Assembly (NCBI RefSeq): GCF_003967355.1
Contig: NZ_BIFH01000028.1
Coordinates: 62,001-126,000 of the forward strand
DNA length: 64,000 nucleotides
Direction of reading: 5' to 3'
Source of the DNA: Embleya hyalina
Lineage (GTDB): Bacteria; Actinomycetota; Actinomycetes; Streptomycetales; Streptomycetaceae
The notes below the pieces were generated by a model. That model did not search any database. It saw only the letters and a list, made by a program, of their open reading frames with translations, and was not told the DNA's origin. The position numbers and the translations under genes were made by a program. This document shows positions 1 through 64,000 of the stretch, piece after piece. Positions within the stretch are counted from its first letter, which is position 1; each line of letters opens with the position of its first letter.

Positions 1-51
1 GTCGGCCGGGCTCGTGGGTCGGGCTCGCGGGTCGGGGCCCATCGGTCGAGA

Positions 52-92
52 CCCGTCGCAAGCCCGTCGCAACCCCGTCGCAAGGCCCGTCG
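52..92. repeat. Short tandem repeat, CCCGTCGCAA x3
   Basis: Three exact copies of the 10-mer CCCGTCGCAA start at 52, 63 and 74 (11-bp period), followed by a partial copy at 86-92. The array lies directly downstream of the stop codon of the minus-strand HD hydrolase gene. No function is evident. It may be slippage in a non-coding trailer. Confidence 0.6.
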
Positions 93-93
93 G

Positions 94-711
94 TCAGGGC
101 TTGAGGTAGCCGCGCCGCACCGCCTCGTCGATCAGTTCCAGGGTGTACGCCCACAACGACGGGGAACCGTCCTCGATCGTGCCGCCCTGCTTGGCCAGCA
201 CCTCGGTGCGGGTGAGGTCGTACTCGCGCCAGGTGCCGCCCTCGGTGTGGAAGTTGAGCAGGCACGGCTGGAAACGGTCGATCGCCTTCGCGAAGCGCGC
301 GTCGGGCGTTTCGCGGGCCTCGAACTCCTCCCACAGCGCCCGGAGTTCGCTGCCCTGTGCAGCCGGAAGCAGGCCGAATATGCGGTCCGCGCCGCGCTGC
401 TCGCGCTCGGCCTGGTCGACCTCGGCGACGCTGTCGTAGTAGAAGGTGTCGCCCGCGTCGATCTCGACCAGGTCGTGGATCAACAACATCCGGGTCACCC
501 GGGCCACGTCGACATCGGTCGCGGCGTGCTCGGCCAGCGTGCCGGCCAGCATGGCCAGGTGCCACGAGTGCTCGGCGGTGTTCTCGCGTCGGGAGGCGTC
601 CGCGATCAGGTTGCGCCGCACCACGCCCTTGAGTCGGTCGATCTCCAGGACGAAGCCGACCTGCGCGGCCAGGTGCGGGTCGGTGGGCGGGAACAGCGGG
701 ACACCGGACAA
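94..711 (-). CDS. HD-domain hydrolase (YfbR/5'-deoxynucleotidase-like)
   Basis: A 205-residue HD-superfamily phosphohydrolase, probably acting on small phosphorylated metabolites or nucleotides in the cytoplasm. Visible metal ligands are His48 (AEHSWH), the His79-Asp80 pair (LLIHDLVEIDAGD) and a later Asp in AKAIDRF, the usual H...HD...D pattern. The size matches the YfbR/HDDC2 group of about 190-210 residues. The start is TTG at 711, chosen because AGGAG lies 5 nt upstream. The gene begins 21 nt after the stop of the GMC oxidoreductase gene, so the two are probably co-transcribed. The exact substrate cannot be told from sequence. Confidence 0.8.
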   Translation of the reverse strand: MSGVPLFPPTDPHLAAQVGFVLEIDRLKGVVRRNLIADASRRENTAEHSWHLAMLAGTLAEHAATDVDVARVTRMLLIHDLVEIDAGDTFYYDSVAEVDQAEREQRGADRIFGLLPAAQGSELRALWEEFEARETPDARFAKAIDRFQPCLLNFHTEGGTWREYDLTRTEVLAKQGGTIEDGSPSLWAYTLELIDEAVRRGYLKP

Positions 712-732
712 GGGAACTCCTAGGTCGAACGA

Positions 733-2127
733 TCACGCGGTATCCAGATCGCACCACCGTTCCGCGAGCGCGGTCACCAGCAGGTGGGTGTTGGTACGCG
801 GCACGGTCGGGATCACGGACGCGTCCACGATATGCAATCCGCGCGTCCCGAATACCGCCCCGGTCGGGTCGACCACCCCGGCGGCCGGGTCCTCGGCCAT
901 CCGGCAGGTGCCGACGCCGTGGTAGAAGGCGTAGTGGGTGCGCCGGATCAGTTCGTCGGACTCGGCGTCACCGAGCGCGGCCGCGTGGTCGGCCTCGCCG
1001 TTGTCGAGGAGGATCCCGCTCTCGCGCGCGATGCGGGCGGCGAGCCGGCGGCCCTCGCGCAGCCGGGCCAGGTTGTCGGGGTGGGCCGGGAACGGCCAGT
1101 CGATCCGGGCGGGCGCGTCGGGATCGGAGGAGGTGGGGGTCACCGTGCCGGCGCCGGCGGGGAGTTGCAGGCTCACGCTGATGTCCAGCTCGCATGTGCC
1201 GTCCGGGTCGCGCCGGGCGACGGGGGTCAGTTGGAGGTCGTGGCGGTGGTGGGCGGTCGCCTTGGCGATCACCTGGAGGGTGGGCGCGTCGGCCGGGACC
1301 GCGTCGGGGTCGACCCGGGCGGCGAAGGGGACCACCGGGTGGTCGGTCAGATGCCGGCCCACGTGCGGGTTCGCGGCGGCGAGCCCGGAGCGGACGAGCA
1401 GGAGCGGGGACTGCACCACGCCGGCCGCGAGGATCACCCGCCCGGCGGGCACGATGGCGCCGTCGGCGAGTTCGACGCCGACCGCACGGCCGTGTTCGAC
1501 CAGCACGCGCGCGACGTGCGTGTCGGCGCGTACGGTGACCCGGTCGGCCGCGCCGGCCAGGTAGGCGGCGGCGTTGGAGACCCGGGTGCGGTCCCGGCGG
1601 TTCATCGGGATCGGGCCGACGCCGGTGCCGGTGGGCGCGTTGTGGTCGGCGCAGTCCGGGATGCCGACCGCCGCGCAACCGGCGGCGAACGCGGCCTGGA
1701 GCGGGGCCCAGTCGGCGCGCGGGTGTCGGATGATCGGGATCGGCCCGTCGGTGCCGTGGTAGGGCCGGTCGCCGAAGTCGAGATCGTGCTCGATCCGGTT
1801 CAGGCACGGCAGCATGTCGGTCCAGGACCACCCCTCGGGCCAGGTGTCGAAGTCCTCGGGTTCGGGGCGCATGGCCACCGCGCCGTTGGTGGCGGACGAG
1901 CCGCCGACCACCCGGCCGCGCGCGTACCGCAGGTCCCGATCGCCGGAGACGACCGTGTCGCCCCAGTCGTAGGGCGCCCGGATCGGGCGGGACAGCCGCC
2001 GCAACTCCTCGGGCAGCGCGGCGGGTCCGGCTTCGAGCAGGAGCACGTCGTGACGCTCCGACAACCGCGCGGCGATCACACACCCGGCCGACCCGGCCCC
2101 GACCACGACAACCTCGAAACCCCGCAT
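733..2127 (-). CDS. GMC-family flavin oxidoreductase
   Basis: A 464-residue FAD-dependent glucose-methanol-choline oxidoreductase, oxidising an alcohol or similar substrate. The N-terminus carries the FAD Rossmann motif GAGSAGCV, followed by LLLEAG. Around residue 70 comes the GMC signature GRVVGGSSATNGAV. The C-terminal domain holds HGVGTCRM and the closing GLHIVDASVIPTVPRTNTH block typical of choline-dehydrogenase-like members. I start at the ATG at 2127, because the frame further upstream lacks GMC sequence and overlaps the neighbour's 3' flank. It is slightly shorter than typical GMC enzymes (500-560 aa). It lies between the beta-propeller gene and the HD hydrolase on the same strand. The substrate is unknown. 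Confidence 0.88.
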   Translation of the reverse strand: MRGFEVVVVGAGSAGCVIAARLSERHDVLLLEAGPAALPEELRRLSRPIRAPYDWGDTVVSGDRDLRYARGRVVGGSSATNGAVAMRPEPEDFDTWPEGWSWTDMLPCLNRIEHDLDFGDRPYHGTDGPIPIIRHPRADWAPLQAAFAAGCAAVGIPDCADHNAPTGTGVGPIPMNRRDRTRVSNAAAYLAGAADRVTVRADTHVARVLVEHGRAVGVELADGAIVPAGRVILAAGVVQSPLLLVRSGLAAANPHVGRHLTDHPVVPFAARVDPDAVPADAPTLQVIAKATAHHRHDLQLTPVARRDPDGTCELDISVSLQLPAGAGTVTPTSSDPDAPARIDWPFPAHPDNLARLREGRRLAARIARESGILLDNGEADHAAALGDAESDELIRRTHYAFYHGVGTCRMAEDPAAGVVDPTGAVFGTRGLHIVDASVIPTVPRTNTHLLVTALAERWCDLDTA

Positions 2128-2194
2128 GTTGCCCACTTCCGTGCGAACTGACGACCCGTCATAGCTATCATGGCCATGATGGAGTGACAAGAGA

Positions 2195-3691
2195 TCACCC
2201 GGGAGGCGGCGGATCGATCGGCGGCGCACCGTAGACCGCCGGCGGGCCCGCGTCGTGGGCACGGGGGATCAACACGACGACGTCGCCGCGGCGCTCGACC
2301 AGCGTGGAGGGCTGGATGGTCCCGGGGTCGGCCCGGGGGGCGGATCCGATGGTTTGCACGCGCCCCGCTCGATGGCGGTCGCGTCGTTCGAGGGTGAAGC
2401 CGTGCGGCCCCGGGCGGGGGTGTCCGGCTCCGGAGGCGTCGTGGCCGGAGTCGCCGACGACGGTGTAGACGTAGTCCTCGTCGATCCCGGCCATCAGCAT
2501 CACGTCGAACATCCGGTCCGACCCGGGGCTGTCGCCGACCCACCGGGCCCTGCCGGTGTCCAGGTCCAGGGCCACCATCCGCACCGGCAGGTGCCGGTCC
2601 CGCTCGGTGTACGCGCCGGCTCGGGCCGGTGCGTACAGGACGCCGTCGGCCACGCGCATGCCGGAGGATCGTGGGCCGCGGTCGTCGCCGGCCCGGTACG
2701 GCAGCGCGAGCGACCCCCACGGGCCCTCCGGGGGGATCCGGCGGGTGATGCGGCCGAGGTCGTCCAGGACCAGGATGCGCGGCGCGCCCTCCTCCGAGGT
2801 CCGCATGTGCGCGATCAGCACGGGCGGATCCGCCGAGACGATCGTGAAGAGGCCGCCGTCGCCGGTCCCGCCGCCCATCACCCGACGGCTCCAGCGCACG
2901 GCCCCGGTGCGCGGGTCCAGGCGTGCGGCGTAGGACGACTCCTCCCGCCCGGACGACGCGGAGGAGCCGACCAGCAGGCCGCTCGGCCCCGAGGCGAGCG
3001 ACTGGACCCAGGTCCGATCGGACCCGCTGCCCGCGTCGTGCGCCGGCACCGCGTAGGACCAGCGCGCGGAGCCGTCGGCGAGGTCGTACGCCGCGACCGT
3101 CGACCGCCGTGCCCCCGTCCCCGTGTCCGCGTCGGCCGCCGCCCCCATCGCCACCACACCGTCGGCGAGCACGATCGGTGTGCCGACGGCCGCCCATCGG
3201 GGCAGCGCGGGCACCCGCCGGGTCCATGCCTCGGCGCGGGTGCGCAGGTCGTACGCGGTGAGCAGGTCGCAGGTCCCGTGCGGCCCCGGGGACGACCACA
3301 ACACGACACCGACCGTGCCGGCGATCCCGGAACTCATCGCGCACATGGTCGCGCCGACCGTCGGCACCGGCAGCCGCGCCGCGTCACCGGTGCGCAGGTC
3401 GTACGCCGTCACCCCCGAGCCGACCGCCCCCATCACCAGGGTTCGTTCCCAGATCCAACCCGCGCTCTCCGGGTACACGACGTCCGCGCCCGGCGCGGGC
3501 GGCGGGCGGGCGGCCGACGACCACAGCCGCTCCAGCGGCGCGCCCGGCGGTGAAGCCGGCCGGATCGTGTCGGAATGGTCGCCGGGCGGGGTGCCGTCGT
3601 CGACGTCGAACCCGATGCCTCCGAGCAGTACCAGCAACAGCGCGACCACGGCCGGTGATCGGCCGCGCCGGGCCACGCCTCCCGATCGCAT
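2195..3691 (-). CDS. PQQ-like beta-propeller protein, membrane-anchored
   Basis: A 498-residue protein with a single N-terminal hydrophobic segment (VVALLLVLLGG, about residues 15-25) after an Arg-rich start, so it is probably an extracytoplasmic anchored protein. The rest contains repeated propeller blades such as VTAYDLRTGDA, LTAYDLRTRAEAWTR, VAAYDLADGSARW, ARLDPRTGAVRW and VALDLDTGRARW. This is the D-x-x-TG-x-x-x-W pattern of PQQ/quinoprotein-like propellers. No catalytic residues of a PQQ dehydrogenase were recognised, so I treat it as a binding or scaffold protein. It starts 9 nt below the TetR gene stop on the same strand. Confidence 0.72.
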   Translation of the reverse strand: MRSGGVARRGRSPAVVALLLVLLGGIGFDVDDGTPPGDHSDTIRPASPPGAPLERLWSSAARPPPAPGADVVYPESAGWIWERTLVMGAVGSGVTAYDLRTGDAARLPVPTVGATMCAMSSGIAGTVGVVLWSSPGPHGTCDLLTAYDLRTRAEAWTRRVPALPRWAAVGTPIVLADGVVAMGAAADADTGTGARRSTVAAYDLADGSARWSYAVPAHDAGSGSDRTWVQSLASGPSGLLVGSSASSGREESSYAARLDPRTGAVRWSRRVMGGGTGDGGLFTIVSADPPVLIAHMRTSEEGAPRILVLDDLGRITRRIPPEGPWGSLALPYRAGDDRGPRSSGMRVADGVLYAPARAGAYTERDRHLPVRMVALDLDTGRARWVGDSPGSDRMFDVMLMAGIDEDYVYTVVGDSGHDASGAGHPRPGPHGFTLERRDRHRAGRVQTIGSAPRADPGTIQPSTLVERRGDVVVLIPRAHDAGPPAVYGAPPIDPPPPG

Positions 3692-3699
3692 GCGGTGGA

Positions 3700-4476
3700 C
3701 TATCCGCGCTGTTCGGGTGGGTCGGGGGGCGTGGCGCCCTCCGGGACGATGTAGTCGCGGATGAGGCGTTCGGCGTCGCGCACCAGGGGGCGGAAGACCT
3801 TGTAGCGGGACAGGGTGATCACGCGTTCCACCATCGGGGTGGTGCGGGCCACGAAGGCACGGGACTTGGCGCGCTCGGGGGATCGGTCGTACACCCAGAA
3901 GAGCACGATGCCCATCAGGTGCAGCCACAACAACTCCGGCAGCAGTTCCGCGAGTTCGTCGTCGATGCGGAGCGAGGAGCCGCGCAGCACGTCGGCGAAC
4001 AACGCGGTGACCTGTTCGCGGATCGGGTAGGACTCCGCGGAGAACGGGCTGAGCGGGCTCTCCGGGTCGGCGGCGTTGCGGAAGAACTGGACCGCGAACG
4101 CGTGATAGGGCTCGGCCACCTCCAGCCACACCGACAGCACGACCTGGAGCCGGTCGCCGAAGTCGCGGACACCGCGCAACTCCTGCCGGCAGCGGGTGAT
4201 GTGCTCGTGGGTGAGGCGGTCGTAGAAGCCGTGGATCAGGTGCTCTTTGGAGCCGAAGTAGTAGTAGGCGTTGCCGACCGAGACGCCGGACTCCTGGGCG
4301 ATGGCCCGCATGGTCGTCTTGTCGTAGCCGCGTTCGCGGAAGAGCCGCAGCGCGGTCTCCAGGATCAGGGACCGCGTCTGCTCGCTCTTGCCGGGGCGCC
4401 CGCCCGGGTCCGGCCTGTCGCCGCCGTCGGTCGGGTTCGCTGCGTCGGTGCCTGCCACGTGCTCCACGAGAGGCAA
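3700..4476 (-). CDS. TetR-family regulator
   Basis: A TetR-type repressor of about 258 residues. The helix-turn-helix spans about residues 35-80, with the hallmark TTMRAIAQESGVSVGNAYYYFGSKEHLI. The remainder is an all-helical ligand-binding domain with aromatic residues. The start is uncertain: the longest form uses TTG at 4476 without a clear Shine-Dalgarno sequence, and GTG codons at 4467 and 4458 are alternatives. It begins within a few bases of the stop of the DCC/DUF393 gene, so it is the third gene of a membrane protein/DUF393/tetR operon. The paired inverted repeats upstream of that operon (5461-5520) are its likely autoregulatory operators. Confidence 0.85.
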   Translation of the reverse strand: MPLVEHVAGTDAANPTDGGDRPDPGGRPGKSEQTRSLILETALRLFRERGYDKTTMRAIAQESGVSVGNAYYYFGSKEHLIHGFYDRLTHEHITRCRQELRGVRDFGDRLQVVLSVWLEVAEPYHAFAVQFFRNAADPESPLSPFSAESYPIREQVTALFADVLRGSSLRIDDELAELLPELLWLHLMGIVLFWVYDRSPERAKSRAFVARTTPMVERVITLSRYKVFRPLVRDAERLIRDYIVPEGATPPDPPEQRG

Positions 4477-4478
4477 GG

Positions 4479-4994
4479 TTAGTGGGCGAGCTCGCAGGCA
4501 TCGTCACACTCGACGACCGTCCAGGGTTCCCGGTAGGGGTCGCCGTTCGGGTCGGGCGGCAGAGGGCCCCGGTGGGTGGCCGAGCGGATCCGGGCCGCGC
4601 CCAGGACGGCGGCCCGGGCCATCGGCATCCCGATTGGCGTGCCGAGCCGGAAGGACAGGCCGCGGTACGCGCGCAGCGCCCACAACACGGTGACCCACGC
4701 GGCGGCGCCGAACCACACCTCGCCCGAGCCGCCGACCACGGTGAGTTCGCGCAGGGTGGCGGCGTGGTCCAGGTCGGGATAGCGGTTGCGGGCCCGCGGC
4801 GAGCCGGCCGGCACCAGGTCGACCGCGATCAGGGTCGGCTGCCGGGCGATCCAGCCGGACAGCGCGGTGCACAGCGGGCAGTCGGGGTCGAAGAGGATGG
4901 TGATCCGGCGGACCGGGGGCGGCGGGGCGGGGGTGCCGCGCCGGGCCGTACCCTCCGATCGGCCCGGCGCGGCGTTCCCCTGGGAGATGGTCAT
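4479..4994 (-). CDS. DCC-type thiol-disulfide oxidoreductase-like protein (DUF393)
   Basis: A 171-residue DUF393 protein. The defining Asp-Cys-x-x-Cys motif is present as ILFDPDCPLCTALSGWI (about residues 31-47), in a thioredoxin-like fold context. It is followed by the conserved RYPDLDHAATLREL and GSGEVWFGAAAW blocks. Members are thought to be redox proteins acting near membranes; the partner is unknown. The start is ATG at 4994, 5 nt after the stop of the upstream membrane-protein gene and almost touching the tetR start, so translational coupling is likely. The first 25 residues are Pro/Gly-rich and poorly conserved. Confidence 0.8.
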   Translation of the reverse strand: MTISQGNAAPGRSEGTARRGTPAPPPPVRRITILFDPDCPLCTALSGWIARQPTLIAVDLVPAGSPRARNRYPDLDHAATLRELTVVGGSGEVWFGAAAWVTVLWALRAYRGLSFRLGTPIGMPMARAAVLGAARIRSATHRGPLPPDPNGDPYREPWTVVECDDACELAH

Positions 4995-4999
4995 CGGGA

Positions 5000-5446
5000 T
5001 CAGACCCCGGGAGCCGGGTGGGTGGTGCCCTGGGGCGCGATCGGCGGACCGTAGGCCCGGCCGGACAACTTCCGGGCCCGCTGGGGCGCGTCGGTCGCCT
5101 CGTCCAGGCCGCGCTGCCGGATCCGGCTCAGCACGTAGACGTTGAGCAGGTGCAGCCCGCCCAGGACCAGCGACACGGTGCCGAGCTTGACGGACAGCGC
5201 CTCGACCGAGCCGCGTGCGTCGTCGACGGTGTCGCCGACCTTGAGGTAGAGCGCGACGAAGCCGAGGTTGACGAGGTAGAAGCCGACCACCAGGAGGTGG
5301 TTGACGGCGGCCGCGAGTTCTTCGCGACCGCGCAGGACGTCCTGCAGGAAGATCTGTCCGTTGCGGCTCAGCGTGCGCGCCACCCACACGGTGAGCGCGA
5401 TGCTGATGACCAGGTAGATGGCATAGGTCAGGACGGTCATGTCCAT
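5000..5446 (-). CDS. Conserved integral membrane protein
   Basis: A 148-residue protein with about three hydrophobic segments: AIYLVISIALTVWVA (residues 9-23), LLVVGFYLVNLGFVALYL (51-68) and SVKLGTVSLVLGGLHLLNVYVL (85-106). The tail is polar and Pro-rich (PPIAPQGTTHPAPGV). I know of no biochemical function for this family, which in streptomycetes tends to sit with DUF393 and TetR genes as here. A good Shine-Dalgarno (AGGAGC) lies just upstream of the ATG at 5446. It is the first gene of the operon, directly behind the double-operator promoter. It may form a redox or small-molecule sensing membrane unit with the DUF393 protein. Confidence 0.75.
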   Translation of the reverse strand: MDMTVLTYAIYLVISIALTVWVARTLSRNGQIFLQDVLRGREELAAAVNHLLVVGFYLVNLGFVALYLKVGDTVDDARGSVEALSVKLGTVSLVLGGLHLLNVYVLSRIRQRGLDEATDAPQRARKLSGRAYGPPIAPQGTTHPAPGV

Positions 5447-5460
5447 GGACCGGCTCCTTT

Positions 5461-5474
5461 TTGAACGTGTTCAA
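5461..5474. promoter_or_regulatory. Operator 1, TTGAACGTGTTCAA
   Basis: Inverted repeat with 6-bp arms TTGAAC/GTTCAA around a 2-bp centre (GT). It lies 15 bp upstream of the membrane-protein ATG, downstream of the predicted transcription start, where a bound repressor would block elongation. It is the exact reverse complement of operator 2, and is the probable binding site of the TetR protein encoded at 3700-4476. Confidence 0.7.
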
Positions 5475-5491
5475 ACTGGCCGACGCCGGTG

Positions 5492-5520
5492 ACTCTAGAC
5501 CTGTTTTTGAACACGTTCAA
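5492..5520 (-). promoter_or_regulatory. Predicted sigma70-type promoter of the DUF393/tetR operon
   Basis: Reading the minus strand, TTGAAC (5515-5520) and TAGAGT (5492-5497) are separated by 17 bp, matching -35 and -10 spacing. The -35 hexamer is one arm of operator 2, so repressor binding would exclude RNA polymerase. Transcription would start near 5485, between the two operators. Confidence 0.6.
5507..5520. promoter_or_regulatory. Operator 2, TTGAACACGTTCAA
   Basis: Second inverted repeat, identical to operator 1 read on the other strand, with a centre-to-centre distance of 46 bp. It covers the predicted -35 element. Two identical sites bracketing a promoter suggest cooperative or looped repression by the operon's own TetR regulator. 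Confidence 0.7.
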
Positions 5521-5560
5521 GTTGTTGGGCGGGCGGTGCGCGAGACGGGTCGGAACGCAT

Positions 5561-5606
5561 GAAACCCGTCGATCACCCCGCAAAGGCGGGGTGATCGACG
5601 GGTTTC
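5561..5606. terminator. Strong hairpin terminator (21-bp stem)
   Basis: A perfect 21-bp inverted repeat (arms 5561-5581 and 5586-5606) closes on a 4-nt loop AAAG. It lies 20 bp beyond the stop codon of the minus-strand FAD monooxygenase gene and between that gene and the promoter of the next minus-strand operon, so it insulates the two. There is no T-tract, which is usual in actinomycetes. Confidence 0.8.
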
Positions 5607-5625
5607 GGTGGGCGGGGCCGGACGG

Positions 5626-6837
5626 TCAGGCGGCGACCGGCGCGGACCAGTCGATGTGGTGGCGCTGCGCCTCGCCGAACATCCGCTCCGGGGTCAGTAC
5701 GGTGCGGGTCATGACCGGCATCAGCAGGGCCATGACGGCCTTGGCGAGCGGCCCCGCGGCCTTGCTGTTGTTGGTCTTGGCGGCAGCGGCGGCGATCTTC
5801 TCGACCCGGGGCCGGCGCATCGCCTCGTACGCGGCGAACGCGGCGGTCGGGTCGGGGAGGTCGCGCAGGCAGCGGGCGAGTTGTACGCCGCTCTCCATCG
5901 CGAGCGAGGCGCCCTGGCCGGAACTGGCGGAGGGGGCGTGCGCGGAGTCGCCGACCAGGACCAGTCGATCGCGGTACCAGTGCGGCAGCGGTGGCATCAG
6001 TTCGAGCGGACCGGCGACCATGAGGTCGTCGGCGGAGGCCGCGCGCAGCACCGCCTCGGCGGGTACGTCGCCCGCGTGCGCCTCGCGCAGCAGGCCGAGC
6101 CAGCGCTCGGCGGAGATCGCCCGGGCCTCGGCCGTGGTCATCGGCGCGTGCGGCAGATTGCTGAACAGGGCCACGCTGCCGTCGGTCCGGGTCCAATAAC
6201 CGAAGAAGGCGCGCTTGCCGAAGGCGAAGTGCATGGTGTCGGGGGCGGTCCGGGGGTCGCCGTCGCCCGGCAGGTAGGCGCCGACGCCGAAGCCGAGCAG
6301 GCCGACGTATTCCGGGCCGGGCGCGGCGGGATCGATCAGCGCGCGGACCGTGGAGCGGATGCCGTCCGCGCCGATCAGGATGTCGGCGGTCGCGGTGCTC
6401 CCGTCGGCGAACTCGGCGGTGACGCCGTCGGGTTCCTCTCGCATCCCGACGAGCCGGCGGCCGTGTTCGGTGCGGATGTCGTGGTCGAGGGCGTGCTCGC
6501 GCAACACCCGGTGCAGGTCGGCGCGCAGCACGGTGCGGCTCGGGGGCAGGCCGGGCAGGCCGGGGGCGCCGCCGAGGCGCCGTCCGCGACCGTTCTCGAA
6601 GACCATGTCGGAGGTCGGCTGACCGATCGCGCACACCGCCTCCTCGGCGTCGATCACCCGCAGTGCGTCGAGCCCGTTGGGCGCGATGCTCAGCGCGCCG
6701 CCCGACGCGTCGCGGGTCGCGATGTCGGTATACGCCTCGTACACGGTGGCCTCGATGCCGGCCCTGCGCAGCGCGCATGCCGTCACCGGTCCGGCGATGC
6801 CGCCGCCGATGATCATCGCGGTCCTGACGCGGTTCAT
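5626..6837 (-). CDS. FAD-dependent monooxygenase (PHBH/TetX-like)
   Basis: A 403-residue class A flavoprotein monooxygenase. The N-terminal GxGxxG motif is IIGGGIAGPVTACALRRAG (residues 8-26). The FAD/NADPH motif near residue 155 is ADILIGADGIRSTVR. The C-terminal FAD-ribityl motif is LVLVGDSAHAPSASSGQGAS. It likely hydroxylates a small aromatic or polyketide-type substrate, or an antibiotic. The start at 6837 is chosen over the ATG at 6842 because GGAG is spaced 8 nt from it. It is probably transcribed with the small gene at 6921-7373, divergent from a PadR gene that may control both. Confidence 0.87.
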   Translation of the reverse strand: MNRVRTAMIIGGGIAGPVTACALRRAGIEATVYEAYTDIATRDASGGALSIAPNGLDALRVIDAEEAVCAIGQPTSDMVFENGRGRRLGGAPGLPGLPPSRTVLRADLHRVLREHALDHDIRTEHGRRLVGMREEPDGVTAEFADGSTATADILIGADGIRSTVRALIDPAAPGPEYVGLLGFGVGAYLPGDGDPRTAPDTMHFAFGKRAFFGYWTRTDGSVALFSNLPHAPMTTAEARAISAERWLGLLREAHAGDVPAEAVLRAASADDLMVAGPLELMPPLPHWYRDRLVLVGDSAHAPSASSGQGASLAMESGVQLARCLRDLPDPTAAFAAYEAMRRPRVEKIAAAAAKTNNSKAAGPLAKAVMALLMPVMTRTVLTPERMFGEAQRHHIDWSAPVAA

Positions 6838-6920
6838 GTCATTGCTCCGAGGTGAGGGCGGCGCGGGGCGGGGGCCGGCTCGCGCCGATGTCGGTGATTG
6901 CGGGTGGCCGGCGGTGGTGG

Positions 6921-7373
6921 TCAGGGGGTGTGCGCGGGGTCGGCCACGGTGGGCGTGGTGCCGTCGCGGCGGGCGCGTCGCACGTCCTCGACGAACTCGC
7001 GGCTGAACATCGCGGACCACACCGCGACGCCGCTGCGGTGGATCCGGATCTCGCCGTGGTCGATCGCACCGACGAGGCGGATCACCCGGCCCTCGGCGGC
7101 GGCCGGCGCGGCGCAGTCCCCGACCCGGCCGCGACCGATCCAGCGCAGCCCGCTCTGCTCGATCACCGCGTCGTCGGGGACCAGGAGCTTGAGCGTCGCG
7201 TGGTCCAGATCGACCCGGATCTCGATGTCGCCCTCCTCGATCCGCGGTGAGCGCAGGTCGAGCACGGTGGCGGCCCGCCGTTCGCGGACCTCGAAGGTGG
7301 TCGCGGTGGTCCAGTGGCCCAGGTGCTTGGTGGTGGTGTGGTCGGCGTGGATGCGGACCGGGGTGGTGGTCAT
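6921..7373 (-). CDS. Conserved hypothetical protein with beta-strand repeat
   Basis: A 150-residue soluble protein. Its middle third (TVLDLRSPRIEEGDIEIRVDLDHATLKLLVPDDAVIE) alternates short beta-strands in the manner of bacterial putative-adhesin or LiaF C-terminal-like domains, but I cannot assign a family with certainty. There is no signal peptide or membrane segment. The start is the ATG at 7373; upstream frame extension enters the PadR promoter region. It lies head-to-head with the PadR gene, 118 bp apart, and about 80 bp upstream of the FAD monooxygenase on the same strand. Its role is unknown. Confidence 0.65.
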   Translation of the reverse strand: MTTTPVRIHADHTTTKHLGHWTTATTFEVRERRAATVLDLRSPRIEEGDIEIRVDLDHATLKLLVPDDAVIEQSGLRWIGRGRVGDCAAPAAAEGRVIRLVGAIDHGEIRIHRSGVAVWSAMFSREFVEDVRRARRDGTTPTVADPAHTP

Positions 7374-7439
7374 CGGCAGGCTCCTCGGGATGGGCGGGCG
7401 GCTTCGATGAATCGATAGTTGCATGGCTACTAGTATTCT

Positions 7440-7468
7440 GGCAACTAGTTCTGCTGTGGCTAGTTGCC
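7440..7468. promoter_or_regulatory. Dyad in divergent promoter, probable PadR operator
   Basis: Inverted repeat GGCAACTAG (7440-7448) and CTAGTTGCC (7460-7468) with an 11-bp spacer. The left part also contains the self-palindrome AACTAGTT (7443-7450). A related half-site GGCTACTAG occurs at 7425-7433. The element sits 24 bp upstream of the PadR start codon and between the divergent genes, as expected for an autoregulating PadR protein. Confidence 0.6.
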
Positions 7469-7491
7469 GGGACTCCAGTAGGGTTGGCTGC

Positions 7492-8100
7492 ATGACGACG
7501 ACTTTCCGCAGGTCACCGCTGGCTCTGGCGCTGCTGGGCCTGCTCTACCGGGACCCGATGCACCCGTATGCGATTCAGCAGCGGATCAAGCAGTGGGGCA
7601 AGGACAAGGTCGTCAACGTGGGCCAGCGCGCGTCGCTGTACAAGACGATCAATCGGCTGCGCGAGGCCGGGTTGATCGTGGTGCGTGAGACCGAGCGCGA
7701 TCAGCAGTACCCGGAGCGGACCGTCTACGAGATCACCGAGGCGGGGCGCGCCGCGTGCCACGCCTGGATGGCGGAGATGGTGGCCACACCACGCAACGAG
7801 TTCCCCGAATTCCCGGCGGCGCTGTCCTTCCTGGCACTGGTCACCCCGAAGACGGCACACGAGTTGTTGACCCGACGTCGGGAGGCGCTGGTCGCCGGAC
7901 TCGCCGATCTGGACGCGGAGGCGGCGCGGACGGCGTCGATGAAGCTGCCGCGGGTGGTGTTGCTGGAGGACGAATACCTGCGCGCGATGACCGACGCGGA
8001 ACTGCGCTGGGTCGACGCGGTATCGGACGATCTGGCGGCGGGCCGGCTGGCCTGGGACCAGGCGTCGCTGGCCGCCTTCGTCGACGCGACGGCGGAGTAG
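7492..8100 (+). CDS. PadR-family regulator (PadR plus C-terminal helical domain)
   Basis: A 202-residue regulator with an N-terminal winged helix. LALALLGLLYRDPMHPYAIQQRI (residues 8-30) and ASLYKTINRLREAGLIVV are the PadR recognition-helix region. After about residue 95 comes a helical dimerisation domain (VIR/PadR_2-like) ending in LAAFVDATAE. The start is ATG at 7492, preceded by AGTAGGG. It is divergent from the monooxygenase operon, with dyad repeats in the shared promoter, so repression of that operon in response to a phenolic or drug-like ligand is likely by analogy to PadR. Confidence 0.86.
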   Translation: MTTTFRRSPLALALLGLLYRDPMHPYAIQQRIKQWGKDKVVNVGQRASLYKTINRLREAGLIVVRETERDQQYPERTVYEITEAGRAACHAWMAEMVATPRNEFPEFPAALSFLALVTPKTAHELLTRRREALVAGLADLDAEAARTASMKLPRVVLLEDEYLRAMTDAELRWVDAVSDDLAAGRLAWDQASLAAFVDATAE

Positions 8101-8228
8101 CCGCCGAGCGCGCCACTGCCGGCGCCTCCCCGGGGTGCTCGCGCGGCGGCCGTATCATCCACCTGATCGACAACTCGGTGACCGCGCTCGGCCCGGGCGC
8201 GCCGGGTGGCGACGACCCGGGAGCGACC

Positions 8229-8546
8229 TTGTCCGACGCACTGGAATACCACGTCCTGCACATCGCGGTGGAGACGGAGAGCGAGGGGCGCGCCATCCTC
8301 GACGAACTGGCCCGGGATCCCGGCCGATTCGGCGAACTCGCGCGCAAACGCTCGAAGGACCCGCTGTCCGCGGCCAAGGGCGGCGACCTGGGCTGGGGGC
8401 AGGAGGACGACTACGCCGACGCGTTCGCCGAGGCCCTGGTGGCGCTGCGCCCCGGACAGGTGAGCGACCTGGTTCCGGCCCAGTACGGCTTCCACATCGT
8501 CAAGCTGGTGAACACCCGACCGGCCCGCTACGTCGACGAGGACTGA
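8229..8546 (+). CDS. Parvulin-type peptidyl-prolyl isomerase (PpiC domain)
   Basis: A compact single-domain protein of about 105 residues. The parvulin signature is clear: ELARDPGRFGELARKRSKDPLSAAKGGDLGW, then QEDDYADAFAEALVALRPGQVSDLV and the terminal YGFHIVKL block. It lacks a signal peptide, so cytoplasmic cis-trans prolyl isomerase activity on proteins is inferred. The start is TTG at 8229, supported by GGGAG 5 nt upstream. A GTG at 8178 in frame is an alternative that adds 17 residues without a ribosome site. It stands between the PadR gene and a secreted protease gene. Confidence 0.78.
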   Translation: MSDALEYHVLHIAVETESEGRAILDELARDPGRFGELARKRSKDPLSAAKGGDLGWGQEDDYADAFAEALVALRPGQVSDLVPAQYGFHIVKLVNTRPARYVDED

Positions 8547-8682
8547 GCCGGCACTCGTTCGGGTGATGAATCCCGCGCGGACGCATCCGGGTGCCGGCGG
8601 TGCGCGTCCCAGGGGTAGGAGCGTCGTCGTGCGGCGGGAACCCCCGTCGTGCGGGCGTGCGATCGAAGGGGATACCCGGGAC

Positions 8683-9474
8683 ATGACTCGTACTCGGCAC
8701 ACGTCGGACACCCGCCGGCCCGGCGCGGCGAAGGTGTTCGGCGCGGCGGTCGTCGCCCTGGCCGCCGTCGGACTCTGCGCGCCGTCCGCCTCGGCGGTGC
8801 GCAACGGTACCGACGCGCCGGCCGGAGCCGCGCCGTACACCGTCGCGCTGTACACCGCCGACGGCGAACTGCTGTGCGGCGGAACGCTGGTGGCCCCGAC
8901 CAAGGTGCTCACCGCGGCGCACTGCGCGACGGCGGTGGACGACCCGACCGGCATCACCGTGGTCGCCGGCAAGGTCGAGTTGACCGCGCCCGGCGGTCGC
9001 ACCAGGAAGGTGACCGGCGCGCGCGTGCACTCGAAGTTCGCCCAGGGCACGCTCACCTACGACGCCGCCGTGCTGACGCTGGACCGGTCGCTCGCGGACC
9101 CGACGCTGCCGATCGCCGGCGCCGAGGACGGCGCGCTGTACACCCTCGGCAAGTCCGCGACCGTCTACGGCTGGGGCAAGCGCGACGGCGGAGTGCCCAC
9201 CACGCGGCAGCAGCGGACCACGCTGGTGTTGTCGCCGGTGGCGTCCTGCGAGCCGTACACCTTCCCCGGGGACACCACGGCCACCAAGGTGTGCGGCCTG
9301 CCCCCGGCCGCCAACCCCGGAACCAGTATCTGCCGGGGCGACTCGGGCGGGCCGCTCGTGGCCGGCGGCAAACTGATCGGCATCGTGTCGTCGGGCAACA
9401 AGTACTGCGACGGCGCCCAGCCGCGCTCGGTGTTCACCCGCGCGAGCGCGGTCGCCAAGGACCTGGGCCTCTAG
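8683..9474 (+). CDS. Secreted trypsin-like serine protease (S1)
   Basis: A 263-residue extracellular S1 peptidase. The signal peptide runs over residues 1-38 with hydrophobic core VFGAAVVALAAVGLCA and an ASA cleavage site, followed directly by VRNGTDA (the RxGT-type mature start). The catalytic triad is visible: His80 in LTAAHC, Asp127 in TYDAAVLTL and Ser221 in CRGDSGGP. The length fits streptomycete trypsins. The start is ATG at 8683 with a purine-rich AAGGGGA upstream. A strong hairpin follows the gene. Confidence 0.9.
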   Translation: MTRTRHTSDTRRPGAAKVFGAAVVALAAVGLCAPSASAVRNGTDAPAGAAPYTVALYTADGELLCGGTLVAPTKVLTAAHCATAVDDPTGITVVAGKVELTAPGGRTRKVTGARVHSKFAQGTLTYDAAVLTLDRSLADPTLPIAGAEDGALYTLGKSATVYGWGKRDGGVPTTRQQRTTLVLSPVASCEPYTFPGDTTATKVCGLPPAANPGTSICRGDSGGPLVAGGKLIGIVSSGNKYCDGAQPRSVFTRASAVAKDLGL

Positions 9475-9492
9475 CGCCTCCTTTCCCCTCCC

Positions 9493-9522
9493 GGGCCCGT
9501 CACCGCACGCGGTGACGGGCCC
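9493..9522. terminator. Hairpin terminator after the protease gene
   Basis: A perfect 12-bp stem (GGGCCCGTCACC, 9493-9504, pairing with 9511-9522) and a 6-nt loop, starting 18 bp after the protease stop codon. It separates the protease from the PadR/ABC transporter operon. Confidence 0.8.
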
Positions 9523-9534
9523 TCGGCACCCCGC

Positions 9535-9566
9535 TATACACACGAGGTATACCTGGTGCGTATAGT
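9535..9566 (+). promoter_or_regulatory. Promoter/operator of the PadR-ABC operon
   Basis: TATAGT (9561-9566) is a plausible -10, 8 bp before the ATG at 9574, implying a very short or absent leader. Just upstream, TATAC (9535-9539) and GTATA (9547-9551) form an inverted repeat, the second arm lying within the palindrome GGTATACC (9546-9553). A further GTATA at 9560-9564 overlaps the -10. This is the likely binding site of the PadR protein encoded downstream. Confidence 0.6.
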
Positions 9567-9573
9567 GCTGGTC

Positions 9574-10098
9574 ATGTCAATCGGCCACACCCTGCTCGGG
9601 CTCCTGGAGTCCGGACCCTGCCACGGCTACGACCTCAAGCGCAGCTTCGACGAGCGCTTCGGACGCGACCGTGCTCTCGCCTACGGCCAGGTCTACTCGA
9701 CCATGTCGCGGCTGTTGAAGAACGGCCTCGTCGAGATAGACGGGCTCGAATCGGGCGGTGGTCCCGAGCGCAAGCGCTACGCGATCACCGACGCCGGTGT
9801 CACCGACGTCGAACAGTGGCTCGGCCGGCCGGAGACGCCGGAGCCCTATCTCCAGTCGACGCTCTACACCAAGGTCGTCCTCGCGCTGCTGACCGGCCGG
9901 GACGCCGCGGACATCCTCGACACCCAGCGTGCCGAGCACCTGACCATGATGCGCGAGTTGACCCGGCGCAAGATCGACGGCGATCTCGGTGACCGACTGA
10001 TCTGCGACCACGCGCTGTTCCACCTCGAGGCGGACCTGCGCTGGCTCGAACTCACCGCCGCCCGGCTCGGCGAACTCACCCTGGAGATCCGCAAGTGA
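9574..10098 (+). CDS. PadR-family regulator of an ABC exporter
   Basis: A 174-residue PadR-type winged-helix protein. Residues 3-60 hold IGHTLLGLLESGPCHGYDLKRSF and LAYGQVYSTMSRLLKNGLVEI, followed by the beta-wing (ERKRYAITDAGVTDVEQWL) and a helical dimerisation tail. The start is ATG at 9574. An ATA-poor extension to 9556 would overlap the -10. Its stop overlaps the GTG start of the ABC ATPase (GTGA), so regulator and transporter are translationally coupled. This PadR/ATPase/FtsX layout is common for drug- or peptide-responsive exporters, and autoregulation through the GTATA dyad is inferred. Confidence 0.88.
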   Translation: MSIGHTLLGLLESGPCHGYDLKRSFDERFGRDRALAYGQVYSTMSRLLKNGLVEIDGLESGGGPERKRYAITDAGVTDVEQWLGRPETPEPYLQSTLYTKVVLALLTGRDAADILDTQRAEHLTMMRELTRRKIDGDLGDRLICDHALFHLEADLRWLELTAARLGELTLEIRK

Positions 10099-10775
10099 CC
10101 GACTCCCTGCTCAGCGGCCACGACCTGCACAAGACCTACGGATCGACGCCCGCCCTCGCCGGCGCGGAGTTCACCATCCGGTCGGGCGAGGTGGTGGCCA
10201 TCATGGGCCCGTCCGGATCGGGCAAGTCGACCCTGCTGCACTGCCTGGCCGGCATCGTGCGCCCCGACTCCGGCACCATCCGCTACGACGGCCGCGACCT
10301 GACCGCCATGTCGGACGGCGGGCGCAGCGCGCTGCGCCGCAGCGACTTCGGCTTCGTCTTCCAGTTCGGCCAACTCGTACCCGAACTGACCTGCCTGGAG
10401 AACGTCGCGCTGCCGCTGCGGCTGAACGCGGTCAAGCGCAAGGAGGCCGAGGCCCGGGGGCTGGAGTGGATGGAGCGCCTGGAGGTGGCCGACCTCGCGC
10501 GCAAGCGGCCCGGCGAGATCTCCGGCGGCCAGGGCCAGCGCATCGCGGTGGCCCGCGCGCTGGTGATCCGTCCCCGGGTGGTCTTCGCGGACGAGCCGAC
10601 CGGTGCGCTGGACTCGCTCAACGGCGAACGCGTGATGCAACTGCTGATCGGGGCGGCCCGATCCACCGACGCCGCGATCGTCCTGGTCACCCACGAGGCG
10701 CGGATCGCCGCCTACTCCGACCGGGAGATCGTCGTCCGCGACGGCCGGTCCCGGGACATGGCGCGCGCCGCGTGA
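10095..10775 (+). CDS. ABC transporter ATP-binding protein (MacB/LolD type)
   Basis: A 226-residue ATPase with Walker A GPSGSGKST (about residues 37-45), Q-loop FVFQFGQLVPELT, ABC signature ISGGQGQR, Walker B VVFADEPTGALD and H-loop VTHEARIAA. The family pairs with FtsX-like permeases to drive mechanotransmission, lipid extraction or antimicrobial efflux at the membrane. It starts with GTG overlapping the PadR stop, and its stop overlaps the permease GTG, making a tight three-gene operon. Confidence 0.92.
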   Translation: MTDSLLSGHDLHKTYGSTPALAGAEFTIRSGEVVAIMGPSGSGKSTLLHCLAGIVRPDSGTIRYDGRDLTAMSDGGRSALRRSDFGFVFQFGQLVPELTCLENVALPLRLNAVKRKEAEARGLEWMERLEVADLARKRPGEISGGQGQRIAVARALVIRPRVVFADEPTGALDSLNGERVMQLLIGAARSTDAAIVLVTHEARIAAYSDREIVVRDGRSRDMARAA

Positions 10776-13096
10776 ACGTGCTCCGTGATCTCAGGATGGG
10801 TGCCGGATTCGCGGTCACCGGCGGCCGGGAAGGCTGGATCCGCACGCTGTTGACCGCGATCGGCGTGGGCCTCGGGGTGGCGCTGCTGCTGCTGACCACC
10901 GCGATTCCGGGCGCGCTGTCCGCGCGGGACGAGCGGGGCCGCGATCGCAACGAACAGCGCGGGCAGGCGGCGCAGGCCGGCGACCACACGCTGCTGATCG
11001 CGCACGCCGACACCACCTACAAGGGCGACGAGATCCGCGGTCGGCTCCTGCGGGCGGAAGCCCCGAAGGCGCCGATCCCGCCGGGGTTGGCCAAGATCCC
11101 CCTGCCGGGCGAGATGGTCGTCTCGCCCGCGCTGGCCGACCTGCTCGACTCGAGCCGGGGGCGGCTGCTCCGGGAACGGCTCCCCTACCGCACGGTCGGC
11201 ACGATCGGTGACAAGGGCCTGATCGGCCCGGACGAACTGGCCTTCTACGCCGGGAACGACACCGTGACCACCGGCGACAGATGGAGTTCGGTACTGCGGA
11301 TCACCGCGTTCGGCAGCCCGTTTCCCGCCGACCCGATGGATCCCCGGCTGGTGTTGCTGGTCGTGGTGATGTTCGTGGTGCTGCTGATGCCGGTCGCGGT
11401 GCTGATCGCCACGGCGGTGCGGTTCGGCGGCGAGCGGCGGGACCGGCGGCTCGCGGCGTTGCGGCTGGTCGGCGCCGACGCGCGGACGACCCGATGGATC
11501 GCGGCGGGGGAGGCGCTCGCGGGATCACTGTTCGGCTTGCTGTTCGGGCTCGGGTTCTTTCTGATCGGGCGCCAACTGACCGGTGTGGCATCCGCGTTCG
11601 ACCTGAGCATCTTCCCCGCCGATCTGGACCCGAGTGTGCCGCTCGCGGTGCTCGTGGCGCTGGCGGTGCCGTTCGCGGCGGTCGCGGTGACGCTCTTCGC
11701 GCTGCGTGCGGTGGTGATCGAACCGCTGGGCGTGGTCCGTGCCGGCACGCCCCCTCGGCGCCGGGTGTGGTGGCGCCTGCTGCTGCCGGTCGCGGGGATG
11801 GTCGCGCTGTACCCGCTGATCCGCCAGGGATCGGAGAGCGGGCAGTTCAACCGGGGACAGGTCGTGCTCGGCGTGGTGTTGCTCCTGCTCGGTGTCACCG
11901 CGATGTTGCCCTGGCTCGTGGAGGCGGTGGTGGCTCGACTCGGCGCCGGCCGGGTGCCGTGGCAACTGGCGGTCCGGCGCCTCCAACTCGGCAGTACGTC
12001 GGCGGCCCGGGCGGTCAACGGCATCGCGGTCGCGGTGGCGGGGGCGATCGCGCTCCAGATGCTCTTCCTGGGGATCGAGAACGACTACACCAAGGAGACC
12101 GGCGCGGATACGACGCGTGCGCAACTCGCGGTGAGCTCCGACGCACAGGTGGGCACCGAGGGGATCGCGCGGATCGCCGGGCAGATCCGGGAGACGAAGG
12201 GGGTGCGCAGCGTCTTCGGGCGATCCGGCACCCGCATCGCCGAGCCGGGCGAGGATTCCGGTCCGGGCGCGTCGCTGACGATCGGGACGTGCGACACGCT
12301 GCGCGAGCTGGCCCGGATCGAGGGGTGCGCGGACGGGGACACGTTCATCGTCGACCCGCGCACGTCGAATTCCGTCGGAGGCATGCAGCCGGCGCCCGGC
12401 AAGAACGTGGTCATCGATCCGGGCCAGGGCCCGCGTACGTCGGCCGCGCCCACGCCGTGGCTGATCCCCAAGGCCGCGCGCACCGTCCCGGGGCGGGCGG
12501 ACGGGAGCGGGATCGCCCCCGACGGGGTGTTGGCGACTCCCGGCGCGGTGCCGGCCGCCGTGACCCGGCAGCTGCCGTACTCGATGACCGTGGCGCTCGA
12601 CCCGGCGGTGCCGGACGCGATCGACCTGGCGCGCAACGCCATGGCCCGGGTGGATCCGTTGGCGCAGGTGTACACGCTGAACGAGACCCGGGAATCCCGA
12701 CGGTTCGCGAACGTCCGTACCGCGCTGTTCATCGGCTCGACGGTGGTGCTGCTGATGATCGGCGCGAGTCTGCTGGTGACCATGCTGGAACAGCTGCGCG
12801 AACGGCGGAAGTTGTTGTCGGTTCTGGTCGCGTTCGGCACCCGGCGCAGCACGTTGAGCTGGTCGATCCTGTATCAGACGGCGATCCCGGTGGTGCTCGG
12901 CCTGTTCCTCGCGGCGGGCACCGGGGTGGCGTTGGGCGCGGCGCTGCTCGGCATGGTGCAACGTCCGTTCGGCGTGGACTGGACCGGCCTGGCGTCGATG
13001 ACCGGGATCGGCGCGGGCGTGGTGCTGTTGGTCACGGCGCTGAGTCTGCCGCCGCTGTGGCGGATGATGCGCCCGGACGGGCTGCGCACGGAGTAA
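10772..13096 (+). CDS. FtsX-like ABC transporter permease
   Basis: A 774-residue permease of the MacB/FtsX group. One TM segment is near the N-terminus (LLTAIGVGLGVALLLLTTAI). An FtsX domain with three or so helices lies at about residues 190-330 (LVLLVVVMFVVLLMPVAVLIATAV, with RLVGADARTTRWIAAGEALAGSLFG). A middle TM block (VVLGVVLLLLGVTAMLPWLV) is followed by a large extracytoplasmic loop at about 450-640, and the second FtsX domain is at the C-terminus. The start GTG at 10772 overlaps the ATPase stop. The substrate is not deducible; the PadR partner suggests an inducible exporter. A hairpin terminator follows. Confidence 0.88.
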   Translation: MNVLRDLRMGAGFAVTGGREGWIRTLLTAIGVGLGVALLLLTTAIPGALSARDERGRDRNEQRGQAAQAGDHTLLIAHADTTYKGDEIRGRLLRAEAPKAPIPPGLAKIPLPGEMVVSPALADLLDSSRGRLLRERLPYRTVGTIGDKGLIGPDELAFYAGNDTVTTGDRWSSVLRITAFGSPFPADPMDPRLVLLVVVMFVVLLMPVAVLIATAVRFGGERRDRRLAALRLVGADARTTRWIAAGEALAGSLFGLLFGLGFFLIGRQLTGVASAFDLSIFPADLDPSVPLAVLVALAVPFAAVAVTLFALRAVVIEPLGVVRAGTPPRRRVWWRLLLPVAGMVALYPLIRQGSESGQFNRGQVVLGVVLLLLGVTAMLPWLVEAVVARLGAGRVPWQLAVRRLQLGSTSAARAVNGIAVAVAGAIALQMLFLGIENDYTKETGADTTRAQLAVSSDAQVGTEGIARIAGQIRETKGVRSVFGRSGTRIAEPGEDSGPGASLTIGTCDTLRELARIEGCADGDTFIVDPRTSNSVGGMQPAPGKNVVIDPGQGPRTSAAPTPWLIPKAARTVPGRADGSGIAPDGVLATPGAVPAAVTRQLPYSMTVALDPAVPDAIDLARNAMARVDPLAQVYTLNETRESRRFANVRTALFIGSTVVLLMIGASLLVTMLEQLRERRKLLSVLVAFGTRRSTLSWSILYQTAIPVVLGLFLAAGTGVALGAALLGMVQRPFGVDWTGLASMTGIGAGVVLLVTALSLPPLWRMMRPDGLRTE

Positions 13097-13129
13097 CGGA
13101 CGAAGCGGCGGACGGTACGGCCGAACGCG

Positions 13130-13170
13130 CGGCGGCGTCGGGCCCGGAGACTTCGGGCCCGACGCCGCCG
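13130..13170. terminator. Bidirectional hairpin terminator (16-bp stem)
   Basis: A perfect 16-bp inverted repeat (13130-13145 with 13155-13170) around a 9-nt loop. It lies between the converging FtsX permease gene and the DUF574 methyltransferase gene and would stop transcription from both sides. Confidence 0.8.
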
Positions 13171-13224
13171 TGGTGGTTCGGAAGCCGCAGGTCCGGGCGG
13201 CTTCGGCGTCTGTGCGCGATGGGG

Positions 13225-14037
13225 TCAGGGCTTGCGGGCGACCGCGCCGAACTGCGGGACGATCGACGGGAGTTCGCCGTCGACGGGGGTGGCTCGCCAG
13301 CGGGCGCAGGAGACGATGCCCGGGTCGAGCAGGTCCAGGCCGGCGAAGAAGCGGGTGAACTCGGCGAGGCTGCGGGCGGTGATCGGCGGGGTGGCGTTCT
13401 CGTTCCAGAACCGCATGGCGTCGACGTTGCCCTCGCCGCCGAGTTCGGTGGTCGGGTGGGTGATCACCAGGTGGCTGCCCGACGGTACGGCGGCCATCAG
13501 TCGGCCGACGATGTCCACGGCGATGTCGGTGTCGAGGATGAAGTTGAGGCTGCCGAGCAACATCACCGCGACCGGGCGGTCGAAGTCCAGCGTCGCCTTC
13601 GCGTCCCGGACGATGGCGTCGGGGTGGTGCGCGTCGGCGTGGATGTAGTCGGTGGCGCCCTCGGGGGTGCTGGTGAGCAGCGCGCGGGCGTGCGCCAGGA
13701 CCAGCGGGTCGTTGTCCACGTAGACGATCCGCGAGGCGGGGTTCACCCGCTGGGCGACCTCGTGCGTGTTGTCGGCGGTGGGCAGCCCGGTGCCGATGTC
13801 GAGGAACTGGTCCATCCCGGCCTCGCCGGCCAGGAAGCGCACCGCGCGACCCAGGAACTCCCGGTCCGCCCGGGCGACTTCGCCGATGCTCGGGAACATG
13901 CTCGTGACGTGGTCGCCGACCTTGCGGTCGATCGGGTAGTTGTCCTTGCCGCCCAGCCAGTGATTCCAGACCCGGGCGTTGTGCGCGACGTCGGGCCCCG
14001 AGATCGGCTGGCCCTCGGACGGTCGGTTCTCGCTCAC
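13225..14037 (-). CDS. SAM-dependent methyltransferase, DUF574 family
   Basis: A 270-residue protein of the actinobacterial DUF574 family. Hallmarks are ARVWNHWLGGKDNYPIDR near the N-terminus, the SAM-binding loop FLDIGTGLPT, AQRVNPASRIVYVDNDPLVLAHARALL, and a C-terminal FFAGLDLLDPGIVSCARWRA. These proteins are abundant in streptomycetes with mostly unknown substrates. The GTG at 14037 is preceded by AAAGGAA at proper spacing; the frame continues upstream but into non-coding sequence. A paralogue of identical length lies at 16814-17626. Confidence 0.9.
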   Translation of the reverse strand: MSENRPSEGQPISGPDVAHNARVWNHWLGGKDNYPIDRKVGDHVTSMFPSIGEVARADREFLGRAVRFLAGEAGMDQFLDIGTGLPTADNTHEVAQRVNPASRIVYVDNDPLVLAHARALLTSTPEGATDYIHADAHHPDAIVRDAKATLDFDRPVAVMLLGSLNFILDTDIAVDIVGRLMAAVPSGSHLVITHPTTELGGEGNVDAMRFWNENATPPITARSLAEFTRFFAGLDLLDPGIVSCARWRATPVDGELPSIVPQFGAVARKP

Positions 14038-14958
14038 GGCGGTGGTTCCTTTTCCTGTCCGCCGTTCACCCGGTGTGTCCCGAACGAATGGCTGCGCGCA
14101 CGAGCGCCTTCGAACCCGTTCGCGAACCATTGTGCCAGGCACCGACCGCTCGGTTCGGTGCGGTGTCGGGCGTGTCGGCGGGCGTGTCGCGGATGCGGCG
14201 CGTGCCGTGCACGTCCTGCGCGCCGTGTATGTCCTGCATGTCGTGCGTGCCGTACGTGTCGTGCGTGTCCGTGGAAAGTCGGCCGGTATCCGCGCTCGAT
14301 GGTGGATTGTGCGGGCATCGGTGCGGGGCGGGGGAGGATTCGTGCGGGGTGATTTATGGGCGGGGTCGGGGCCCGGCTCCTTTGCATATGCAATTGCATG
14401 GATGTCACTCGCAGGGGTGGATTCGTGCTCCGGGTGGGTTTCGACGCGGTCGATCGGAGAAATCGGGACGTTCCTCCGCGGTGACGTCTTCCGATCGAGT
14501 CGCCCCTGCCCATGGCCGGTTTGTGCCATGTGACCTGCGCTTCTTTGTGCGCCGTGGGATCGTTGTCGGCGGATCCGACGGCGTCCGAGGGCGACTTCGA
14601 GGCGTCGGGGCGACCGGCCGTGCATTTGCATTTCTCGGGTTTCCTTGGCGTTTCGGAAACTCTGGGGGTAGCTTCCGGAGCGTCGAACGATCCGGATCGA
14701 CGGTCGTCGCCCGGGGTCGCGAGGGAACAACGATCAAGGAACCGAACATGGTGGTCGACTTATCCGCCGGAGAACTTTCGGACGATCTCCGGCGATTCCC
14801 GAGAACGGTATTTCCCGCTTTCCGTTCGGGGAAGGCACTCGGCATGCGGGGGCGGCGGCCGGCCGGCTCCGGTCGGGCACCTCGGTCTCGGCCGTGAGGC
14901 GCGCGCGAACCGGGGACGGTGCCGGGGCCACGCCCGGGACCGGAGGGAGAGACACGGG
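14038..14958. other. Long intergenic region with TTGCAT dyads
   Basis: About 920 bp without a convincing gene, of lower GC than its surroundings. It holds two overlapping 12-bp palindromes (TTGCATATGCAA at 14382-14393 and ATGCAATTGCAT at 14388-14399) and another TGCATTTGCAT at 14621-14631. It also holds a degenerate 9-bp repeat rich in GTCGTGC/GTCCTGC (about 14205-14275). A possible 49-codon ORF (14748-14897), starting with ATG after AAGGAA, has atypical codons (TTA, AGA, TTT), so I do not call it a gene. The region probably carries the promoters of the two divergent genes. Confidence 0.5.
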
Positions 14959-15987
14959 ATGAACGCCCGCAGGGGCATCACCACGTGCGCCGCGTGCGGT
15001 CGACGCTTCGCGCGACGCGACACGGGCGACCGCAAGCGGCGCTACTGCGATCCCGGTTGCCGGCGGCGGGCGCGTACGGCGCGGGAGCGGGAGGCGCCGC
15101 CGGCCGCCGACCTCCGGGGGCTGGAAGCGGGCATCGTGGCGATTCTGCGCCGGGTCGCCTGTGCGCTGGAGGAGGCCGAACGTACGCGCGAGCCGCTGCG
15201 TGTCCGGCTGGCCTACGCGGACCGGCTGAGCGGCGAGACCCAGCGATATCGCGCGGTGGTGGGCGAGGTCCCGCCCGGCACGACGATGCGGCCGCGCCCG
15301 GAGTGGTCCGCGCAGTTGGCCGCGCGTCTGGGGGCCCGGTCGCATCCGGGCGAGGACGCGCGCGGGGACGCGGACCTGTCGGCGTCCCAGCACGCCGGCG
15401 AGCGGCTGGCGGCGGCGTTGCGCGAACTGCGCCGTACCGCCGGGGTCACCGTCGCCGACCTGGCCTGGCAGGCCGGGATCAGCGAGGAGTTCCTGGCCCG
15501 GATCCTGGCCGGGGAGGTGTTCGCGTCCTGGCCGGTGGTGGAGACGCTGGCCGGGAAACTGGGCGGCGAGGCGGCGGAGTTGCGTGCCCTGTGGGAGTGC
15601 TCGCGCGGGGTCGACCACGGCATCCGGCGGGAACTGCCGGATCTGGCCGCGTTGTTCATCGCGATGGTGCGCGGCCTGTGGCTGGCCGCCGGGCGTCCCG
15701 CGCCGGATCGGGTCGGCGGCGGGCCGTTGCGCCCCGGCACCGTCGAGCGGGTCCTGGCCGGCGAGTTGATCCCGGACCGGGCCGGCGCCGAACTGCTGGT
15801 GGAGCGACTGGGGGCGCATCCGGACGTGATCCGGCGGTTGTGGAAACAGGTGCACTACGGCGTGCTGATCCGCTTCGGCGACGCCGGATTCCCCGCGGGA
15901 GGACTGCCATTCGCCGCCCTGCCGGGGTCCGGGTCGCGGCCGCGCCCGGTGACCGGGACGCACACCGGCGACGGCGATGTCGGCTGA
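14959..15987 (+). CDS. HTH regulator with N-terminal zinc ribbon
   Basis: A 342-residue protein. The N-terminus has Cys10, Cys13, Cys30 and Cys34 (CAAC...CDPGC), a CX2C-X16-CX3C arrangement that should bind zinc. Arg-rich helices follow. Around residues 140-195 a helix-turn-helix resembling XRE/HTH_31 is visible (LAAALRELRRTAGVTVADLAWQAGISEEFLARILAGE). A second similar helical unit lies near 235-295 (VERVLAGELIPDRAGAELLVERLG). The start ATG at 14959 follows GGAGGGAGAG. A DNA-binding regulator typical of actinomycetes; its targets are unknown. Confidence 0.7.
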   Translation: MNARRGITTCAACGRRFARRDTGDRKRRYCDPGCRRRARTAREREAPPAADLRGLEAGIVAILRRVACALEEAERTREPLRVRLAYADRLSGETQRYRAVVGEVPPGTTMRPRPEWSAQLAARLGARSHPGEDARGDADLSASQHAGERLAAALRELRRTAGVTVADLAWQAGISEEFLARILAGEVFASWPVVETLAGKLGGEAAELRALWECSRGVDHGIRRELPDLAALFIAMVRGLWLAAGRPAPDRVGGGPLRPGTVERVLAGELIPDRAGAELLVERLGAHPDVIRRLWKQVHYGVLIRFGDAGFPAGGLPFAALPGSGSRPRPVTGTHTGDGDVG

Positions 15988-16612
15988 CCCGGGTGCGACG
16001 GCGCGTACGGCCGTCGGGACGTGTGCGGAGGCGTCGGTGTCCGCCGTGCGGTGCCCGGTGGCGCCGGCGGCCGTCGAGTCGGAGTCGGATCGGGCCGATG
16101 GCGAGCCGGTCGGTTCCGGCGGGGTGTCCGCGGCGCCGATCGACCTCACCGCGTTCCGTCCGCCGGATCGGGCGCGGTGGGCGCGGTCCGCCCGGTTGCG
16201 GGTGGTCGATCCCGTGCGGGGTGGGCCGGCCGTGCGGTCGGCCGTGGCCGACCTCGTCGGTACCCGGGCCGACGTGCCGCGCGGGCCCGATCCGACCGCC
16301 GGGGCCCGGCACATCCCGGGTCGGGTCGCCACCGCCCTACCCCCCGCCCGGGGCACCCCGTACGACGCCCTGCCGTGGGCGCGGGCGGGCGCGGTGGCGC
16401 CGCACCGCCGGCTCGGCATGACCGCGACCGCCGCGGCCGACCTCATGGGCACCGATCCGCCCGAGCCGGCCGCTCGATCGGTCCCGGCCGAGCGCGGCCT
16501 GCCCGCCGCCGTGGTCAGGACCCCCGAACGCCGTCCCGACGCCGTGCGGCGCCCGGACGGCCGAGACGCCCCGATCCACCCCCGCGGTCCCGACGGCCCG
16601 GGCGGCGGATGA
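15977..16612 (+). CDS. Hypothetical Arg/Pro-rich protein (doubtful)
   Basis: An open frame of 211 codons starting at an ATG that overlaps the last 11 bp of the preceding regulator gene. The protein is rich in Ala, Arg, Pro and Asp and shows no recognisable domain, signal peptide or membrane segment. The overlap could mean translational coupling, but there is no clear ribosome site, and open frames on the opposite strand here are of similar length. I report it because codon-position GC bias is compatible with coding. It may be spurious. Confidence 0.35.
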   Translation: MSADPGATARTAVGTCAEASVSAVRCPVAPAAVESESDRADGEPVGSGGVSAAPIDLTAFRPPDRARWARSARLRVVDPVRGGPAVRSAVADLVGTRADVPRGPDPTAGARHIPGRVATALPPARGTPYDALPWARAGAVAPHRRLGMTATAAADLMGTDPPEPAARSVPAERGLPAAVVRTPERRPDAVRRPDGRDAPIHPRGPDGPGGG

Positions 16613-16813
16613 GGGCGTGCGGGTCGTGCGCAACCCGTGCCGCGCGACCCGCTTCTCGCCCCACCGTGCCGTTTCGCGCCTCGCCCGGACCACCGACTTC
16701 CCGGCCGGAGTGCCTGCCCCGACGTACGTCACGCATCTAGCATGGTGCGCGCACGGGCGGCGACCGGGAGACCGCGGTGGGTCCCGGCGAGCGCGGACGC
16801 ACGAGGGGGCGCG

Positions 16814-17626
16814 ATGGGGAACGCGAATGGGCCGATGCCCGAGATCGACGTGGACACACCGAGTGCGGCACGGATGTACGACTGGTATCTCGGCGGCACC
16901 GACAACTACCCCGCCGATCGCGAGGCCTGCGAGGAACTGCTCGAGATCGTGCCCAGCACGCGCGAACTGGCGCTGAACAACCGGGCGTTCCTACGCCGGG
17001 TGGTGCGGGTGCTGGCCGCCGAGTACGGCGTACGGCAGTTCCTGGACCACGGATCCGGGCTGCCCACCCGGGACAACGTGCATCAGGTGGCGCAGCGTGT
17101 GGACCCCGCGTCCCGGGTGGTCTACGTCGACAACGACCCCATCGTGCTGGCCCACGGCCGGATGTTGCTGGAGGAGAACGAGAACACCGCCGTCGTCCAG
17201 GCCGACATGACCGATACCGAGGGCATCTTCGGGCGCCCCGAGGTCGAGCGGCTGATCCGGCTCGACGAACCGGTCGCGGCGCTGTTCGTCTCGGTCCTGC
17301 ACTGCCTGCCCGAGTCCGCCGGGCCCGGGGAGATGATCCGCCGGGTCGCCGACCGACTGCCCCCGGGCAGCTTCATGGTGATCTGCCAACTGGTCAGCGA
17401 GGACCCGGCGATCCGGGACGGGGTGAGCGACTTCATGGCCCGGGCCACCGGCGGCAACTGGGGTCGGGTACGCGATCGTGCCCAGGTGGACGACTACTTC
17501 ACCGGGTTGAGCGTGCTCGAACCCGGGCTGGTGGAGGTGTCCACGTGGCGCCCGGACTCGCAGGTCGCCGCGCGCCAACAGACCGACGAGTGGATCGAGT
17601 ACGGCGGCCTGGCCCGGGTGCGCTGA
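16814..17626 (+). CDS. SAM-dependent methyltransferase, DUF574 family (paralogue)
   Basis: A 270-residue DUF574 protein. Motifs are SAARMYDWYLGGTDNYPADREA near the N-terminus, FLDHGSGLPTRDNVHQVAQ in place of the canonical SAM loop D-x-GxG (His-Gly instead of Ile-Gly), VVYVDNDPIVLAHGRMLL, and a C-terminal YFTGLSVLEPGLVEVSTWRPD. The start ATG at 16814 follows GAGGGGG. It shares length and motif order with the protein at 13225-14037 but is clearly diverged. It lies convergent with the XRE regulator gene at 17658. The methyl acceptor is unknown. Confidence 0.88.
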   Translation: MGNANGPMPEIDVDTPSAARMYDWYLGGTDNYPADREACEELLEIVPSTRELALNNRAFLRRVVRVLAAEYGVRQFLDHGSGLPTRDNVHQVAQRVDPASRVVYVDNDPIVLAHGRMLLEENENTAVVQADMTDTEGIFGRPEVERLIRLDEPVAALFVSVLHCLPESAGPGEMIRRVADRLPPGSFMVICQLVSEDPAIRDGVSDFMARATGGNWGRVRDRAQVDDYFTGLSVLEPGLVEVSTWRPDSQVAARQQTDEWIEYGGLARVR

Positions 17627-17657
17627 CCCGGGCGTCCGGGCGGGGCACGACCCGGCG

Positions 17658-18584
17658 TCAGTCCTCGGCGGCCGCGGTGAAGTGGCGTTCGGCGTCGCGC
17701 AACATACGTTCGCTGGAGGCCCGATTCTCGGCCACCGCCCACAGGCGGAGCAGGATCTCCCGATAGGCGTCGATGTCCGCGCGCCTGCTCAGGTAGGTCG
17801 CGCTGTTCGCCTGCTCCAGGTAGATCATCTCGCTCGGCCCGCCCGAGGCGAAGCGGAGATAGGTCATCGGCGACGGCGGGGCGACACCTGCGGCCCGATC
17901 GAAGCGCACCACGCGGATGTTGATCCGCTCCCGCGCCGACTCGGCCAACAGGTGCCGCATCTGCGCGGCCATCACCGACGGACCCCCGACGGGTCGGCGC
18001 AGGATGCCCTCGTCCAACAGCGCGGTCAGATCCGGGCGATGCTCGTCCGTGAGCAACGCCTGCCGCTGAACCCGAAGTTCGATGCGGCGCTCGACCTCCT
18101 CGGGCGCGGCGCGGGGCAGGCCCGAGCGCACCACGGCGCGGATGTACTCGGGCACCTGGAGCAGGCCCGGCACCACGTGCACCTCGTAGGTGTCGATCTT
18201 GGTGGCCGAGTCCTCCATCCCGATCAACCGGGTCAGCCAGCCCGGCATCACGTCGCTGTAGTGGCTCCACCAGGCCCGCTCCAGCGCCTTCTTCAGCAAC
18301 TCCTCTATCTCGGAGAGGGATTCCTCGTCCCGGACCCCGTAGTAGCGGACCAGGTCGAAGACGTCCCGGGGGCGCGGCGGGCTCTCGCCGCGCTCCAGTC
18401 GGCTGATCTTGGACATCGACGCCCGGATCGCCTCGGCCGCGTCCTTCAGCCCCCGGCCGTTGTCCAGCCGCAACTTGCGCAGTGTCGCGCCGAGCACCTT
18501 GACGGCCGCGGCCGGACTGGTCTGCTGGGTGAGGGACACCACGGGTGCGATCGACGGCGCGCGGGCCGGGTGTTCGGCGGACAT
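17658..18584 (-). CDS. XRE regulator with DUF5753 domain
   Basis: A 308-residue WhiJ-type actinobacterial regulator. The N-terminal helix-turn-helix is LGATLRKLRLDNGRGLKDAAEAIRASMSKISRLERGESPP (about residues 30-70). The rest is the DUF5753 ligand/partner domain with LIGMEDSATKIDTYEVHVVPGLLQVPEYIRAVV and RQALLTDEHRPDLTALLDEGILRRPVGG. The start at 18584 is backed by TTGGAG 8 nt upstream. The adjacent DUF397 gene upstream on the same strand completes the usual xre/DUF397 pair, a small-protein partner that in streptomycetes modulates such regulators in development and secondary metabolism. Confidence 0.9.
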   Translation of the reverse strand: MSAEHPARAPSIAPVVSLTQQTSPAAAVKVLGATLRKLRLDNGRGLKDAAEAIRASMSKISRLERGESPPRPRDVFDLVRYYGVRDEESLSEIEELLKKALERAWWSHYSDVMPGWLTRLIGMEDSATKIDTYEVHVVPGLLQVPEYIRAVVRSGLPRAAPEEVERRIELRVQRQALLTDEHRPDLTALLDEGILRRPVGGPSVMAAQMRHLLAESARERINIRVVRFDRAAGVAPPSPMTYLRFASGGPSEMIYLEQANSATYLSRRADIDAYREILLRLWAVAENRASSERMLRDAERHFTAAAED

Positions 18585-18674
18585 GGGAACTCCAAGGGGC
18601 AGACGGACGCCCGCCATTATCCCGAGCCGGGATCCCGCGTGTCCGTCGATTGGGCCACCGCGATGCGGTCCGGG

Positions 18675-18908
18675 TCAGCCGATCGGCTCGGCACACCCCC
18701 GGAGTCCGGAGTCCGCGACGAAGCCGGCCAGGCTCGCCCGGGAGTAGACCAGGGCCGGTCCCCGCGCCCGTTGCGAGTCGCGGACCGCGATCGCGCCGCC
18801 GGGCAGCAGCGCCACTTCCACACAGTTGCCCTCGGCCGTACTCGCACTGCTCTTCACCCAGGTCACCGACCCGAGCGAGTCCGCCGCATCCCCGTTGCCG
18901 GCACGCAT
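18675..18908 (-). CDS. DUF397 small protein
   Basis: A 77-residue DUF397 protein with the hallmark VTWVKSSASTAEGNCVEVAL and AIAVRDSQRARGPALVYSRASLAGFV. Start choice: ATG at 18908 has GGGAGG at 9 nt, while the GTG at 18917 directly abuts the ribosome site. It is encoded 90 bp upstream of the DUF5753 regulator gene on the same strand, so they likely act together as regulator and antagonist. Confidence 0.9.
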   Translation of the reverse strand: MRAGNGDAADSLGSVTWVKSSASTAEGNCVEVALLPGGAIAVRDSQRARGPALVYSRASLAGFVADSGLRGCAEPIG

Positions 18909-19477
18909 CGTCGTCACCCTCCCGCTTCCGTCCGATCACTGCCCCCTGCGGCGCGACCTCGGACGGCTCCGCCATTCATGCAAAACCAGGTGCATTCGCA
19001 TCATGGAACCGATGGCGGGCGCAGTCACGGGAATCGCCGAAACCGAGTGGCCTCGATTCCCGGCGTCAAGGGGCGATTCCGGCCCGAATCGGCGGGTTTC
19101 GCGCCGTGTCGGATCGTGTTGAAATCCGTTCAACGGACGGTCACAAGATCCTTGCGTAGAGTTGGAGATCGGGTCTTGTGGCACGCCGCCGCAATGGCGT
19201 AACAAGGAACCCGCTGCTGGAGACAGAGCCGATCGGCGTGCCCTACGTCCCGATTTCGGGCCGCCGCGCACCGCGTTGGACCGGGGGGCCCACACGGTGC
19301 GAACGGAACCGCGAGCGCACGGCCGGCCCCGGGCGGGACGGTGGTCGAGAACGTACGTGTCCTACCGCTGCGGCCCCGCGGGGAGCCGTCGGCGGCGTTC
19401 CCGACGACAATCGGGCTGCCCGGTCTCCCCGCAGGGTGTCGCGGTGCGGGCCGCGCTGGGGGGAAGGGGTCGCTTCA
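18909..19477. other. Intergenic region with dyad GTTGAA-N5-TTCAAC
   Basis: About 570 bp between the DUF397 gene and the LAL regulator, with no convincing gene. It holds an inverted repeat GTTGAA/TTCAAC at 19118-19134, followed by TAGAGT at 19156-19161 as a possible -10 for the downstream regulator. TGCATTCGCAT at 18991-19001 resembles the motif at 14621-14631. Confidence 0.45.
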
Positions 19478-22360
19478 GTGGAACCGGAGCGGGTATCCGA
19501 ACTTTCCGATCTGCTGGCGCACGCACGCGCCTCACGGACCGGAGCCGGCGGACGCGCCGTGATCATCCGTACCGCGTCGGGGATGTGGTGCCGCGAACTG
19601 CTCGTCGAGTTCACCGAGCGCCAACGCCGCGCGGGCGCCGCTCCCGTGCTGGTCTCCTGCCAGCACCGCGACGCCCGCGAACCCTTCGCCGCGCTGCGCC
19701 AGTTGCTCGCCGGGCTCGGCGACGCGGCGCAGCCGGCCGGGGACGACCGGTTCGACGAACTGCGCCGCGCGCTTCCGCACGCCGTGCCCGAGGACCACGG
19801 GCGGCCGCTGTTCGACGAGTTGTACGAGGTGCTGCTGACCGCCGTCCGGCGCTGCCCCCGGGTGATCGTCGTCGACCACGCGCAGTGGATGGACGACGCC
19901 TCGCTGCGGTGGTTCGCGCACCTGGTGCGCCGGTTGACCCGACTGCCGCTGCTCGTGGTGCTCGGCGTGCGCGTGGACGACGACCTGCCCGCACGCGACG
20001 CCCTCGACGACATCGGCGCGCAGGCCGCCTGCCACGAGAGCACGCTGCGCCCGCTGTCCGTGCACAGCGCACGGGAGTTGGTGCAACGCGCCTACGCCGG
20101 CCGGGTCCCCGACGACCCGTTCGTACGCCTGTGCCACCACGTCACCGGCGGGGTGCCGGCGTATCTGGCCCGGTTGATCGACACCCAACTCCAGGCCGGA
20201 CTGCCGCCGGAACTGGGCCCGACCCGCTCCGGCGTCCACCTCGACGGGCGGCCCCGACAGACCCGGGCCGACCACATCCGTCGGATCGCCGCCCGGATCG
20301 AGGCGGCCGCGGTGACCGCACGCCTGGCCCGACAACCCGAGCGGGTCCGGGCGTTGGCGCAGACCACCGCGCTGTTCGGCGACGGCGCCGACCTGGACAT
20401 CGTGGCCGACCTGCTGGGCACCGGGCCGGACCGGCTGGACGGGCCACTGGCCGAACTCGTCCGGGTCGGCGTGCTGCGCGACACACCCTCCGGCGGCCGG
20501 TTGTCGTTCCGCACCCCCGAACTTCGCGACGCCGTGCACGACACGATCCCCGAGACGCTGCTGCGCGATCGGCATGTGCGGGCCGCCCGCCGACTCGGCG
20601 ACTACGGCGCGCCGCCGACGCGCGTCGCCGAACACCTGTTGCGGATCGACACGTTGCACGTGGACGACCACGCGTGGGCGGGGGCGGTGCTCTACGAGGC
20701 GGGCCGGGCCGCGCTGGAGGCGGGCGCGACGCTGCGCTGCGCCGAATACGCCCGGCGTGCGCTGCGCGACGACCCGGCCGCCGAACACCGGGCGCGCCTG
20801 CTCGTGTTGCTGGGCCGCGCCGAGGTGCCCACCGCGCCCGAGGCGGCCGCACGGCACCTGGAGGAGGCGCTGCGGCTGCTCACCGATCCCGGCGAACGGG
20901 CCGAGGCGGTCCTGGAGTTGTGCCACGCGCACGTGCTGCGCCAGGGGGACAGCGTGGAGGCGGTGATGCGGCCCGCCCGGGACGCGGCGGCACGGCTCGG
21001 CGAACTCGCCGAGCGGGACTGCCCCGACCCGGACGTGCGGCTGCGGCTGCGGGCCATCGCGCACCTGGGCGGACCGGCCGCCGGCGCCGAGGCCCGATGC
21101 GACCGGGCGGCCCGGTCCGGCCTCGACCGCGCCGCAGCCGAGGTCACGGGCGTCACCGCGGGCGAGCGCGAACTGCTGGCCGCGTTCGCGTCGGACAGCG
21201 CGTGCCGGGCCGAGCCCAGCGCCATCGCGCTGGACCTGATCGAGCGTGCGCTGGCGGGCGAACCGCCCCGGGGCGGCGCGTCGGCGCTGCTCCTGCTGCG
21301 CAGCGTGGTGGTGCTGGCCTGGGCCGGCCGGCTGGACGAGGCCCGGGTGTGGGCGGGCGGCCTGACCGCGGCGATCCCGATCGGCCCGGCCCACTCGCGG
21401 ATCGGGCTGCCCGCCGTCGTCGCGCACTGCCTGTGCGCGGACATCGCGCTGCGCGCGGGCGACCTGGCCGAGGCGCTGGCCGAGGCGCGCATCGCCGGCC
21501 GGCTCGCGCGCGGCCCCGAACTGTCCGCGCTCACCCAGCTGACCAGGGTGCAACTGGCGCGCATCCGGGTGGTGTTGGGGCAGTACGACGCGGCGACCAC
21601 GATGTTGCGCGGGGCCCTGGGCGTGCCGCGGGCACGGGCCACCGCGCTGGGTGTGCGGGCCCGATGTAGGCACGCGGCCGGGGACCCGCGCGGGGCTCTG
21701 GCCGACCACCTCGAATGCGGCCGACGACTGACCGAACTGGGCATCGTCAACCCGGCGCTGAGCGACTGGCGCGGCGGGGCCGGGGCGGCCCTGGTGGACC
21801 TGGATCGGCGGGCCGAGGCGGCGCCGCTGTTCGAGGAGGGCCTGGAGATCGCCCGCCGCTGGGGTGCGCCCGCCCCGATCGGCGAGGCGCTGCGCAACCG
21901 GGCGCGGATCGAGGGTCCACGCGGCGCCATCCGGCTCCTGGAGGAGTCGGTGGCGATCCTGGAGCACTCCGGCGCCCGGCTCCAACTGGCCGAGTCCCTG
22001 GTCGAGTCGGGCCGGGTGTACGCGCTGGCCGGTCAACCGGCGGCGGCCCGCCTGGCGTTGCGGCGAGGCATGGGGCTGGCCCAGGAGTGCGGCTGGGATC
22101 TGCTGGTCGAGCGGGCGCACAAGGACCTGCTCGCCTGCGGCGGCCGGCTGCGCCGGACCAGCCTGTCCGGCCCCGGCTCGCTGACCCCCTCGGAGCGGCA
22201 GATCGCGGAACTGGCCGCGGCCGGGCACACCAACCGGGCGATCGCCGAGTCGTTGTGCGTCACGCGCGGCACGGTGGAGGTGCATCTGACCCACGTCTAC
22301 CGGAAGTTGGGTATCTCGGGCCGTACCGCGCTGTCCACGAGACTGGCGTCGACTCAGTGA
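19478..22360 (+). CDS. LAL-type LuxR regulator with degenerate P-loop
   Basis: A 960-residue LAL (large ATP-binding LuxR-like) transcriptional regulator. The N-terminus has an AAA/STAND ATPase layout, but the Walker A position reads IIRTASGMWCREL without the GKT/S, and Walker B is RVIVVDHAQWMDD (His where Asp is usual). The centre is a long helical TPR-like region. The C-terminal LuxR helix-turn-helix is LTPSERQIAELAAAGHTNRAIAESLCVTRGTVEVHLTHVYRKLG. The GTG at 19478 follows GGGGGAAGGGG. Longer frames start further upstream without support. It ends 55 bp from the RiPP cluster and is a candidate cluster regulator. Confidence 0.85.
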   Translation: MEPERVSELSDLLAHARASRTGAGGRAVIIRTASGMWCRELLVEFTERQRRAGAAPVLVSCQHRDAREPFAALRQLLAGLGDAAQPAGDDRFDELRRALPHAVPEDHGRPLFDELYEVLLTAVRRCPRVIVVDHAQWMDDASLRWFAHLVRRLTRLPLLVVLGVRVDDDLPARDALDDIGAQAACHESTLRPLSVHSARELVQRAYAGRVPDDPFVRLCHHVTGGVPAYLARLIDTQLQAGLPPELGPTRSGVHLDGRPRQTRADHIRRIAARIEAAAVTARLARQPERVRALAQTTALFGDGADLDIVADLLGTGPDRLDGPLAELVRVGVLRDTPSGGRLSFRTPELRDAVHDTIPETLLRDRHVRAARRLGDYGAPPTRVAEHLLRIDTLHVDDHAWAGAVLYEAGRAALEAGATLRCAEYARRALRDDPAAEHRARLLVLLGRAEVPTAPEAAARHLEEALRLLTDPGERAEAVLELCHAHVLRQGDSVEAVMRPARDAAARLGELAERDCPDPDVRLRLRAIAHLGGPAAGAEARCDRAARSGLDRAAAEVTGVTAGERELLAAFASDSACRAEPSAIALDLIERALAGEPPRGGASALLLLRSVVVLAWAGRLDEARVWAGGLTAAIPIGPAHSRIGLPAVVAHCLCADIALRAGDLAEALAEARIAGRLARGPELSALTQLTRVQLARIRVVLGQYDAATTMLRGALGVPRARATALGVRARCRHAAGDPRGALADHLECGRRLTELGIVNPALSDWRGGAGAALVDLDRRAEAAPLFEEGLEIARRWGAPAPIGEALRNRARIEGPRGAIRLLEESVAILEHSGARLQLAESLVESGRVYALAGQPAAARLALRRGMGLAQECGWDLLVERAHKDLLACGGRLRRTSLSGPGSLTPSERQIAELAAAGHTNRAIAESLCVTRGTVEVHLTHVYRKLGISGRTALSTRLASTQ

Positions 22361-22415
22361 CGGTGACGCGCGTCGACATCGCGCGCCACCGTGGTCCGGG
22401 AGTGCCGAACTCTCC

Positions 22416-23252
22416 CTATGTCGTGGGTACTCGGCCGACCACCGCGAAGCCGAGGAGCAGGGTGAAGCCGTCGGCGGCGACGAAGCGTTCCCACGCCGCC
22501 ATCGCCCGTGCGTACGTCCCCAGGCCCAGGGCGCCGCGCTCGACCAGCGGAAGCAGACGCTCGGGGGACAACTGCGGGGCGAGCGCGGCCGGGCCGCCGA
22601 CCTCGTCGCTGGTGTAGGCGAACGGGCGTACGGTGATCCCGGTCAGGCCCGCGCGGCGCAGGATCCGGGGCAGCCGGCGAGCCACGAGGCGATCCCCGCC
22701 GTCGGCCGCCTGGGCCGTACCGAGGGCGCGGTAGGCGTCGGCGGACAGGGCCGACAGGTCCGGGTCCGCGCAACCCCACAGCCCGGCGTCCACGTCGATC
22801 ACGGCCAGCACGCCGCCGGGCCGCAGCAGCGCGGCCAGCGCCCGGGCGGCGGCCACCGGGTCGGTCAGGTGCTGGAACACGTAGCGGGCCAGCACCAGGT
22901 CGAACGAGCCCGCCGGCAGCGGTGGTTCGGTCAGATCGCCGGCCACGTAGTCGATCCCCGCCGTCGGCGCCTCGGTCCGGGCCACCGCGAGCAGCCGCTC
23001 GTCCGCGTCCAGACCCACCAACCGGGTCCGCGGATCGGCCAGTTCGGCGCGCAGCCGGCGGGTGACCGCCCCGGTTCCGCAACCGGCGTCCAGCACCGCG
23101 CCGGCGACCGTGGGCGCCGTGTCCCGCAGCACCCGCCACTCGTGTGCCCAGCTCAGCTCGGCCTGGATCGCCAACCGGCGCACCTCGGCCGGCACCCCGC
23201 CGAGTTCGGCCTGCGGCCGATAGCTGCCCCCGGGGCGGGTCGGGCCGATCAC
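22416..23252 (-). CDS. SAM-dependent methyltransferase (class I), RiPP tailoring candidate
   Basis: A 278-residue Rossmann methyltransferase. SAM motif I is VLDAGCGTGAVTRRL (about residues 52-66). LVGLDADERLLAVAR provides the acidic ribose-binding Asp, and motif IV is FDLVLARYVFQHLTDPVAAARAL, typical of the Methyltransf_11/25 group. The GTG start overlaps the P450 stop codon (GTGA at 23249-23252), so it is translationally coupled as the last gene of the TOMM operon. It may methylate the modified peptide (N-terminus, carboxylate or a hydroxyl installed by the P450). The target is inferred from context only. Confidence 0.85.
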   Translation of the reverse strand: MIGPTRPGGSYRPQAELGGVPAEVRRLAIQAELSWAHEWRVLRDTAPTVAGAVLDAGCGTGAVTRRLRAELADPRTRLVGLDADERLLAVARTEAPTAGIDYVAGDLTEPPLPAGSFDLVLARYVFQHLTDPVAAARALAALLRPGGVLAVIDVDAGLWGCADPDLSALSADAYRALGTAQAADGGDRLVARRLPRILRRAGLTGITVRPFAYTSDEVGGPAALAPQLSPERLLPLVERGALGLGTYARAMAAWERFVAADGFTLLLGFAVVGRVPTT

Positions 23253-24661
23253 GGCCGCCCCCCGGCGGCGGGCCGGTGCGCGGTCATCAGCAGGCCGTCC
23301 CTGGGCCGCAGGGTCACCAGCGCCTCGGGCACCACCGGATGCCCGGGCACACCGCGCAACTCCAGCCGCTGCAACACCGTGGCCAGCACCAGGACCGCCT
23401 CGGTCAGGGCGAACGACTGGCCGATGCACACCCGGGGCCCGCCGCCGAACGGCACGTAGGCGTGCGCGGGCCGGGCCGCCCGGGCGGTCGCGGTGAAGCG
23501 CTCGGGCCGGAAGCGTTCGGGCTCCTCCCATATCGCCGGGTGCCGGTGCAGGGTCCACGGGCTGATGCACACGAGGGTGCCCTCGGGCACGTGGCGGCCG
23601 TCGAGCACGTCGTCCGCCGCGGCCCGCCGGGAGATCAGCCACACCGGCGGATACAGCCGGATCGCCTCCTCCACGCAGCGCCGGGTCAGGTCCAGACGGG
23701 GCAGGTCCGCGGCCCGGGGCGGTCGGCCGGCCAGCACCTCGGCCAACTCGGCGCGGACCGCCGCCGCGGTCTCGGGATGGCGGTCGAGCAGGTGCACGGT
23801 CCAACTCAGCGCCTTGGCCGTGGTCTCGTGCCCGGCCATTACCATGGTCAGCACCTGGTCGTGCAGTTCGCGATCGCCGAGCGCGTCCCCGTGCGCGTCC
23901 CGGGCGCCGAGCATCGCGTCGAGCAGGTCGGCGGGCCGATCCGTGGGCGGGCCGGTGTAGCGCCGGGCGGCGACGAGCATGCCGACGACGCGGGCCAGGA
24001 AGGTCTGCGCGGCGGTGTACCGCCGGCGAAGCAGGGCCGGGTCCGCGTCCGCGTCGGTCGGCGTGCCGGGCTCGCCGTCGAAGTGGCCGATGAAGCGGTT
24101 GATGTCGTCGACCGCACGGCCGAACCCCCGGCCCGCCGCCGCCAGATCGGCGCCGAGCAGCGCGTCCGCGACGATCCGCAGGGTGAGCGCGGTGAAGTCG
24201 TGGTCGACCCGAATGGTCCGCCCCTCGTCGGCGGCCCGCTCCCACGCGGCGGCCAGGTCGACGGCCGCGTCGGTCATCAGCGTGTCGAACTCCTCGACCC
24301 GTCGCGGCCGGAACGCCGGCGCGCACAACCGGCGTTGCCGCTCCCAGGCGGGGCCGTCGCTGGTCAGCAGGCCCTTCCCGAGCAGCGGGGTGAGCATGAA
24401 GTCGTCCGGGGTGCCGGCCTTCGTCCACGCCGTGTAGTTGTCCTTGAGGATGTGCCGGACCAGGTCGGGGCGATTGACGAACCACACCACCTCGCCGCGC
24501 GTGCGATGGCTGCACAGGTCGCCGAACTCGGCGGCGAGCGTGGTGAGGAAGGCGAGCGGGTCGACCCGGATGTCGGCCAGGCCGAGGTCGTCGGCGGGGC
24601 CGGGCGGACGGGAATGGACGGGCGATCCGGGGGGACCGGAGTGGACGGGCGATCCGGGCAC
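23249..24661 (-). CDS. Cytochrome P450, RiPP tailoring candidate
   Basis: A 470-residue soluble P450. The I-helix oxygen motif is AGHETTA, the K-helix ExxR is EEAIRLYPPVW, and the heme-Cys ligand lies in FGGGPRVCIGQ near residue 410. It resembles the CYP4/CYP110-like bacterial group rather than the shorter classical actinomycete P450s. The GTG start at 24661 has a perfect AGGAGG 5-6 nt upstream. The first 20 residues contain a duplicated PGSPVHS from a 27-bp DNA repeat. It follows the second NHLM transporter gene by 64 bp and is coupled to the methyltransferase gene. Hydroxylation or cross-linking of the azole peptide is inferred; redox partners are not encoded nearby. Confidence 0.9.
   Translation of the reverse strand: MPGSPVHSGPPGSPVHSRPPGPADDLGLADIRVDPLAFLTTLAAEFGDLCSHRTRGEVVWFVNRPDLVRHILKDNYTAWTKAGTPDDFMLTPLLGKGLLTSDGPAWERQRRLCAPAFRPRRVEEFDTLMTDAAVDLAAAWERAADEGRTIRVDHDFTALTLRIVADALLGADLAAAGRGFGRAVDDINRFIGHFDGEPGTPTDADADPALLRRRYTAAQTFLARVVGMLVAARRYTGPPTDRPADLLDAMLGARDAHGDALGDRELHDQVLTMVMAGHETTAKALSWTVHLLDRHPETAAAVRAELAEVLAGRPPRAADLPRLDLTRRCVEEAIRLYPPVWLISRRAAADDVLDGRHVPEGTLVCISPWTLHRHPAIWEEPERFRPERFTATARAARPAHAYVPFGGGPRVCIGQSFALTEAVLVLATVLQRLELRGVPGHPVVPEALVTLRPRDGLLMTAHRPAAGGRP
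24615..24658. repeat. 27-bp-period direct repeat inside the P450 5' end
   Basis: The 17-mer TGGACGGGCGATCCGGG occurs at 24615-24631 and again at 24642-24658. It falls in the first codons of the P450 gene and gives the repeated peptide PGSPVHS. The in-frame period (27 bp = 9 codons) suggests a recent slippage duplication in an unconstrained N-terminus. Confidence 0.7.
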
Positions 24662-24725
24662 GGGAGCCTCCTGGGTGCGGTGGTGGCCGAACTCGCGGGC
24701 GGTGGGTGCTGCGGCCGACGGGGCC

Positions 24726-27713
24726 CTACGTCATCTGACGCTGGACCAGTTGGTGGAACAGGCCGTCCTCGTCGGCCAGCAACTGGTCCGGCGGCCCGGA
24801 CTGGACGACCCGTCCGGCGTCGAGCACCACGATGCGATCGGCCTGCATCACGGTGGACAACCGGTGCGCGATGATGATCCGGGTGGCGTTCAGCCGTCGG
24901 GTGCTCTGGGTGACCACCTCCTGGGTGCGGTTGTCCAGCGCGCTGGTCGCCTCGTCGAAGAACAGGATGCGCGGCCGGCCGATCAGCGCCCGGGCGATCA
25001 TCAGCCGTTGCCGCTGGCCGGCCGACAGGGTCACCGCGCCGTCGGAGAGCACGGTGTGCATGCCCATCGGCATCCGGCCCAGGTCCTGGTCCAGACCGGC
25101 CATCTCGGCCGCCTCCCAGGCCTCGTCCAGGGTGTAGTTGCGCAGTCCGCAGATGTTGTGCAGCACGCTGCCGGCGAACAGTTGCCCGTTCTGCAACACC
25201 ACGCCGAACTGCCGGCGCACCGCCGCCACGTCCAGCGAGGCGAGGTCCTGGCCGTCGTAGAGCACCGAGCCGGTGGTCGGCTGCTCGAAGCCGATCAGCA
25301 GGCGCAGGAGGGTGGACTTGCCGCAGCCGGTGGGCCCGACGATGGCGACGAACTCCCCGGGCCGGGCCCGCAGGTTCACGTCGTCGAGCACCGGCGGGGC
25401 GTCCGGCGCGTAGCGGAACGACAGCCGGCTGACCTCGATGCCGCCGTACAGGTCGCCCGGCGGTTGTTTGGACTCCAGCACCTCGGGCAACTCGGCGAGC
25501 ACCGGCCGCACCCCCTCGAACAGCGGTACCGCGGCGGCCATCATGGTGATGCTCGCGGTCATCTGGAGCATCGAGCCGAGCATCAGGGCGTAGGCCACGC
25601 TGAACGACAGGAACCCGCCGACGTCCAACTCCCCGTCGGCGGGGCCGGAGACCATCGCGAACAGGAGCAGCGTGCACAGCAGCAGATAGCCCGAGTTGAA
25701 CACCGTGACCGTGTTCTGCAACCGACGGGTGCGCACCGACAACACCCGGCTGCGGGCGAAGCCCATCGCCCAGAACGCGAAGGCCCGGTCCTCGGCCGCC
25801 GCCACCCGCAACTTGGGCAGTCCGGTCAGCAGTTGGAACATCCGGCCGGACAACTCGTGTTCCTCGGCCATCAGTTCGCGCTGGCGACGCATCTGGCGCA
25901 GACCGGCGACCGCGCACACCGCGCCGCCCAGGGCGGCGAGCAGCAGGGCGAGCAGCGCCAGCGGCACACTGTAGAAGAACAGCAGGCCCAGGTTGACCAG
26001 GAAGATCAGACACGCCGGCACGAACAGCGCGGTGACCCCGCTGAGGATCTCGCGCAGCGCGCTGATGCCCAGCGCGGCGCTGCTCAGCGATCCGGAGGAG
26101 ACGGACGCGAAGAACCCGGTGGACAGGCGCAACAGCCGGTCCCAGACGGCGGCCTGGGCGATCGCCTCGAACCGCCCCTCGACCCGCAGCAGCGAGAGGT
26201 TCTGCACCGCGGACAGCACCGCCGCCAGAAGCGCGGAAGCCAGCAGCACCACGCACATCTGGGTGACCAGGACCCGGTCGCCCTGCGGGACGAACACGCC
26301 GAGCACCTTCCCGGTCAACACCGGTACCGCCAGCCCGAGCAGCGCGGCGCCCAGACCGCAGGCGAACAGCACGAGTACGTCGCCCAGGCTGCCGCGCAGA
26401 CCGAAGCGCAGCAGGGTGCGGGCACCGCCGGGGCGCTCGGGCAGGGCCGGATAGAACATGGTCGCCCGGTGTTCCAGGCGGGCCGCTCGGGCGCGGTCGA
26501 CGGGTGTCCAGTCGGTGCCGGTGGGATCGAGCACGTGATAGCGCCGACGCCGCCACATCAGGGCCACCGGGCGGCGGGTGTCCGGGTCCGCGTCCGCCAT
26601 GCGGGTGTGTCCGACCAGCGGGCCGGAGTCGGTACGCCACCAGCGACCCGTGAGCGCCACGTCGCGCACCCGGAAGCCGGACGAGACGGCGATCCGCTCC
26701 AGCGGGTCCAGCCGGGCGTCGGCGGCCTCCGAGGTGCCGCCCCGGGTGATCGTCACCCCGCTCGCCTGTCCGACCACCCGGGCCACCGCGAGATAGTCGT
26801 CCTGGTCGGCCACGTCCAGGCCGACCCGGTGCACCGGCCGGTAGGGGTCCAGGACCGCGCCGAGGGCGCGCGAGGAACGGCGCAGCGCGTCGGCGTCGAC
26901 CTCGCGGCGCGCGTCCAGTTCCCGGCAGGCGTTGCCGCGCCGGCCGCGCAGGCGTTCGTCCACGCGCCGCATCAGGGTGTGCTGGTGGTGGGCCAGGTCG
27001 TGGGCGAACGGAGCCTCCGTGAGGACGTCCAGGGTGCGGACGACGTGCACGAGCGCGCCGCCGGCCGAGTACAGCCAGTCGGCCGCGCCGATCGCCAGCC
27101 GGCCGCCGAAGCCGACCGTGGCGCCCGCCTCGGGGACGTCGTCGGCGGGGGCGTCCCCGTCGGCCTCGTCCGGCCCGCCGATGGCCACCGACCCGGACAA
27201 CACGCGCACCCACAGCGTGCCCGCGACCGAGCGGGCCGAGCCGCCGGCGGACAACTCGGCGCCCTCGCCCGCCTCCAGGGCGGTGAACGTACGCGGTGGC
27301 AGGCCCATCCGGACCGCGTCGGCCAGCGCGCCCAGGCCCCGGTCCAGGCCCGCCGCGAAGCGGCCCGCGAAGGCCGCGTCGACCGCGGCGGCGGCCAGGA
27401 CGTCGGCCAGCGGCGCGGCCCGCACCGTCCCGCCGGGCAGCGGTTTGCCCAACATCGCGGTACCGCCGGCCGGCGCCCCGCACAGCACCGTCCCGGCCCC
27501 CACCCGGCACAGGAACTGCCAGCGCCCGCCCTCCTCCCGGGTGGTGGCGAACACGTCCACCATGCCGGCGGTGACGAACCAGACCTGGCGGGCGCCGTCG
27601 AGTGCGCAGGCCCCGGCGAGTTCGGGGCCGAGCGCGGCACCGAGCGCGTGCAGGTCCGGCGGCGCGTCGTCGGGCGGCTCGGCGGGCTCGAAGCCCTGCG
27701 TGGGCTCGGTCAT
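24726..27713 (-). CDS. NHLM-type bacteriocin ABC transporter, permease/ATPase (no peptidase)
   Basis: A 995-residue exporter of the NHLM (nitrile-hydratase leader microcin) system, second-transporter type. The N-terminal 400 residues form a cyclic-nucleotide-binding-like regulatory region, without a C39 peptidase. Six TM helices follow (about 430-700, from VLVLFACGLGAALLGLAVPVL onward). The nucleotide-binding domain has Walker A GPTGCGKST, signature LSAGQRQR (Ala for the first Gly of LSGGQ), Walker B ILFFDEATSALD and H-loop IIAHRLST. The start ATG at 27713 follows AGGAGGAA. It probably works with the peptidase exporter at 27782 and the HlyD-like protein to secrete or transport the azole peptide. 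Confidence 0.9.
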   Translation of the reverse strand: MTEPTQGFEPAEPPDDAPPDLHALGAALGPELAGACALDGARQVWFVTAGMVDVFATTREEGGRWQFLCRVGAGTVLCGAPAGGTAMLGKPLPGGTVRAAPLADVLAAAAVDAAFAGRFAAGLDRGLGALADAVRMGLPPRTFTALEAGEGAELSAGGSARSVAGTLWVRVLSGSVAIGGPDEADGDAPADDVPEAGATVGFGGRLAIGAADWLYSAGGALVHVVRTLDVLTEAPFAHDLAHHQHTLMRRVDERLRGRRGNACRELDARREVDADALRRSSRALGAVLDPYRPVHRVGLDVADQDDYLAVARVVGQASGVTITRGGTSEAADARLDPLERIAVSSGFRVRDVALTGRWWRTDSGPLVGHTRMADADPDTRRPVALMWRRRRYHVLDPTGTDWTPVDRARAARLEHRATMFYPALPERPGGARTLLRFGLRGSLGDVLVLFACGLGAALLGLAVPVLTGKVLGVFVPQGDRVLVTQMCVVLLASALLAAVLSAVQNLSLLRVEGRFEAIAQAAVWDRLLRLSTGFFASVSSGSLSSAALGISALREILSGVTALFVPACLIFLVNLGLLFFYSVPLALLALLLAALGGAVCAVAGLRQMRRQRELMAEEHELSGRMFQLLTGLPKLRVAAAEDRAFAFWAMGFARSRVLSVRTRRLQNTVTVFNSGYLLLCTLLLFAMVSGPADGELDVGGFLSFSVAYALMLGSMLQMTASITMMAAAVPLFEGVRPVLAELPEVLESKQPPGDLYGGIEVSRLSFRYAPDAPPVLDDVNLRARPGEFVAIVGPTGCGKSTLLRLLIGFEQPTTGSVLYDGQDLASLDVAAVRRQFGVVLQNGQLFAGSVLHNICGLRNYTLDEAWEAAEMAGLDQDLGRMPMGMHTVLSDGAVTLSAGQRQRLMIARALIGRPRILFFDEATSALDNRTQEVVTQSTRRLNATRIIIAHRLSTVMQADRIVVLDAGRVVQSGPPDQLLADEDGLFHQLVQRQMT

Positions 27714-27781
27714 CCTTCCTCCTCGTTCTCCGTGGGGACGGCTCCGTGGGGGCAGCGGTGGCGGGCGCGCGGCGCGCGGGG

Positions 27782-30040
27782 CTACAGGTCGCGGATCAAT
27801 TCGGCGTACGGGCCGGGGACGCCCGCGAGGGTGTGGTGGTCGCCGCGCTGGGCGACCCGGCCCTGTTCGAGCACCACGATCTCGTCGCTGTCGCGCACCG
27901 TGGACAACCGGTGCGCGATGATCACGCAGGCGCAGCCGCGTCGGCGCAGGTTGTCGTCGATGGTGGCCTCGGTCTGCGCGTCGAGTGCGCTGGTCGCCTC
28001 GTCCAGGACCAGCACGCTGGGGTTGCGGACCAGGGCGCGGGCGATCTCCAGGCGCTGGCGCTGGCCGCCGGAGAAGTTCTTGCCGCTCTCGGCGACCGCG
28101 CTGTGGATGGTGCCCGGTCGGGCCGCGACCACGTCGTACACGGCGGCGTCGCGCAACGCGGCGACCACCGTCTCGTCCGGGATCGAGTCGTCCCACAGCG
28201 TGACGTTGTCCCGCACGGTGCCCTCGAACAGGAAGATGTCCTGGTCCACGAACGCCACCGCGGTGCCCATCACGTCGCGCGGATGGTCCCGGCGCGGCCG
28301 GCCGTCGAACAGCAGCTCGCCGCTCCACGGTTCGTACAGCCCGGCGATCAACCGGCTCACCGTCGACTTGCCGCTGCCCGAACCGCCGACCAGGGCGACC
28401 CGCCGGCCGGGGCCCACCCGCAGCGAGAAGTCGTCGAGGAGCGGTTTGCCCAACGGGCTGTAGCCGAAGGTGACATGGGACAACTCGACCCGGCCGGCGA
28501 GCACCGTGGCCGGGGCCTCGGCGTCGGACCCGGCGCGGTGCTCCCGCTCGTCGTCGAGGAACTCGGGCGCGGGCGGGAACTTCTCGATGTCCTTGAGCCG
28601 GTTGAGGTCCGCGGTCACGTCCTGCAACCTCGGCCCCAGGTTGGTCAGTTGGGCCACGGGTCGGCTGAACGAGTTGACCAGGGTCTGGAAGGCCACCAGC
28701 AGGCCGATCGACATGTGCCCGTCGATCGCCCGCAGGCCCCCGATCCACAACAGCAGACCGCTGTCCACGGCGGCGAGCAGCGGCGGCACCACGGCCAGGA
28801 TCGACGTGGGCGCGCCCAGCGCCTGCTGTCCGGAGACCACCCGGGCCTGGAATCCGGCCCAGCGCTTGAAGTAGTCGCCCTCGGCGCCGGAGGCCTTCAG
28901 CGTCTCGATCAACTGGAGGCCGTTGAACGACGCCGACACCAGACCCGAGCGGTCCGCGCGCAGCCGGGCCACGGTGTCGGTGCGCATGCGCGAGACCAGT
29001 TTGAGCACCACGATGTTGAGCATCGCCACGCCGACCCCGACCAGGGTCAACTGCGCGTCGTAGGTCCACAGCAGGCCCGCGTAGACCACCACGAGCAGCA
29101 TGCTGACCACCGTGGTGGCCACGTCGCGGGACAGGATCTGCGCGATGGTGTTGTTGGCGGAGACCCGCTTGCTGATCTCGGCCGGGTTGCGCTGGGTGAA
29201 GAACACCACGGGCAGCCGCAGCAGATGGCGTACCACGCGGACCGAGCTGCGGATCGAGGACGCGGACTCGACCCGCAGCAGATGGGTCTGTTGCAGCATG
29301 GTCAGCGCGATGGTGACCGCCGCCGCCAGACCCATGGACGCGAGCAGCGCGGGCAGGAACGAGTGGTCCCGGCCGGTGAGCACCCGGTCGATGAACACCC
29401 GCGTGAACGCGGGCGCGGCCAGGCCGGGCAGGATCAGCAGCAGGCTGGCCAGGAGGGCGAGCAGCAGCGCGCCGCCGCTGCTGCGATAGCGCGCGCGCAG
29501 GTCGGCGAGCAGCCGGGGCGGGTGTCCGCCGCGCCGGAACTCCGGGCCCGGCTCGAAGGTGAGCACGATGCCGGTGAACGCGACGTCGAACTCCTCGGTG
29601 GTGACCGACCGGCGGCCCTGCGCGGGGTCGTTGAGCCGCACCGTCGGCCGACCGAGCCGGCGCGTCATGCCCTCGTAGACGACGAAGTGGTTGAACTTCC
29701 AGAACAGGATGGCCGGCGGCCGGGTCCGGGCCAGTGCCGCGGTCTCCATCTGCATGCCGCGCGCGATGAGTCCGTACGAGCGCGCGGCGCGCAGCAGGTT
29801 CGCCGCCTTGGCGCCGTCCCGGGAGACCCCGCACGCGTGTCGCAACTCCTCCAGCGGGACGAATCGGCCGTGGTGGGCGAGCACCATGGCCAGCGCGGCG
29901 GCGCCGCACTCGACCCCCTCCAACTGGATGACCGTGGGCGTGCGTACCGACATCCGGCGCTCGACGGACTCGCGGCGGCGACCGCGCTCGGGCAGGGCGG
30001 GCGGTGCCTCGGCGGGCGGTGGCGAACCGGTGGTGGTCAT
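27782..30040 (-). CDS. NHLM-type ABC exporter with C39 peptidase domain
   Basis: A 752-residue peptidase/permease/ATPase exporter. The N-terminal C39 domain has the catalytic Cys in VIQLEGVECGAAALAM (about residues 38-53), His in FNHFVVYEGM and Asp in RLNDPAQGRR, so it should cut leaders after a Gly-Gly. Both precursor peptides end their leaders in SVAGG. Six TM helices precede the ATPase, with Walker A GGSGSGKST, signature FSGGQRQR, Walker B VLVLDEATSALD and IIAHRLST. The start ATG overlaps the HlyD gene stop (ATGA). It exports the mature peptide while removing the leader. Confidence 0.94.
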   Translation of the reverse strand: MTTTGSPPPAEAPPALPERGRRRESVERRMSVRTPTVIQLEGVECGAAALAMVLAHHGRFVPLEELRHACGVSRDGAKAANLLRAARSYGLIARGMQMETAALARTRPPAILFWKFNHFVVYEGMTRRLGRPTVRLNDPAQGRRSVTTEEFDVAFTGIVLTFEPGPEFRRGGHPPRLLADLRARYRSSGGALLLALLASLLLILPGLAAPAFTRVFIDRVLTGRDHSFLPALLASMGLAAAVTIALTMLQQTHLLRVESASSIRSSVRVVRHLLRLPVVFFTQRNPAEISKRVSANNTIAQILSRDVATTVVSMLLVVVYAGLLWTYDAQLTLVGVGVAMLNIVVLKLVSRMRTDTVARLRADRSGLVSASFNGLQLIETLKASGAEGDYFKRWAGFQARVVSGQQALGAPTSILAVVPPLLAAVDSGLLLWIGGLRAIDGHMSIGLLVAFQTLVNSFSRPVAQLTNLGPRLQDVTADLNRLKDIEKFPPAPEFLDDEREHRAGSDAEAPATVLAGRVELSHVTFGYSPLGKPLLDDFSLRVGPGRRVALVGGSGSGKSTVSRLIAGLYEPWSGELLFDGRPRRDHPRDVMGTAVAFVDQDIFLFEGTVRDNVTLWDDSIPDETVVAALRDAAVYDVVAARPGTIHSAVAESGKNFSGGQRQRLEIARALVRNPSVLVLDEATSALDAQTEATIDDNLRRRGCACVIIAHRLSTVRDSDEIVVLEQGRVAQRGDHHTLAGVPGPYAELIRDL

Positions 30041-30852
30041 CCGGGAAGCAGCCAATCGAGCGGGCGCTCGCCGGGCAGGCGGGCGAAGCCGGTGACGGGG
30101 GTCTGCGAGTCGATCCGGAACGGCGGGCCCGACTTGTTGGTCCAGCGGTAGCCGCTGAGCGTGCGCGGGTCGGTCTCCAGGTCCACGGTGACCCGGACCG
30201 CGCCGCCGGCGGACAACAGCCGGGCCGCGGCCTGTTGGTCGCCGCCGAGGAAGTCGGCCACCTGCTGGGCGGTGTACGGGAACTGGTCGATCGCGGTGAT
30301 CCGGCCGCGCAGCAGTCCGAACGCCTGGGAGGGCGCGGACTGCACGGAGACGTCCACCTGGGTGCCCGGGCGCAACATGCCCGCGCTGCGCGGGGACACG
30401 AACAGCGTGGCCAGGAGCCGGTCGTCGTTGGCGTCGGTGCGCTCGACGGTCATGAAGGTGGTGCCGACGGAGATGTATTGGCCGCTGGAGACGAGCAGGC
30501 CGATCACCCGACCGGCGAACGGCGCCCGGACGATCTGGGTGGCGCCCTGTGCGTCGACCACGGAGAGTACCGGGGTGCCCTTGGGCACCAGCGTGGCCGA
30601 GTCGACGAACAGGTTGGACACCAGGCCGGTCTGCGGGCTCTGCACCCGCGAGACGCCGAGCGGATGGGTGAGGATGCCCGGCACCTCGACCTTGCGCGGC
30701 AGGGTGCCGCCCGCCGACCACGCGGCGGTGGCGCCGAGGAGCAGGGCCAGGGCGATCAGCAGCGCCCAGGCGCGGGTGCGGACCAGGCGGATGGGCGCGT
30801 CGAGTTCCTCGGGGGCCTTCAGTCCCTCCAGGGCCTCGCGACGGAAGTTCAT
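30037..30852 (-). CDS. HlyD-like NHLM secretion protein
   Basis: A 271-residue membrane-fusion-type protein with one N-terminal TM helix (AWALLIALALLLGATAAW, about residues 29-46). It has the biotinyl-lipoyl-like halves VSRVQSPQTGLVSNLFVDSATLVPKGTPVLSV and VRAPFAGRVIGLLVSSGQYISVGTTFMTV, with a short or absent coiled coil, as in NHLM secretion proteins of TOMM clusters. It joins the exporter to the extracytoplasmic side. The gene overlaps both neighbours by ATGA junctions, showing tight coupling to the SagB gene and the peptidase exporter. Confidence 0.88.
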   Translation of the reverse strand: MNFRREALEGLKAPEELDAPIRLVRTRAWALLIALALLLGATAAWSAGGTLPRKVEVPGILTHPLGVSRVQSPQTGLVSNLFVDSATLVPKGTPVLSVVDAQGATQIVRAPFAGRVIGLLVSSGQYISVGTTFMTVERTDANDDRLLATLFVSPRSAGMLRPGTQVDVSVQSAPSQAFGLLRGRITAIDQFPYTAQQVADFLGGDQQAAARLLSAGGAVRVTVDLETDPRTLSGYRWTNKSGPPFRIDSQTPVTGFARLPGERPLDWLLPG

Positions 30853-32315
30853 GGCCGTCCCCCTCCGGGCCCGCCCGGCACGGCGGTGTTCGGCTCCGGG
30901 CCGACCGTGCCGAGCAGGAACTCGCCGACGGTTCCCTCGCGTTCCCATCGGTTGCCGGTGGCGAGGGCGAACAGGTCGGAGTCGCCGCCGCCGAGCCCGC
31001 ACGCGCCCAGGCCCATCGCGGTCGCGACCAGATACATCGTCTGGTAGAGCACCCCGACGTGTTTGAGGACGAGCGCGTAGCCCATCGTCTGGTACTTCCA
31101 CATCACCCGCCCGAAACGCGCGCTCACCAGCAGCACGACCTGCGGCGGCGTGCTCATCAGCGCGGTGGCGCGGGCGATCTCGGACAACCGGCCGACCGCC
31201 GGGCCGGGGTCGGCGACGTGTTCGAGGCGATGGTCCCGAGGGTCGTAGTGGTACAGGCCGGGAGGCACCCCGACCACGTTGTTCACCAGCGGATACAGCT
31301 CCAGTTCGTGACAGCGCCCGCCCGACGGGTAGGGCCGGTCGCCGACCTCCTGGCGGTCCTCGTGCAGGACGGCGCGGTTGCGTGCCGTGCGGTACAGGAA
31401 CTCGCCGAGCTGCGCGAGGGTCAGCGGCCTCGTGTCGTCGTGCGCGCGCACCGAACGGCGGCCCTCCAGCACCTCGGTCAGCGGCGGATCGGTTCGGCGT
31501 ACGGTGTCCGGGTCGGGGCGGGGCAGGTCGACGGTCGGTCCGTCGAACGCCGGGCGGACCACCGGCAGCGCGGGTTCGGCGGCGGCCCGCCAGTAGGTGC
31601 CGCCGTAGGGCAGGTCGTGCCGGCCGGCCCGGGTGCGCCCGTGGAACCACAACTCGTGCGGCGACCACCTGGCCCGGTCCGGATCGGCGTCCTCCTGCTC
31701 GGGATCGACCAACAGGCCGTAGCGGGACAGCAGTTCGAGGGCGCGCGCGTCACCGGGCGGCAGCGCGCCGGCGTCGTGGCGGGGCAGCGCGGCCACCAGT
31801 GCGGCCAGGGTCGGATCGAGCAGGTCGGCGGCGACCGGGGCCAACGGCGACTCCAGGACGATGTGTTCGCCCTCGCGGCGGAGCACCGCGAAGCGGGACA
31901 ACCGCCGGGTCGCCGGATCGGGCGCGGTCGCGCCGCGGGCGAGCGGGGCCGGTGGGGCGAGCGGACGCAGCGCGAGGACGGGCCGGCCAGCCACCTCCAG
32001 GGTGGTGCCCAGCCACCCGCCGGCGCGCAACCGCTGGAGCAGCGCGGGCAGTTTCAGCAGGGCGCCCTCGCCGTCGCGGTCGAGCACGGCCCGGTGCAGG
32101 TCGTCCTCGCTGCTCGGGCGGTCGGCGAGCAGCGCGACGGCCGCCGCGACGCCCGGGGTCAACACGCCCAGGGACATTCCGCGCGGCCCGAGGAAGAGCA
32201 GGGTGGCGCCGGCGGCGTTGGTGCTCGCCCGCGCGCTCGGATGCAGGGCGATGCGTTCCACCGGCACCGTCGTCGCGGCGCCGGCCGCGTTCGGCGGGAT
32301 ACCGAGGCTGGTCAT
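30849..32315 (-). CDS. SagB-type azoline dehydrogenase (TOMM biosynthesis)
   Basis: A 488-residue SagB-family protein. The C-terminal half is an FMN nitroreductase-like domain: LEGRRSVRAHDDTRPLTLAQLGEFLYRTARN (flavin phosphate-binding Arg/Ser), GGRCHELELYPLV, and the late GYALVLKHVGVLYQTMYLVATAMGLGACGLGGGDSD block typical of SagB proteins. The N-terminal half is a winged-helix-like region (LLKLPALLQRLRAGGWLG) usual in fused SagB proteins. It oxidises azolines, made by the YcaO enzyme from Cys/Ser/Thr, to thiazoles and oxazoles. GGAGGTTCC precedes the ATG at 32315. Confidence 0.93.
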   Translation of the reverse strand: MTSLGIPPNAAGAATTVPVERIALHPSARASTNAAGATLLFLGPRGMSLGVLTPGVAAAVALLADRPSSEDDLHRAVLDRDGEGALLKLPALLQRLRAGGWLGTTLEVAGRPVLALRPLAPPAPLARGATAPDPATRRLSRFAVLRREGEHIVLESPLAPVAADLLDPTLAALVAALPRHDAGALPPGDARALELLSRYGLLVDPEQEDADPDRARWSPHELWFHGRTRAGRHDLPYGGTYWRAAAEPALPVVRPAFDGPTVDLPRPDPDTVRRTDPPLTEVLEGRRSVRAHDDTRPLTLAQLGEFLYRTARNRAVLHEDRQEVGDRPYPSGGRCHELELYPLVNNVVGVPPGLYHYDPRDHRLEHVADPGPAVGRLSEIARATALMSTPPQVVLLVSARFGRVMWKYQTMGYALVLKHVGVLYQTMYLVATAMGLGACGLGGGDSDLFALATGNRWEREGTVGEFLLGTVGPEPNTAVPGGPGGGRP

Positions 32316-32461
32316 GGAACCTCCGGGGCAGGTCGAGCCGGGCCGGATCGGTTGCGCGGCGGGAGCGGCCCGGGCGGAGCGGGGCCGGCCCGGCCGAGCC
32401 GACCGGGCGCATCGAGGGCGCCGACGGTCGGATCGGACCCGGGCCACGGCACGGGACGCGC

Positions 32462-34768
32462 TCAGAAGAAGACGCTGTACGGGTTGAGGTCGGCCTCGGG
32501 CACCGGCTCGGCCAGCCAGCCCAGCCGTACGGGTGTGTCGTACATCCGCCCCGGGCCCAACCTGCGCCAGAAGTGCCGCAGTCCGGGCACCATCACCTTG
32601 GCCACGTTCAGGTCCAGATCGGGCAGGGTCTGGTCGAGCACGATCACCTCGAGGTCGACCGCGCGCAACCGCTCCACCGTGTCGCGGATGTCGCGCGCGA
32701 TGTCGCCGCTGTGCAGGATGCCGTAGCCCTCCAGCGTGGTCCGCGGCAGATGCCGCGCGGGCAGCGCCCACGGCTCCCGCTCGGCGGTGGCGGTGTGCAG
32801 CCAGGCCAGGGTGTGCGGGTCGTCCTCCCAGTAGGCGGTGGTGCCGTCGGGGTTGCGGTTGATCACCGCGGGCAGGAACTGGTTCACCTCGGTGAGCGCG
32901 CGCAACACCGCGATCCGCACGTCCAGGTGGGCGCCGAAGCCGAGAAGGATGTCCTCCACCGGGTGGTCGGTGCGCCGGGAGACCGCGGCGAACGTGGGCA
33001 CGCCCAGGTCGGTGGTGATGTCGACGACCTCCAGGGTGCGCTGCATCCCGGCGTAGAAGTCGCGCAGGCTGTCCACATACGGCTCGTGCAGCGAGTCCAG
33101 GTCGAAGCCCGGGCGCAGCGCCCGGTTGTACCACCACAGGCCGACCGCGTCCCGCTCGCAACTCTCGAACAGGCCCTGCATGACCGCCTCTTCGAGGGTG
33201 TTCCCGGAGGCGTTGCCGTTGCCGTCGCTGAAGCAGTAGAAGTGCTCGTTCAGGTCGGGGTGGCCGAACCAGGAGTAGCCGGCCGGCACCAGGCGGGGCC
33301 GGTCGTCGGTGAGCGACCAGGCCCGGGTCCAGTTCAGCCGGTGCTTCTCGTCGAATCGTTCCGGCACGATGTGCAGGCGCCCGGCCGACTCGCGGTTCCA
33401 CTCCTCGCGCGTCTCGTACTGGGTCTCGGAGTAGAGCAGCAGGTCGTACGGGTGCACGGCCAGGTCGGCGCCCAACTCCTCGAACGAACCCGGCTCGGTC
33501 CGGCGGTCGCCGCGCCACACCCCCGAATAGCGCTCGATCGCCTCGCACACGCCGCTGACCCGGGCCTGGACGTCGCTGCGGCCCTTGCCGCCGCTCTGGC
33601 CGCGCAGGTTGCGGCGCAACATGCCGATGTTGGGCCCGGGCACGGCGAAGTTGTGGCTGGCCGAGTAGCTGAAGGTGACGCCGTTGTCCACGTCGTTGAG
33701 CAGGCGCAGCGCGCTGACCGCGCCGAGCAGTCGGCTGATGTGCTTCTCCAGCCGCTTGAACGTGTCGTCGGGGCGCATCGTACGGTGGCCGCCCTCGTCG
33801 TCGAACCGCACCGCCTGGTCCACGAGTTCGACCCGGGGGTCACGGTCCAGGAGCAGCGCGGGATCGCCGCAGGCGGGGCACTGCGGCTGCCGGATCAACC
33901 GGTGTTGCTCCAGCCGCCGGCTGGGTACGTGCAGCGAGACCAGCACCCCCTCGTAGCCGGAACGCCCGTCCGCCGCCAGGAGTTCGGCCGCGGCGGCGGC
34001 GACCAGGTGCGCGGACAGGCCCACCGACCAGGCGGTGGCGGCCAGGGAGGTGCGGATCGGCTCCTCGTCGACGGTGCCGTCCGGGCGCCGCCGCAGGAAG
34101 GTCTCCACCTGCTGGTTGCCCGCCAGGCGGTGGGCCAGACAGTGCCAGCAGCCGGTGCGCCCGGGGACCAGGTAGGGGCCGGTCCACACATCCGCCCCGG
34201 TCGGCTTGGCGAGCAGCCAGGGCAGCCCGGCGGCCCGCAACCGGGCGTCCATCGCGGCCAGTCGCGGGTCGAGGTAGTCGTCGGCGAGCACCACCGTCAG
34301 GTCCGGCCGGTGTCCGCCGTCGGCGGGCGCCGCGCCGGTCTCGGCCGAGGTCACCGGGGTCACCGCCGCGCCGATCTCGCGCAGCGCGGCCACCACGGCG
34401 GCGGCGTCCACGGTGCCGAGCGCGGCCACCTCGATCCGAGCCCCCCGCAGCCGATGGGCGGCCTCGACGGCGTCCAGGCCCAGGCTCTCCCAGGCCGCGG
34501 CCCCGGCCCGGTCGTCGCTCGCCGCGCCGTCCACGAGGTGGCCGAAGCGCTGGAACTTCGAGATCGCGAACACCACTTCGCCCATCGTGAAGCGCTCGGC
34601 GAGCTTCTCGGTGATCTCGGCGATGGTGTGCGTGCCGTCGAGATACGGCAACACGGCCGCGACCGCCTTGCCCTGGACGAGGTAGTGGCCCTCCTCGCAC
34701 AGGAGGAAGACCCGATCCGTACCGAAGGGGCGAGGGACGAGATGTGCCTTGAGTCGAGGCAGGTCCAC
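32462..34768 (-). CDS. Fused Ocin-ThiF/YcaO cyclodehydratase (TOMM synthetase)
   Basis: A 768-residue fusion that binds the leader and makes azolines. Residues 1-90 form a RiPP-recognition-like winged helix (VFLLCEEGHYLVQGKAVAAVLPYLDG). About 95-350 is a ThiF/E1-like Ocin region with zinc cysteines CWHC and CPAC. About 380-768 is the YcaO ATPase, with ATP/Mg residues in GVCEAIERYSGVWRGDR and EAVMQGLFESCERDAVGLWW. The protein ends NPYSVFF rather than the classic PxPxP of azoline synthetases, although Pro residues occur nearby (AEPVPEADLNP). It is the first gene of the minus-strand operon, divergent from the precursors. The start at 34768 is the longest form and begins with conserved MDLPRLK. 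Confidence 0.93.
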   Translation of the reverse strand: MDLPRLKAHLVPRPFGTDRVFLLCEEGHYLVQGKAVAAVLPYLDGTHTIAEITEKLAERFTMGEVVFAISKFQRFGHLVDGAASDDRAGAAAWESLGLDAVEAAHRLRGARIEVAALGTVDAAAVVAALREIGAAVTPVTSAETGAAPADGGHRPDLTVVLADDYLDPRLAAMDARLRAAGLPWLLAKPTGADVWTGPYLVPGRTGCWHCLAHRLAGNQQVETFLRRRPDGTVDEEPIRTSLAATAWSVGLSAHLVAAAAAELLAADGRSGYEGVLVSLHVPSRRLEQHRLIRQPQCPACGDPALLLDRDPRVELVDQAVRFDDEGGHRTMRPDDTFKRLEKHISRLLGAVSALRLLNDVDNGVTFSYSASHNFAVPGPNIGMLRRNLRGQSGGKGRSDVQARVSGVCEAIERYSGVWRGDRRTEPGSFEELGADLAVHPYDLLLYSETQYETREEWNRESAGRLHIVPERFDEKHRLNWTRAWSLTDDRPRLVPAGYSWFGHPDLNEHFYCFSDGNGNASGNTLEEAVMQGLFESCERDAVGLWWYNRALRPGFDLDSLHEPYVDSLRDFYAGMQRTLEVVDITTDLGVPTFAAVSRRTDHPVEDILLGFGAHLDVRIAVLRALTEVNQFLPAVINRNPDGTTAYWEDDPHTLAWLHTATAEREPWALPARHLPRTTLEGYGILHSGDIARDIRDTVERLRAVDLEVIVLDQTLPDLDLNVAKVMVPGLRHFWRRLGPGRMYDTPVRLGWLAEPVPEADLNPYSVFF

Positions 34769-35235
34769 GAATTCTCTCCCGGCGTAGTCGAATTTCCGGC
34801 AGCTTTTCCGGCGGCGGTGCCCTGCGGCCGTCGCCCGGTAATTGTTAGCGGCGCCCCGGGCGTCGGGACAAGGTCGTTCCGGCGAAATTCCGCTGTTTCT
34901 CCGGTGTGTTCGTATTGAGCCAGGGGGGTGCCCGCGTGAGTTCTATCGGAGGTACCCGCCTAACGTTGGGGGGTACCCCGATTGTCCTGCCGGCAGGCGG
35001 TGTTGGGGTACGGGAGGTGGGGCGCAGGGCTTGGGGGAGGGATGCCGAAATCATGGGATCCGGCAATTATGGATTCGGGCATTGACGGTTCCTCGGCGTG
35101 CTCCGCATGCTTCCGGTATTGCAGCCGAACCGATCCGGACCCGATCCGAACGTGCCTCGAATCCGAGGTGAATCCGAGGCCGAACGGGCGGAATTCGCTG
35201 CAGATCCCGAAGTCGGACCAACGAGGGAGACTCAG
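34769..35235. promoter_or_regulatory. Divergent promoter region of the RiPP cluster
   Basis: About 470 bp separate the cyclodehydratase operon (minus) from the precursor operon (plus), with no convincing gene. Near its centre are two perfect palindromes, GGGGTACCCC (34970-34979) and CCTGCCGGCAGG (34986-34997), six bases apart, likely regulator sites. TTGACG at 35082-35087 is a possible -35 for the precursor operon, leaving a leader of about 120 nt before the first precursor. Confidence 0.55.
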
Positions 35236-35616
35236 ATGGAGCCCAGGGACAGGGCCGCGTTCGTCAGGTCCTACACGAAGGTGCTCACCGCCGCCTGGTC
35301 GGACGACGAGTTCGCGAGCCGGCTGGAGAACGACCCGCGTGCCGCGCTCGCCGAACACGGCCTCGAACTGCCCGCCGGCGCCTCGGTGCGCATCATCCGC
35401 AACGTCGAGGGCGAGCCCGACCTCGACGGCCAGGTCACCCTGTGGGAGGCCGGCACCGTGTCCGGCACGTACGAGCTGCGCGTGCCCAACTCGCCGCAGA
35501 TCGAGCTGCGCGAACTGTCCGAGGCCGACCTCGAATCGGTCGCCGGCGGCACCATCGAGACGCGCGACGACACCACGTACTGCTGCTGCTGTTCCCCGTG
35601 CTGCTGCTGCACCTGA
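35236..35616 (+). CDS. NHLP-type TOMM precursor peptide 1 (core with CCCCSPCCCC)
   Basis: A 126-residue precursor. Residues 1-105 form a nitrile-hydratase-alpha-like leader (RAAFVRSYTKVLTAAWSDDE, then DPRAALAEHGLELPAGASVRI) ending in the C39 exporter cleavage site SEADLESVAGG. The 21-residue core begins TIETRDDTT and ends YCCCCSPCCCCT. That is eight Cys plus Ser, Pro and Thr, so up to ten contiguous heterocyclisable positions interrupted only by Pro. A GAGGGAG ribosome site lies 8 nt before the ATG. It shares an almost superposable leader with precursor 2, 37 bp downstream. It is the expected substrate of the YcaO/SagB pair across the divergent promoter. Confidence 0.95.
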   Translation: MEPRDRAAFVRSYTKVLTAAWSDDEFASRLENDPRAALAEHGLELPAGASVRIIRNVEGEPDLDGQVTLWEAGTVSGTYELRVPNSPQIELRELSEADLESVAGGTIETRDDTTYCCCCSPCCCCT

Positions 35617-35653
35617 CGGCGCGCCGCGGCACGGCGCAGGGAGAGGACGGCTC

Positions 35654-36013
35654 ATGGAGCCCAGGGAAAGGGCCGCGTTCGTCAGTTTCTACGCCAAGGT
35701 GTTGACCGCGGCGTGGTCGGACGACGAGTACGCGGCCCGGTTGGAATCGGACCCGCGAGCCGCCCTCGCGGAGATGGGCTTCGAACTGCCCGCAGGGGCC
35801 ACGGTGCGCATCACGCGTGAGGCCGGAGGGGAACCCGACCTCGAGGCGCAGGTGCACGCCTGGGCCGAGGGCATGAAGACCGGTCGATACGAACTGTGGG
35901 TCCTGGACTCGCCGTTGCTGGAGACGCGCGAGCTGTCCGAGGCTGATCTCGACTCGGTGGCGGGTGGCGACGCGTACAGCTGCTCCTGCTCACCGTGCTG
36001 CACCAGCACCTGA
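35654..36013 (+). CDS. NHLP-type TOMM precursor peptide 2 (core with SCSCSPCCTST)
   Basis: A 119-residue precursor with a 105-residue leader matching precursor 1 in length and most positions (MEPRERAAFV..., WSDDE, DPRAALAE, ELPAGA, SEADLDSVAGG). The 14-residue core is DAYSCSCSPCCTST. Its last 12 residues align without gaps to those of precursor 1, with Cys replaced by Ser or Thr at four positions, while Tyr, Ser-Pro and the final Thr are kept. Products would be mixed thiazole/oxazole peptides. GAGAGG precedes the ATG. It is co-transcribed with precursor 1 and with the lipoprotein and radical SAM genes downstream. Confidence 0.95.
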   Translation: MEPRERAAFVSFYAKVLTAAWSDDEYAARLESDPRAALAEMGFELPAGATVRITREAGGEPDLEAQVHAWAEGMKTGRYELWVLDSPLLETRELSEADLDSVAGGDAYSCSCSPCCTST

Positions 36014-36157
36014 TCGACCCGGCCCGACGGCCCCGGTGCGCGGGAGGCCCCCGTCCTCCCGCGACACCGGAGCCGCCCCACGGACCGGCCCGGGGCGTGC
36101 CGTCGCCCCGGAACTCGCCCCGGAATTCGACCGGCCACTGACCCGAGGTGGAGACCC

Positions 36158-37273
36158 ATGCCCGGACCGACCGCGCCGGACGCGCGCGCACCGCACCCCT
36201 TCGGGGCACGCGTGACCCACCCGCCCGTCGGCCCCCGCCGCCGGGCGACTTCGGCCGTTCGCCGCCGGGCGGCCACGCTCGCCTGCGCCCTGCTCGTGGC
36301 CGGCGCCGCACTGGCCGGATGCGGGGAGGGCACCGCCGACCCCAAGCCCGCGGCGCCCCGGGCCGACGCGCCCCCGGTGGGGGTGGAACAGGCCACCCGC
36401 CTGCTCCAGGAGTATTCCGCGGCCAACACGCGGATCAACACCGGCCTGGACCCGGCCGGGGTCGACGCGATCGAGATGCCGCCCGCCTCCACCGGCAGCA
36501 AGGCGGGCCTCCAGGTGGCCAAGACCCAGGCGGTTGCGGTGCCGACGACGGGATACGTGCATCCGCGCTTCGTCTTCCCGCGCCAGAGCGGGTATCCGAA
36601 GTTCTTCGTGGCGATCACCCAACTGCTGCAATCCGACACGGTCTCCCCGTCGCCCAAATACCTGCTGTTCGTCCAGGAGCACGACGGCGCGTCGTGGAAG
36701 GTCGCCTACTACCCGTTCGTCACCGACCGTTCGGAGATCCCGGACCTGGACCAGGACGCCGCCGGCGGTGCTCCCGCGGTCACCGACGGCGCCGGACTGC
36801 TCGCCGACCCCGCCGCCCTCGGCCGCGCCTACCAGGACTACGCCCAGGGCAAGCGCGACCCCAAGGTGCCGCTGTCGCCCACCAAGACGCTCACCGGACA
36901 ACTCACCGGCGGGTGGACCGCCGGCGTCCAGGCCCTGCGCGCCAAGGGCGGCATCCTGGAGCGCGCCATCGTGCCCGACGGACCCCGATACCCGACGTAT
37001 CTGCTGCGCACCCGCGACGGCGGCGTGCTCGCCTTCACCGCCGTCCAGGTCCGGGACACGATGACCTCCTCGGGCGGCAAGGACGGTGTGCCTCTGGACG
37101 CGGGCAGCCGTGAGGCCGCGCTGGCCGGCAGCCCCGAGGGGACCCGGGCGGCGCAGTACGTGGTCACCCGCCTCATCGTCTCGCTCAGCCACATCCCACC
37201 CGCCTCGGCACCGGGTACCGGCGTGCAGCTGATCGCCTACGGCGACTACGCCCTGTCGGTCGCGGCCGGCTGA
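36158..37273 (+). CDS. Putative lipoprotein in the RiPP operon
   Basis: A 371-residue exported lipoprotein. After a basic, unusually long N-region come a hydrophobic stretch (ATLACALLVAGAALAGC, Cys at about residue 54) and the lipobox LAGC. The mature part contains YVHPRFVFPRQSGYPKFFVAITQLL and SPKYLLFVQEHDGASWKVAYYPFV. It resembles streptomycete lipoproteins of unknown function (possibly the DUF8094 type, an uncertain family call). GAGGTGGAG lies just before the ATG. Its position between the precursors and the radical SAM gene suggests a role in immunity, secretion or peptide capture; this is inference. Confidence 0.8.
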   Translation: MPGPTAPDARAPHPFGARVTHPPVGPRRRATSAVRRRAATLACALLVAGAALAGCGEGTADPKPAAPRADAPPVGVEQATRLLQEYSAANTRINTGLDPAGVDAIEMPPASTGSKAGLQVAKTQAVAVPTTGYVHPRFVFPRQSGYPKFFVAITQLLQSDTVSPSPKYLLFVQEHDGASWKVAYYPFVTDRSEIPDLDQDAAGGAPAVTDGAGLLADPAALGRAYQDYAQGKRDPKVPLSPTKTLTGQLTGGWTAGVQALRAKGGILERAIVPDGPRYPTYLLRTRDGGVLAFTAVQVRDTMTSSGGKDGVPLDAGSREAALAGSPEGTRAAQYVVTRLIVSLSHIPPASAPGTGVQLIAYGDYALSVAAG

Positions 37274-37351
37274 GCCCCGACCCGGTCCGCGAACCCCCGC
37301 CCCGCGCGCCTCGGCGAACCCCCGTCCACCACGCCGCAGAGAGGACCCCGG

Positions 37352-39421
37352 ATGTCGTCGCCCGCCGCACCGGCCCGCCGCCGTGAGGTCCACCTGGTCG
37401 AGCTGACCGTGATGCCGGGGGTGCGCTACAGCGCCGTGCTCGGCCAACTGCACGCGGCGGCCCGGGCGGACCCGGAGCTGGCCGCCGCGGTGACCTTCCA
37501 CAAGCACGTACACCTCCAGCGCGGCGCCGCCGATCGGGACCGCGTCGCGCACGCGGTCCTGGACCGGCTCGACGACCCGCTCGTGATCGCCTTCACCGTC
37601 TACTTCTGGAACCGGGCACGCACCCTGGAACTGGCCCGCCGGGTCCGGGAACGCTGGCCGCGCTGTCGGGTCGTGGTCGGCGGCAACGACGTCACCCACC
37701 AGCAGCGCGCGCTGTTCGCCGAGGCGCCGTGGGTGGACGTACTGGTGCACGGCGAAGGGGAGTTGCGCTTCCGGGACCTGCTGCGCCACTTCGTCGCGCA
37801 CCCCGACGCCGCGCTCACCGACCCCGCGCTGCGGGCCGCGCTGGCCGAGGTGCCCGGGATCAGCCTGCGCGGCCCCGACGGCGCGCCGGTCGACACCGCC
37901 GAAGCGCCGCGGGTGACCGACCTGGACGCGCTGCCGTCGCCGCTGCTCGACCCCGAGGTGTGGTCGGACGAGGACCTGGCCGCCTCGCGCATGATCGTCT
38001 ACGAGACCAACCGCGGCTGCCCGTACTCCTGCGCGTTCTGCTACTGGGGCGGCGCCACCAACTCCAAGGTGCGTCAGTACTCCCTGGATCGCATCCGGGC
38101 CGAACTGGAACGGATCGTCGCACACGCCGGCAACGGCACCCAACTGTTCATCGCCGACGCCAACTTCGGCATCCTGCCGCGCGACACCGAGATCGCCCGG
38201 CTCCTGGTCGAGTTGTGCGCGAGCCGGCGCAAACGGCTGCTCGTGATGACCAACTGGGCCAAGAACACCAACGGTCGCGTGGTCGAGATCGCCTCGATCC
38301 TGCACCGCGCCGGCCTGACCGGCGCGATCACGCTGTCGGCGCAGTCCTTCGACGCCGAGGTGTTGCGGCTCGCCAACCGGACCAACATCCGGGTGGACAA
38401 CTACCGGCGCATGCAACGGCAGTTCCGCGATCGCGGGATCCCCACCTACACCGATCTGATCTGGGGCATGCCCGGCGAATCACTGGCCACTCACCTGGAC
38501 GGCGTCGAGGAGGCGGTCGCCTCCGGCGGGTCGCCGGTGGTGTATCCGCTCCTGCTGCTGAACAACACCGACTACACCCACGCGCGCTTCCGCGACGAGC
38601 ACGCGCTGATCACCCGCCGCATGCCGTGCGATCCCGGCAACACCGACCTGATCGCCGACGTGGTCACCGGCCACTCCCGGATGGACTTCGCCGACTGGCT
38701 GCGCGGCATGGAACTGCGCATCCCGCTCACGCTGTTCCACAAATGCCTGCTCCGCTGCACGCTGCGGGTGCTGGCCCGGGCCGCCGGCGCCCGGACCGTC
38801 GACCTGGTCGCCACGCTCGGCGAACACCTGCGCGCGGGCGGCCCGGACCCCATCGCCGCCTTCTGGTACGCCGACTACACCCGCTCGTGGCGCGAGCCGG
38901 ACCGTTTCCCGCGCGAGGCGCTGTACGCCGAACTGGGCACCGAGCCGATCCACGAGGAGGTGCACTACCAGGCGATCCTGCACCGGATGGTGCGCACCCC
39001 CGAGCGTGCCCGCCGGCACGCGCACGCCGCCGTCGACGTGCTGTACGAACACCTGGGCGCCGCCGCGCTGCCCGACCGGGCCGACCTGGACGCGGTGATC
39101 GAACTCGACCTCGCCGCCGCCTCGGTCTTCCGGGCCGGCATCCACCAGGTGGCCGAGACACACGAGTTCGCGGTGCCCGCCGCGCTGTGGGCGATCCTGC
39201 GCGAATACGGCGACGTGCCCGAGGCGGCCGGCGAGGGGAGCGCCGACGACCTCGGAGCGGGCGTGGTCCGCGGCACCGTCACCGTCCCGGCGTTTCGCAC
39301 CCATTACCCGTTCAGCCCCTACGCCCTGTCGGTCTGGCACGGCAGCGGACGCCCGATCCACGACTGCACGACCACCGCCGTCGCCACCCCCGCCGAGGCC
39401 GTCGAGCCCGCGCGCCACTGA
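37352..39421 (+). CDS. B12-binding-type radical SAM protein (RiPP maturase candidate)
   Basis: A 689-residue radical SAM enzyme. Residues 13-140 look like a cobalamin-binding Rossmann domain (RCRVVVGGNDVTHQQRALFAEAPWVDVLVHGEGE), although the classical DxHxxG motif is not visible. The 4Fe-4S cysteines are Cys223, Cys227 and Cys230 in NRGCPYSCAFCYWGG. The partial TIM barrel continues with IADANFGILPRDTEIARLL and YTDLIWGMPGES. The C-terminal 250 residues are family-specific. Proteusin clusters with the same leader type use such enzymes for C-methylation, so methylation at unactivated carbons of the core is a reasonable inference. It is followed 9 bp later by a tiny membrane gene. Confidence 0.88.
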   Translation: MSSPAAPARRREVHLVELTVMPGVRYSAVLGQLHAAARADPELAAAVTFHKHVHLQRGAADRDRVAHAVLDRLDDPLVIAFTVYFWNRARTLELARRVRERWPRCRVVVGGNDVTHQQRALFAEAPWVDVLVHGEGELRFRDLLRHFVAHPDAALTDPALRAALAEVPGISLRGPDGAPVDTAEAPRVTDLDALPSPLLDPEVWSDEDLAASRMIVYETNRGCPYSCAFCYWGGATNSKVRQYSLDRIRAELERIVAHAGNGTQLFIADANFGILPRDTEIARLLVELCASRRKRLLVMTNWAKNTNGRVVEIASILHRAGLTGAITLSAQSFDAEVLRLANRTNIRVDNYRRMQRQFRDRGIPTYTDLIWGMPGESLATHLDGVEEAVASGGSPVVYPLLLLNNTDYTHARFRDEHALITRRMPCDPGNTDLIADVVTGHSRMDFADWLRGMELRIPLTLFHKCLLRCTLRVLARAAGARTVDLVATLGEHLRAGGPDPIAAFWYADYTRSWREPDRFPREALYAELGTEPIHEEVHYQAILHRMVRTPERARRHAHAAVDVLYEHLGAAALPDRADLDAVIELDLAAASVFRAGIHQVAETHEFAVPAALWAILREYGDVPEAAGEGSADDLGAGVVRGTVTVPAFRTHYPFSPYALSVWHGSGRPIHDCTTTAVATPAEAVEPARH

Positions 39422-39430
39422 GGGATCGCC

Positions 39431-39580
39431 ATGACCCGCAACGTCCGTGCCGCCGTCCCGATGATCTACGCCGTCGCCATCGTGGTCGGCTTCCTGATCG
39501 ACACCCGGGTCGGGATCGCCGTCTGTGTCGTCGGCGGCATGCTCGTCGGCCTCGCCTACACCGTGCTGCGCCGCTCCTGA
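39431..39580 (+). CDS. Small two-helix membrane protein (49 aa)
   Basis: A 49-residue protein starting MTRNVRAAVPMIY. It has two hydrophobic helices, AVPMIYAVAIVVGFLI and VGIAVCVVGGMLVGLAYTV, joined by a short DTR turn, and a basic tail (LRRS). It begins 9 bp after the radical SAM stop codon and ends the operon. I recognise no family. Small hydrophobic proteins at the end of bacteriocin-like operons are often immunity factors, which is a guess here. Confidence 0.6.
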   Translation: MTRNVRAAVPMIYAVAIVVGFLIDTRVGIAVCVVGGMLVGLAYTVLRRS

Positions 39581-39685
39581 ACCGCGTCGGCCGCCGCCCC
39601 GGCGTGCGTGGCCCACGACCACCGGAATCCCGTCGCACGTGCCACCGCGTCCCCTATCCTCGTCCCGGACACGGGGGTGGGCACG

Positions 39686-40417
39686 GTGACAGTGGACGAG
39701 ACGAAGCGGCCCGCGGTGCTGCTGGCCGACGACGACGTCGCCATCACCGCGCAACTGGGGCCGCTGTTGGAACGCTCCGGATTCGACGTCCGGATCGTGC
39801 ACGACGGCGCGGCGGCGCTCACCGCCGCCGGCGCCGCACCGGCCCCGGACGTCATCGTCCTGGACGTGCTGATGCCGCTCCTCGACGGGCGTGAGGTGTT
39901 GCGCCGCATCCGGCGCTCCGGCGCGTGGATCCCGGTCATCCTGCTGACCCAGGTCGGCGAGTCCACCGAGCGTGCCATGGCCCTGGAGGAAGGGGCCGAC
40001 GACTACCTCAACAAACCGTTCGATCCGTACGAACTGGTGGCCCGCATGCGGGCGTTGTTGCGCCGCTCCGGCCGCGGCCTGCCACCCCTCGCCGGCGCGC
40101 GCACGCTCCGGGCCGGCGAATTGCGGGTGGACCGGACCGCCCGCCGGGCCTGGCTGGGCGAGCGGGAGTTGACGCTCACCCCCAAAGCCGGCGCGCTGCT
40201 GGACTACCTGGTCACCCATCCCGACGAACTGCTCTCCCGCGAAAGGCTGATGGAGGTGCTGTGGGGGTGGGAATCGGCCAGCACGACGCGGGCGGTGGAC
40301 AACCGGGTGGCGGAACTGCGACGGGTGCTCGGCGACGACACCGCGGCGCCGCGCTGGATCGAGACGGTCACCGGCGAGGGATACCGGTTCGTCGCGCGTG
40401 TCGAGGCGGCCGAGTGA
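39686..40417 (+). CDS. Two-component response regulator, OmpR/PhoB type
   Basis: A response regulator of about 243 residues. The receiver domain has the acidic pair LLADDDVAI, the phospho-acceptor Asp in PDVIVLDVLMPLLDG, the conserved Thr in VILLTQVGES, and Lys in DDYLNKPFDP. The OmpR-type winged helix follows (LTLTPKAGALLDYLVTHPDELLSRERLMEVLWG ... VDNRVAELRRVLGDD ... TVTGEGYRFVARV). Three in-frame GTG codons (39677, 39686, 39692) are possible starts; I prefer 39686, with GGGGG 8 nt upstream. Its stop overlaps the histidine kinase GTG, so they form a cognate pair. Confidence 0.9.
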   Translation: MTVDETKRPAVLLADDDVAITAQLGPLLERSGFDVRIVHDGAAALTAAGAAPAPDVIVLDVLMPLLDGREVLRRIRRSGAWIPVILLTQVGESTERAMALEEGADDYLNKPFDPYELVARMRALLRRSGRGLPPLAGARTLRAGELRVDRTARRAWLGERELTLTPKAGALLDYLVTHPDELLSRERLMEVLWGWESASTTRAVDNRVAELRRVLGDDTAAPRWIETVTGEGYRFVARVEAAE

Positions 40418-41310
40418 GCCGCCGCCGCCGGATCGTCCTGCTCGGCGCGGCGGCGGTGGCCTACCCGGCCGCCGTGACGGCCGCCGCCGTCTTCGCCGAC
40501 GACCTGCGCGTCTACGTGCGCTTCGCCCCCGCCCTGGGGGTGGCGGTGCTCGGTCTGCTCGCCGCCGGCGCCACCGCGGCCGTCGTCGTGGCGCGCCGGC
40601 GGGTCGCCGAGGCCGCGGCGCGCGCCCGCGCCGCGGCGGCGGCCGAACACCACCGCTTCCTGCGCCGGTTGGACCACGAGCTGAAGAATCCGCTCACCGC
40701 GATGCGCCTGGGCCTGGCGAATCTCGCCGCCGACGGGGACACGGGTCCCGACGGTCCGCTCGCCGGCGTGGGGGAGCAGGTCGCCCGGCTCGCCCGGATC
40801 ACCGGCGATCTGCGCAAGCTCGCCGACATCGAATCCCGCCCGCTGGAGCGGCTGGCGGTGGACGTGGCCGTACTGCTCGACGCCGCCGGCGAGACCGGCC
40901 GCGACCTGCCCGGCGGCGCCGACCGGCGGATCACCGTCTCGGTGCCGCGTGTGCCGTGGCCGCTGCCGACCCTGGCCGGCGACCCCGACCTGCTCGAACT
41001 GGCGTTGGAGAACCTGGTCGGCAACGCGGTCAAGTACAGCGACCCGGGCTGCGCGATCGAACTGCGCGCGTTCGAGGAGGACGGCTACGTGGTGGTCGAG
41101 GTCGCGGACACCGGACGCGGCATTCGCGCCGACGAACTGCCCACCGTGTGGGAGGAGTTGGTCCGAGGCAGCGACGCGCGCGGCACCCCGGGCAGCGGCC
41201 TGGGGCTGGCCCTGGTACAGGCCGTCGTGCTGCGCCACGGCGGTCGTACCGAACTGCGCAGCCTGCCCGAGTCGGGCACCGTGGTGCGCCTTCGGCTGCC
41301 CACGTCGTGA
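40414..41310 (+). CDS. Sensor histidine kinase
   Basis: A 298-residue membrane kinase with two N-terminal TM helices (IVLLGAAAVAYPAAVTAAAVF and FAPALGVAVLGLLAAGATAAVVVA) and almost no extracytoplasmic sensor loop. The HisKA box is FLRRLDHELKNPLTAMRLGL with the phospho-His. The HATPase has N-box ENLVGNAVKYS, G1 VADTGRGI and G2 GSGLGLALVQAVV. The short linker suggests an intramembrane-sensing kinase, a type often used for cell-envelope or lantibiotic stress. GTG overlaps the response-regulator stop (GTGA). Confidence 0.9.
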   Translation: MSRRRRIVLLGAAAVAYPAAVTAAAVFADDLRVYVRFAPALGVAVLGLLAAGATAAVVVARRRVAEAAARARAAAAAEHHRFLRRLDHELKNPLTAMRLGLANLAADGDTGPDGPLAGVGEQVARLARITGDLRKLADIESRPLERLAVDVAVLLDAAGETGRDLPGGADRRITVSVPRVPWPLPTLAGDPDLLELALENLVGNAVKYSDPGCAIELRAFEEDGYVVVEVADTGRGIRADELPTVWEELVRGSDARGTPGSGLGLALVQAVVLRHGGRTELRSLPESGTVVRLRLPTS

Positions 41311-41450
41311 GGGTGTGTCGGAACCGGGCATCCGTGTCGCAGACCTGGTGGACGGCTGCCACACCGCTGCGACAGCCGTTCCCTAACGTGGTGGGCACAG
41401 GCCGAACCGGCCCTCGGAACCGGCCTTTCCACATGGGGGAGAGAACTCGG

Positions 41451-41993
41451 ATGCGTATTCGTACTGTGCTGCCCGCGATCGTGCTGACCGCCGGTGTCGT
41501 CGTCGGCGCCACCGCCTGCGAGGCGGGCGTGGAGAAGAAGGACAAGGCCGCGCCCGCCACCACCGCCCAGAGCACCGGTACGCCGGCGCCGACCTCGGCG
41601 AGCGAGCGGCCGAGCGCCTCGACCACGCCGAGCACGCCGACCACGCCGGTGGCGCCGAAGACCGGCAAGGCCGACCCCTCGACGCCGGCCGCGCCGATCA
41701 CGCCGAAGGGGAACGACACGATCGTGATCTCCGGCAGCGGCGCGAAGCCGACCACCGACTGCACCGGCCGTGACGTGCGGATCGAGGGCACCACGATCGC
41801 CCTCACGCTCACCGGCTTCTGCAAGAGCCTGACCGTGACGGGCGGCGATGGCGACAGCATCGAGGTGGCCTGGTTCGACAGGATCACCGTCTCCGGCACG
41901 AACCACCTGGTGATGTACGGCGTGAAGCCGGACGGCAGCGTGCCGCAGATCAGCGACAACGGGCTGAGCAACCGGATCACCAGCAGGGGATGA
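41451..41993 (+). CDS. DUF3060 lipoprotein
   Basis: A 180-residue exported protein. The signal sequence MRIRTVLPAIVLTAGVVVGATACEAG ends in a lipobox-like TAC with Cys at residue 23. A Thr/Pro/Ser-rich linker spans about residues 35-85. The C-terminal domain carries DUF3060-type beta repeats (DTIVISGSGAKPTTDC, DVRIEGTTIALTLTGFCKSLTVTGGDGDSIEV, ITVSGTNHLVMYG). The function of DUF3060 is unknown; a cell-surface role is inferred. GGGGGAGAG precedes the ATG at 41451. Confidence 0.82.
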   Translation: MRIRTVLPAIVLTAGVVVGATACEAGVEKKDKAAPATTAQSTGTPAPTSASERPSASTTPSTPTTPVAPKTGKADPSTPAAPITPKGNDTIVISGSGAKPTTDCTGRDVRIEGTTIALTLTGFCKSLTVTGGDGDSIEVAWFDRITVSGTNHLVMYGVKPDGSVPQISDNGLSNRITSRG

Positions 41994-42075
41994 GGGGACG
42001 GGCGGCCGCGACGGTGGGGGGCGGCCGCCCGTCCCGGAAGGTCTTCGGCGCGGCGCGTGTGATTCGCTGTTCGTC

Positions 42076-42585
42076 ATGAGCATCACCTGGAGCACACGCG
42101 TCGAGACCGACGCCGACATTCCCGCGGTCCGCGCCATCGTGCGGGCCGCGTTCGGGTCACCCGCCGAAGCCGACCTCGTGGACGCGCTGCGGAGCGACCC
42201 GGCCTGGATCCCGGGCCTGTCCGTGGTCGCCGTCGCCGACGACGACCGGCCGGTGGCGCACGCGCTGCTCACCCGCTGCCACATCGACGACCGGCCGGCG
42301 CTGTGCCTGGCGCCGGTGGCGGTGTTGCCCGAACACCACAAGACCGGCGCCGGGTCGGCGGTCGTGCGTGCGGCGCTCGCGGCGGCGAAGGAGTCGGGCG
42401 AGCGGCACGTGGTCGTCCTGGGGCACCCGGAGTACTACCCGAGGTTCGGTTTCACCCGCGCGTCGGCGTACGGCATCGGCCTGACCGTCGAGGTCCCGGA
42501 CGACGCCCTGATGGCGCTGACGCTGGACGCCGACGAGCCGCTGCCCGGCGGGACCGTCCACTACGCCGGCCCCTTCGGAATCTGA
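42076..42585 (+). CDS. GNAT-family N-acetyltransferase (YhbS-like)
   Basis: A 169-residue GNAT acetyltransferase. The acetyl-CoA-binding region is LAPVAVLPEHHKTGAGSAVVRAALAAAKESG (motif A; the Q/RxxGxG/A site reads HKTGAGS), followed by VVVLGHPEYYPRFGFTRASAYGI, characteristic of the YhbS-like subgroup. It probably acetylates a small molecule or protein; the acceptor is unknown. Starts with ATG at 42076. Confidence 0.87.
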   Translation: MSITWSTRVETDADIPAVRAIVRAAFGSPAEADLVDALRSDPAWIPGLSVVAVADDDRPVAHALLTRCHIDDRPALCLAPVAVLPEHHKTGAGSAVVRAALAAAKESGERHVVVLGHPEYYPRFGFTRASAYGIGLTVEVPDDALMALTLDADEPLPGGTVHYAGPFGI

Positions 42586-43010
42586 TCGGTCGTCAGCGTA
42601 TTCGGCGCGCTCTCTTCGGAGGGGGCGCCGTTTCGTCTTTTCGGGGGTATTTCGCTTTTTGATTTCTTGGAGAAATATCGAGGAAACGTTTCTCTTGGTG
42701 ATCGATACGGTCGATGAATGTTCGGTCGTGCACGATTATGAGCGATGTGTGATCGGCTGGTCAAGTCCGTGAGCAGGTGGAATACCGCACAGTCAGAGAT
42801 CGAACACATACAGCTACGCTGGATCCGGGCCGTCGGTGTCGGAACCGAAAGGCTCTGCCGTGTGCGTGTTCCGGATGGATTCCGTTCACGGACGGTTCAT
42901 TCCGTCAATTCCGCTCCCGTGCGGCTTCCCCATTCCGCCGCGGTGATATCCCGGCCGGAAAAAACGTCACTGCACGACGATCCACGCTCCACCGAAAGGA
43001 ACGACCCGCG
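42586..43010. other. AT-richer intergenic region
   Basis: About 425 bp before the deacetylase gene with no convincing gene. The stretch around 42640-42740 is markedly AT-richer than the surroundings and contains the palindrome GAAACGTTTC (42683-42692). It probably holds the promoter and 5' leader of the deacetylase gene. Confidence 0.45.
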
Positions 43011-43739
43011 ATGCGTAGCCTTCACACCGGTCACCCCCGAGCACGCCGTCGCCGCCTGGCGATCCTCACCGCGTTACTCGTGTGCGTGGCCACGGCCTGG
43101 ATCGGCTCCCCGGCCGCCACGGCGGCCCCCGCCGCCGGGCCGGTGAGCCCGGCCCTGGTCACCACGACCGCCCACCCCGGCAACCAGGTGGCGCTCACCT
43201 TCGACGACGGGCCCAGCCCGCAGTACACCCCCCAACTGCTCCAGGTGCTGAGGAAGCACCAGGTCAAGGCGGTGTTCTGCCTGGTCGGCGAGCAGGTCGA
43301 GTGGCAGCAGGCGCAGGTGCGCGCGATCGTCGCCGACGGCCACACCCTGTGCAACCACACCTACCGCCACCGCGACCTCACCGCGGTCTCCCCGGCCGAG
43401 ATCGAGGCCGACATCAAGCAGACCGACGCCCAAATCCGCGCCGCCGTACCCGGTGTGGAGATCCCGTACTTCCGGGCGCCGTACGGCAACTGGGGCCAGT
43501 CGCCGGCCGTCGCCGCGAACCTCGGCCTGCGTCCGCTGAGTTGGACCCTGATGCCCGGCGACTGGGAACTGCCCGGCACCGACGTGCTGCTCCAGCGACT
43601 GCGGGACGGCATCACCCCGACCGGGGTGGTCACCCTCCACGACGCGGGCGGCGACCGGCAGCAGACCGTGGACGCGGTGGACCGGCTGATCCCCGAATTC
43701 AAGGCCAAGGGCTGGAACTTCGACCTGCCGGCGCGCTGA
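43011..43739 (+). CDS. Secreted polysaccharide deacetylase (NodB domain, CE4)
   Basis: A 242-residue exported CE4 esterase. The signal peptide is RRRRLAILTALLVCVATAWIGSPAATAAPA (cleavage near residue 36). The NodB domain shows motif 1 VALTFDDGPS (catalytic base and metal Asp), motif 2 HTLCNHTYRH (metal-binding HxxxH), motif 3 YFRAPYGNWG, motif 4 LMPGDWELPG (a W of the active-site groove) and motif 5 VTLHDAGGDRQQT. It acts on N-acetylated cell-wall or environmental polysaccharide such as chitooligosaccharide or peptidoglycan. GAAAGGAACG precedes the ATG. A strong bidirectional terminator follows. Confidence 0.92.
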   Translation: MRSLHTGHPRARRRRLAILTALLVCVATAWIGSPAATAAPAAGPVSPALVTTTAHPGNQVALTFDDGPSPQYTPQLLQVLRKHQVKAVFCLVGEQVEWQQAQVRAIVADGHTLCNHTYRHRDLTAVSPAEIEADIKQTDAQIRAAVPGVEIPYFRAPYGNWGQSPAVAANLGLRPLSWTLMPGDWELPGTDVLLQRLRDGITPTGVVTLHDAGGDRQQTVDAVDRLIPEFKAKGWNFDLPAR

Positions 43740-43759
43740 CCGTCACCCCTTCGAGGGCC

Positions 43760-43803
43760 CGGTTCGGCGCCGAGCGTGAGCGGGCACGCTCGGCGCCGAA
43801 CCG
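43760..43803. terminator. Bidirectional hairpin terminator (19-bp stem)
   Basis: A perfect 19-bp inverted repeat (43760-43778 with 43785-43803) around a 6-nt loop, between the converging deacetylase and MFS transporter genes. Confidence 0.85.
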
Positions 43804-43826
43804 CCGCCCGCCGGCGGTCCGGACGC

Positions 43827-45392
43827 TCAACGCGCGGCGCGGTCCGCCGGCGTCCGGATCCGCAGCGCCGTCGGGACGGCGATCAGCGCGAGCAGGGCGG
43901 TGAGCCCGAACGTGACGCCGAGGGCGGTACCCAGGCCCGCGCCGTGCGCGTGGGCGAGGGCGACCGCGCCGCCGCCGAGGCCGCTGAGCACGGCGACGGC
44001 GAACGTCTGGGACAGCTGCAACGCCGCACCGGTGCGGCCCTGTTGGTCCGCCGGCGCCTGGGCGAGCACGGCGGCCGACGAAGCGTTGTACGCCACGCCC
44101 ATGCCGAACCCGCCGATCGCCCAGCCCAGTACGGCCACCAGCGGCGGGATCGTGTCCACCAGGACGGCGCCGGCCAACAGCGCGATGCCCCCGCACAACA
44201 CGATGCTGCCGAGCACGGCGTGGGTCGGGCGCAGCCGGGCACCGTGCCGGTCGTCCCAGCGGGCTTGCAGGGCCGATCCGGCGACCCAGGTCAGCGCGCC
44301 CGCCGACAGTCCCAGGCCGGCCTCGATGGTGCCCAGTCCGCGCAACTCGGTCAGCCCGAGCGGCAGGAAGGTGTCGGCGCCGAAGTAGGCCCCCGCCAGC
44401 AGCCAGCGCATGGCCACGCCCGCCGGCAGCCCGCGCCCGGCACGGATGGTGCCCGGCGGGGTCAGGGCCCGATAGGCGAGCACGGCGACGACCGCGCCCG
44501 GTACCGCGAGCACGATCACCGGGATCAACGCCGTGAACTCGAACGCCGCGATCATCACCCCGGTCCCGGCCGCGAGCGCCAGGCTCAGGGTGAGATCGGG
44601 CAGCCGCCGCAGTCCGCGCCCCCGCGCCGCGTCGCCGGCCCCGCCCGCGGTCTTCGCCGGTTCGCTCCCGGATCCGCCCAACCCGTGCAGCGCGGGCAGG
44701 GCGAGCACGGCCGCGAGTACGACCGGAATCGGCAGCAGCAGGAACAGCGCGCGCCACGAGAGCCGATCGGCCAGCGCACCGGCCACGACGGGGCCGACCA
44801 GCGCGGGCAGGGTCCAGGCGGAGGAGGTCAGCGCGACCATGCGGGCCCGCAGGTGGTCCGGGTAGACCAGGCCGATCACCAGGTACGCCAGGCCCATCAC
44901 GGCGCCGACGCCCAGGCCCTGGACGAATCGACCGACGACGAAGACCCACCAGGTGGGCGCGACCCCGGCCAGTACGCAGCCTGCGGCGAGGAGCGCGAGG
45001 GCCGCCGCCAGAGGGCGCCGGGGGCCGAGCCGGTCGCCCGCCCCGCCCGCGACGACCGCGCCGAGCACACCGGCCAGCATCAACGCGGACAGGCCCCAGC
45101 CGTACGAATCCAGACCGTCGAGGCGGCGGGCGATGCGGGGCATGATCGCGACGACGCCCATCGCCTCGAAGGCGACCAGACCCACCGAGATCAGCAGGCC
45201 CAGGGACAACGCGCGGTGGTCCCGGTCCCAGACCCCGGCACGACCCGGGGGCCTCGGGGGAGGGCCGGCCTCGCCGGGGGGTTCGGGGGCGCGCTTCCCG
45301 TCGAGATCCGCGGGGTCCGGGGCGGGGTCCTGGCGCGGGTCCGGGTCCGGGTGGGGGTGCGGTTCGAGTTCGCGTTGCCGTTCGGCTGCCAA
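43827..45392 (-). CDS. MFS drug-efflux-type transporter
   Basis: A 521-residue major facilitator. A polar Pro/Asp-rich cytoplasmic N-terminus of about 55 residues (HPHPDPDPRQDPAPDP) precedes about 12-14 TM helices. The MFS loop motif is AGDRLGPRRPLAAALALL (motif A). GRFVQGLGVGAVMGLAYLVIGLVYP and SSAWTLPALVGPVVAGALADRLSWRALFLL resemble motifs B and C of DHA2-like drug/proton antiporters. The TTG start at 45392 has GGGAG 7 nt upstream. It is divergent from a TetR gene whose operator lies in the shared promoter, so drug-induced efflux is likely. Confidence 0.88.
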   Translation of the reverse strand: MAAERQRELEPHPHPDPDPRQDPAPDPADLDGKRAPEPPGEAGPPPRPPGRAGVWDRDHRALSLGLLISVGLVAFEAMGVVAIMPRIARRLDGLDSYGWGLSALMLAGVLGAVVAGGAGDRLGPRRPLAAALALLAAGCVLAGVAPTWWVFVVGRFVQGLGVGAVMGLAYLVIGLVYPDHLRARMVALTSSAWTLPALVGPVVAGALADRLSWRALFLLLPIPVVLAAVLALPALHGLGGSGSEPAKTAGGAGDAARGRGLRRLPDLTLSLALAAGTGVMIAAFEFTALIPVIVLAVPGAVVAVLAYRALTPPGTIRAGRGLPAGVAMRWLLAGAYFGADTFLPLGLTELRGLGTIEAGLGLSAGALTWVAGSALQARWDDRHGARLRPTHAVLGSIVLCGGIALLAGAVLVDTIPPLVAVLGWAIGGFGMGVAYNASSAAVLAQAPADQQGRTGAALQLSQTFAVAVLSGLGGGAVALAHAHGAGLGTALGVTFGLTALLALIAVPTALRIRTPADRAAR

Positions 45393-45420
45393 GGTCGGCT
45401 CCCGGGTCGATTCCTATTTA

Positions 45421-45442
45421 TGTTCCGTTCCGGAACAGAACG
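45421..45442. promoter_or_regulatory. Dyad in MFS/TetR divergent promoter
   Basis: The perfect core palindrome GTTCCGGAAC (45427-45436) sits in a 22-bp imperfect dyad (about 18 of 22 positions symmetric). Just right of it, TATACT (45458-45463) is a good -10 for the tetR gene, only 7 bp before its ATG, so the transcript may be nearly leaderless. This is the likely TetR operator controlling both genes. Confidence 0.65.
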
Positions 45443-45470
45443 ATATTAGACCCGATCTATACTCGTGACC

Positions 45471-46112
45471 ATGGCCACCTCCGATGTCCGACCGATCACG
45501 ACCGGTCGCGGTCGTCCCCGCGACCACCGCATCGACGAGGCGGTCCTCGCGGCCACCATGCGATTGCTCGAAGAGGGCGGCTACGCCGACTTCACCCTCG
45601 AAGGCGTCGCGGTGCGGGCGGGCACCACCAAACCGGCGATCCGCCGCCGCTGGCCGTCCCGCCGGCACCTGGTGATCGACGCCCTGGTGACCGCGATGGG
45701 CGAGGCTCCCACGCCCGACACGGGATGCACGCACTGCGATCTGATCGTCGGGATCGCCACCCTCACCACGGCCTTCGCCGGACCGGGCACACGGCGGGTG
45801 TGGCCGGCCCTCGTCGCGGACCTGGCCGCCGATCCGGCGCTGGCCGAGACGTTCTTCGCCCGACTGTTCGATCCGCGCCGCGCCACCACGACCGAGGCGC
45901 TGCGGCGGGGGATCGCGCGCGGCGACATCAGGCCGGACACGGATCTGGACCTGCTCCTGGACCTGCTGGCCTCCACCACCTACTACCGGGCGCTGTTCGG
46001 CCACCTCCCGATCACCGACACGCTGGCCGAGGACATCGTGATGATCGTGATGTCCGGCGTGGCCACGGACGCCTGGCGGGCGGAACACGAGCGTCGGCAC
46101 ACGCACGGCTGA
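45471..46112 (+). CDS. TetR-family regulator of the MFS exporter
   Basis: A 213-residue TetR protein. The DNA-binding domain is RIDEAVLAATMRLLEEGGYADFTLEGVAVRAGTTKPAIRRRWPSRRHLVIDAL (about residues 20-72), followed by a TetR_C-type ligand domain with FARLFDPRRATTTEALRRGIARGDIRPDTDLDLLLDLLASTTYYRALFGH. ATG at 45471 is preferred over the GTG two codons earlier because the -10 lies so close. It is divergent from the MFS gene, which it probably represses. Confidence 0.9.
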   Translation: MATSDVRPITTGRGRPRDHRIDEAVLAATMRLLEEGGYADFTLEGVAVRAGTTKPAIRRRWPSRRHLVIDALVTAMGEAPTPDTGCTHCDLIVGIATLTTAFAGPGTRRVWPALVADLAADPALAETFFARLFDPRRATTTEALRRGIARGDIRPDTDLDLLLDLLASTTYYRALFGHLPITDTLAEDIVMIVMSGVATDAWRAEHERRHTHG

Positions 46113-46213
46113 GCACTCGGACGGCGGCCGGGTTCGCGTCGGGAGCCGGCGGCCGGGTCGGCGTCGTCGGGCGGCGTGTCCACCGGGTCGGCGTGCGGTG
46201 CGACGTACCCCCG

Positions 46214-47491
<1,278 letters not shown>

Positions 47492-47600
47492 GACCTCGGA
47501 CCCGTCCCCTCCGGCGCGCGGCCGAATGTGCGCCGTGCCGGTGTTCGGACCCGGCCGGCGCACGTCAAGTGGTCGCAACAGATGGTCTCACCATCCGGAT

Positions 47601-47611
47601 AGTACGGTACT
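47601..47611. promoter_or_regulatory. Palindrome AGTAC-G-GTACT in clpX/tetR divergent promoter
   Basis: An 11-bp perfect palindrome (5-1-5) in the 176-bp divergent gap. It is followed at once by TTTGACC and preceded by ATGG-N5-CCAT (47582-47594). It is a candidate operator for the TetR protein encoded at 47668, which might then also control the clpX paralogue. Confidence 0.5.
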
Positions 47612-47667
47612 TTGACCGTCGGGGAACGGCGGTGCGCTCGGGCGGGGGCGTCCGGACAGGGAGAGCG

Positions 47668-48774
47668 ATGGCCCGGCTGAGCAGGGCGGAGACGCAACAG
47701 CGCACGCGGGACAAGGTATTGGCCGCCGCTCGCGCCGAGTTCGCCGAATTCGGCTTCCGGGCCGCCCGAATCGACGCCATCGCCGAACGCGCCGCGCTCA
47801 CCCGAGGCGCCGTCTACTCCAACTTCCCCGGCAAACGTGCGCTCTACCTGGCGGTCCTGGCCGAACTCGCGGAACGCCCGGCCGAGTTCGCGTCGGCGCC
47901 GCCGGGCACGACCATGCGTGAGGCGTTGGGCGCGCTCGCCGGGGCCTGGGTGGCCCGGCTGCCGCACGCCGACACCGATCCGCACGACCTCGCCCGGCTC
48001 GGCTCGGACCTGATCCCCGAGGTCCTGGCCGATGAGCGCATGCGCCTGCCGTATCACCAACTGATGAACCTGGAAGCGCTGTTGGTGGCGCTCGCGCTGG
48101 AGAGCCTGGACCCGCCCGAGACGGTGCCCGGGGCACCGCCGGCCCGGCGCGTGCGGTTGGCGGAGACGGTGCTCACGGCGCTGCACGGCGCGAGCCAAAT
48201 GGCCGCCTTGGCACCGGGGTTCGTGGAGCCGTTCGATATCGTCACGGCCTGCGAGCGGTTGGCCGGACTGCGGCTCGACGACTGGTGGTCGCCGCCGGCC
48301 GTGGTCGCGCCCGCGCATCGGATGGACGAACGTTGGGTGCCGCCGGCGGCGTTCGACCTGGTTCGGGCCGCGCCGGCCGATCTGCTCGACGACGGCGTGG
48401 TGGCGATCCTGGGTCTGCATCGACTCGCCGCCGCCGAGCAGTCGATACGCGCCACGCCGCCCGGCGCGGCGGTGACCGTGGTCATGGTGACCGCGGATCC
48501 GCGGGAGACCACCCCGCTGGCCCGGTTGATCCTCGCCGAGTTGTGCGACTGCCTGCGGCGGGCGTTCCCGCCCTCGGCCCGGCCGCGGCTGCGGGTGGTG
48601 TGCGACGAATCCGGCGCGGTCGCGGCGGCGGCCGGGGTGTCGGCGGTAAGCGACGCGACCGAGACGGCGATCCGCGTCGGCGCCGGCCGGATCCGCACCC
48701 GAGCCGAGGGGTTCGGCGCCTGCCACGCGGCGGCGTCGACGGTACCCGCGCCGACACCGTCCGCCACCGGCTGA
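47668..48774 (+). CDS. TetR-family regulator with C-terminal extension
   Basis: A 368-residue regulator, much longer than the usual 190-230. Residues 1-60 hold the helix-turn-helix RDKVLAAARAEFAEFGFRAARIDAIAERAALTRGAVYSNFPGKRALYLAVL. About 75-200 is a helical TetR effector domain. Residues about 215-345 form an added alpha/beta segment (VVAILGLHRLAAAEQSIRATPPGAAVTVVMVTADPRETTPLARLILAELCDCL ... LRVVCDESGAVAAAAGVS). Its conserved-looking VTADPRE and VVCDES suggest a thioredoxin- or PAS-like fold, but I cannot name it. It is divergent from clpX. Confidence 0.82.
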   Translation: MARLSRAETQQRTRDKVLAAARAEFAEFGFRAARIDAIAERAALTRGAVYSNFPGKRALYLAVLAELAERPAEFASAPPGTTMREALGALAGAWVARLPHADTDPHDLARLGSDLIPEVLADERMRLPYHQLMNLEALLVALALESLDPPETVPGAPPARRVRLAETVLTALHGASQMAALAPGFVEPFDIVTACERLAGLRLDDWWSPPAVVAPAHRMDERWVPPAAFDLVRAAPADLLDDGVVAILGLHRLAAAEQSIRATPPGAAVTVVMVTADPRETTPLARLILAELCDCLRRAFPPSARPRLRVVCDESGAVAAAAGVSAVSDATETAIRVGAGRIRTRAEGFGACHAAASTVPAPTPSATG

Positions 48775-48821
48775 CACCGGCCCGGCCGCCCCGAACGACC
48801 CGGCACCGCGCCGGCGGAGGA

Positions 48822-49862
48822 TCAGCGCGGCCCGTGCGTGTGCAGGTACAGCACCGCCCCGTCGCCGAGATCGCCGCGTGCGTTCATGTCGCGCAGGGCC
48901 GCCAACGCCTTCGCGGTGTAGACCGGTTCGAGCTCCGGGCCGCCGATCGTGCGGCTGTCACGGATGATTCGTTCCGCCTCCGGTGTCGGATGCCCGTATC
49001 CCGCGCCCAGCCAGTCGCGGGTCGTCGTCACGTCCTCGGGACGCAGGTCCGTGACCCTGATGTCGCCGGTCCGTCTGCGCAGCAGCCGCGCGGTCCTGTT
49101 CGCCATCTCGGCGATCCGCCGGGCATCCAGGGGCAGTCGGTCGTTCACCACGATTCCCGTCACGCGGGTGCGCAGGCCGGCCAGGCGCAGGCCGAGGGCG
49201 AGCCCGGCGGCCGTACCTCCGCTGCCGACCGGGAGCACGACATGCGACGGCTCGGGCAGTTCGCCCGCGTCGACCTGTGCGGCGATCTCCAGGCCGCACT
49301 CGACGTACCCGAGCATCCCGACCGGTGACGAGCCGCCGGTCGGCAGGACGTACGCCGGCCTGAACCGCCCGCCGACGAACCGCCCGTGACGCAGGATCAG
49401 CCACGGCGCCAGGAGGTGGGTGCGCGCCTTGGTGCGCGTGCGGTGGATCGTCGCCCCGGAAGCCTCGAGCTGCTCCGACCGCAGGAGTACATGCTCGTCG
49501 AGCGGCTGGTCCACCAGGGCGAGGGCGACGTGGATCCCGTGTGCGCGGGCGAACCGCGCCGTCGCCAACCCGTGGTTGGTGCCGAGCGCCCCGAAGGTGA
49601 GGATGGTCGGCGACCGCCGCCCCAGCGCCGCGGCGATCACCCACTCCAACTTGCGGACCTTGTTGCCGCCCCAGAGATCGCCGAACCCGCTCTCGTCCTT
49701 GATCCACACCTCGGCCGCGCCGTCCGCGAGCCCGGAGAGCCGACCGACCGGGGTCGGCCGCTCGCCGAGCGGGAGGTGACGGAAGAACGGCCAATCGGGG
49801 TCGTGCGTGGGGAAACGCTCGTGCAGCAGCGGAGTCTTCACGGTATCCAGCCTACGGATCAC
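48822..49862 (-). CDS. PLP-dependent D-cysteine desulfhydrase/ACC deaminase-like enzyme
   Basis: A 346-residue fold-type II PLP enzyme. The PLP-binding Lys is Lys68 in DLWGGNKVRKLEW, with the phosphate loop LPVGSGGTAAGLALG and substrate-side TFGALGTNHGLATARFARAHG. This motif set fits D-cysteine desulfhydrase (D-Cys to pyruvate, H2S and ammonia) more than ACC deaminase, but the two cannot be separated by eye. The GTG at 49862 lacks a clear ribosome site; a GTG at 49841 (VKTPLL) is an alternative. A stand-alone gene, convergent with the TetR gene. Confidence 0.82.
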   Translation of the reverse strand: MIRRLDTVKTPLLHERFPTHDPDWPFFRHLPLGERPTPVGRLSGLADGAAEVWIKDESGFGDLWGGNKVRKLEWVIAAALGRRSPTILTFGALGTNHGLATARFARAHGIHVALALVDQPLDEHVLLRSEQLEASGATIHRTRTKARTHLLAPWLILRHGRFVGGRFRPAYVLPTGGSSPVGMLGYVECGLEIAAQVDAGELPEPSHVVLPVGSGGTAAGLALGLRLAGLRTRVTGIVVNDRLPLDARRIAEMANRTARLLRRRTGDIRVTDLRPEDVTTTRDWLGAGYGHPTPEAERIIRDSRTIGGPELEPVYTAKALAALRDMNARGDLGDGAVLYLHTHGPR

Positions 49863-49923
49863 GGGGGGCCGCGATCGGGGTGCGGGCCTCGGGGGGGAGG
49901 GTGCATAAAGGGCGGCCGGGAGG

Positions 49924-49942
49924 TTAGCTTAGGCTGTCCTAA
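49924..49942. promoter_or_regulatory. Iron box (IdeR/DmdR type)
   Basis: TTAGCTTAGGCTGTCCTAA matches the actinobacterial iron-regulator consensus TTAGGTTAGGCTCACCTAA at 16 of 19 positions. It lies about 100 bp upstream of the siderophore-binding lipoprotein gene, so this operon should be repressed by iron-loaded DmdR/IdeR and expressed in iron starvation. Confidence 0.82.
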
Positions 49943-50042
49943 CAAGCACGATGTTTTCGGGCGGTACTACACCGCTCTCCTTTGGTGACGGTTCGTGGTT
50001 GATTCGTTACCGACTGTACGGTCGGCAAGAAAGAGGTCATCG

Positions 50043-51125
50043 ATGTCTCTCCGGTTCGAGGGCGGGGTTCGCCGCCGATTCGCGGCGCCCGTCGCGGCGG
50101 TTGTCATGGCGCTCGTGCTGGGTGCCTGTGGATCGAAGGACGACAAGGACGACAAGTCCGCCGGGGCCGACCGTCCCGCCGGCCCCGCGGGTGCGCCCGC
50201 CGCCGACGTCCCCGGTGCCTTCCCGGTCAGCATCAAAAGTGCCCTGGGCACGGCCACGATCACCAGGAAACCCGAGCGGGTCGTGACGCTGGGGCAGGGC
50301 TCGGCGGAGACCTCGATCGCGCTGGGGCGGATCCCCGTCGGCATCGAGAGCTACGCGTGGGGCAGCGACGGGTCCGGCTATCTGCCGTGGATCCACGAGG
50401 CGGTCACCAAGTCCGGCGGCAAGCTGCCGAAGCAGTTCAAGGGCGGCGAGGAACTCGACATCGAGGCCGTCGCCGCGCTCGATCCGGACGTCATCCTCGC
50501 GCCCTGGTCCGGCATCACACAGAAGCAGTACGACCTGCTGAAGGACATCGCCCCCACGGTCGCGTATCCGGACAAGGCCTGGAGCACCGACTGGGACCAG
50601 CAGATCGACATCGTCGGCAGGGCGCTCGGTCAGCCGGACAAGGCCAAGGAGGCGACGGCCAGGATCAGGCAGCAGTTGGCGGACGCGTCGGCGACCCGGC
50701 CGAACTACAAGAACGTCACCTTCTCCTATATCTACACGACCGGCCCCGGCACGCTCGGCGTCTTCAAGCCGGGAGAGCAGCGGGTCTCCGTGGTCTCCTC
50801 GCTCGGGCTCAAGGTCGACCCGGTCGTGAACACCTTCCCGGAGACCGACGGCACCGACTCGGCGGTCATCGGTCTGGAGAACGCCGACAAACTCGCCGCC
50901 AGCGACGTCGTCTTCACCTTCTACACCGACGACAAGACGCGCCGGGAGATCGAGGCCCAGCCGCTCTACGCGTCGATACCGGCGGTCAAGCGCGGCGCCG
51001 TCGTGGCGAGCAACGACAATCCGTTCGTCACCGCGTCGTCGATGATCAACCCGCTCACCGTGCCGTGGAGCATCCAGCGCTACCTCCCGCAGATCGACGC
51101 GGCGGTCGCCAAGGCCGGCAAGTAG
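50043..51125 (+). CDS. Ferric-siderophore-binding lipoprotein
   Basis: A 360-residue periplasmic-binding-protein of the FepB/FhuD group. The signal peptide FAAPVAAVVMALVLGACGS has a lipobox LGAC, with Cys at about residue 29. The binding domain shows TITRKPERVVTLGQGSAETSIALGRIPVGIE, ELDIEAVAALDPDVILAPWSGI, YDLLKDIAPTVAYPDKAW and the C-terminal NPFVTASSMINPLTVPWSIQRYLP. It captures a ferric siderophore at the cell surface for the two FecCD permeases and ATPase downstream. The ATG at 50043 is preceded by GAAAGAGG. Confidence 0.93.
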   Translation: MSLRFEGGVRRRFAAPVAAVVMALVLGACGSKDDKDDKSAGADRPAGPAGAPAADVPGAFPVSIKSALGTATITRKPERVVTLGQGSAETSIALGRIPVGIESYAWGSDGSGYLPWIHEAVTKSGGKLPKQFKGGEELDIEAVAALDPDVILAPWSGITQKQYDLLKDIAPTVAYPDKAWSTDWDQQIDIVGRALGQPDKAKEATARIRQQLADASATRPNYKNVTFSYIYTTGPGTLGVFKPGEQRVSVVSSLGLKVDPVVNTFPETDGTDSAVIGLENADKLAASDVVFTFYTDDKTRREIEAQPLYASIPAVKRGAVVASNDNPFVTASSMINPLTVPWSIQRYLPQIDAAVAKAGK

Positions 51126-51145
51126 CCCCGACCGAACCGACGCGC

Positions 51146-52216
51146 ATGAAAGCCGACAGCGAAGTCCCCGACGGCGACTCCGGAATCGACACCGCGACGG
51201 CCGACGCCGGCCCGGTCGCGGCCACCGGCGTCGTGTTGCGGACCACCGTCCTCCTGATCGGGTGCCTGGTCCTGCTGCTCGTCGCGCTCTTCGCGAGCGT
51301 GATGTTCGGCAGCAGGACGACGTCCTTCGGGGACGTGGTCGACGTGCTCACCGGTCACGGTGACCCGTACCTGACCACGGTGGTGGAGAGCCGCTACCCC
51401 CGGACCGCGCTCGGCGTACTCGCCGGCGCGAGTCTGGCGGTCGCCGGCACCCTGATGCAGGGCGTCACCCGAAATCCACTGGCCGACCCGGGACTTCTGG
51501 GCATCAACGCGGGTGCGGCGGCCGGCATCGTGACCGGCACCGCCTTCGCCGGCGCGACCGGCGGTTGGGCGGCCCTGTGGTGGGCGCTGCCCGGTGCGCT
51601 GCTCGCCGGCGGGTTCGTGCACATCCTGGGCGGGGGCGGTGCGGGCGGTGGCACCGTGCGCCTCGTACTGGCCGGCGCCGTGTTGTCCGCGGTGCTCGGC
51701 GCGTACATCCAGGCGGTCGCGCTCAGCAAGCCCAAGGTGTTCGACAGCTACCGCTACTGGGTCGTGGGCGCGCTGGGCGGACGCGGGTGGGACGTGTTCT
51801 GGTCGGTGTCGCCGCTCGCCGGACTCGGGCTGGCCGCCGCGCTGTTGCTCGGCCCCGGGCTCAACGCCCTTGCCCTGGGCGACGAATCGGCCACCGCGCT
51901 CGGCACCAACCCGGCCGTACTGCGTGCGAGCGGTCTGGCCGCGGCCACCGTCGCGAGCGCCGCGGCGACCGCGGCCGTGGGCCCGATCGCCTTCGTCGGC
52001 CTGGGCGTCCCGCACATCGTGCGAGCGATGGTCGGCACCGACTTCCGGCGACAGATCGCCTTCTCGGCCCTGCTCGGACCGGCCCTGCTGCTCCTCGCCG
52101 ACGTGGTGGGACGGGTCCTGCTCCGCCCCCAGGAGTTGATGGTCGGCGTGGTCACGGCCTTCGTGGGCGCGCCGGCGCTCCTGATCGCGGTACGGCGGAT
52201 GCGGGTGGCGACATGA
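51146..52216 (+). CDS. FecCD-type siderophore ABC permease 1
   Basis: A 356-residue permease with about nine to ten TM helices after a polar 28-residue start. The family blocks are RYPRTALGVLAGASLAVAGTLMQGVTRNPLADPGLLGINAGAAAGIV, SYRYWVVGALGGRGWDVFW, and PIAFVGLGVPHIVRAMVGTDFRRQIAFSALLGPALLLLADVVGRVL. It follows the binding protein by 20 bp and overlaps the next permease (ATGA). Imports ferric siderophore across the cytoplasmic membrane. Confidence 0.94.
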   Translation: MKADSEVPDGDSGIDTATADAGPVAATGVVLRTTVLLIGCLVLLLVALFASVMFGSRTTSFGDVVDVLTGHGDPYLTTVVESRYPRTALGVLAGASLAVAGTLMQGVTRNPLADPGLLGINAGAAAGIVTGTAFAGATGGWAALWWALPGALLAGGFVHILGGGGAGGGTVRLVLAGAVLSAVLGAYIQAVALSKPKVFDSYRYWVVGALGGRGWDVFWSVSPLAGLGLAAALLLGPGLNALALGDESATALGTNPAVLRASGLAAATVASAAATAAVGPIAFVGLGVPHIVRAMVGTDFRRQIAFSALLGPALLLLADVVGRVLLRPQELMVGVVTAFVGAPALLIAVRRMRVAT

Positions 52217-53301
52217 GCACGGTCGAGGTCGAACCCGAAGGCGGTGCGGGCACGTCCGTGCGGGTGCGTCGGCCGCGCGGCTACCTGCGGATCGGGAACC
52301 TGGTCGCGCTGCCCGTGCGCGGGGTCACCGTGCTCGCGGCGATCGTCGTGCTCGTCCTGACCGTCGCGGCGGCCGTCGCCACGCTGACCCTGGGGCGGCT
52401 CGGGATCGCGCCCGGCGACCTGCTGCCGGCGATCCTCGGCGGTGCGGAGGGCAAGGAGAAGTTCGTCCTGAACCGGCTGCGCGGGCCGCGGCTCGTGGTC
52501 TGCCTGGGTGCGGGAGCCGCGTTCGGGCTGTCGGGCGCGCTGTTCCAGACGGCCACCCGCAATCCGCTGGCCAGTCCGGATGTGATCGGGCTCGCGAGCG
52601 GCGCGGGCGCGGGTGCGGCGATCTTCGCGCTGGCCATGCCCGGCGGCGCACCCGTGTGGCTCGGCGCGCTCCTCGGCGCGACCGGCGCGATGGGCGTGGT
52701 GCACCTGGCCACCGGCACCGGCTTTCGCGATCCGGGGCGGCTGGTCGTCGCCGGGATCGGGGTGGCCGCGATCGGTACCGCGATCACCCAATACGTGGTC
52801 TACGTCGTCGAGCGGGACAAGGCCAGTGCGCTGAGCGCGTACGTCAACGGCAGCGTCGCGGCCCGATCCTGGGCCGACGCCGCGACCATCGGCCTGGTCC
52901 TGCTGGTGGTGGCCGTCCCGGCCGTGGTGCTGTCCCGGCACCTGGATCTCGGCGAGATGGGCGACGAGGTGGCCCGCTCGCTCGGCGGCAACCCCGGTCG
53001 GGCCCGAACCTGTGGGGTGGTCCTGGCCATCGTGCTGTCCGCGGGCGCGGTCACCGTGGCCGGCCCGGTCGCCTTCATCGCGCTCACCGCGCCGCAGATC
53101 GCCCGTCGGTCGACCCGCGGATCCGGCCCGCACCTGGTGCTCTCCACCCTGGTCGGGATGCTGCTGCTGACCGTCGCCGACCTGGCCGCCCAACAACTGC
53201 CGTACGTCGAACCGCTTCCCGTCGGCATCTACACCCTCGCCTTCGGCGGGGCCTACCTCGGATTCCTGCTGACCCGCGAGTGGAGGAGTGGTCGACTGTG
53301 A
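52213..53301 (+). CDS. FecCD-type siderophore ABC permease 2
   Basis: A 362-residue partner permease. LRGPRLVVCLGAGAAFGLSGALFQTATRNPLASPDVIGLASGAGAGAA corresponds to the conserved block of permease 1. SAYVNGSVAARSWADAATIG and VAGPVAFIALTAPQIARRSTRGSGPHLVLSTLVGMLLLTVADLAAQ complete the FecCD pattern. The start ATG overlaps the preceding stop, and its own stop overlaps the ATPase GTG. The two permeases form a heterodimer. Confidence 0.94.
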   Translation: MSTVEVEPEGGAGTSVRVRRPRGYLRIGNLVALPVRGVTVLAAIVVLVLTVAAAVATLTLGRLGIAPGDLLPAILGGAEGKEKFVLNRLRGPRLVVCLGAGAAFGLSGALFQTATRNPLASPDVIGLASGAGAGAAIFALAMPGGAPVWLGALLGATGAMGVVHLATGTGFRDPGRLVVAGIGVAAIGTAITQYVVYVVERDKASALSAYVNGSVAARSWADAATIGLVLLVVAVPAVVLSRHLDLGEMGDEVARSLGGNPGRARTCGVVLAIVLSAGAVTVAGPVAFIALTAPQIARRSTRGSGPHLVLSTLVGMLLLTVADLAAQQLPYVEPLPVGIYTLAFGGAYLGFLLTREWRSGRL

Positions 53302-54152
53302 CCGCCGAACCGGCCCCCGCGCCCGTCGGGCTCAGCGCCCGCGACGTGACCCTGTCGTACGGTCGGAGCCCCGTCGTCGAGGGCGTCGACCTCGACCTCC
53401 CCGACGGGGGCCTCACCGTGATCGTGGGCCCCAACGGCTGCGGGAAGTCCACGCTGCTCAAGTCGTTCGCCCGGGTGCTGCGTCCCGTCGGCGGCACGAT
53501 CAACCTCGCCGGTCGGGACGTACACGCCTACCGGGGACGGGAGTTCGCCCGGAAGGTGGCGCTGTTGCCGCAGAGTCCGATCGCCCCCGAGGGCATCACG
53601 GTGCGCGGCCTGGTCCGGCGTGGCCGGCACCCGCACCACACCCTGCTGCGGCAATGGTCCCCGGACGACGATCGCGCGATCGCCTTCGCCCTCGACCGCA
53701 CCGGCCTCGCCGACCTGGCGGAGACCCCGGTGGGCGATCTGTCCGGCGGGCAGCGGCAACGTGCGTGGATCGCGATGGTGCTCGCCCAGCAGACCCCGGT
53801 GATCCTGCTCGACGAGCCGACCACCTTCCTGGACATCGCGCATCAGTACGAACTCCTGGAGCTGTGCGCGGAGTTGAACCGCGAGGGCCGCACGATCGCG
53901 GCCGTCCTGCACGACCTCGACCAGGCCGCCCGCTTCGCCTCGAACCTGATCGTGATGAAGTCCGGCCGCATCGTCGCCGAGGGTTCGCCCGACGCGGTCC
54001 TGACCGCCGAACGTGTTCACGACGTCTTCGCCCTTCCCTGCGACATCGCCCGGGACCCGATCACCGGAACCCCCAAGGTCATTCCCCACACCCGCACCCC
54101 ACGGAGCGGTTCGGGCGTCATGCCGAGCGGCGGTGCAGGCGTACGGCCTTGA
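53298..54152 (+). CDS. Siderophore ABC transporter ATPase (FepC/FhuC type)
   Basis: A 284-residue ATPase. Walker A is GPNGCGKST (about residues 44-52), Q-loop VALLPQSPIAPEGITV, signature LSGGQRQRAWIAMVLAQ, Walker B VILLDEPTTFLDIAHQ and H-loop AVLHDLDQAARFAS. It powers ferric-siderophore import. GTG overlaps the second permease stop. The last 12 or so residues (SGSGVMPSGGAGVRP region) are encoded in DNA that also encodes the C-terminus of the convergent DUF1772 gene (35-bp overlap), so this tail is unlikely to be conserved. Confidence 0.94.
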   Translation: MTAEPAPAPVGLSARDVTLSYGRSPVVEGVDLDLPDGGLTVIVGPNGCGKSTLLKSFARVLRPVGGTINLAGRDVHAYRGREFARKVALLPQSPIAPEGITVRGLVRRGRHPHHTLLRQWSPDDDRAIAFALDRTGLADLAETPVGDLSGGQRQRAWIAMVLAQQTPVILLDEPTTFLDIAHQYELLELCAELNREGRTIAAVLHDLDQAARFASNLIVMKSGRIVAEGSPDAVLTAERVHDVFALPCDIARDPITGTPKVIPHTRTPRSGSGVMPSGGAGVRP

Positions 54153-54654
54153 TCATGGCGAGGGTGGCGGCGGTGGAGAGGGCGGCGCGGATGCCGTTCC
54201 AGATGTTCCAGGTGGTTTCGAAGTCGGTGCGGGTTGTGGTGGGGTCGGTGGTGCCGGCGTGGGCGAGCATCTGGTTGAGGGGGACGTTGATGCCGGAGGT
54301 GGTCAGGACGGTGGTGGTGTAGAGGGCGAGGGCGGCGAGGGCCCACTTCATGGCGGTGCCGCCGCCGAGTCGGCGGAGTTTCCAGGCGGCGACGGCGGGG
54401 GCGGCCATGGCGGCGGTGAAGACGGCGAAGAACAGGGGGTTCTCGATGCCGGTGTTGATGTCCCGCATGGTGGTCACGAAGTCGGCGTCGTCCTTGGTGC
54501 CGAGCCAGGGCATCACGGCGGTGGAGAAGGCGACGTAGGTGCCGGCCATGAGGGTGTTGGCGACGGCGCCGGCGGTGAGCCAGCGGCCGACGGTGGTGCG
54601 GGTGCGGGCCGTGGCGGTCGAGCCGGCGGCGAGGGTGTGGTCGATGGCGGCCAT
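54118..54654 (-). CDS. DUF1772 (anthrone-oxygenase-like) membrane protein
   Basis: A 178-residue protein with about four TM helices: WLTAGAVANTLMAGTYVAFST, NPLFFAVFTAAMAAPAVAAW, MKWALAALALYTTTVLTTSGI and a C-terminal AALSTAATLAMI. The NVPLNQML segment and the spaced Trp/Asn residues (FETTWNIWNGIRAALS) are the DUF1772 hallmark. Some DUF1772 proteins resemble anthrone oxygenases, but most are uncharacterised. GGGAG lies 8 nt before the ATG. Its 3' end overlaps the siderophore ATPase gene on the other strand. Confidence 0.85.
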   Translation of the reverse strand: MAAIDHTLAAGSTATARTRTTVGRWLTAGAVANTLMAGTYVAFSTAVMPWLGTKDDADFVTTMRDINTGIENPLFFAVFTAAMAAPAVAAWKLRRLGGGTAMKWALAALALYTTTVLTTSGINVPLNQMLAHAGTTDPTTTRTDFETTWNIWNGIRAALSTAATLAMIKAVRLHRRSA

Positions 54655-54880
54655 GGTGAACTCCCTTGTGGCGAGGCGGTGTCGGGTGTCGGGACGGTGG
54701 CTTTCGCGGTGGTCCGCCGGGCCGTTCCTTCCGACACCTCAAGATTCGCGGGTGCGCCGCCCCCGAACAACGGCCGATCACGCAACCACCATTAACCCTC
54801 GTGTTATCCATCCGGCCGCCGCCTTCGCGGGGCCCTTGCGCCTTGGTCCGACCCCGTGCGACGCCCGCCCTCCCGGGCGT

Positions 54881-56077
54881 TCAGTCGCGCCTCGTGCGCC
54901 ACATGGCCAGGGAGGTCAGCGCGGTCAGGACGGCGCCGGAGAGCAGGATGCCGGTGGGGGAGATGGCGTCGACCACGATGCCGCCGAGCAGGGCGCCGAG
55001 GGCGATGGCCAGGTTGAACATCGAGGTGTTGAGGGCGGTCGCGGCCTCGGTGTCCTCGGCGGCCGAGGAGCGCAGGATCCAGGTCTGTACGCTCACCGGC
55101 ACACCGCCGAAGGCCAGGCCCCACAGCAGGAGCATCGCCGCGCCGCTGATTCGGGTGGTGCCCAGGAGCGGGAACAGGGCCAGGACACCGGCCAGTACCG
55201 CGCTGATCGCCACGATCGTGCCGCGCAGGTTGCGGGCCGCGGCGGTGCCGGCGAGGAAGTTGCCCGCGATGCCGGCGATGCCGAAGCCGAGCAGCAGGGG
55301 GCCGACCATGCCCTTGTCCAGCCCGGAGACGTCCTCGAGGACGGGACCGACGAAGGTGAAGGCGGCGAAGTGGCCGCTGACCAGGAGGAAGGTGGCCAGG
55401 ACGCCGGTACGCACGGCCGGGTTGCGGAACTGGGCGGGCAGGGCGCGCAGTCGGACCGGTTCGCCGGCCGGGATCGGCGGGACCAGGAAGACCAGCGCGG
55501 TGATCACGAGCAGGCCGAGCGCGGCGACGGACAGGAAGGCCACGCGCCAGGTGGCGAGGTTGCCGATCAGTGTTCCGGCGGGCACGCCGAGGACGTTGGC
55601 GGCGGTGGCGCCGCCGAAGGTGATCGCCACGGCGCGGGGGATGTGCGCCTCGGGCACGAGGCGGACGGCGAGGCCGGCCGCGAGGGCCCAGAACCCGCCG
55701 ATGCCGATGCCGACCAGGAACCGGGTGACCAGCAGGACGGCGAAGTTGGGGGCGAACGCCGAGCCGAGGGTGGCCACGACCATCAGGGTGATCAGGGCGA
55801 GCAGGACCAACCGGCGGTCGAGCCTGCCGATCAGGACGGGAAGTATCGGCGCGGTCGCGGCGGCGACCAGGCCCGGGACGGTGACCATGAGGCCGGCCAG
55901 ACCCTCGGACACCCCGAGCGATCCGCCGACGGAGGTCAGCAGGCCGACCGGGAGTTGTTCGACGGTCACCACGGAGAACGTGCCGACCGCGAGGGCGATC
56001 ACGGCGAGCCAACGCTTGAGCGAAACCGTCGGGGTGGTGGCCGAGTCACGGTGCGGGTCGGTGTGGGTGGTGGTCAT
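54881..56077 (-). CDS. MFS transporter (AraJ/sugar or drug efflux type)
   Basis: A 398-residue, 12-TM major facilitator of the DHA1 type. The first half has MVTVPGLVAAATAPILPVLIGRLDRRLVLLALI (motif A region), RFLVGIGIGGFWALAAGLAVRLVP and GGATAANVLGVPAGTLIGNLATWRVAFLSVA (motif C-like). Similar proteins export arabinose, purine analogues or chloramphenicol; the substrate is unknown. GAGGGAG precedes the ATG at 56077. A 14-bp perfect palindrome lies 30 bp upstream, but no regulator gene of a typical efflux family adjoins it. Confidence 0.9.
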   Translation of the reverse strand: MTTTHTDPHRDSATTPTVSLKRWLAVIALAVGTFSVVTVEQLPVGLLTSVGGSLGVSEGLAGLMVTVPGLVAAATAPILPVLIGRLDRRLVLLALITLMVVATLGSAFAPNFAVLLVTRFLVGIGIGGFWALAAGLAVRLVPEAHIPRAVAITFGGATAANVLGVPAGTLIGNLATWRVAFLSVAALGLLVITALVFLVPPIPAGEPVRLRALPAQFRNPAVRTGVLATFLLVSGHFAAFTFVGPVLEDVSGLDKGMVGPLLLGFGIAGIAGNFLAGTAAARNLRGTIVAISAVLAGVLALFPLLGTTRISGAAMLLLWGLAFGGVPVSVQTWILRSSAAEDTEAATALNTSMFNLAIALGALLGGIVVDAISPTGILLSGAVLTALTSLAMWRTRRD

Positions 56078-56106
56078 GACGGGCTCCCTCTGAGCGCCTG
56101 GTGTTG

Positions 56107-56120
56107 TCTTAGCGCTAAGA
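56107..56120. promoter_or_regulatory. Palindrome TCTTAGCGCTAAGA
   Basis: A perfect 14-bp palindrome 30 bp upstream of the MFS start codon. It is very likely an operator for an MFS regulator encoded elsewhere, since the adjacent XRE gene is of the PopR/ClgR type and has a different candidate target (58031-58064). Confidence 0.6.
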
Positions 56121-56295
56121 GAAAACCATGAAACTCGGTGAACGTCAATTAAATGAGCGTTGAGATAAATCGACGGCCGGTACACCCGCGAGCGGCGCGC
56201 CGGGGACCGACCGGCGAACGCCCCGGCGCGGCTCGCCGATTTCGCCCGCGGCGGACAACGCGGAAACGGCGCGGCGTCGCGGCCTACGATGAACC

Positions 56296-56718
56296 ATGGC
56301 CGAGACCGCTCCACCGCTTTCGCCCCGCACCGACGACAAGGCGCGCCTCGCGCCGGCGCCCACGCCCGTCGCGCCCGTGCCTGCCGCGCCCACGGCCGCG
56401 CCTCGCCGCCCGGCCCCCGTGCCGGACCGCGAGCCGCTGTGGAGACACGTGCTCGGCGAACACCTGCGATCGTTGCGCCACGAACGCGGCGAAACCCTCG
56501 CCGAGACGGCCGGCCGGGCCGGTCTGTCGCCGCAATACCTCTCCGAGGTGGAGCGTGGCATCAAGGAGCCGTCGAGCGAGATGATCGCGGCCCTCGGCGG
56601 CGCGCTGGACGTGACCCTCGGCGACCTGACGATCGCCGTCGCCGACATCCTGACGCGCGCCCGCCCGACGGGCCGTTCCGCCCCGGTGTGCCGCGCCGCC
56701 TTCGGCCTGGCGGCCTGA
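56296..56718 (+). CDS. XRE regulator of PopR/ClgR type with C-terminal LAA
   Basis: A 140-residue regulator. After a Pro/Ala-rich N-terminus of about 45 residues, the helix-turn-helix is LGEHLRSLRHERGETLAETAGRAGLSPQYLSEVERGIKEPSSEMIAALGGAL, the closely conserved domain of actinobacterial ClgR/PopR activators. The protein ends AAFGLAA. PopR and ClgR are known to be degraded by Clp proteases through C-terminal alanines. It is encoded tail-to-tail with the clpP pair, the layout of a popR/clpP3-clpP4 locus. It likely activates that operon at the 34-bp dyad upstream of it and is itself a Clp substrate. Confidence 0.82.
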   Translation: MAETAPPLSPRTDDKARLAPAPTPVAPVPAAPTAAPRRPAPVPDREPLWRHVLGEHLRSLRHERGETLAETAGRAGLSPQYLSEVERGIKEPSSEMIAALGGALDVTLGDLTIAVADILTRARPTGRSAPVCRAAFGLAA

Positions 56719-56777
56719 CCGCACGTCGTCACGGAGCGGGCGGGGCGCGCCGGGCCGGGCACATCGGCGTCAGCGCG

Positions 56778-57365
56778 TCACCGCTCCTCCAGCACCATGT
56801 CGATCAGGCCGTACTCCTTCGCGCCCTCGGCGGTGAACACCCGATCGTGGTCGGTGTCCGCGCGTAGGGTGGCCGTGCTGTTGCCGGTGTGCCGGGACAG
56901 GATCCGCTCGATGTCCGCGCGCACGCGCACCACTTCGTCGGCCTGCAGGATCAGATCGGGGATCGCGCCGCGACCCTGCGCGGCGGGCTGGTGGAGCACG
57001 ACCCGTGCGTGCGGCAGCGCGGCGCGCTTGCCCGGCGCGCCGGCGGCGAGCAGCACCGCGCCGACCGCGACCGCCTGGCCGACACACGTGGTGGCGATCT
57101 CGGAACGCACGTACCGCATCGTGTCGTACACCGCCAACATCGCGCTGGGGTCGCCGCCCTCGCAGTTGATGTAGAACTGGATCTCGCGGTCGTGGTTGTC
57201 CGCCTCCAGGAACAACAACTGCGCCACGAGCGCGTTGGCCACGCCCGCGTCGATCGCGGTGCCGAGGTAGACGACACGCTCCGCGAGCAGATGCGAGTAC
57301 ACGTCCATGATGCGTTCGCCGCGCGAGTCGCGGGTGATCACGTTCGGAATGGCGTAGGTGCTCAT
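56778..57365 (-). CDS. clpP: ClpP homologue lacking the catalytic serine
   Basis: A 195-residue ClpP-fold protein. The nucleophile motif, normally GQAASMGA, reads CVGQAVAVGAVLL, so the catalytic Ser is Ala100 (codon GCG). The oxyanion loop SPGGSV is CEGGDP. The catalytic His (VVLHQP, His125) and Asp (DTDHDRVFTAEGAKEYGLID, Asp174) remain. It should assemble with the active ClpP encoded just upstream but cannot cleave peptide bonds itself. The ATG overlaps that gene's stop (ATGA). Mixed ClpP tetradecamers with one inactive ring are known in other bacteria; here this is inferred. Confidence 0.92.
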   Translation of the reverse strand: MSTYAIPNVITRDSRGERIMDVYSHLLAERVVYLGTAIDAGVANALVAQLLFLEADNHDREIQFYINCEGGDPSAMLAVYDTMRYVRSEIATTCVGQAVAVGAVLLAAGAPGKRAALPHARVVLHQPAAQGRGAIPDLILQADEVVRVRADIERILSRHTGNSTATLRADTDHDRVFTAEGAKEYGLIDMVLEER

Positions 57366-57991
57366 GCCAGGGCCCCCTGGAAGCCGGCGTTGGTGGTGAG
57401 GCGGCGCGGGCCGCGCGGCGCGATCTCGGCGAAGTCCGCCACGATCGCGTCGACGAAGCCGTAGTCGAGCGCTTCGCGCGCGGTGTACCAGCGGTCGTGG
57501 AGCGAGTCCTCGAAGATGCGCTCGGCCGGCTGTCCGGTGTCCTCGGCGATCAGGCCGAGCACCGTGTCGCGGGTGTGCCGCAGGTCGTTGGCCTGCAACT
57601 CGATGTCCACGGCCGTCCCGCCGATGCCCGCGGAGCCCTGGTGCATCAGCACCCGGGCGTGCGGGAGCGCCCGGCGCTTGCCGCGCGTGCCCGCCGAGAG
57701 CAGGAACTGGCCCGCGCTGTACGCGATTCCGAGTACCAGCGTGGATACGTCGCAGGGGATCACCCGCATGACGTCGCGGATCGCGAGCATCGCCGGCACC
57801 GAGCCGCCGGGCGAGTGGATCCACAGCGCGATGTCGGCCTTCGGGTCCTCTGCCGCCAGGGTCAGCAACTGCGTGGTGAGCAGCGTGCCGTTGTCGTCGT
57901 CCAACGGTCCGTCGAGCAGCAGCACGCGCTGCGTGTACAGGTCGCGTCGGGTGTGTTCGAGGAGGATGGAACTCTTCGGGTCATCGCTCAT
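57362..57991 (-). CDS. clpP: ClpP protease subunit (intact triad)
   Basis: A 209-residue ClpP serine peptidase subunit. The catalytic triad is Ser92 in GIAYSAGQF, His117 in VLMHQGSAG and Asp166 in SLHDRWYTAREALDYGFVD, and the oxyanion loop SPGGSV (60-65) is intact. It resembles the less conventional ClpP3/ClpP4 group of streptomycetes (YSAGQ rather than AASMGA). It is the first gene of a two-gene operon with the Ser-less homologue. A 34-bp dyad 40 bp upstream is the probable activator site. Confidence 0.92.
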   Translation of the reverse strand: MSDDPKSSILLEHTRRDLYTQRVLLLDGPLDDDNGTLLTTQLLTLAAEDPKADIALWIHSPGGSVPAMLAIRDVMRVIPCDVSTLVLGIAYSAGQFLLSAGTRGKRRALPHARVLMHQGSAGIGGTAVDIELQANDLRHTRDTVLGLIAEDTGQPAERIFEDSLHDRWYTAREALDYGFVDAIVADFAEIAPRGPRRLTTNAGFQGALA

Positions 57992-58030
57992 GTCTCCACC
58001 CTGAGCCCTCGGGCCGGCCGGCGACGACCG

Positions 58031-58064
58031 GATCTGCCCTGAGCGGATCCGCTCACAGCAGATC
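58031..58064. promoter_or_regulatory. 34-bp dyad upstream of the clpP operon
   Basis: A near-perfect inverted repeat with 17 base pairs per half and only two mismatched pairs. The centre TGAGCGGATCCGCTCA (58040-58055) is perfectly symmetric and the outer arms are GATCTGC and GCAGATC. It lies 40-73 bp before the ATG of the first clpP gene, as expected for the PopR/ClgR-like activator encoded at 56296. The arms contain TCTGCC, which from memory resembles half of the reported PopR site. Confidence 0.65.
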
Positions 58065-58238
58065 CCCGAGGCCCGCCCGCGCACGACCCCAACGGGCCGG
58101 GCCGGTCCGCCGATTCGCCGACCCCGCCCGCCGATCCGACCGAGCCGCGCTCTCGCGGCAGTCGGATCGTGAACGTCCGGCCCTCGCCGAGGGCGCTGCG
58201 GGCCGGCCGGCCGACCCCGACGCGAGCCCTGTCCGGTA

Positions 58239-58289
58239 CCCGAACCCGACGTGCCCCCGGCCCGCGGTCGGGGGCACGCCCGGTTCGGG
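58239..58289. terminator. Hairpin terminator after the serine protease gene
   Basis: A two-part stem: CCCGAACC (58239-58246) pairs with 58282-58289, and CGTGCCCCC (58250-58258) with 58270-58278, around an 11-nt loop. It starts 8 bp beyond the stop codon of the minus-strand protease gene. Confidence 0.7.
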
Positions 58290-58296
58290 GCGCGGG

Positions 58297-59502
58297 TCAG
58301 ACGGTCGCGTTCCGCGCGACGTCGTACATCGCCCGGGTCAGGTCGCCGAAGCCGTTGGACATCAGGTACGGGCCGTACGCCCAGTTGGGGGTGCCGCAGT
58401 GGACGATCGCCCAGGCCGCGTCCCACCAGGGGGAGGTGCCGGTGGAGTCGGTGAAGCGCGAGGTGACCGCGATCTGGGTGCCGGTACCGGTGGCCGGGTC
58501 GAAGTTCATCAGCCAGGGACCGCCGCTGGAGCCGGGCGACATCGCCGAGGCCATGTCGTGGGCCAAACCGACGGTCGAGTCGCCGATGGTGTCGCCGCGC
58601 GCGTACATCAGGGTCCGGCCGTCGAATCCGCGTCGCAGTGAGGGGGCGACGCCGAAGTCGGCGGCGGTACTGCCGTCGCTGTTCCTCGACCAGTACCAGT
58701 TGCGATTGTTGTCGGTCGGATAGCCGAACTGATGCAGCGCCAGCGGGTTCGCGGCCACGCCGAACGCGATGTCCTGGCCGCCGGTGACCTGTTGGATCGG
58801 GGTGGGGTCGCCGGGGCGTTCGACGGTGGCCATGGCGACGTCGCCGCCGGACCGGAAGGTGCTGTCACCGTCCCAGGTGGGGGTGATCCAGGCGCGCGTG
58901 ACACCCCAGACGCCGTACGGGGCGACGTCGGTGCCGGGCGGGGGCGCGGTGGAGTCGTCGGTGCCGGTGAAGCGGGGCACGTTCGCGCCGTTGAAGCCCG
59001 GGATGAACACCGCGTTGACCACGACGTCGTCGCCGAGCGCGCCCCGCAGGTTGGCCGTCACCTTGAAGCAGTGGCCCGCGGTGACGATGGTGCTCCTGTT
59101 GGCGGCGGTGATCACGTTCGCCGAGCACGCGGACGGTACGTACTGGCCGGGGTCGAAGGAATTGCGGTACACCATCAGCAACTTGCCGGTGGTCCGGGAC
59201 ACCGTGCCCTGCCCGGCCCACGGCCTGGCGAGGTCGTCCCAGCCGCCCGGCGGCGGAAACGCGTCGGCGCCGTCGGCATTGAGGCCGTACTCGGCGATCC
59301 GCGCCAGGTTCCACCAGTTCACCTCGGTCTGCAACATCCCCGCGTGACCGACCGGGTCGCCCGTGACCAGGCGCGGCAGTTCGACCGGAGCGGTGTCGTC
59401 GGCGCGGGCCGCGGCCGGGGCCGCGAACAACGCCGCGGCGGTGAGCCCGAGCACGCCCACCAGTGTGGTGAACCTGCCGCGTAACGTGCGTCGTAGGTAC
59501 AT
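58297..59502 (-). CDS. Secreted trypsin-like serine peptidase
   Basis: A 401-residue extracellular peptidase. The signal peptide is RRTLRGRFTTLVGVLGLTAAALFAAPAAARA (cleavage near residue 34). The chymotrypsin-fold triad is His in VTAGHCFKV, Asp in SGGDVAMATV and Ser in SPGSSGGPWL. Long insertions between motifs and the WYWSRNSDGS and GPYLMSNGFGDLTRAMY segments are typical of the large streptomycete trypsin-like serine peptidases. The ATG at 59502 follows GGAGC. No partner gene adjoins it. Confidence 0.87.
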   Translation of the reverse strand: MYLRRTLRGRFTTLVGVLGLTAAALFAAPAAARADDTAPVELPRLVTGDPVGHAGMLQTEVNWWNLARIAEYGLNADGADAFPPPGGWDDLARPWAGQGTVSRTTGKLLMVYRNSFDPGQYVPSACSANVITAANRSTIVTAGHCFKVTANLRGALGDDVVVNAVFIPGFNGANVPRFTGTDDSTAPPPGTDVAPYGVWGVTRAWITPTWDGDSTFRSGGDVAMATVERPGDPTPIQQVTGGQDIAFGVAANPLALHQFGYPTDNNRNWYWSRNSDGSTAADFGVAPSLRRGFDGRTLMYARGDTIGDSTVGLAHDMASAMSPGSSGGPWLMNFDPATGTGTQIAVTSRFTDSTGTSPWWDAAWAIVHCGTPNWAYGPYLMSNGFGDLTRAMYDVARNATV

Positions 59503-59855
59503 GATGTGCTCCACGTCCTCTCGAAACAGGCGGGAAAACAACGACTGTCGCCTTCATGACCGGCCGGTCGGTCACAAGGTGGGCGGGACGGGTACAACTG
59601 TCAAGACGACCGGTCGGTTCGGCCGTCGGGAAGTCGAGATGAGCGATGGCGCGGCCGGACCGGGACGCGAGGCGTTGTCGCGGGCGGGGCTCGAAGTCGC
59701 CGACGCGTGCGTTCGCATCGAGACGAAAAGCTCCGGGGGCCGGCCGGCAACTGCGCCGGGGGCCAAAGCCGGCCGGAGGTCTTGGTGGCTCGGGCCAACG
59801 CCGCGTTCCGGCCGCTCATTATGCTTCGAGGAGTGGCCAATCGAGGAGTTCGGTG
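59503..59855. other. Divergent intergenic region with 18-bp dyad
   Basis: About 350 bp between the peptidase and flavin reductase genes, without a convincing gene. TGACCGGCCGGTCGGTCA at 59557-59574 is a near-perfect dyad (16 of 18 positions), and GACCGGTCGG recurs near 59617. These are candidate regulator sites for the peptidase gene. Confidence 0.45.
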
Positions 59856-60428
59856 ATGGTTGTCCCGTTCGACACGACGGAATTCCGACGCACACTCGGA
59901 CATCTGCCGACCGGCGTCACGGTGATCACCACCACCGGACCGTTCGGTGGGCCCGTCGGCATGGCGTGCAATTCCTTCATGTCGGTGTCGTTGACGCCCC
60001 CGCTGGTGATGTTCTGCGTGGGCAACGAGTCGTCGACACTGATCGATCTTCGACGCAGCGGCACGTTCTGCGTCAACGTCCTCGGCAGTGACCAGGGACG
60101 GTTGTGCCGGCAGTTCTCGGTCAAGGACATCGATCGCTTCGCCGACGTGCGCTGGAGCGAGGCAGCGGCCGGACCGGAACTGGCGGACGCGCTCGCCTGG
60201 TTGGCGTGCACCATCGACGTCGAGCATGCCTCCGGTGATCACGTGATCATCGTCGGCAGGGTGAACGCACTACGGGCGAACCGCGACGAGCCGGCGCCGT
60301 TGGTGTTCCATCGGGGCAGGTTCGGGACGTTCCATGAGACGGTGGAACCGCTCGCGGCAACCGGGGCCCCGCCCCGGTCGGGGGCCGGTACCAACGGTCG
60401 GACCCCGTCGTCCGTACGGAATACATAG
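59856..60428 (+). CDS. Flavin reductase-like protein (FMN-binding split barrel)
   Basis: A 190-residue flavin reductase of the HpaC/ActVB type. The split-barrel motifs are RRTLGHLPTGVTVITTTGPFGGPVGMACNSFMSVSLTPPLVMFCVG (about residues 9-55), GTFCVNVLGSDQGRLCRQFS and the C-terminal DHVIIVGRVNAL ... PLVFHRGRFGTF. It supplies reduced FMN/FAD to a partner oxygenase using NAD(P)H. GAGGAG precedes the ATG at 59856. No flavin-dependent partner is in the window downstream, but one may lie in the polyketide-like cluster to the right. Confidence 0.88.
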   Translation: MVVPFDTTEFRRTLGHLPTGVTVITTTGPFGGPVGMACNSFMSVSLTPPLVMFCVGNESSTLIDLRRSGTFCVNVLGSDQGRLCRQFSVKDIDRFADVRWSEAAAGPELADALAWLACTIDVEHASGDHVIIVGRVNALRANRDEPAPLVFHRGRFGTFHETVEPLAATGAPPRSGAGTNGRTPSSVRNT

Positions 60429-60444
60429 TTCACATGGAGTGCCC

Positions 60445-61431
60445 TTGTTTCCCGAACCGGATGCCGGATTGTTCGAAGTCTACGAATGGAGCCTGAGCCG
60501 GGACGGATTCGCGGTCGACGACGTCGCCCACGCATTCGGCCTCACGGACCCCGACGCGAGTGAGGCGATCGTCGCCACGCTCCTGGGACTCCAGCTCATT
60601 CGACCGTCCCACGACCGGGACGCCTGGTTCGTACCCGCGGATCCGAGCATCGCATCCGCGAATCTCCTGACCAGGAGCGAACTGGAACTGCTCCAACGGA
60701 AACAGGCGACAGGGCAGTTGCGCAACGACCTCGCCCGGCTCTCGTTGTTGTTCCGGTCGAGCAAGTTCGGCAGCCAGTACACGAATTCGTTCGACATCGT
60801 GAAAGTACCCGAGACGATCGGGCTGTTGTTGTCCGAATCGGCGGCGAACAGTTCCGACGAAATCGTCTGCATGCAACCCCGGAGCGAGTGGCCGGCCGAG
60901 AATCTGGTCGAGGCACGGGCCCGGGACTTCCACCGGCCCGACACGGGCGTGCCCATGCGCGTCCTGTACCAGCACGCCGCCCGATTCGACACACCGACCC
61001 GCGAACACGCGGGAAGGCTGGTCGAATCCGGCGTGGAGGTACGCACGGCCGGGGCGCTCTTCGGCACGATGTTCATCTTCGACCGCACCGCCGCGTACAT
61101 CCTGGCGAGCGGCGAGGACGGCGGTGCCCTGGTGGTGCAGGAACGTTCGCTGATCGACTTCCTGTACTCGTGTTTCGAGCATGTCTGGGCGACGGCCAAG
61201 GAGTTCGACACCGGGCGTGCGGAAACCGACCTGATCAGCAACGACATGAAGAAGGAGATCGTCAGGATGTTGATCTCCGGTGCCAAGGACGAGGCCATCG
61301 CCCGACGCCTGGGTGTGTCGGTGCGCACGTGTCGCAAACACATCGGTCAGGTCATGCAGATGTTCGGTGCGACAAGCCGCTTCCAGTTCGGCTACCTGGT
61401 GAAGGAGGCCAACCTCGCGGAGGACGTGTAG
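60445..61431 (+). CDS. LuxR-type regulator with TrmB-like N-terminus
   Basis: A regulator of about 328 residues. The N-terminal winged-helix-like segment is EVYEWSLSRDGFAVDDVAHAFGLTDPDASEAIVATLLGLQLI. The middle domain resembles the phospholipase-D-like effector domain of such proteins (MRVLYQHAARFDTPTREHAGRLVESGVEVRTA). The C-terminal LuxR helix-turn-helix is MKKEIVRMLISGAKDEAIARRLGVSVRTCRKHIGQVMQMFGATSRFQFG. The start is TTG at 60445, with GGAG 5 nt upstream; the GTG at 60439 overlaps that ribosome site. This regulator class is frequent in actinomycete polyketide clusters and probably controls the operon starting at 61874. Confidence 0.82.
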   Translation: MFPEPDAGLFEVYEWSLSRDGFAVDDVAHAFGLTDPDASEAIVATLLGLQLIRPSHDRDAWFVPADPSIASANLLTRSELELLQRKQATGQLRNDLARLSLLFRSSKFGSQYTNSFDIVKVPETIGLLLSESAANSSDEIVCMQPRSEWPAENLVEARARDFHRPDTGVPMRVLYQHAARFDTPTREHAGRLVESGVEVRTAGALFGTMFIFDRTAAYILASGEDGGALVVQERSLIDFLYSCFEHVWATAKEFDTGRAETDLISNDMKKEIVRMLISGAKDEAIARRLGVSVRTCRKHIGQVMQMFGATSRFQFGYLVKEANLAEDV

Positions 61432-61873
61432 CCCTCTGACCTGCGTGTTCGCACCGCGAGTGGGCTTCGTCGAGTGGCGGAGGGAGAGCTTCATCAAGTG
61501 GAAGTGCAGCTTGATGAGCGGGTCGCGGGCTGGAGTCCGCCGGCCCTCCGGCACAGACTTGTAAGCCGTGAGAACAATGCGATCGCGAAGCGGTCGTCCC
61601 GAAATCGGATTTCGTAACAGTCATCGCAGAGAACGGCCTCGCAGTCGGCGTCGCGGCGACGCGACTCGGTCGACCTGACGATCCATGCCCGTATTCGGCG
61701 TGCGCTTTTGCCTGCGCGCTTCCTTCTCGACTTCGGACAACCTTCCTCCGGAAATGCTTCCGCACGCACAACGCACAAGCTGGGGTGATGATGAGCGGGT
61801 CTGTCGTTCGTGACATCGGTCGGGGGTCGCCCGGACCTCGCGCCGTCACGGCACGGTCGGAAGTGGTCGGCCG
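61432..61873. promoter_or_regulatory. Promoter region of the methoxymalonyl-type operon
   Basis: About 440 bp, of lower GC than the flanks, without a convincing gene. It contains the dyad CGAAATC-G-GATTTCG at 61600-61614, a plausible operator for the LuxR-type protein encoded just upstream. Open frames here on the minus strand have poor codon usage. Confidence 0.5.
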
Positions 61874-62734
61874 ATGACCGGGAACGGGCGCGCGCCGCGG
61901 CTCGCGGTATTCGGCGCCGGCGTGATGGGCGTCGGCATCGCCACGCTCGCCGTCGCGCGGGGAGTGGCGGTCACACTCGTCGACGTGGACCGGGCGCGAC
62001 TGGATACCGCACGCGCGCGGTTACGCCACGAACTCCGGCTCGCACAGATGATGGGAGCGCTCTCCCCGGGTGGGGCGATCGGCGACCTGCGCCTCGCCGA
62101 CGCGGCGACGGCGGCCGCGGACGCGACCTGGGTGATCGAGGCCGTCACCGAACTCGCCGGGCTCAAGGCCGACGTGCACAAGGAGATCGCCGCCGTGGTC
62201 GCGCCCGGCACGCTCCGCGTCACCAACACTTCGTCGATCCCCGTCGACGAACTCGCCGGCCAGGTCCCCTCCCCCGAGGACCTGGTCGGCATCCACTTCA
62301 TGAATCCGCCCTACCTGATCGGCACGCTGGAGATCGTGCGCGGACCGCGCACCGGCGAGCGGGCGATGTCGGCCGTACGGGACCTGCTGTCGACCCTGGA
62401 CCGCAGGGGCATCGTGGTCGGCGACGGCCCCGGCTTCGTCACCAGTCGGCTGCTGCACCGCATGATCAACGACGCGGCGAACCTCGTCGAGGAGGGCCGG
62501 GCGAGCGTCGAGGACGTCGACGCGCTGATGGAGGGCTGCCTCGGGCACCCGACCGGCCCGCTGCGCACGGCCGACCTGATCGGCATCGACAACCTCGTCG
62601 ACTCGTTGTGGGTGCTGCACGAGCGCACGGGCGACGAGGGTTGCCGCCCCGGCGAACTGCTCCTGCGCAAGGTCGCCGAGGGCGAGCACGGCCGCAAGAC
62701 CGGGCGTGGTTTCTACCGGTACGGAGCGTCGTGA
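61874..62734 (+). CDS. 3-hydroxyacyl-CoA dehydrogenase-like (FkbK-type, hydroxymalonyl-ACP formation)
   Basis: A 286-residue NAD(P)-dependent dehydrogenase. The Rossmann motif is LAVFGAGVMGVGIATLAVARG (about residues 10-30), the catalytic region GIHFMNPPYLIGTLEIVRG supplies the conserved His, and DGPGFVTSRLLHRMINDAANLVEEG forms the C-terminal helix. Together with the O-methyltransferase, ACP and acyl-CoA dehydrogenase that follow, it matches the gene set for methoxymalonyl-ACP, a polyketide extender unit. This enzyme oxidises glyceryl-ACP. Its stop overlaps the methyltransferase ATG by one base. Confidence 0.86.
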   Translation: MTGNGRAPRLAVFGAGVMGVGIATLAVARGVAVTLVDVDRARLDTARARLRHELRLAQMMGALSPGGAIGDLRLADAATAAADATWVIEAVTELAGLKADVHKEIAAVVAPGTLRVTNTSSIPVDELAGQVPSPEDLVGIHFMNPPYLIGTLEIVRGPRTGERAMSAVRDLLSTLDRRGIVVGDGPGFVTSRLLHRMINDAANLVEEGRASVEDVDALMEGCLGHPTGPLRTADLIGIDNLVDSLWVLHERTGDEGCRPGELLLRKVAEGEHGRKTGRGFYRYGAS

Positions 62735-63405
62735 TGGCCGGCCAGGTGGAGTTGGACGAGCGCCTGCTCGCGTACGTGCGCTCGGTGTCCCTGCGCGACG
62801 ACGACATCCTGCGCGACCTGGTCGCCGAGACCGCGTCCATGCCCATGCTCGACGCCATGGTCACCATGCCCGAGGAGGGCCAACTCCTGGCGCTGCTGGT
62901 CGGGTTGACCGGCGCCCACCGGGTATTGGAGATCGGCACGTTCACCGGATACGGCACGCTGTGCATGGCCCGGGCGCTGCCGCCCGACGGACGCATCGTC
63001 ACCTGCGACATCAACGAGCGCTGGACCCGGATCGCCCGGCGCTACTGGGACCGTGCCGGCGTCTCCGACCGGATCGAACTGCGGCTCGGGGACGGCACGC
63101 GGACCATGGCGGCCCTGCTCGCCGAGCACGGCCCCGAGACCTACGACCTGGTGTTCGTCGACGCCGACAAGACCGGCTACGCGCGTTACTACGAGGACGC
63201 GCTCACCCACCTGCGGCCCGGTGGCCTGATCGTGCTCGACAACACCCTCTACTTCGGCCGGGTCGCCGACCCGGAGGCGGACGACCCGGACACCAGGGCC
63301 ATCCGCGAACTCAACGCGGCGCTGTTCGCCGACGCCCGGGTGGAACTGTCGATGCTCGTCATGGCGGACGGGATCACGCTCGCCCGCAAGAACAAGGTGC
63401 GATGA
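62734..63405 (+). CDS. SAM O-methyltransferase (FkbG-type)
   Basis: A 223-residue catechol-O-methyltransferase-family (Methyltransf_3) enzyme. The SAM motif is VLEIGTFTGYGTLCMARALP, followed by IVTCDINERWTRIARRYWDRAG and YDLVFVDADKTGYARYYEDAL (metal- and substrate-side Asp). LIVLDNTLYFGRVADPE is the late family motif. In methoxymalonyl-ACP pathways this enzyme methylates the 2-hydroxyl of hydroxymalonyl-ACP. ATG at 62734 overlaps the dehydrogenase stop. Confidence 0.88.
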   Translation: MAGQVELDERLLAYVRSVSLRDDDILRDLVAETASMPMLDAMVTMPEEGQLLALLVGLTGAHRVLEIGTFTGYGTLCMARALPPDGRIVTCDINERWTRIARRYWDRAGVSDRIELRLGDGTRTMAALLAEHGPETYDLVFVDADKTGYARYYEDALTHLRPGGLIVLDNTLYFGRVADPEADDPDTRAIRELNAALFADARVELSMLVMADGITLARKNKVR

Positions 63406-63420
63406 GAAAGGGACTCTCCC

Positions 63421-63744
63421 ATGACCGAATCGACAACACGCTCGACGGCGGACTCGACGACGTTCGAGCCGGCGGACCCGACCGCGGATCTCCCGGTCGC
63501 CGCCATCGAGGACCGCATCGGCGCATTCCTGGAGGCGAAGACCAAGGCGACCTGGGAGCGGGAGGTGGACCTGTTCGCCTCGGGCGCGGTCTCCTCGCTC
63601 TTCGCGATGGAACTGGTGGTGTTCGTGGAGAGCACCTTCGGCATCGCGGTGGAGGGCCCCGACCTCGCCCTGGACAACTTCCGCACCCTGCGCTCGATGA
63701 GCGCGCTGGTGATCCGGCTGCGCGGCGGGGGCGACGATGCCTGA
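63421..63744 (+). CDS. Acyl carrier protein (FkbJ-type)
   Basis: A 107-residue ACP with a Thr/Ser-rich N-terminal extension of about 25 residues. The carrier domain reads AAIEDRIGAFLEAKTKATWEREVDLFASGAVSSLFAMELVVFVESTFGI. The phosphopantetheine Ser is one of the pair in VSSLFAMEL, where discrete methoxymalonyl ACPs carry it. It holds the three-carbon glyceryl unit during oxidation and methylation. GAAAGGGA precedes the ATG. The next gene starts 8 bp inside its end. Confidence 0.9.
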   Translation: MTESTTRSTADSTTFEPADPTADLPVAAIEDRIGAFLEAKTKATWEREVDLFASGAVSSLFAMELVVFVESTFGIAVEGPDLALDNFRTLRSMSALVIRLRGGGDDA

Positions 63745-64000
63745 CCACCTGAGCGCGCTGGTGACCGAGACGGTCGCCGACGCCGCGAGCGGGTGGGACG
63801 TGGCGGGCGAGATCCCGATCGCCGTCCTGCGCGCACTCGGCGCCAAGGGCGTGTTGTGCGCCGAAACCGAGCAGAGGTTCGGCGGCCTCGGCCTGTCCTG
63901 TGTCGAGAACGGCGAACTCACCGCGCACACCGGCGCGCTGTGCAGCTCGCTGCGCAGCGTGATGACCTCCCAGGGCATGGCCGCGTGGACGATTCGGCGC
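63737..64000 (+). CDS. Acyl-CoA dehydrogenase-like protein (FkbI-type), partial
   Basis: The first 88 codons of a gene cut by the window edge. The protein starts MPDHLSALVTETV and shows the acyl-CoA dehydrogenase N-terminal pattern (LRALGAKGVLCAETEQRFGGLGLSCVENGELTAHTGALCSSLRSVMTSQGMAAWTIRR; compare GxxG(L/V) and SxxxxxxxQGM). In the methoxymalonyl pathway it oxidises the ACP-bound hydroxyl intermediate with FAD. It overlaps the ACP gene by 8 bp (coupled). An FkbH-like glyceryl-ACP synthetase would be expected beyond the edge or elsewhere. Confidence 0.83.
   Translation, partial: MPDHLSALVTETVADAASGWDVAGEIPIAVLRALGAKGVLCAETEQRFGGLGLSCVENGELTAHTGALCSSLRSVMTSQGMAAWTIRR

Follow-up and report, generated by a model that had tools for sequence, protein, structure and literature searches.

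A conserved NHLP-type azole RiPP cluster of Embleya hyalina predicted to encode a pair of proline-hinged polyazole peptides

NHLP/TOMM clusters with NHLM-type export have been described by Haft 2010 (PMC2887384) and Cox 2015 (PMC4603692). According to the accessible parts of these two papers, such clusters combine an NHase-like leader ending in GG, a fused C-D cyclodehydratase, a dehydrogenase, a C39 exporter, a second exporter and an HlyD protein, and their cores are called hypervariable. The cluster of Embleya hyalina described here shares these parts, and this chassis has been known since 2010 (PMC2887384). Unlike the clusters covered there, however, it combines a conserved core, in which a proline separates two blocks of five residues (5-P-5), with a cytochrome P450, a methyltransferase and a B12 radical SAM enzyme, which appears to be new relative to the described NHLP clusters. 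Nostatin A resembles it in the NHLP leader, the azoles formed by a YcaO protein and an oxidase, and a class B B12 radical SAM enzyme, which was hypothesised to alkylate a proline (PMC11583998, as far as its text is accessible). In contrast, nostatin A has a 30-residue core, AASCQTTASSACTTPSCLSSASTASSNSCS, undergoes LanM-like dehydration and involves a PoyD-like epimerase, and the accessible part of the paper names no P450. The MprE/MprC/MprD system also uses an NHLP leader, with an L(X)4L motif, and forms thiazoles with a YcaO protein and an oxidase; however, its ten precursors carry between two and six rings, and the accessible main text contains neither the word "radical" nor "P450" (PMC12455567). 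Aminopyruvatide, in turn, unites a B12 radical SAM enzyme, a P450 and a methyltransferase on one RiPP, whereas no YcaO protein is named in the part of the paper at hand (PMC11117315). The aminopyruvatide P450 joins two tyrosines; since each E. hyalina core has only one, this reaction does not fit, and an ApyO-like Tyr-Tyr cross-link by the P450 was rejected.

The window, i.e., the whole stretch of 64,000 nucleotides that was analysed, is part of the 12.05 Mb genome of E. hyalina. Synteny delimits a cluster from the start of a LuxR-type regulator gene at 19178 to the stop of a radical SAM gene at 39421 (Table 1). The initial annotation had given the span as 22416..39580; its genes are confirmed, while its edges had to be moved. 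Leftward from 34768 follow the genes for the fused cyclodehydratase, SagB, HlyD, the C39 exporter, the second exporter, the P450 and the methyltransferase, and rightward from 35236 those for two precursors, a lipoprotein and the B12 radical SAM protein. Thus, all genes that had been named beforehand (the precursor pair, YcaO, SagB, HlyD, two exporters, radical SAM, P450 and methyltransferase) are present and give profile matches. A frameshift in the HlyD gene, suspected from a long open reading frame, was rejected, as the gene reads from the ATG at 30852. Taken from sequence, the two NHLP precursors probably give rise to two bis-pentazole peptides with a proline hinge, which are likely linear and would be C-methylated, oxidised and methylated. 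With ten azoles each and before any tailoring, the calculated [M+H]+ is 2123.497 for core 1 and 1227.196 for core 2, to which steps of 14.016 and 15.995 would be added.

Table 1. Features of the E. hyalina cluster; positions refer to the window.
Feature	Position	Strand	Details
LuxR-type (LAL) regulator, cluster edge	19178..22360	+	1060 aa; GerE and AAA_16 domains
SAM methyltransferase, partner of P450	22416..23252	-	PF08241 E=1e-21; candidate start GTG 23252
Cytochrome P450	23249..24661	-	PF00067 E=7e-82; heme motif FGGGPRVC, I-helix motif AGHET
NHLM exporter ABC2 without peptidase	24726..27713	-	TIGR03797 849 bits (cut-off 709); start ATG 27713 with Shine-Dalgarno-like stretch
NHLM exporter ABC1 with C39 peptidase	27782..30040	-	TIGR03796 1001 bits (cut-off 853); candidate start ATG 30040
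HlyD-like adaptor	30037..30852	-	TIGR03794 144.8 bits, E 3e-42; start ATG 30852
SagB-type azoline dehydrogenase	30849..32315	-	TIGR03605 154.6 bits (cut-off 78.4); start ATG 32315
Fused leader-binding/YcaO cyclodehydratase (LynD kind)	32462..34768	-	TIGR03882 127 bits, TIGR03604 230 bits
Precursor 1	35236..35616	+	Core TIETRDDTTY-CCCCS-P-CCCCT after GG; TIGR03793 46.9 bits
Precursor 2	35654..36013	+	Core DAY-SCSCS-P-CCTST after GG; TIGR03793 42.7 bits
SCO2278-like lipoprotein	36158..37273	+	Lipobox LAGC; NF053531 72.6 bits (cut-off 210)
B12 radical SAM, TokK/CysS/KedN5 class	37352..39421	+	PF04055, PF02310; TokK E=1e-66, CysS E=3e-49

Both precursors possess an NHase-like leader that ends in GG, as the initial annotation had stated, before a Cys/Ser/Thr-rich tail. 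Their scores with the NHLP leader model TIGR03793 lie just under the cut-off of 50.9 bits, although E-values of 2e-12 and 4e-11 identify them as homologous to NHLP leaders. The leader contains the L(X)4L motif in the form LSEADL; by homology to MprE/MprC, this leader would dock onto the RRE of the YcaO fusion protein. The description of this protein as a fused Ocin-ThiF/YcaO enzyme was right about the fusion; however, it is a C-D fusion of the LynD/TruD/MusD kind rather than one that includes the separate F protein of thiopeptide clusters. Its nearest solved structures are LynD (E=1.6e-162), TruD and MusD, and it exceeds the curated cut-offs of both TIGR03882 (36.9) and TIGR03604 (219). It is the sole YcaO match in the E. 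hyalina genome, and the nearest YcaO proteins are from Embleya (97% and 89%). Together with the SagB-type dehydrogenase, which also scores above its cut-off, the leader-binding and YcaO parts provide the set of TOMM enzymes. From their families, it can be expected that the YcaO protein cyclodehydrates and SagB oxidises both blocks of the core, which would result in five consecutive azoles each. The two NHLM exporters, ABC1 with its C39 domain and ABC2, are both above cut-off, and the HlyD-like adaptor falls slightly under that of its model (156.2 bits). Family membership further suggests that the C39 exporter cuts after GG and, in concert with HlyD and the other NHLM exporter, exports the peptides. 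As a default guess, the peptides would inhibit the growth of other bacteria.

Among solved structures, TokK and CysS, which are iterative C-methylases, are closest to the radical SAM protein. The latter carries the CxxxCxxC motif as CPYSCAFC at 223 and shows the two domains of a B12 radical SAM enzyme, with scores of 34.8 for PF02310 (cut-off 32.1) and 64.3 for PF04055 (cut-off 29.5); with the KedN5 family model NF033712, it reaches 307 bits, which is under the cut-off of 700. The cluster genes that were scanned include neither a LanB-type dehydratase with a [4+2] enzyme, as in thiopeptide clusters, nor a LanM-type dehydratase beside YcaO, as in azole proteusins of the nostatin/carnazolamide kind.

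This gene set is also encoded in E. scabrispora, Actinacidiphila yanglinensis, Streptomyces malaysiense and Streptomyces sp. S465, where the leftward part keeps its gene order, and this recurrence identifies the locus as a conserved NHLP-type azole RiPP cluster, beyond what chance would give. In A. yanglinensis, S. malaysiense and Streptomyces sp. S465, the second precursor gene and the radical SAM gene are neighbours; no lipoprotein gene was found in the clusters of the two latter strains. A. yanglinensis and a further genome, G140, likewise combine the cluster with the LuxR-type gene and the lipoprotein gene, and they encode 44-45% relatives of the regulator at the same cluster edge and 52-53% relatives of the lipoprotein. 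The genes of a two-component system at 39608-41310 are matched in E. scabrispora but not in A. yanglinensis or G140 and were rejected as cluster members.

A search with precursor 1 matched 73 proteins, including either the precursor of the window itself or a copy that is 99% identical. A Cys block, a proline and a second Cys block are found in 71 of these, and 52 (47 of the best 50) possess exactly five C/S/T residues, a proline and five C/S/T residues up to the C terminus. The typical core reads Y-CCCC-S-P-CC-[SCT]-C-T: among the 52 5-P-5 cores, 50 have the preceding tyrosine, 46 have serine at position 5 of block 1 and 50 end with threonine. Precursor 2 retains the 5-P-5 design, although three of its block 1 places are serine. 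Over 751 pairs with leaders less than 45% alike, which are not independent of each other, core identity is 0.85 compared to 0.35 for the leader. Word matches over the entire precursor underlie this search, which is therefore biased toward like cores; however, a leader-only profile on loci chosen by their YcaO protein gave a similar picture of core conservation. With this profile, CCCCCPCCTCT was found as the core in Myxococcus, Desmonostoc and Caulobacter, and TYCCCCSPCCTCT in Desertimonas. Types from Microbispora, Nonomuraea, Streptomyces and Kitasatospora have three or four cysteines before the proline and five C/S/T residues after it, and the cores of Tetrasphaera and Actinoplanes deviate. 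The leader also occurs with Cys-free cores in three Streptomycetaceae genomes, and other cores are found in a more distant NHLP group of Herbidospora and Nonomuraea. The family thus contains a sub-family, spread over actinobacteria, a myxobacterium, a cyanobacterium and others, in which evolution keeps the core while the leader drifts, and this points to what may be one conserved target. This conservation over phyla had been overlooked by the initial annotation, as had the like core on a thiopeptide chassis and the co-variation of tailoring genes with the core, which are described below.

Conserved Cys-rich cores are equally what a metallophore would need, and the peptides might be partly cyclised metal chelators with thiolates and azoles instead of polyazoles. 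This reading is quite unlikely, as the fixed Ser/Thr places, such as serine at position 5 of block 1 (46/52), and the three serines in block 1 of precursor 2 suit azoles better than metal thiolates, and the cluster encodes SagB and YcaO. The predicted bis-pentazole peptides resemble plantazolicin, which likewise has five azoles on each side of an aliphatic hinge; however, plantazolicin has an Ile-Ile hinge, a mixed Cys/Thr/Ser composition, and another leader and other enzymes. Thiangazole and tantazole, which show some likeness, were considered as the product and rejected; among the matches listed, the literature gave nothing on a ribosomal origin. The core strings CCCCCPCC, CCCCSPCC, CCPCCTCT and CCSPCCTC are absent from the open-access papers searched, as are CCCCTPCC and two leader strings of the thiopeptide type described below; the three matches to SSCCCCC are unrelated by title. 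On related themes, the open-access matches listed contained nothing nearer than the systems named here. Subscription journals were mostly outside this search, so a description elsewhere is possible. The interpretation proposed at the outset is supported in part: the chassis is known, and nostatin A already unites an NHLP leader with azoles and a B12 radical SAM enzyme, but with another core.

The relation between tailoring genes and core features was counted in 36 loci, i.e., the window and 35 of 80 loci, which represent 80 of 197 YcaO relatives; the locus states were assigned by hand. Lentzea L006 and Caulobacter L048 are in the YcaO tree but, lying at contig ends, are out of the counts, and for the remaining loci a hinge-core precursor was not identified or the locus was not followed. 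A pair of P450 and methyltransferase genes is located beside the precursor or within the cluster in 25 of the 36 loci, and in 35 loci this pair and a C-terminal Cys-Thr are either both present or both absent; the lone exception is Winogradskya L067, which has the Cys-Thr end without a P450. On the YcaO tree, the state of the P450-methyltransferase pair switches four times, with a corresponding switch of the core end in, on average, 3.7 of the four independent pairs (sign test p=0.125, with 0.05 unreachable at n=4). Four changes are too few for proof, and the link between the P450-methyltransferase pair and the C-terminal Cys-Thr is suggestive. The two enzymes could jointly modify the second block or its C-terminal Cys-Thr, as this co-variation would imply. 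The tyrosine is an unlikely target of the P450, since the P450-bearing Desmonostoc and Myxococcus cores have none.

Within the 25 P450-bearing loci, a radical SAM gene and a first block of five are present together or absent together in 24 loci when contiguous C/S/T residues are counted and in all 25 when counting starts from the first cysteine. Over all 36 loci, agreement with a first block of at least five is seen in 30 or 31 loci by the same two rules, which leaves six or five misfits, respectively, and the independent pairs on the YcaO tree lend this link no support. Block length depends on the rule: Streptomyces filipinensis L011 reaches five contiguous C/S/T residues without a radical SAM gene. 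Moreover, Nakamurella was scored as having a block of five by its second precursor only, and Desmonostoc was scored as radical SAM-positive by a HemN-like gene. The apparent link between the radical SAM gene and first-block length is thus weak. Judging from this co-variation and from the activity of TokK and CysS, the B12 radical SAM enzyme would C-methylate the first block or the hinge.

The radical SAM genes are of several kinds. KedN5-like proteins occur in the window group, in Nakamurella (49-50%) and, more distantly, in Desertimonas and an Anaerolineae MAG, whereas HpnR-like B12 radical SAM proteins occur in Myxococcus, Caulobacter, two Acidobacteriota and one proteobacterium; Desmonostoc has the HemN-like protein and a weakly matched second one, and L044 has a distant KedN5-like protein beside a core of another kind. 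About 10 kb on each side of YcaO (less at contig ends, longer for some) revealed no radical SAM gene in 16 of the 25 loci with a P450. A genome-wide search for the KedN5 type alone in the genomes of these 16 loci revealed relatives elsewhere in four: G008, G009 and G010 encode 35-36% relatives, and the 56% relative in G012 sits in a thiopeptide-type cluster. Together with the nine close B12 enzyme relatives (of 27) that lie in other contexts, the 16 loci fit the view that the P450, the methyltransferase or the radical SAM protein are mere neighbours and that the cluster yields a plain NHLP azole peptide. This view is nonetheless unlikely to hold, as the P450-methyltransferase pair accompanies the precursors or the cluster in Actinomycetota, Myxococcota and Cyanobacteriota, and the radical SAM gene is located close to those of the precursors in all four Embleya genomes examined and in four more cluster-bearing genomes. 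The tailored polyazole pair with NHLM export that had been proposed at the outset remains the best reading, with the P450, the methyltransferase and the B12 radical SAM protein as conserved cluster parts.

A core-DNA pattern that is blind to leader and enzymes matched in 42 of 384 genomes of the family; a backward control pattern also gave scattered matches, so some of these are due to chance. One locus each was classified in 30 of the 42 genomes: six are of the window type, 12 carry a short precursor and 12 are not precursors. The short precursors end with ...GYGLTELSASGGASSCCCCCPCCSCT or a close variant and are present in two or three copies in 10 of the 12 genomes. Three of them were tested and belong to the thiomuracin/GE37468 leader family NF033399 (49.9-51.6 bits, cut-off 29). 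A sub-group of these thiopeptides is thus like the E. hyalina cluster in its near-identical core and in a relative of the B12 enzyme, which is 54-56% alike and located at most 5 kb from the precursor in all 12 genomes. In contrast, their leader is unrelated, and all seven loci of this type that were analysed encode an F protein, a separate YcaO protein only 24-26% alike to that of the window, SagB, the B12 radical SAM protein (at 52-54% in this comparison) and a luciferase-like monooxygenase. LanB-type genes are present in both thiopeptide-type loci scanned for them, each with the C-terminal part and one also with the N-terminal part, and the window P450 and methyltransferase have no match in the seven loci. 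A thiopeptide-like macrocycle as the product of the E. hyalina cluster would fit the like core behind NF033399 leaders and LanB-type genes, yet it is highly improbable, as no LanB-type gene is among the window cluster genes scanned and the window cores lack the pair of serines nine residues apart that most thiopeptide-type cores possess. Both cluster types are found in the same genome in G012/G068, G057 and G162.

An exclusive link of the B12 enzyme with the hinge core was rejected. Among 326 genomes, 27 relatives of at least 47% were found, of which six belong to window-type and 12 to thiopeptide-type clusters, and nine lie elsewhere, with no match to a hinge core or YcaO in the surrounding 15-20 kb (the G062 copy is close to a contig end). 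Two of these nine are paralogues in cluster-bearing genomes, and four share a conserved neighbour gene, which reads as an FAD halogenase in the copy scanned. The two paralogues branch within the window-type clade of the B12 enzyme tree, in which the thiopeptide-type proteins cluster with the halogenase-side relatives at a modest support of 84. The shared core and B12 relative on two chassis imply either a joint move between chassis or that one sub-family was recruited twice to similar cores. It is conceivable, if tentative, that a hinged polyazole design is used on two unrelated chassis with a B12 C-methylase that reads the azole core instead of the leader, as a portable unit directed at one conserved target. 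The like core on two chassis represents a natural experiment on whether the B12 methylase recognises the azole core or the leader, and on whether the C-terminal threonine is required by the P450-methyltransferase pair. In G057, the thiopeptide-type B12 gene contains an in-frame stop.

A core almost identical to the NHLP-type core, SSCCCCCPCCSCT, is found behind a thiopeptide leader in loci L174 and L206-L211, and the B12 radical SAM proteins encoded in these thiopeptide-leader clusters are 52-54% like that of the window. In L174 (Streptomyces NRRL B-24484), the core is retained in two precursor copies (7884-8141 and 8018-9340), in which the start of the usual leader was not seen. Relatives of the window's B12 enzyme (47-67%) are also located away from hinge cores (L238, L239, L240-L246). 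Four of these loci, L240-L243, have a conserved neighbour gene in common, and the L241 copy, the only one scanned, looks like an FAD/tryptophan halogenase.

The NHLP loci of Actinoplanes and Winogradskya (L057, L059, L067) contain extra precursors with nearly Cys-free cores, e.g., SETKVNIIVACVVNA in L057, alongside the Cys-rich core. The precursor of the Desmonostoc locus L026 carries CCCCCPCCTCT without GG, and its gene set comprises a P450, a methyltransferase, an S8 protease, YcaO, SagB and two radical SAM genes, one of which is HemN-like; no match to the NHLM exporter was found within this locus.

Features in and beside the window cluster and in Desmonostoc
Feature	Coordinates	Position
Lipoprotein gene	window 36158-37273	between precursors and radical SAM gene
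Two-component system	window 39608-41310	adjoins cluster
Desmonostoc version of cluster	L026:5606-16498	

The two-component system has no match in A. yanglinensis or G140, a further genome with a window-type cluster; a match is present in E. scabrispora. The lipoprotein, which could be an immunity protein or export aid, is kept in some clusters and also occurs in Lentzea (35%).
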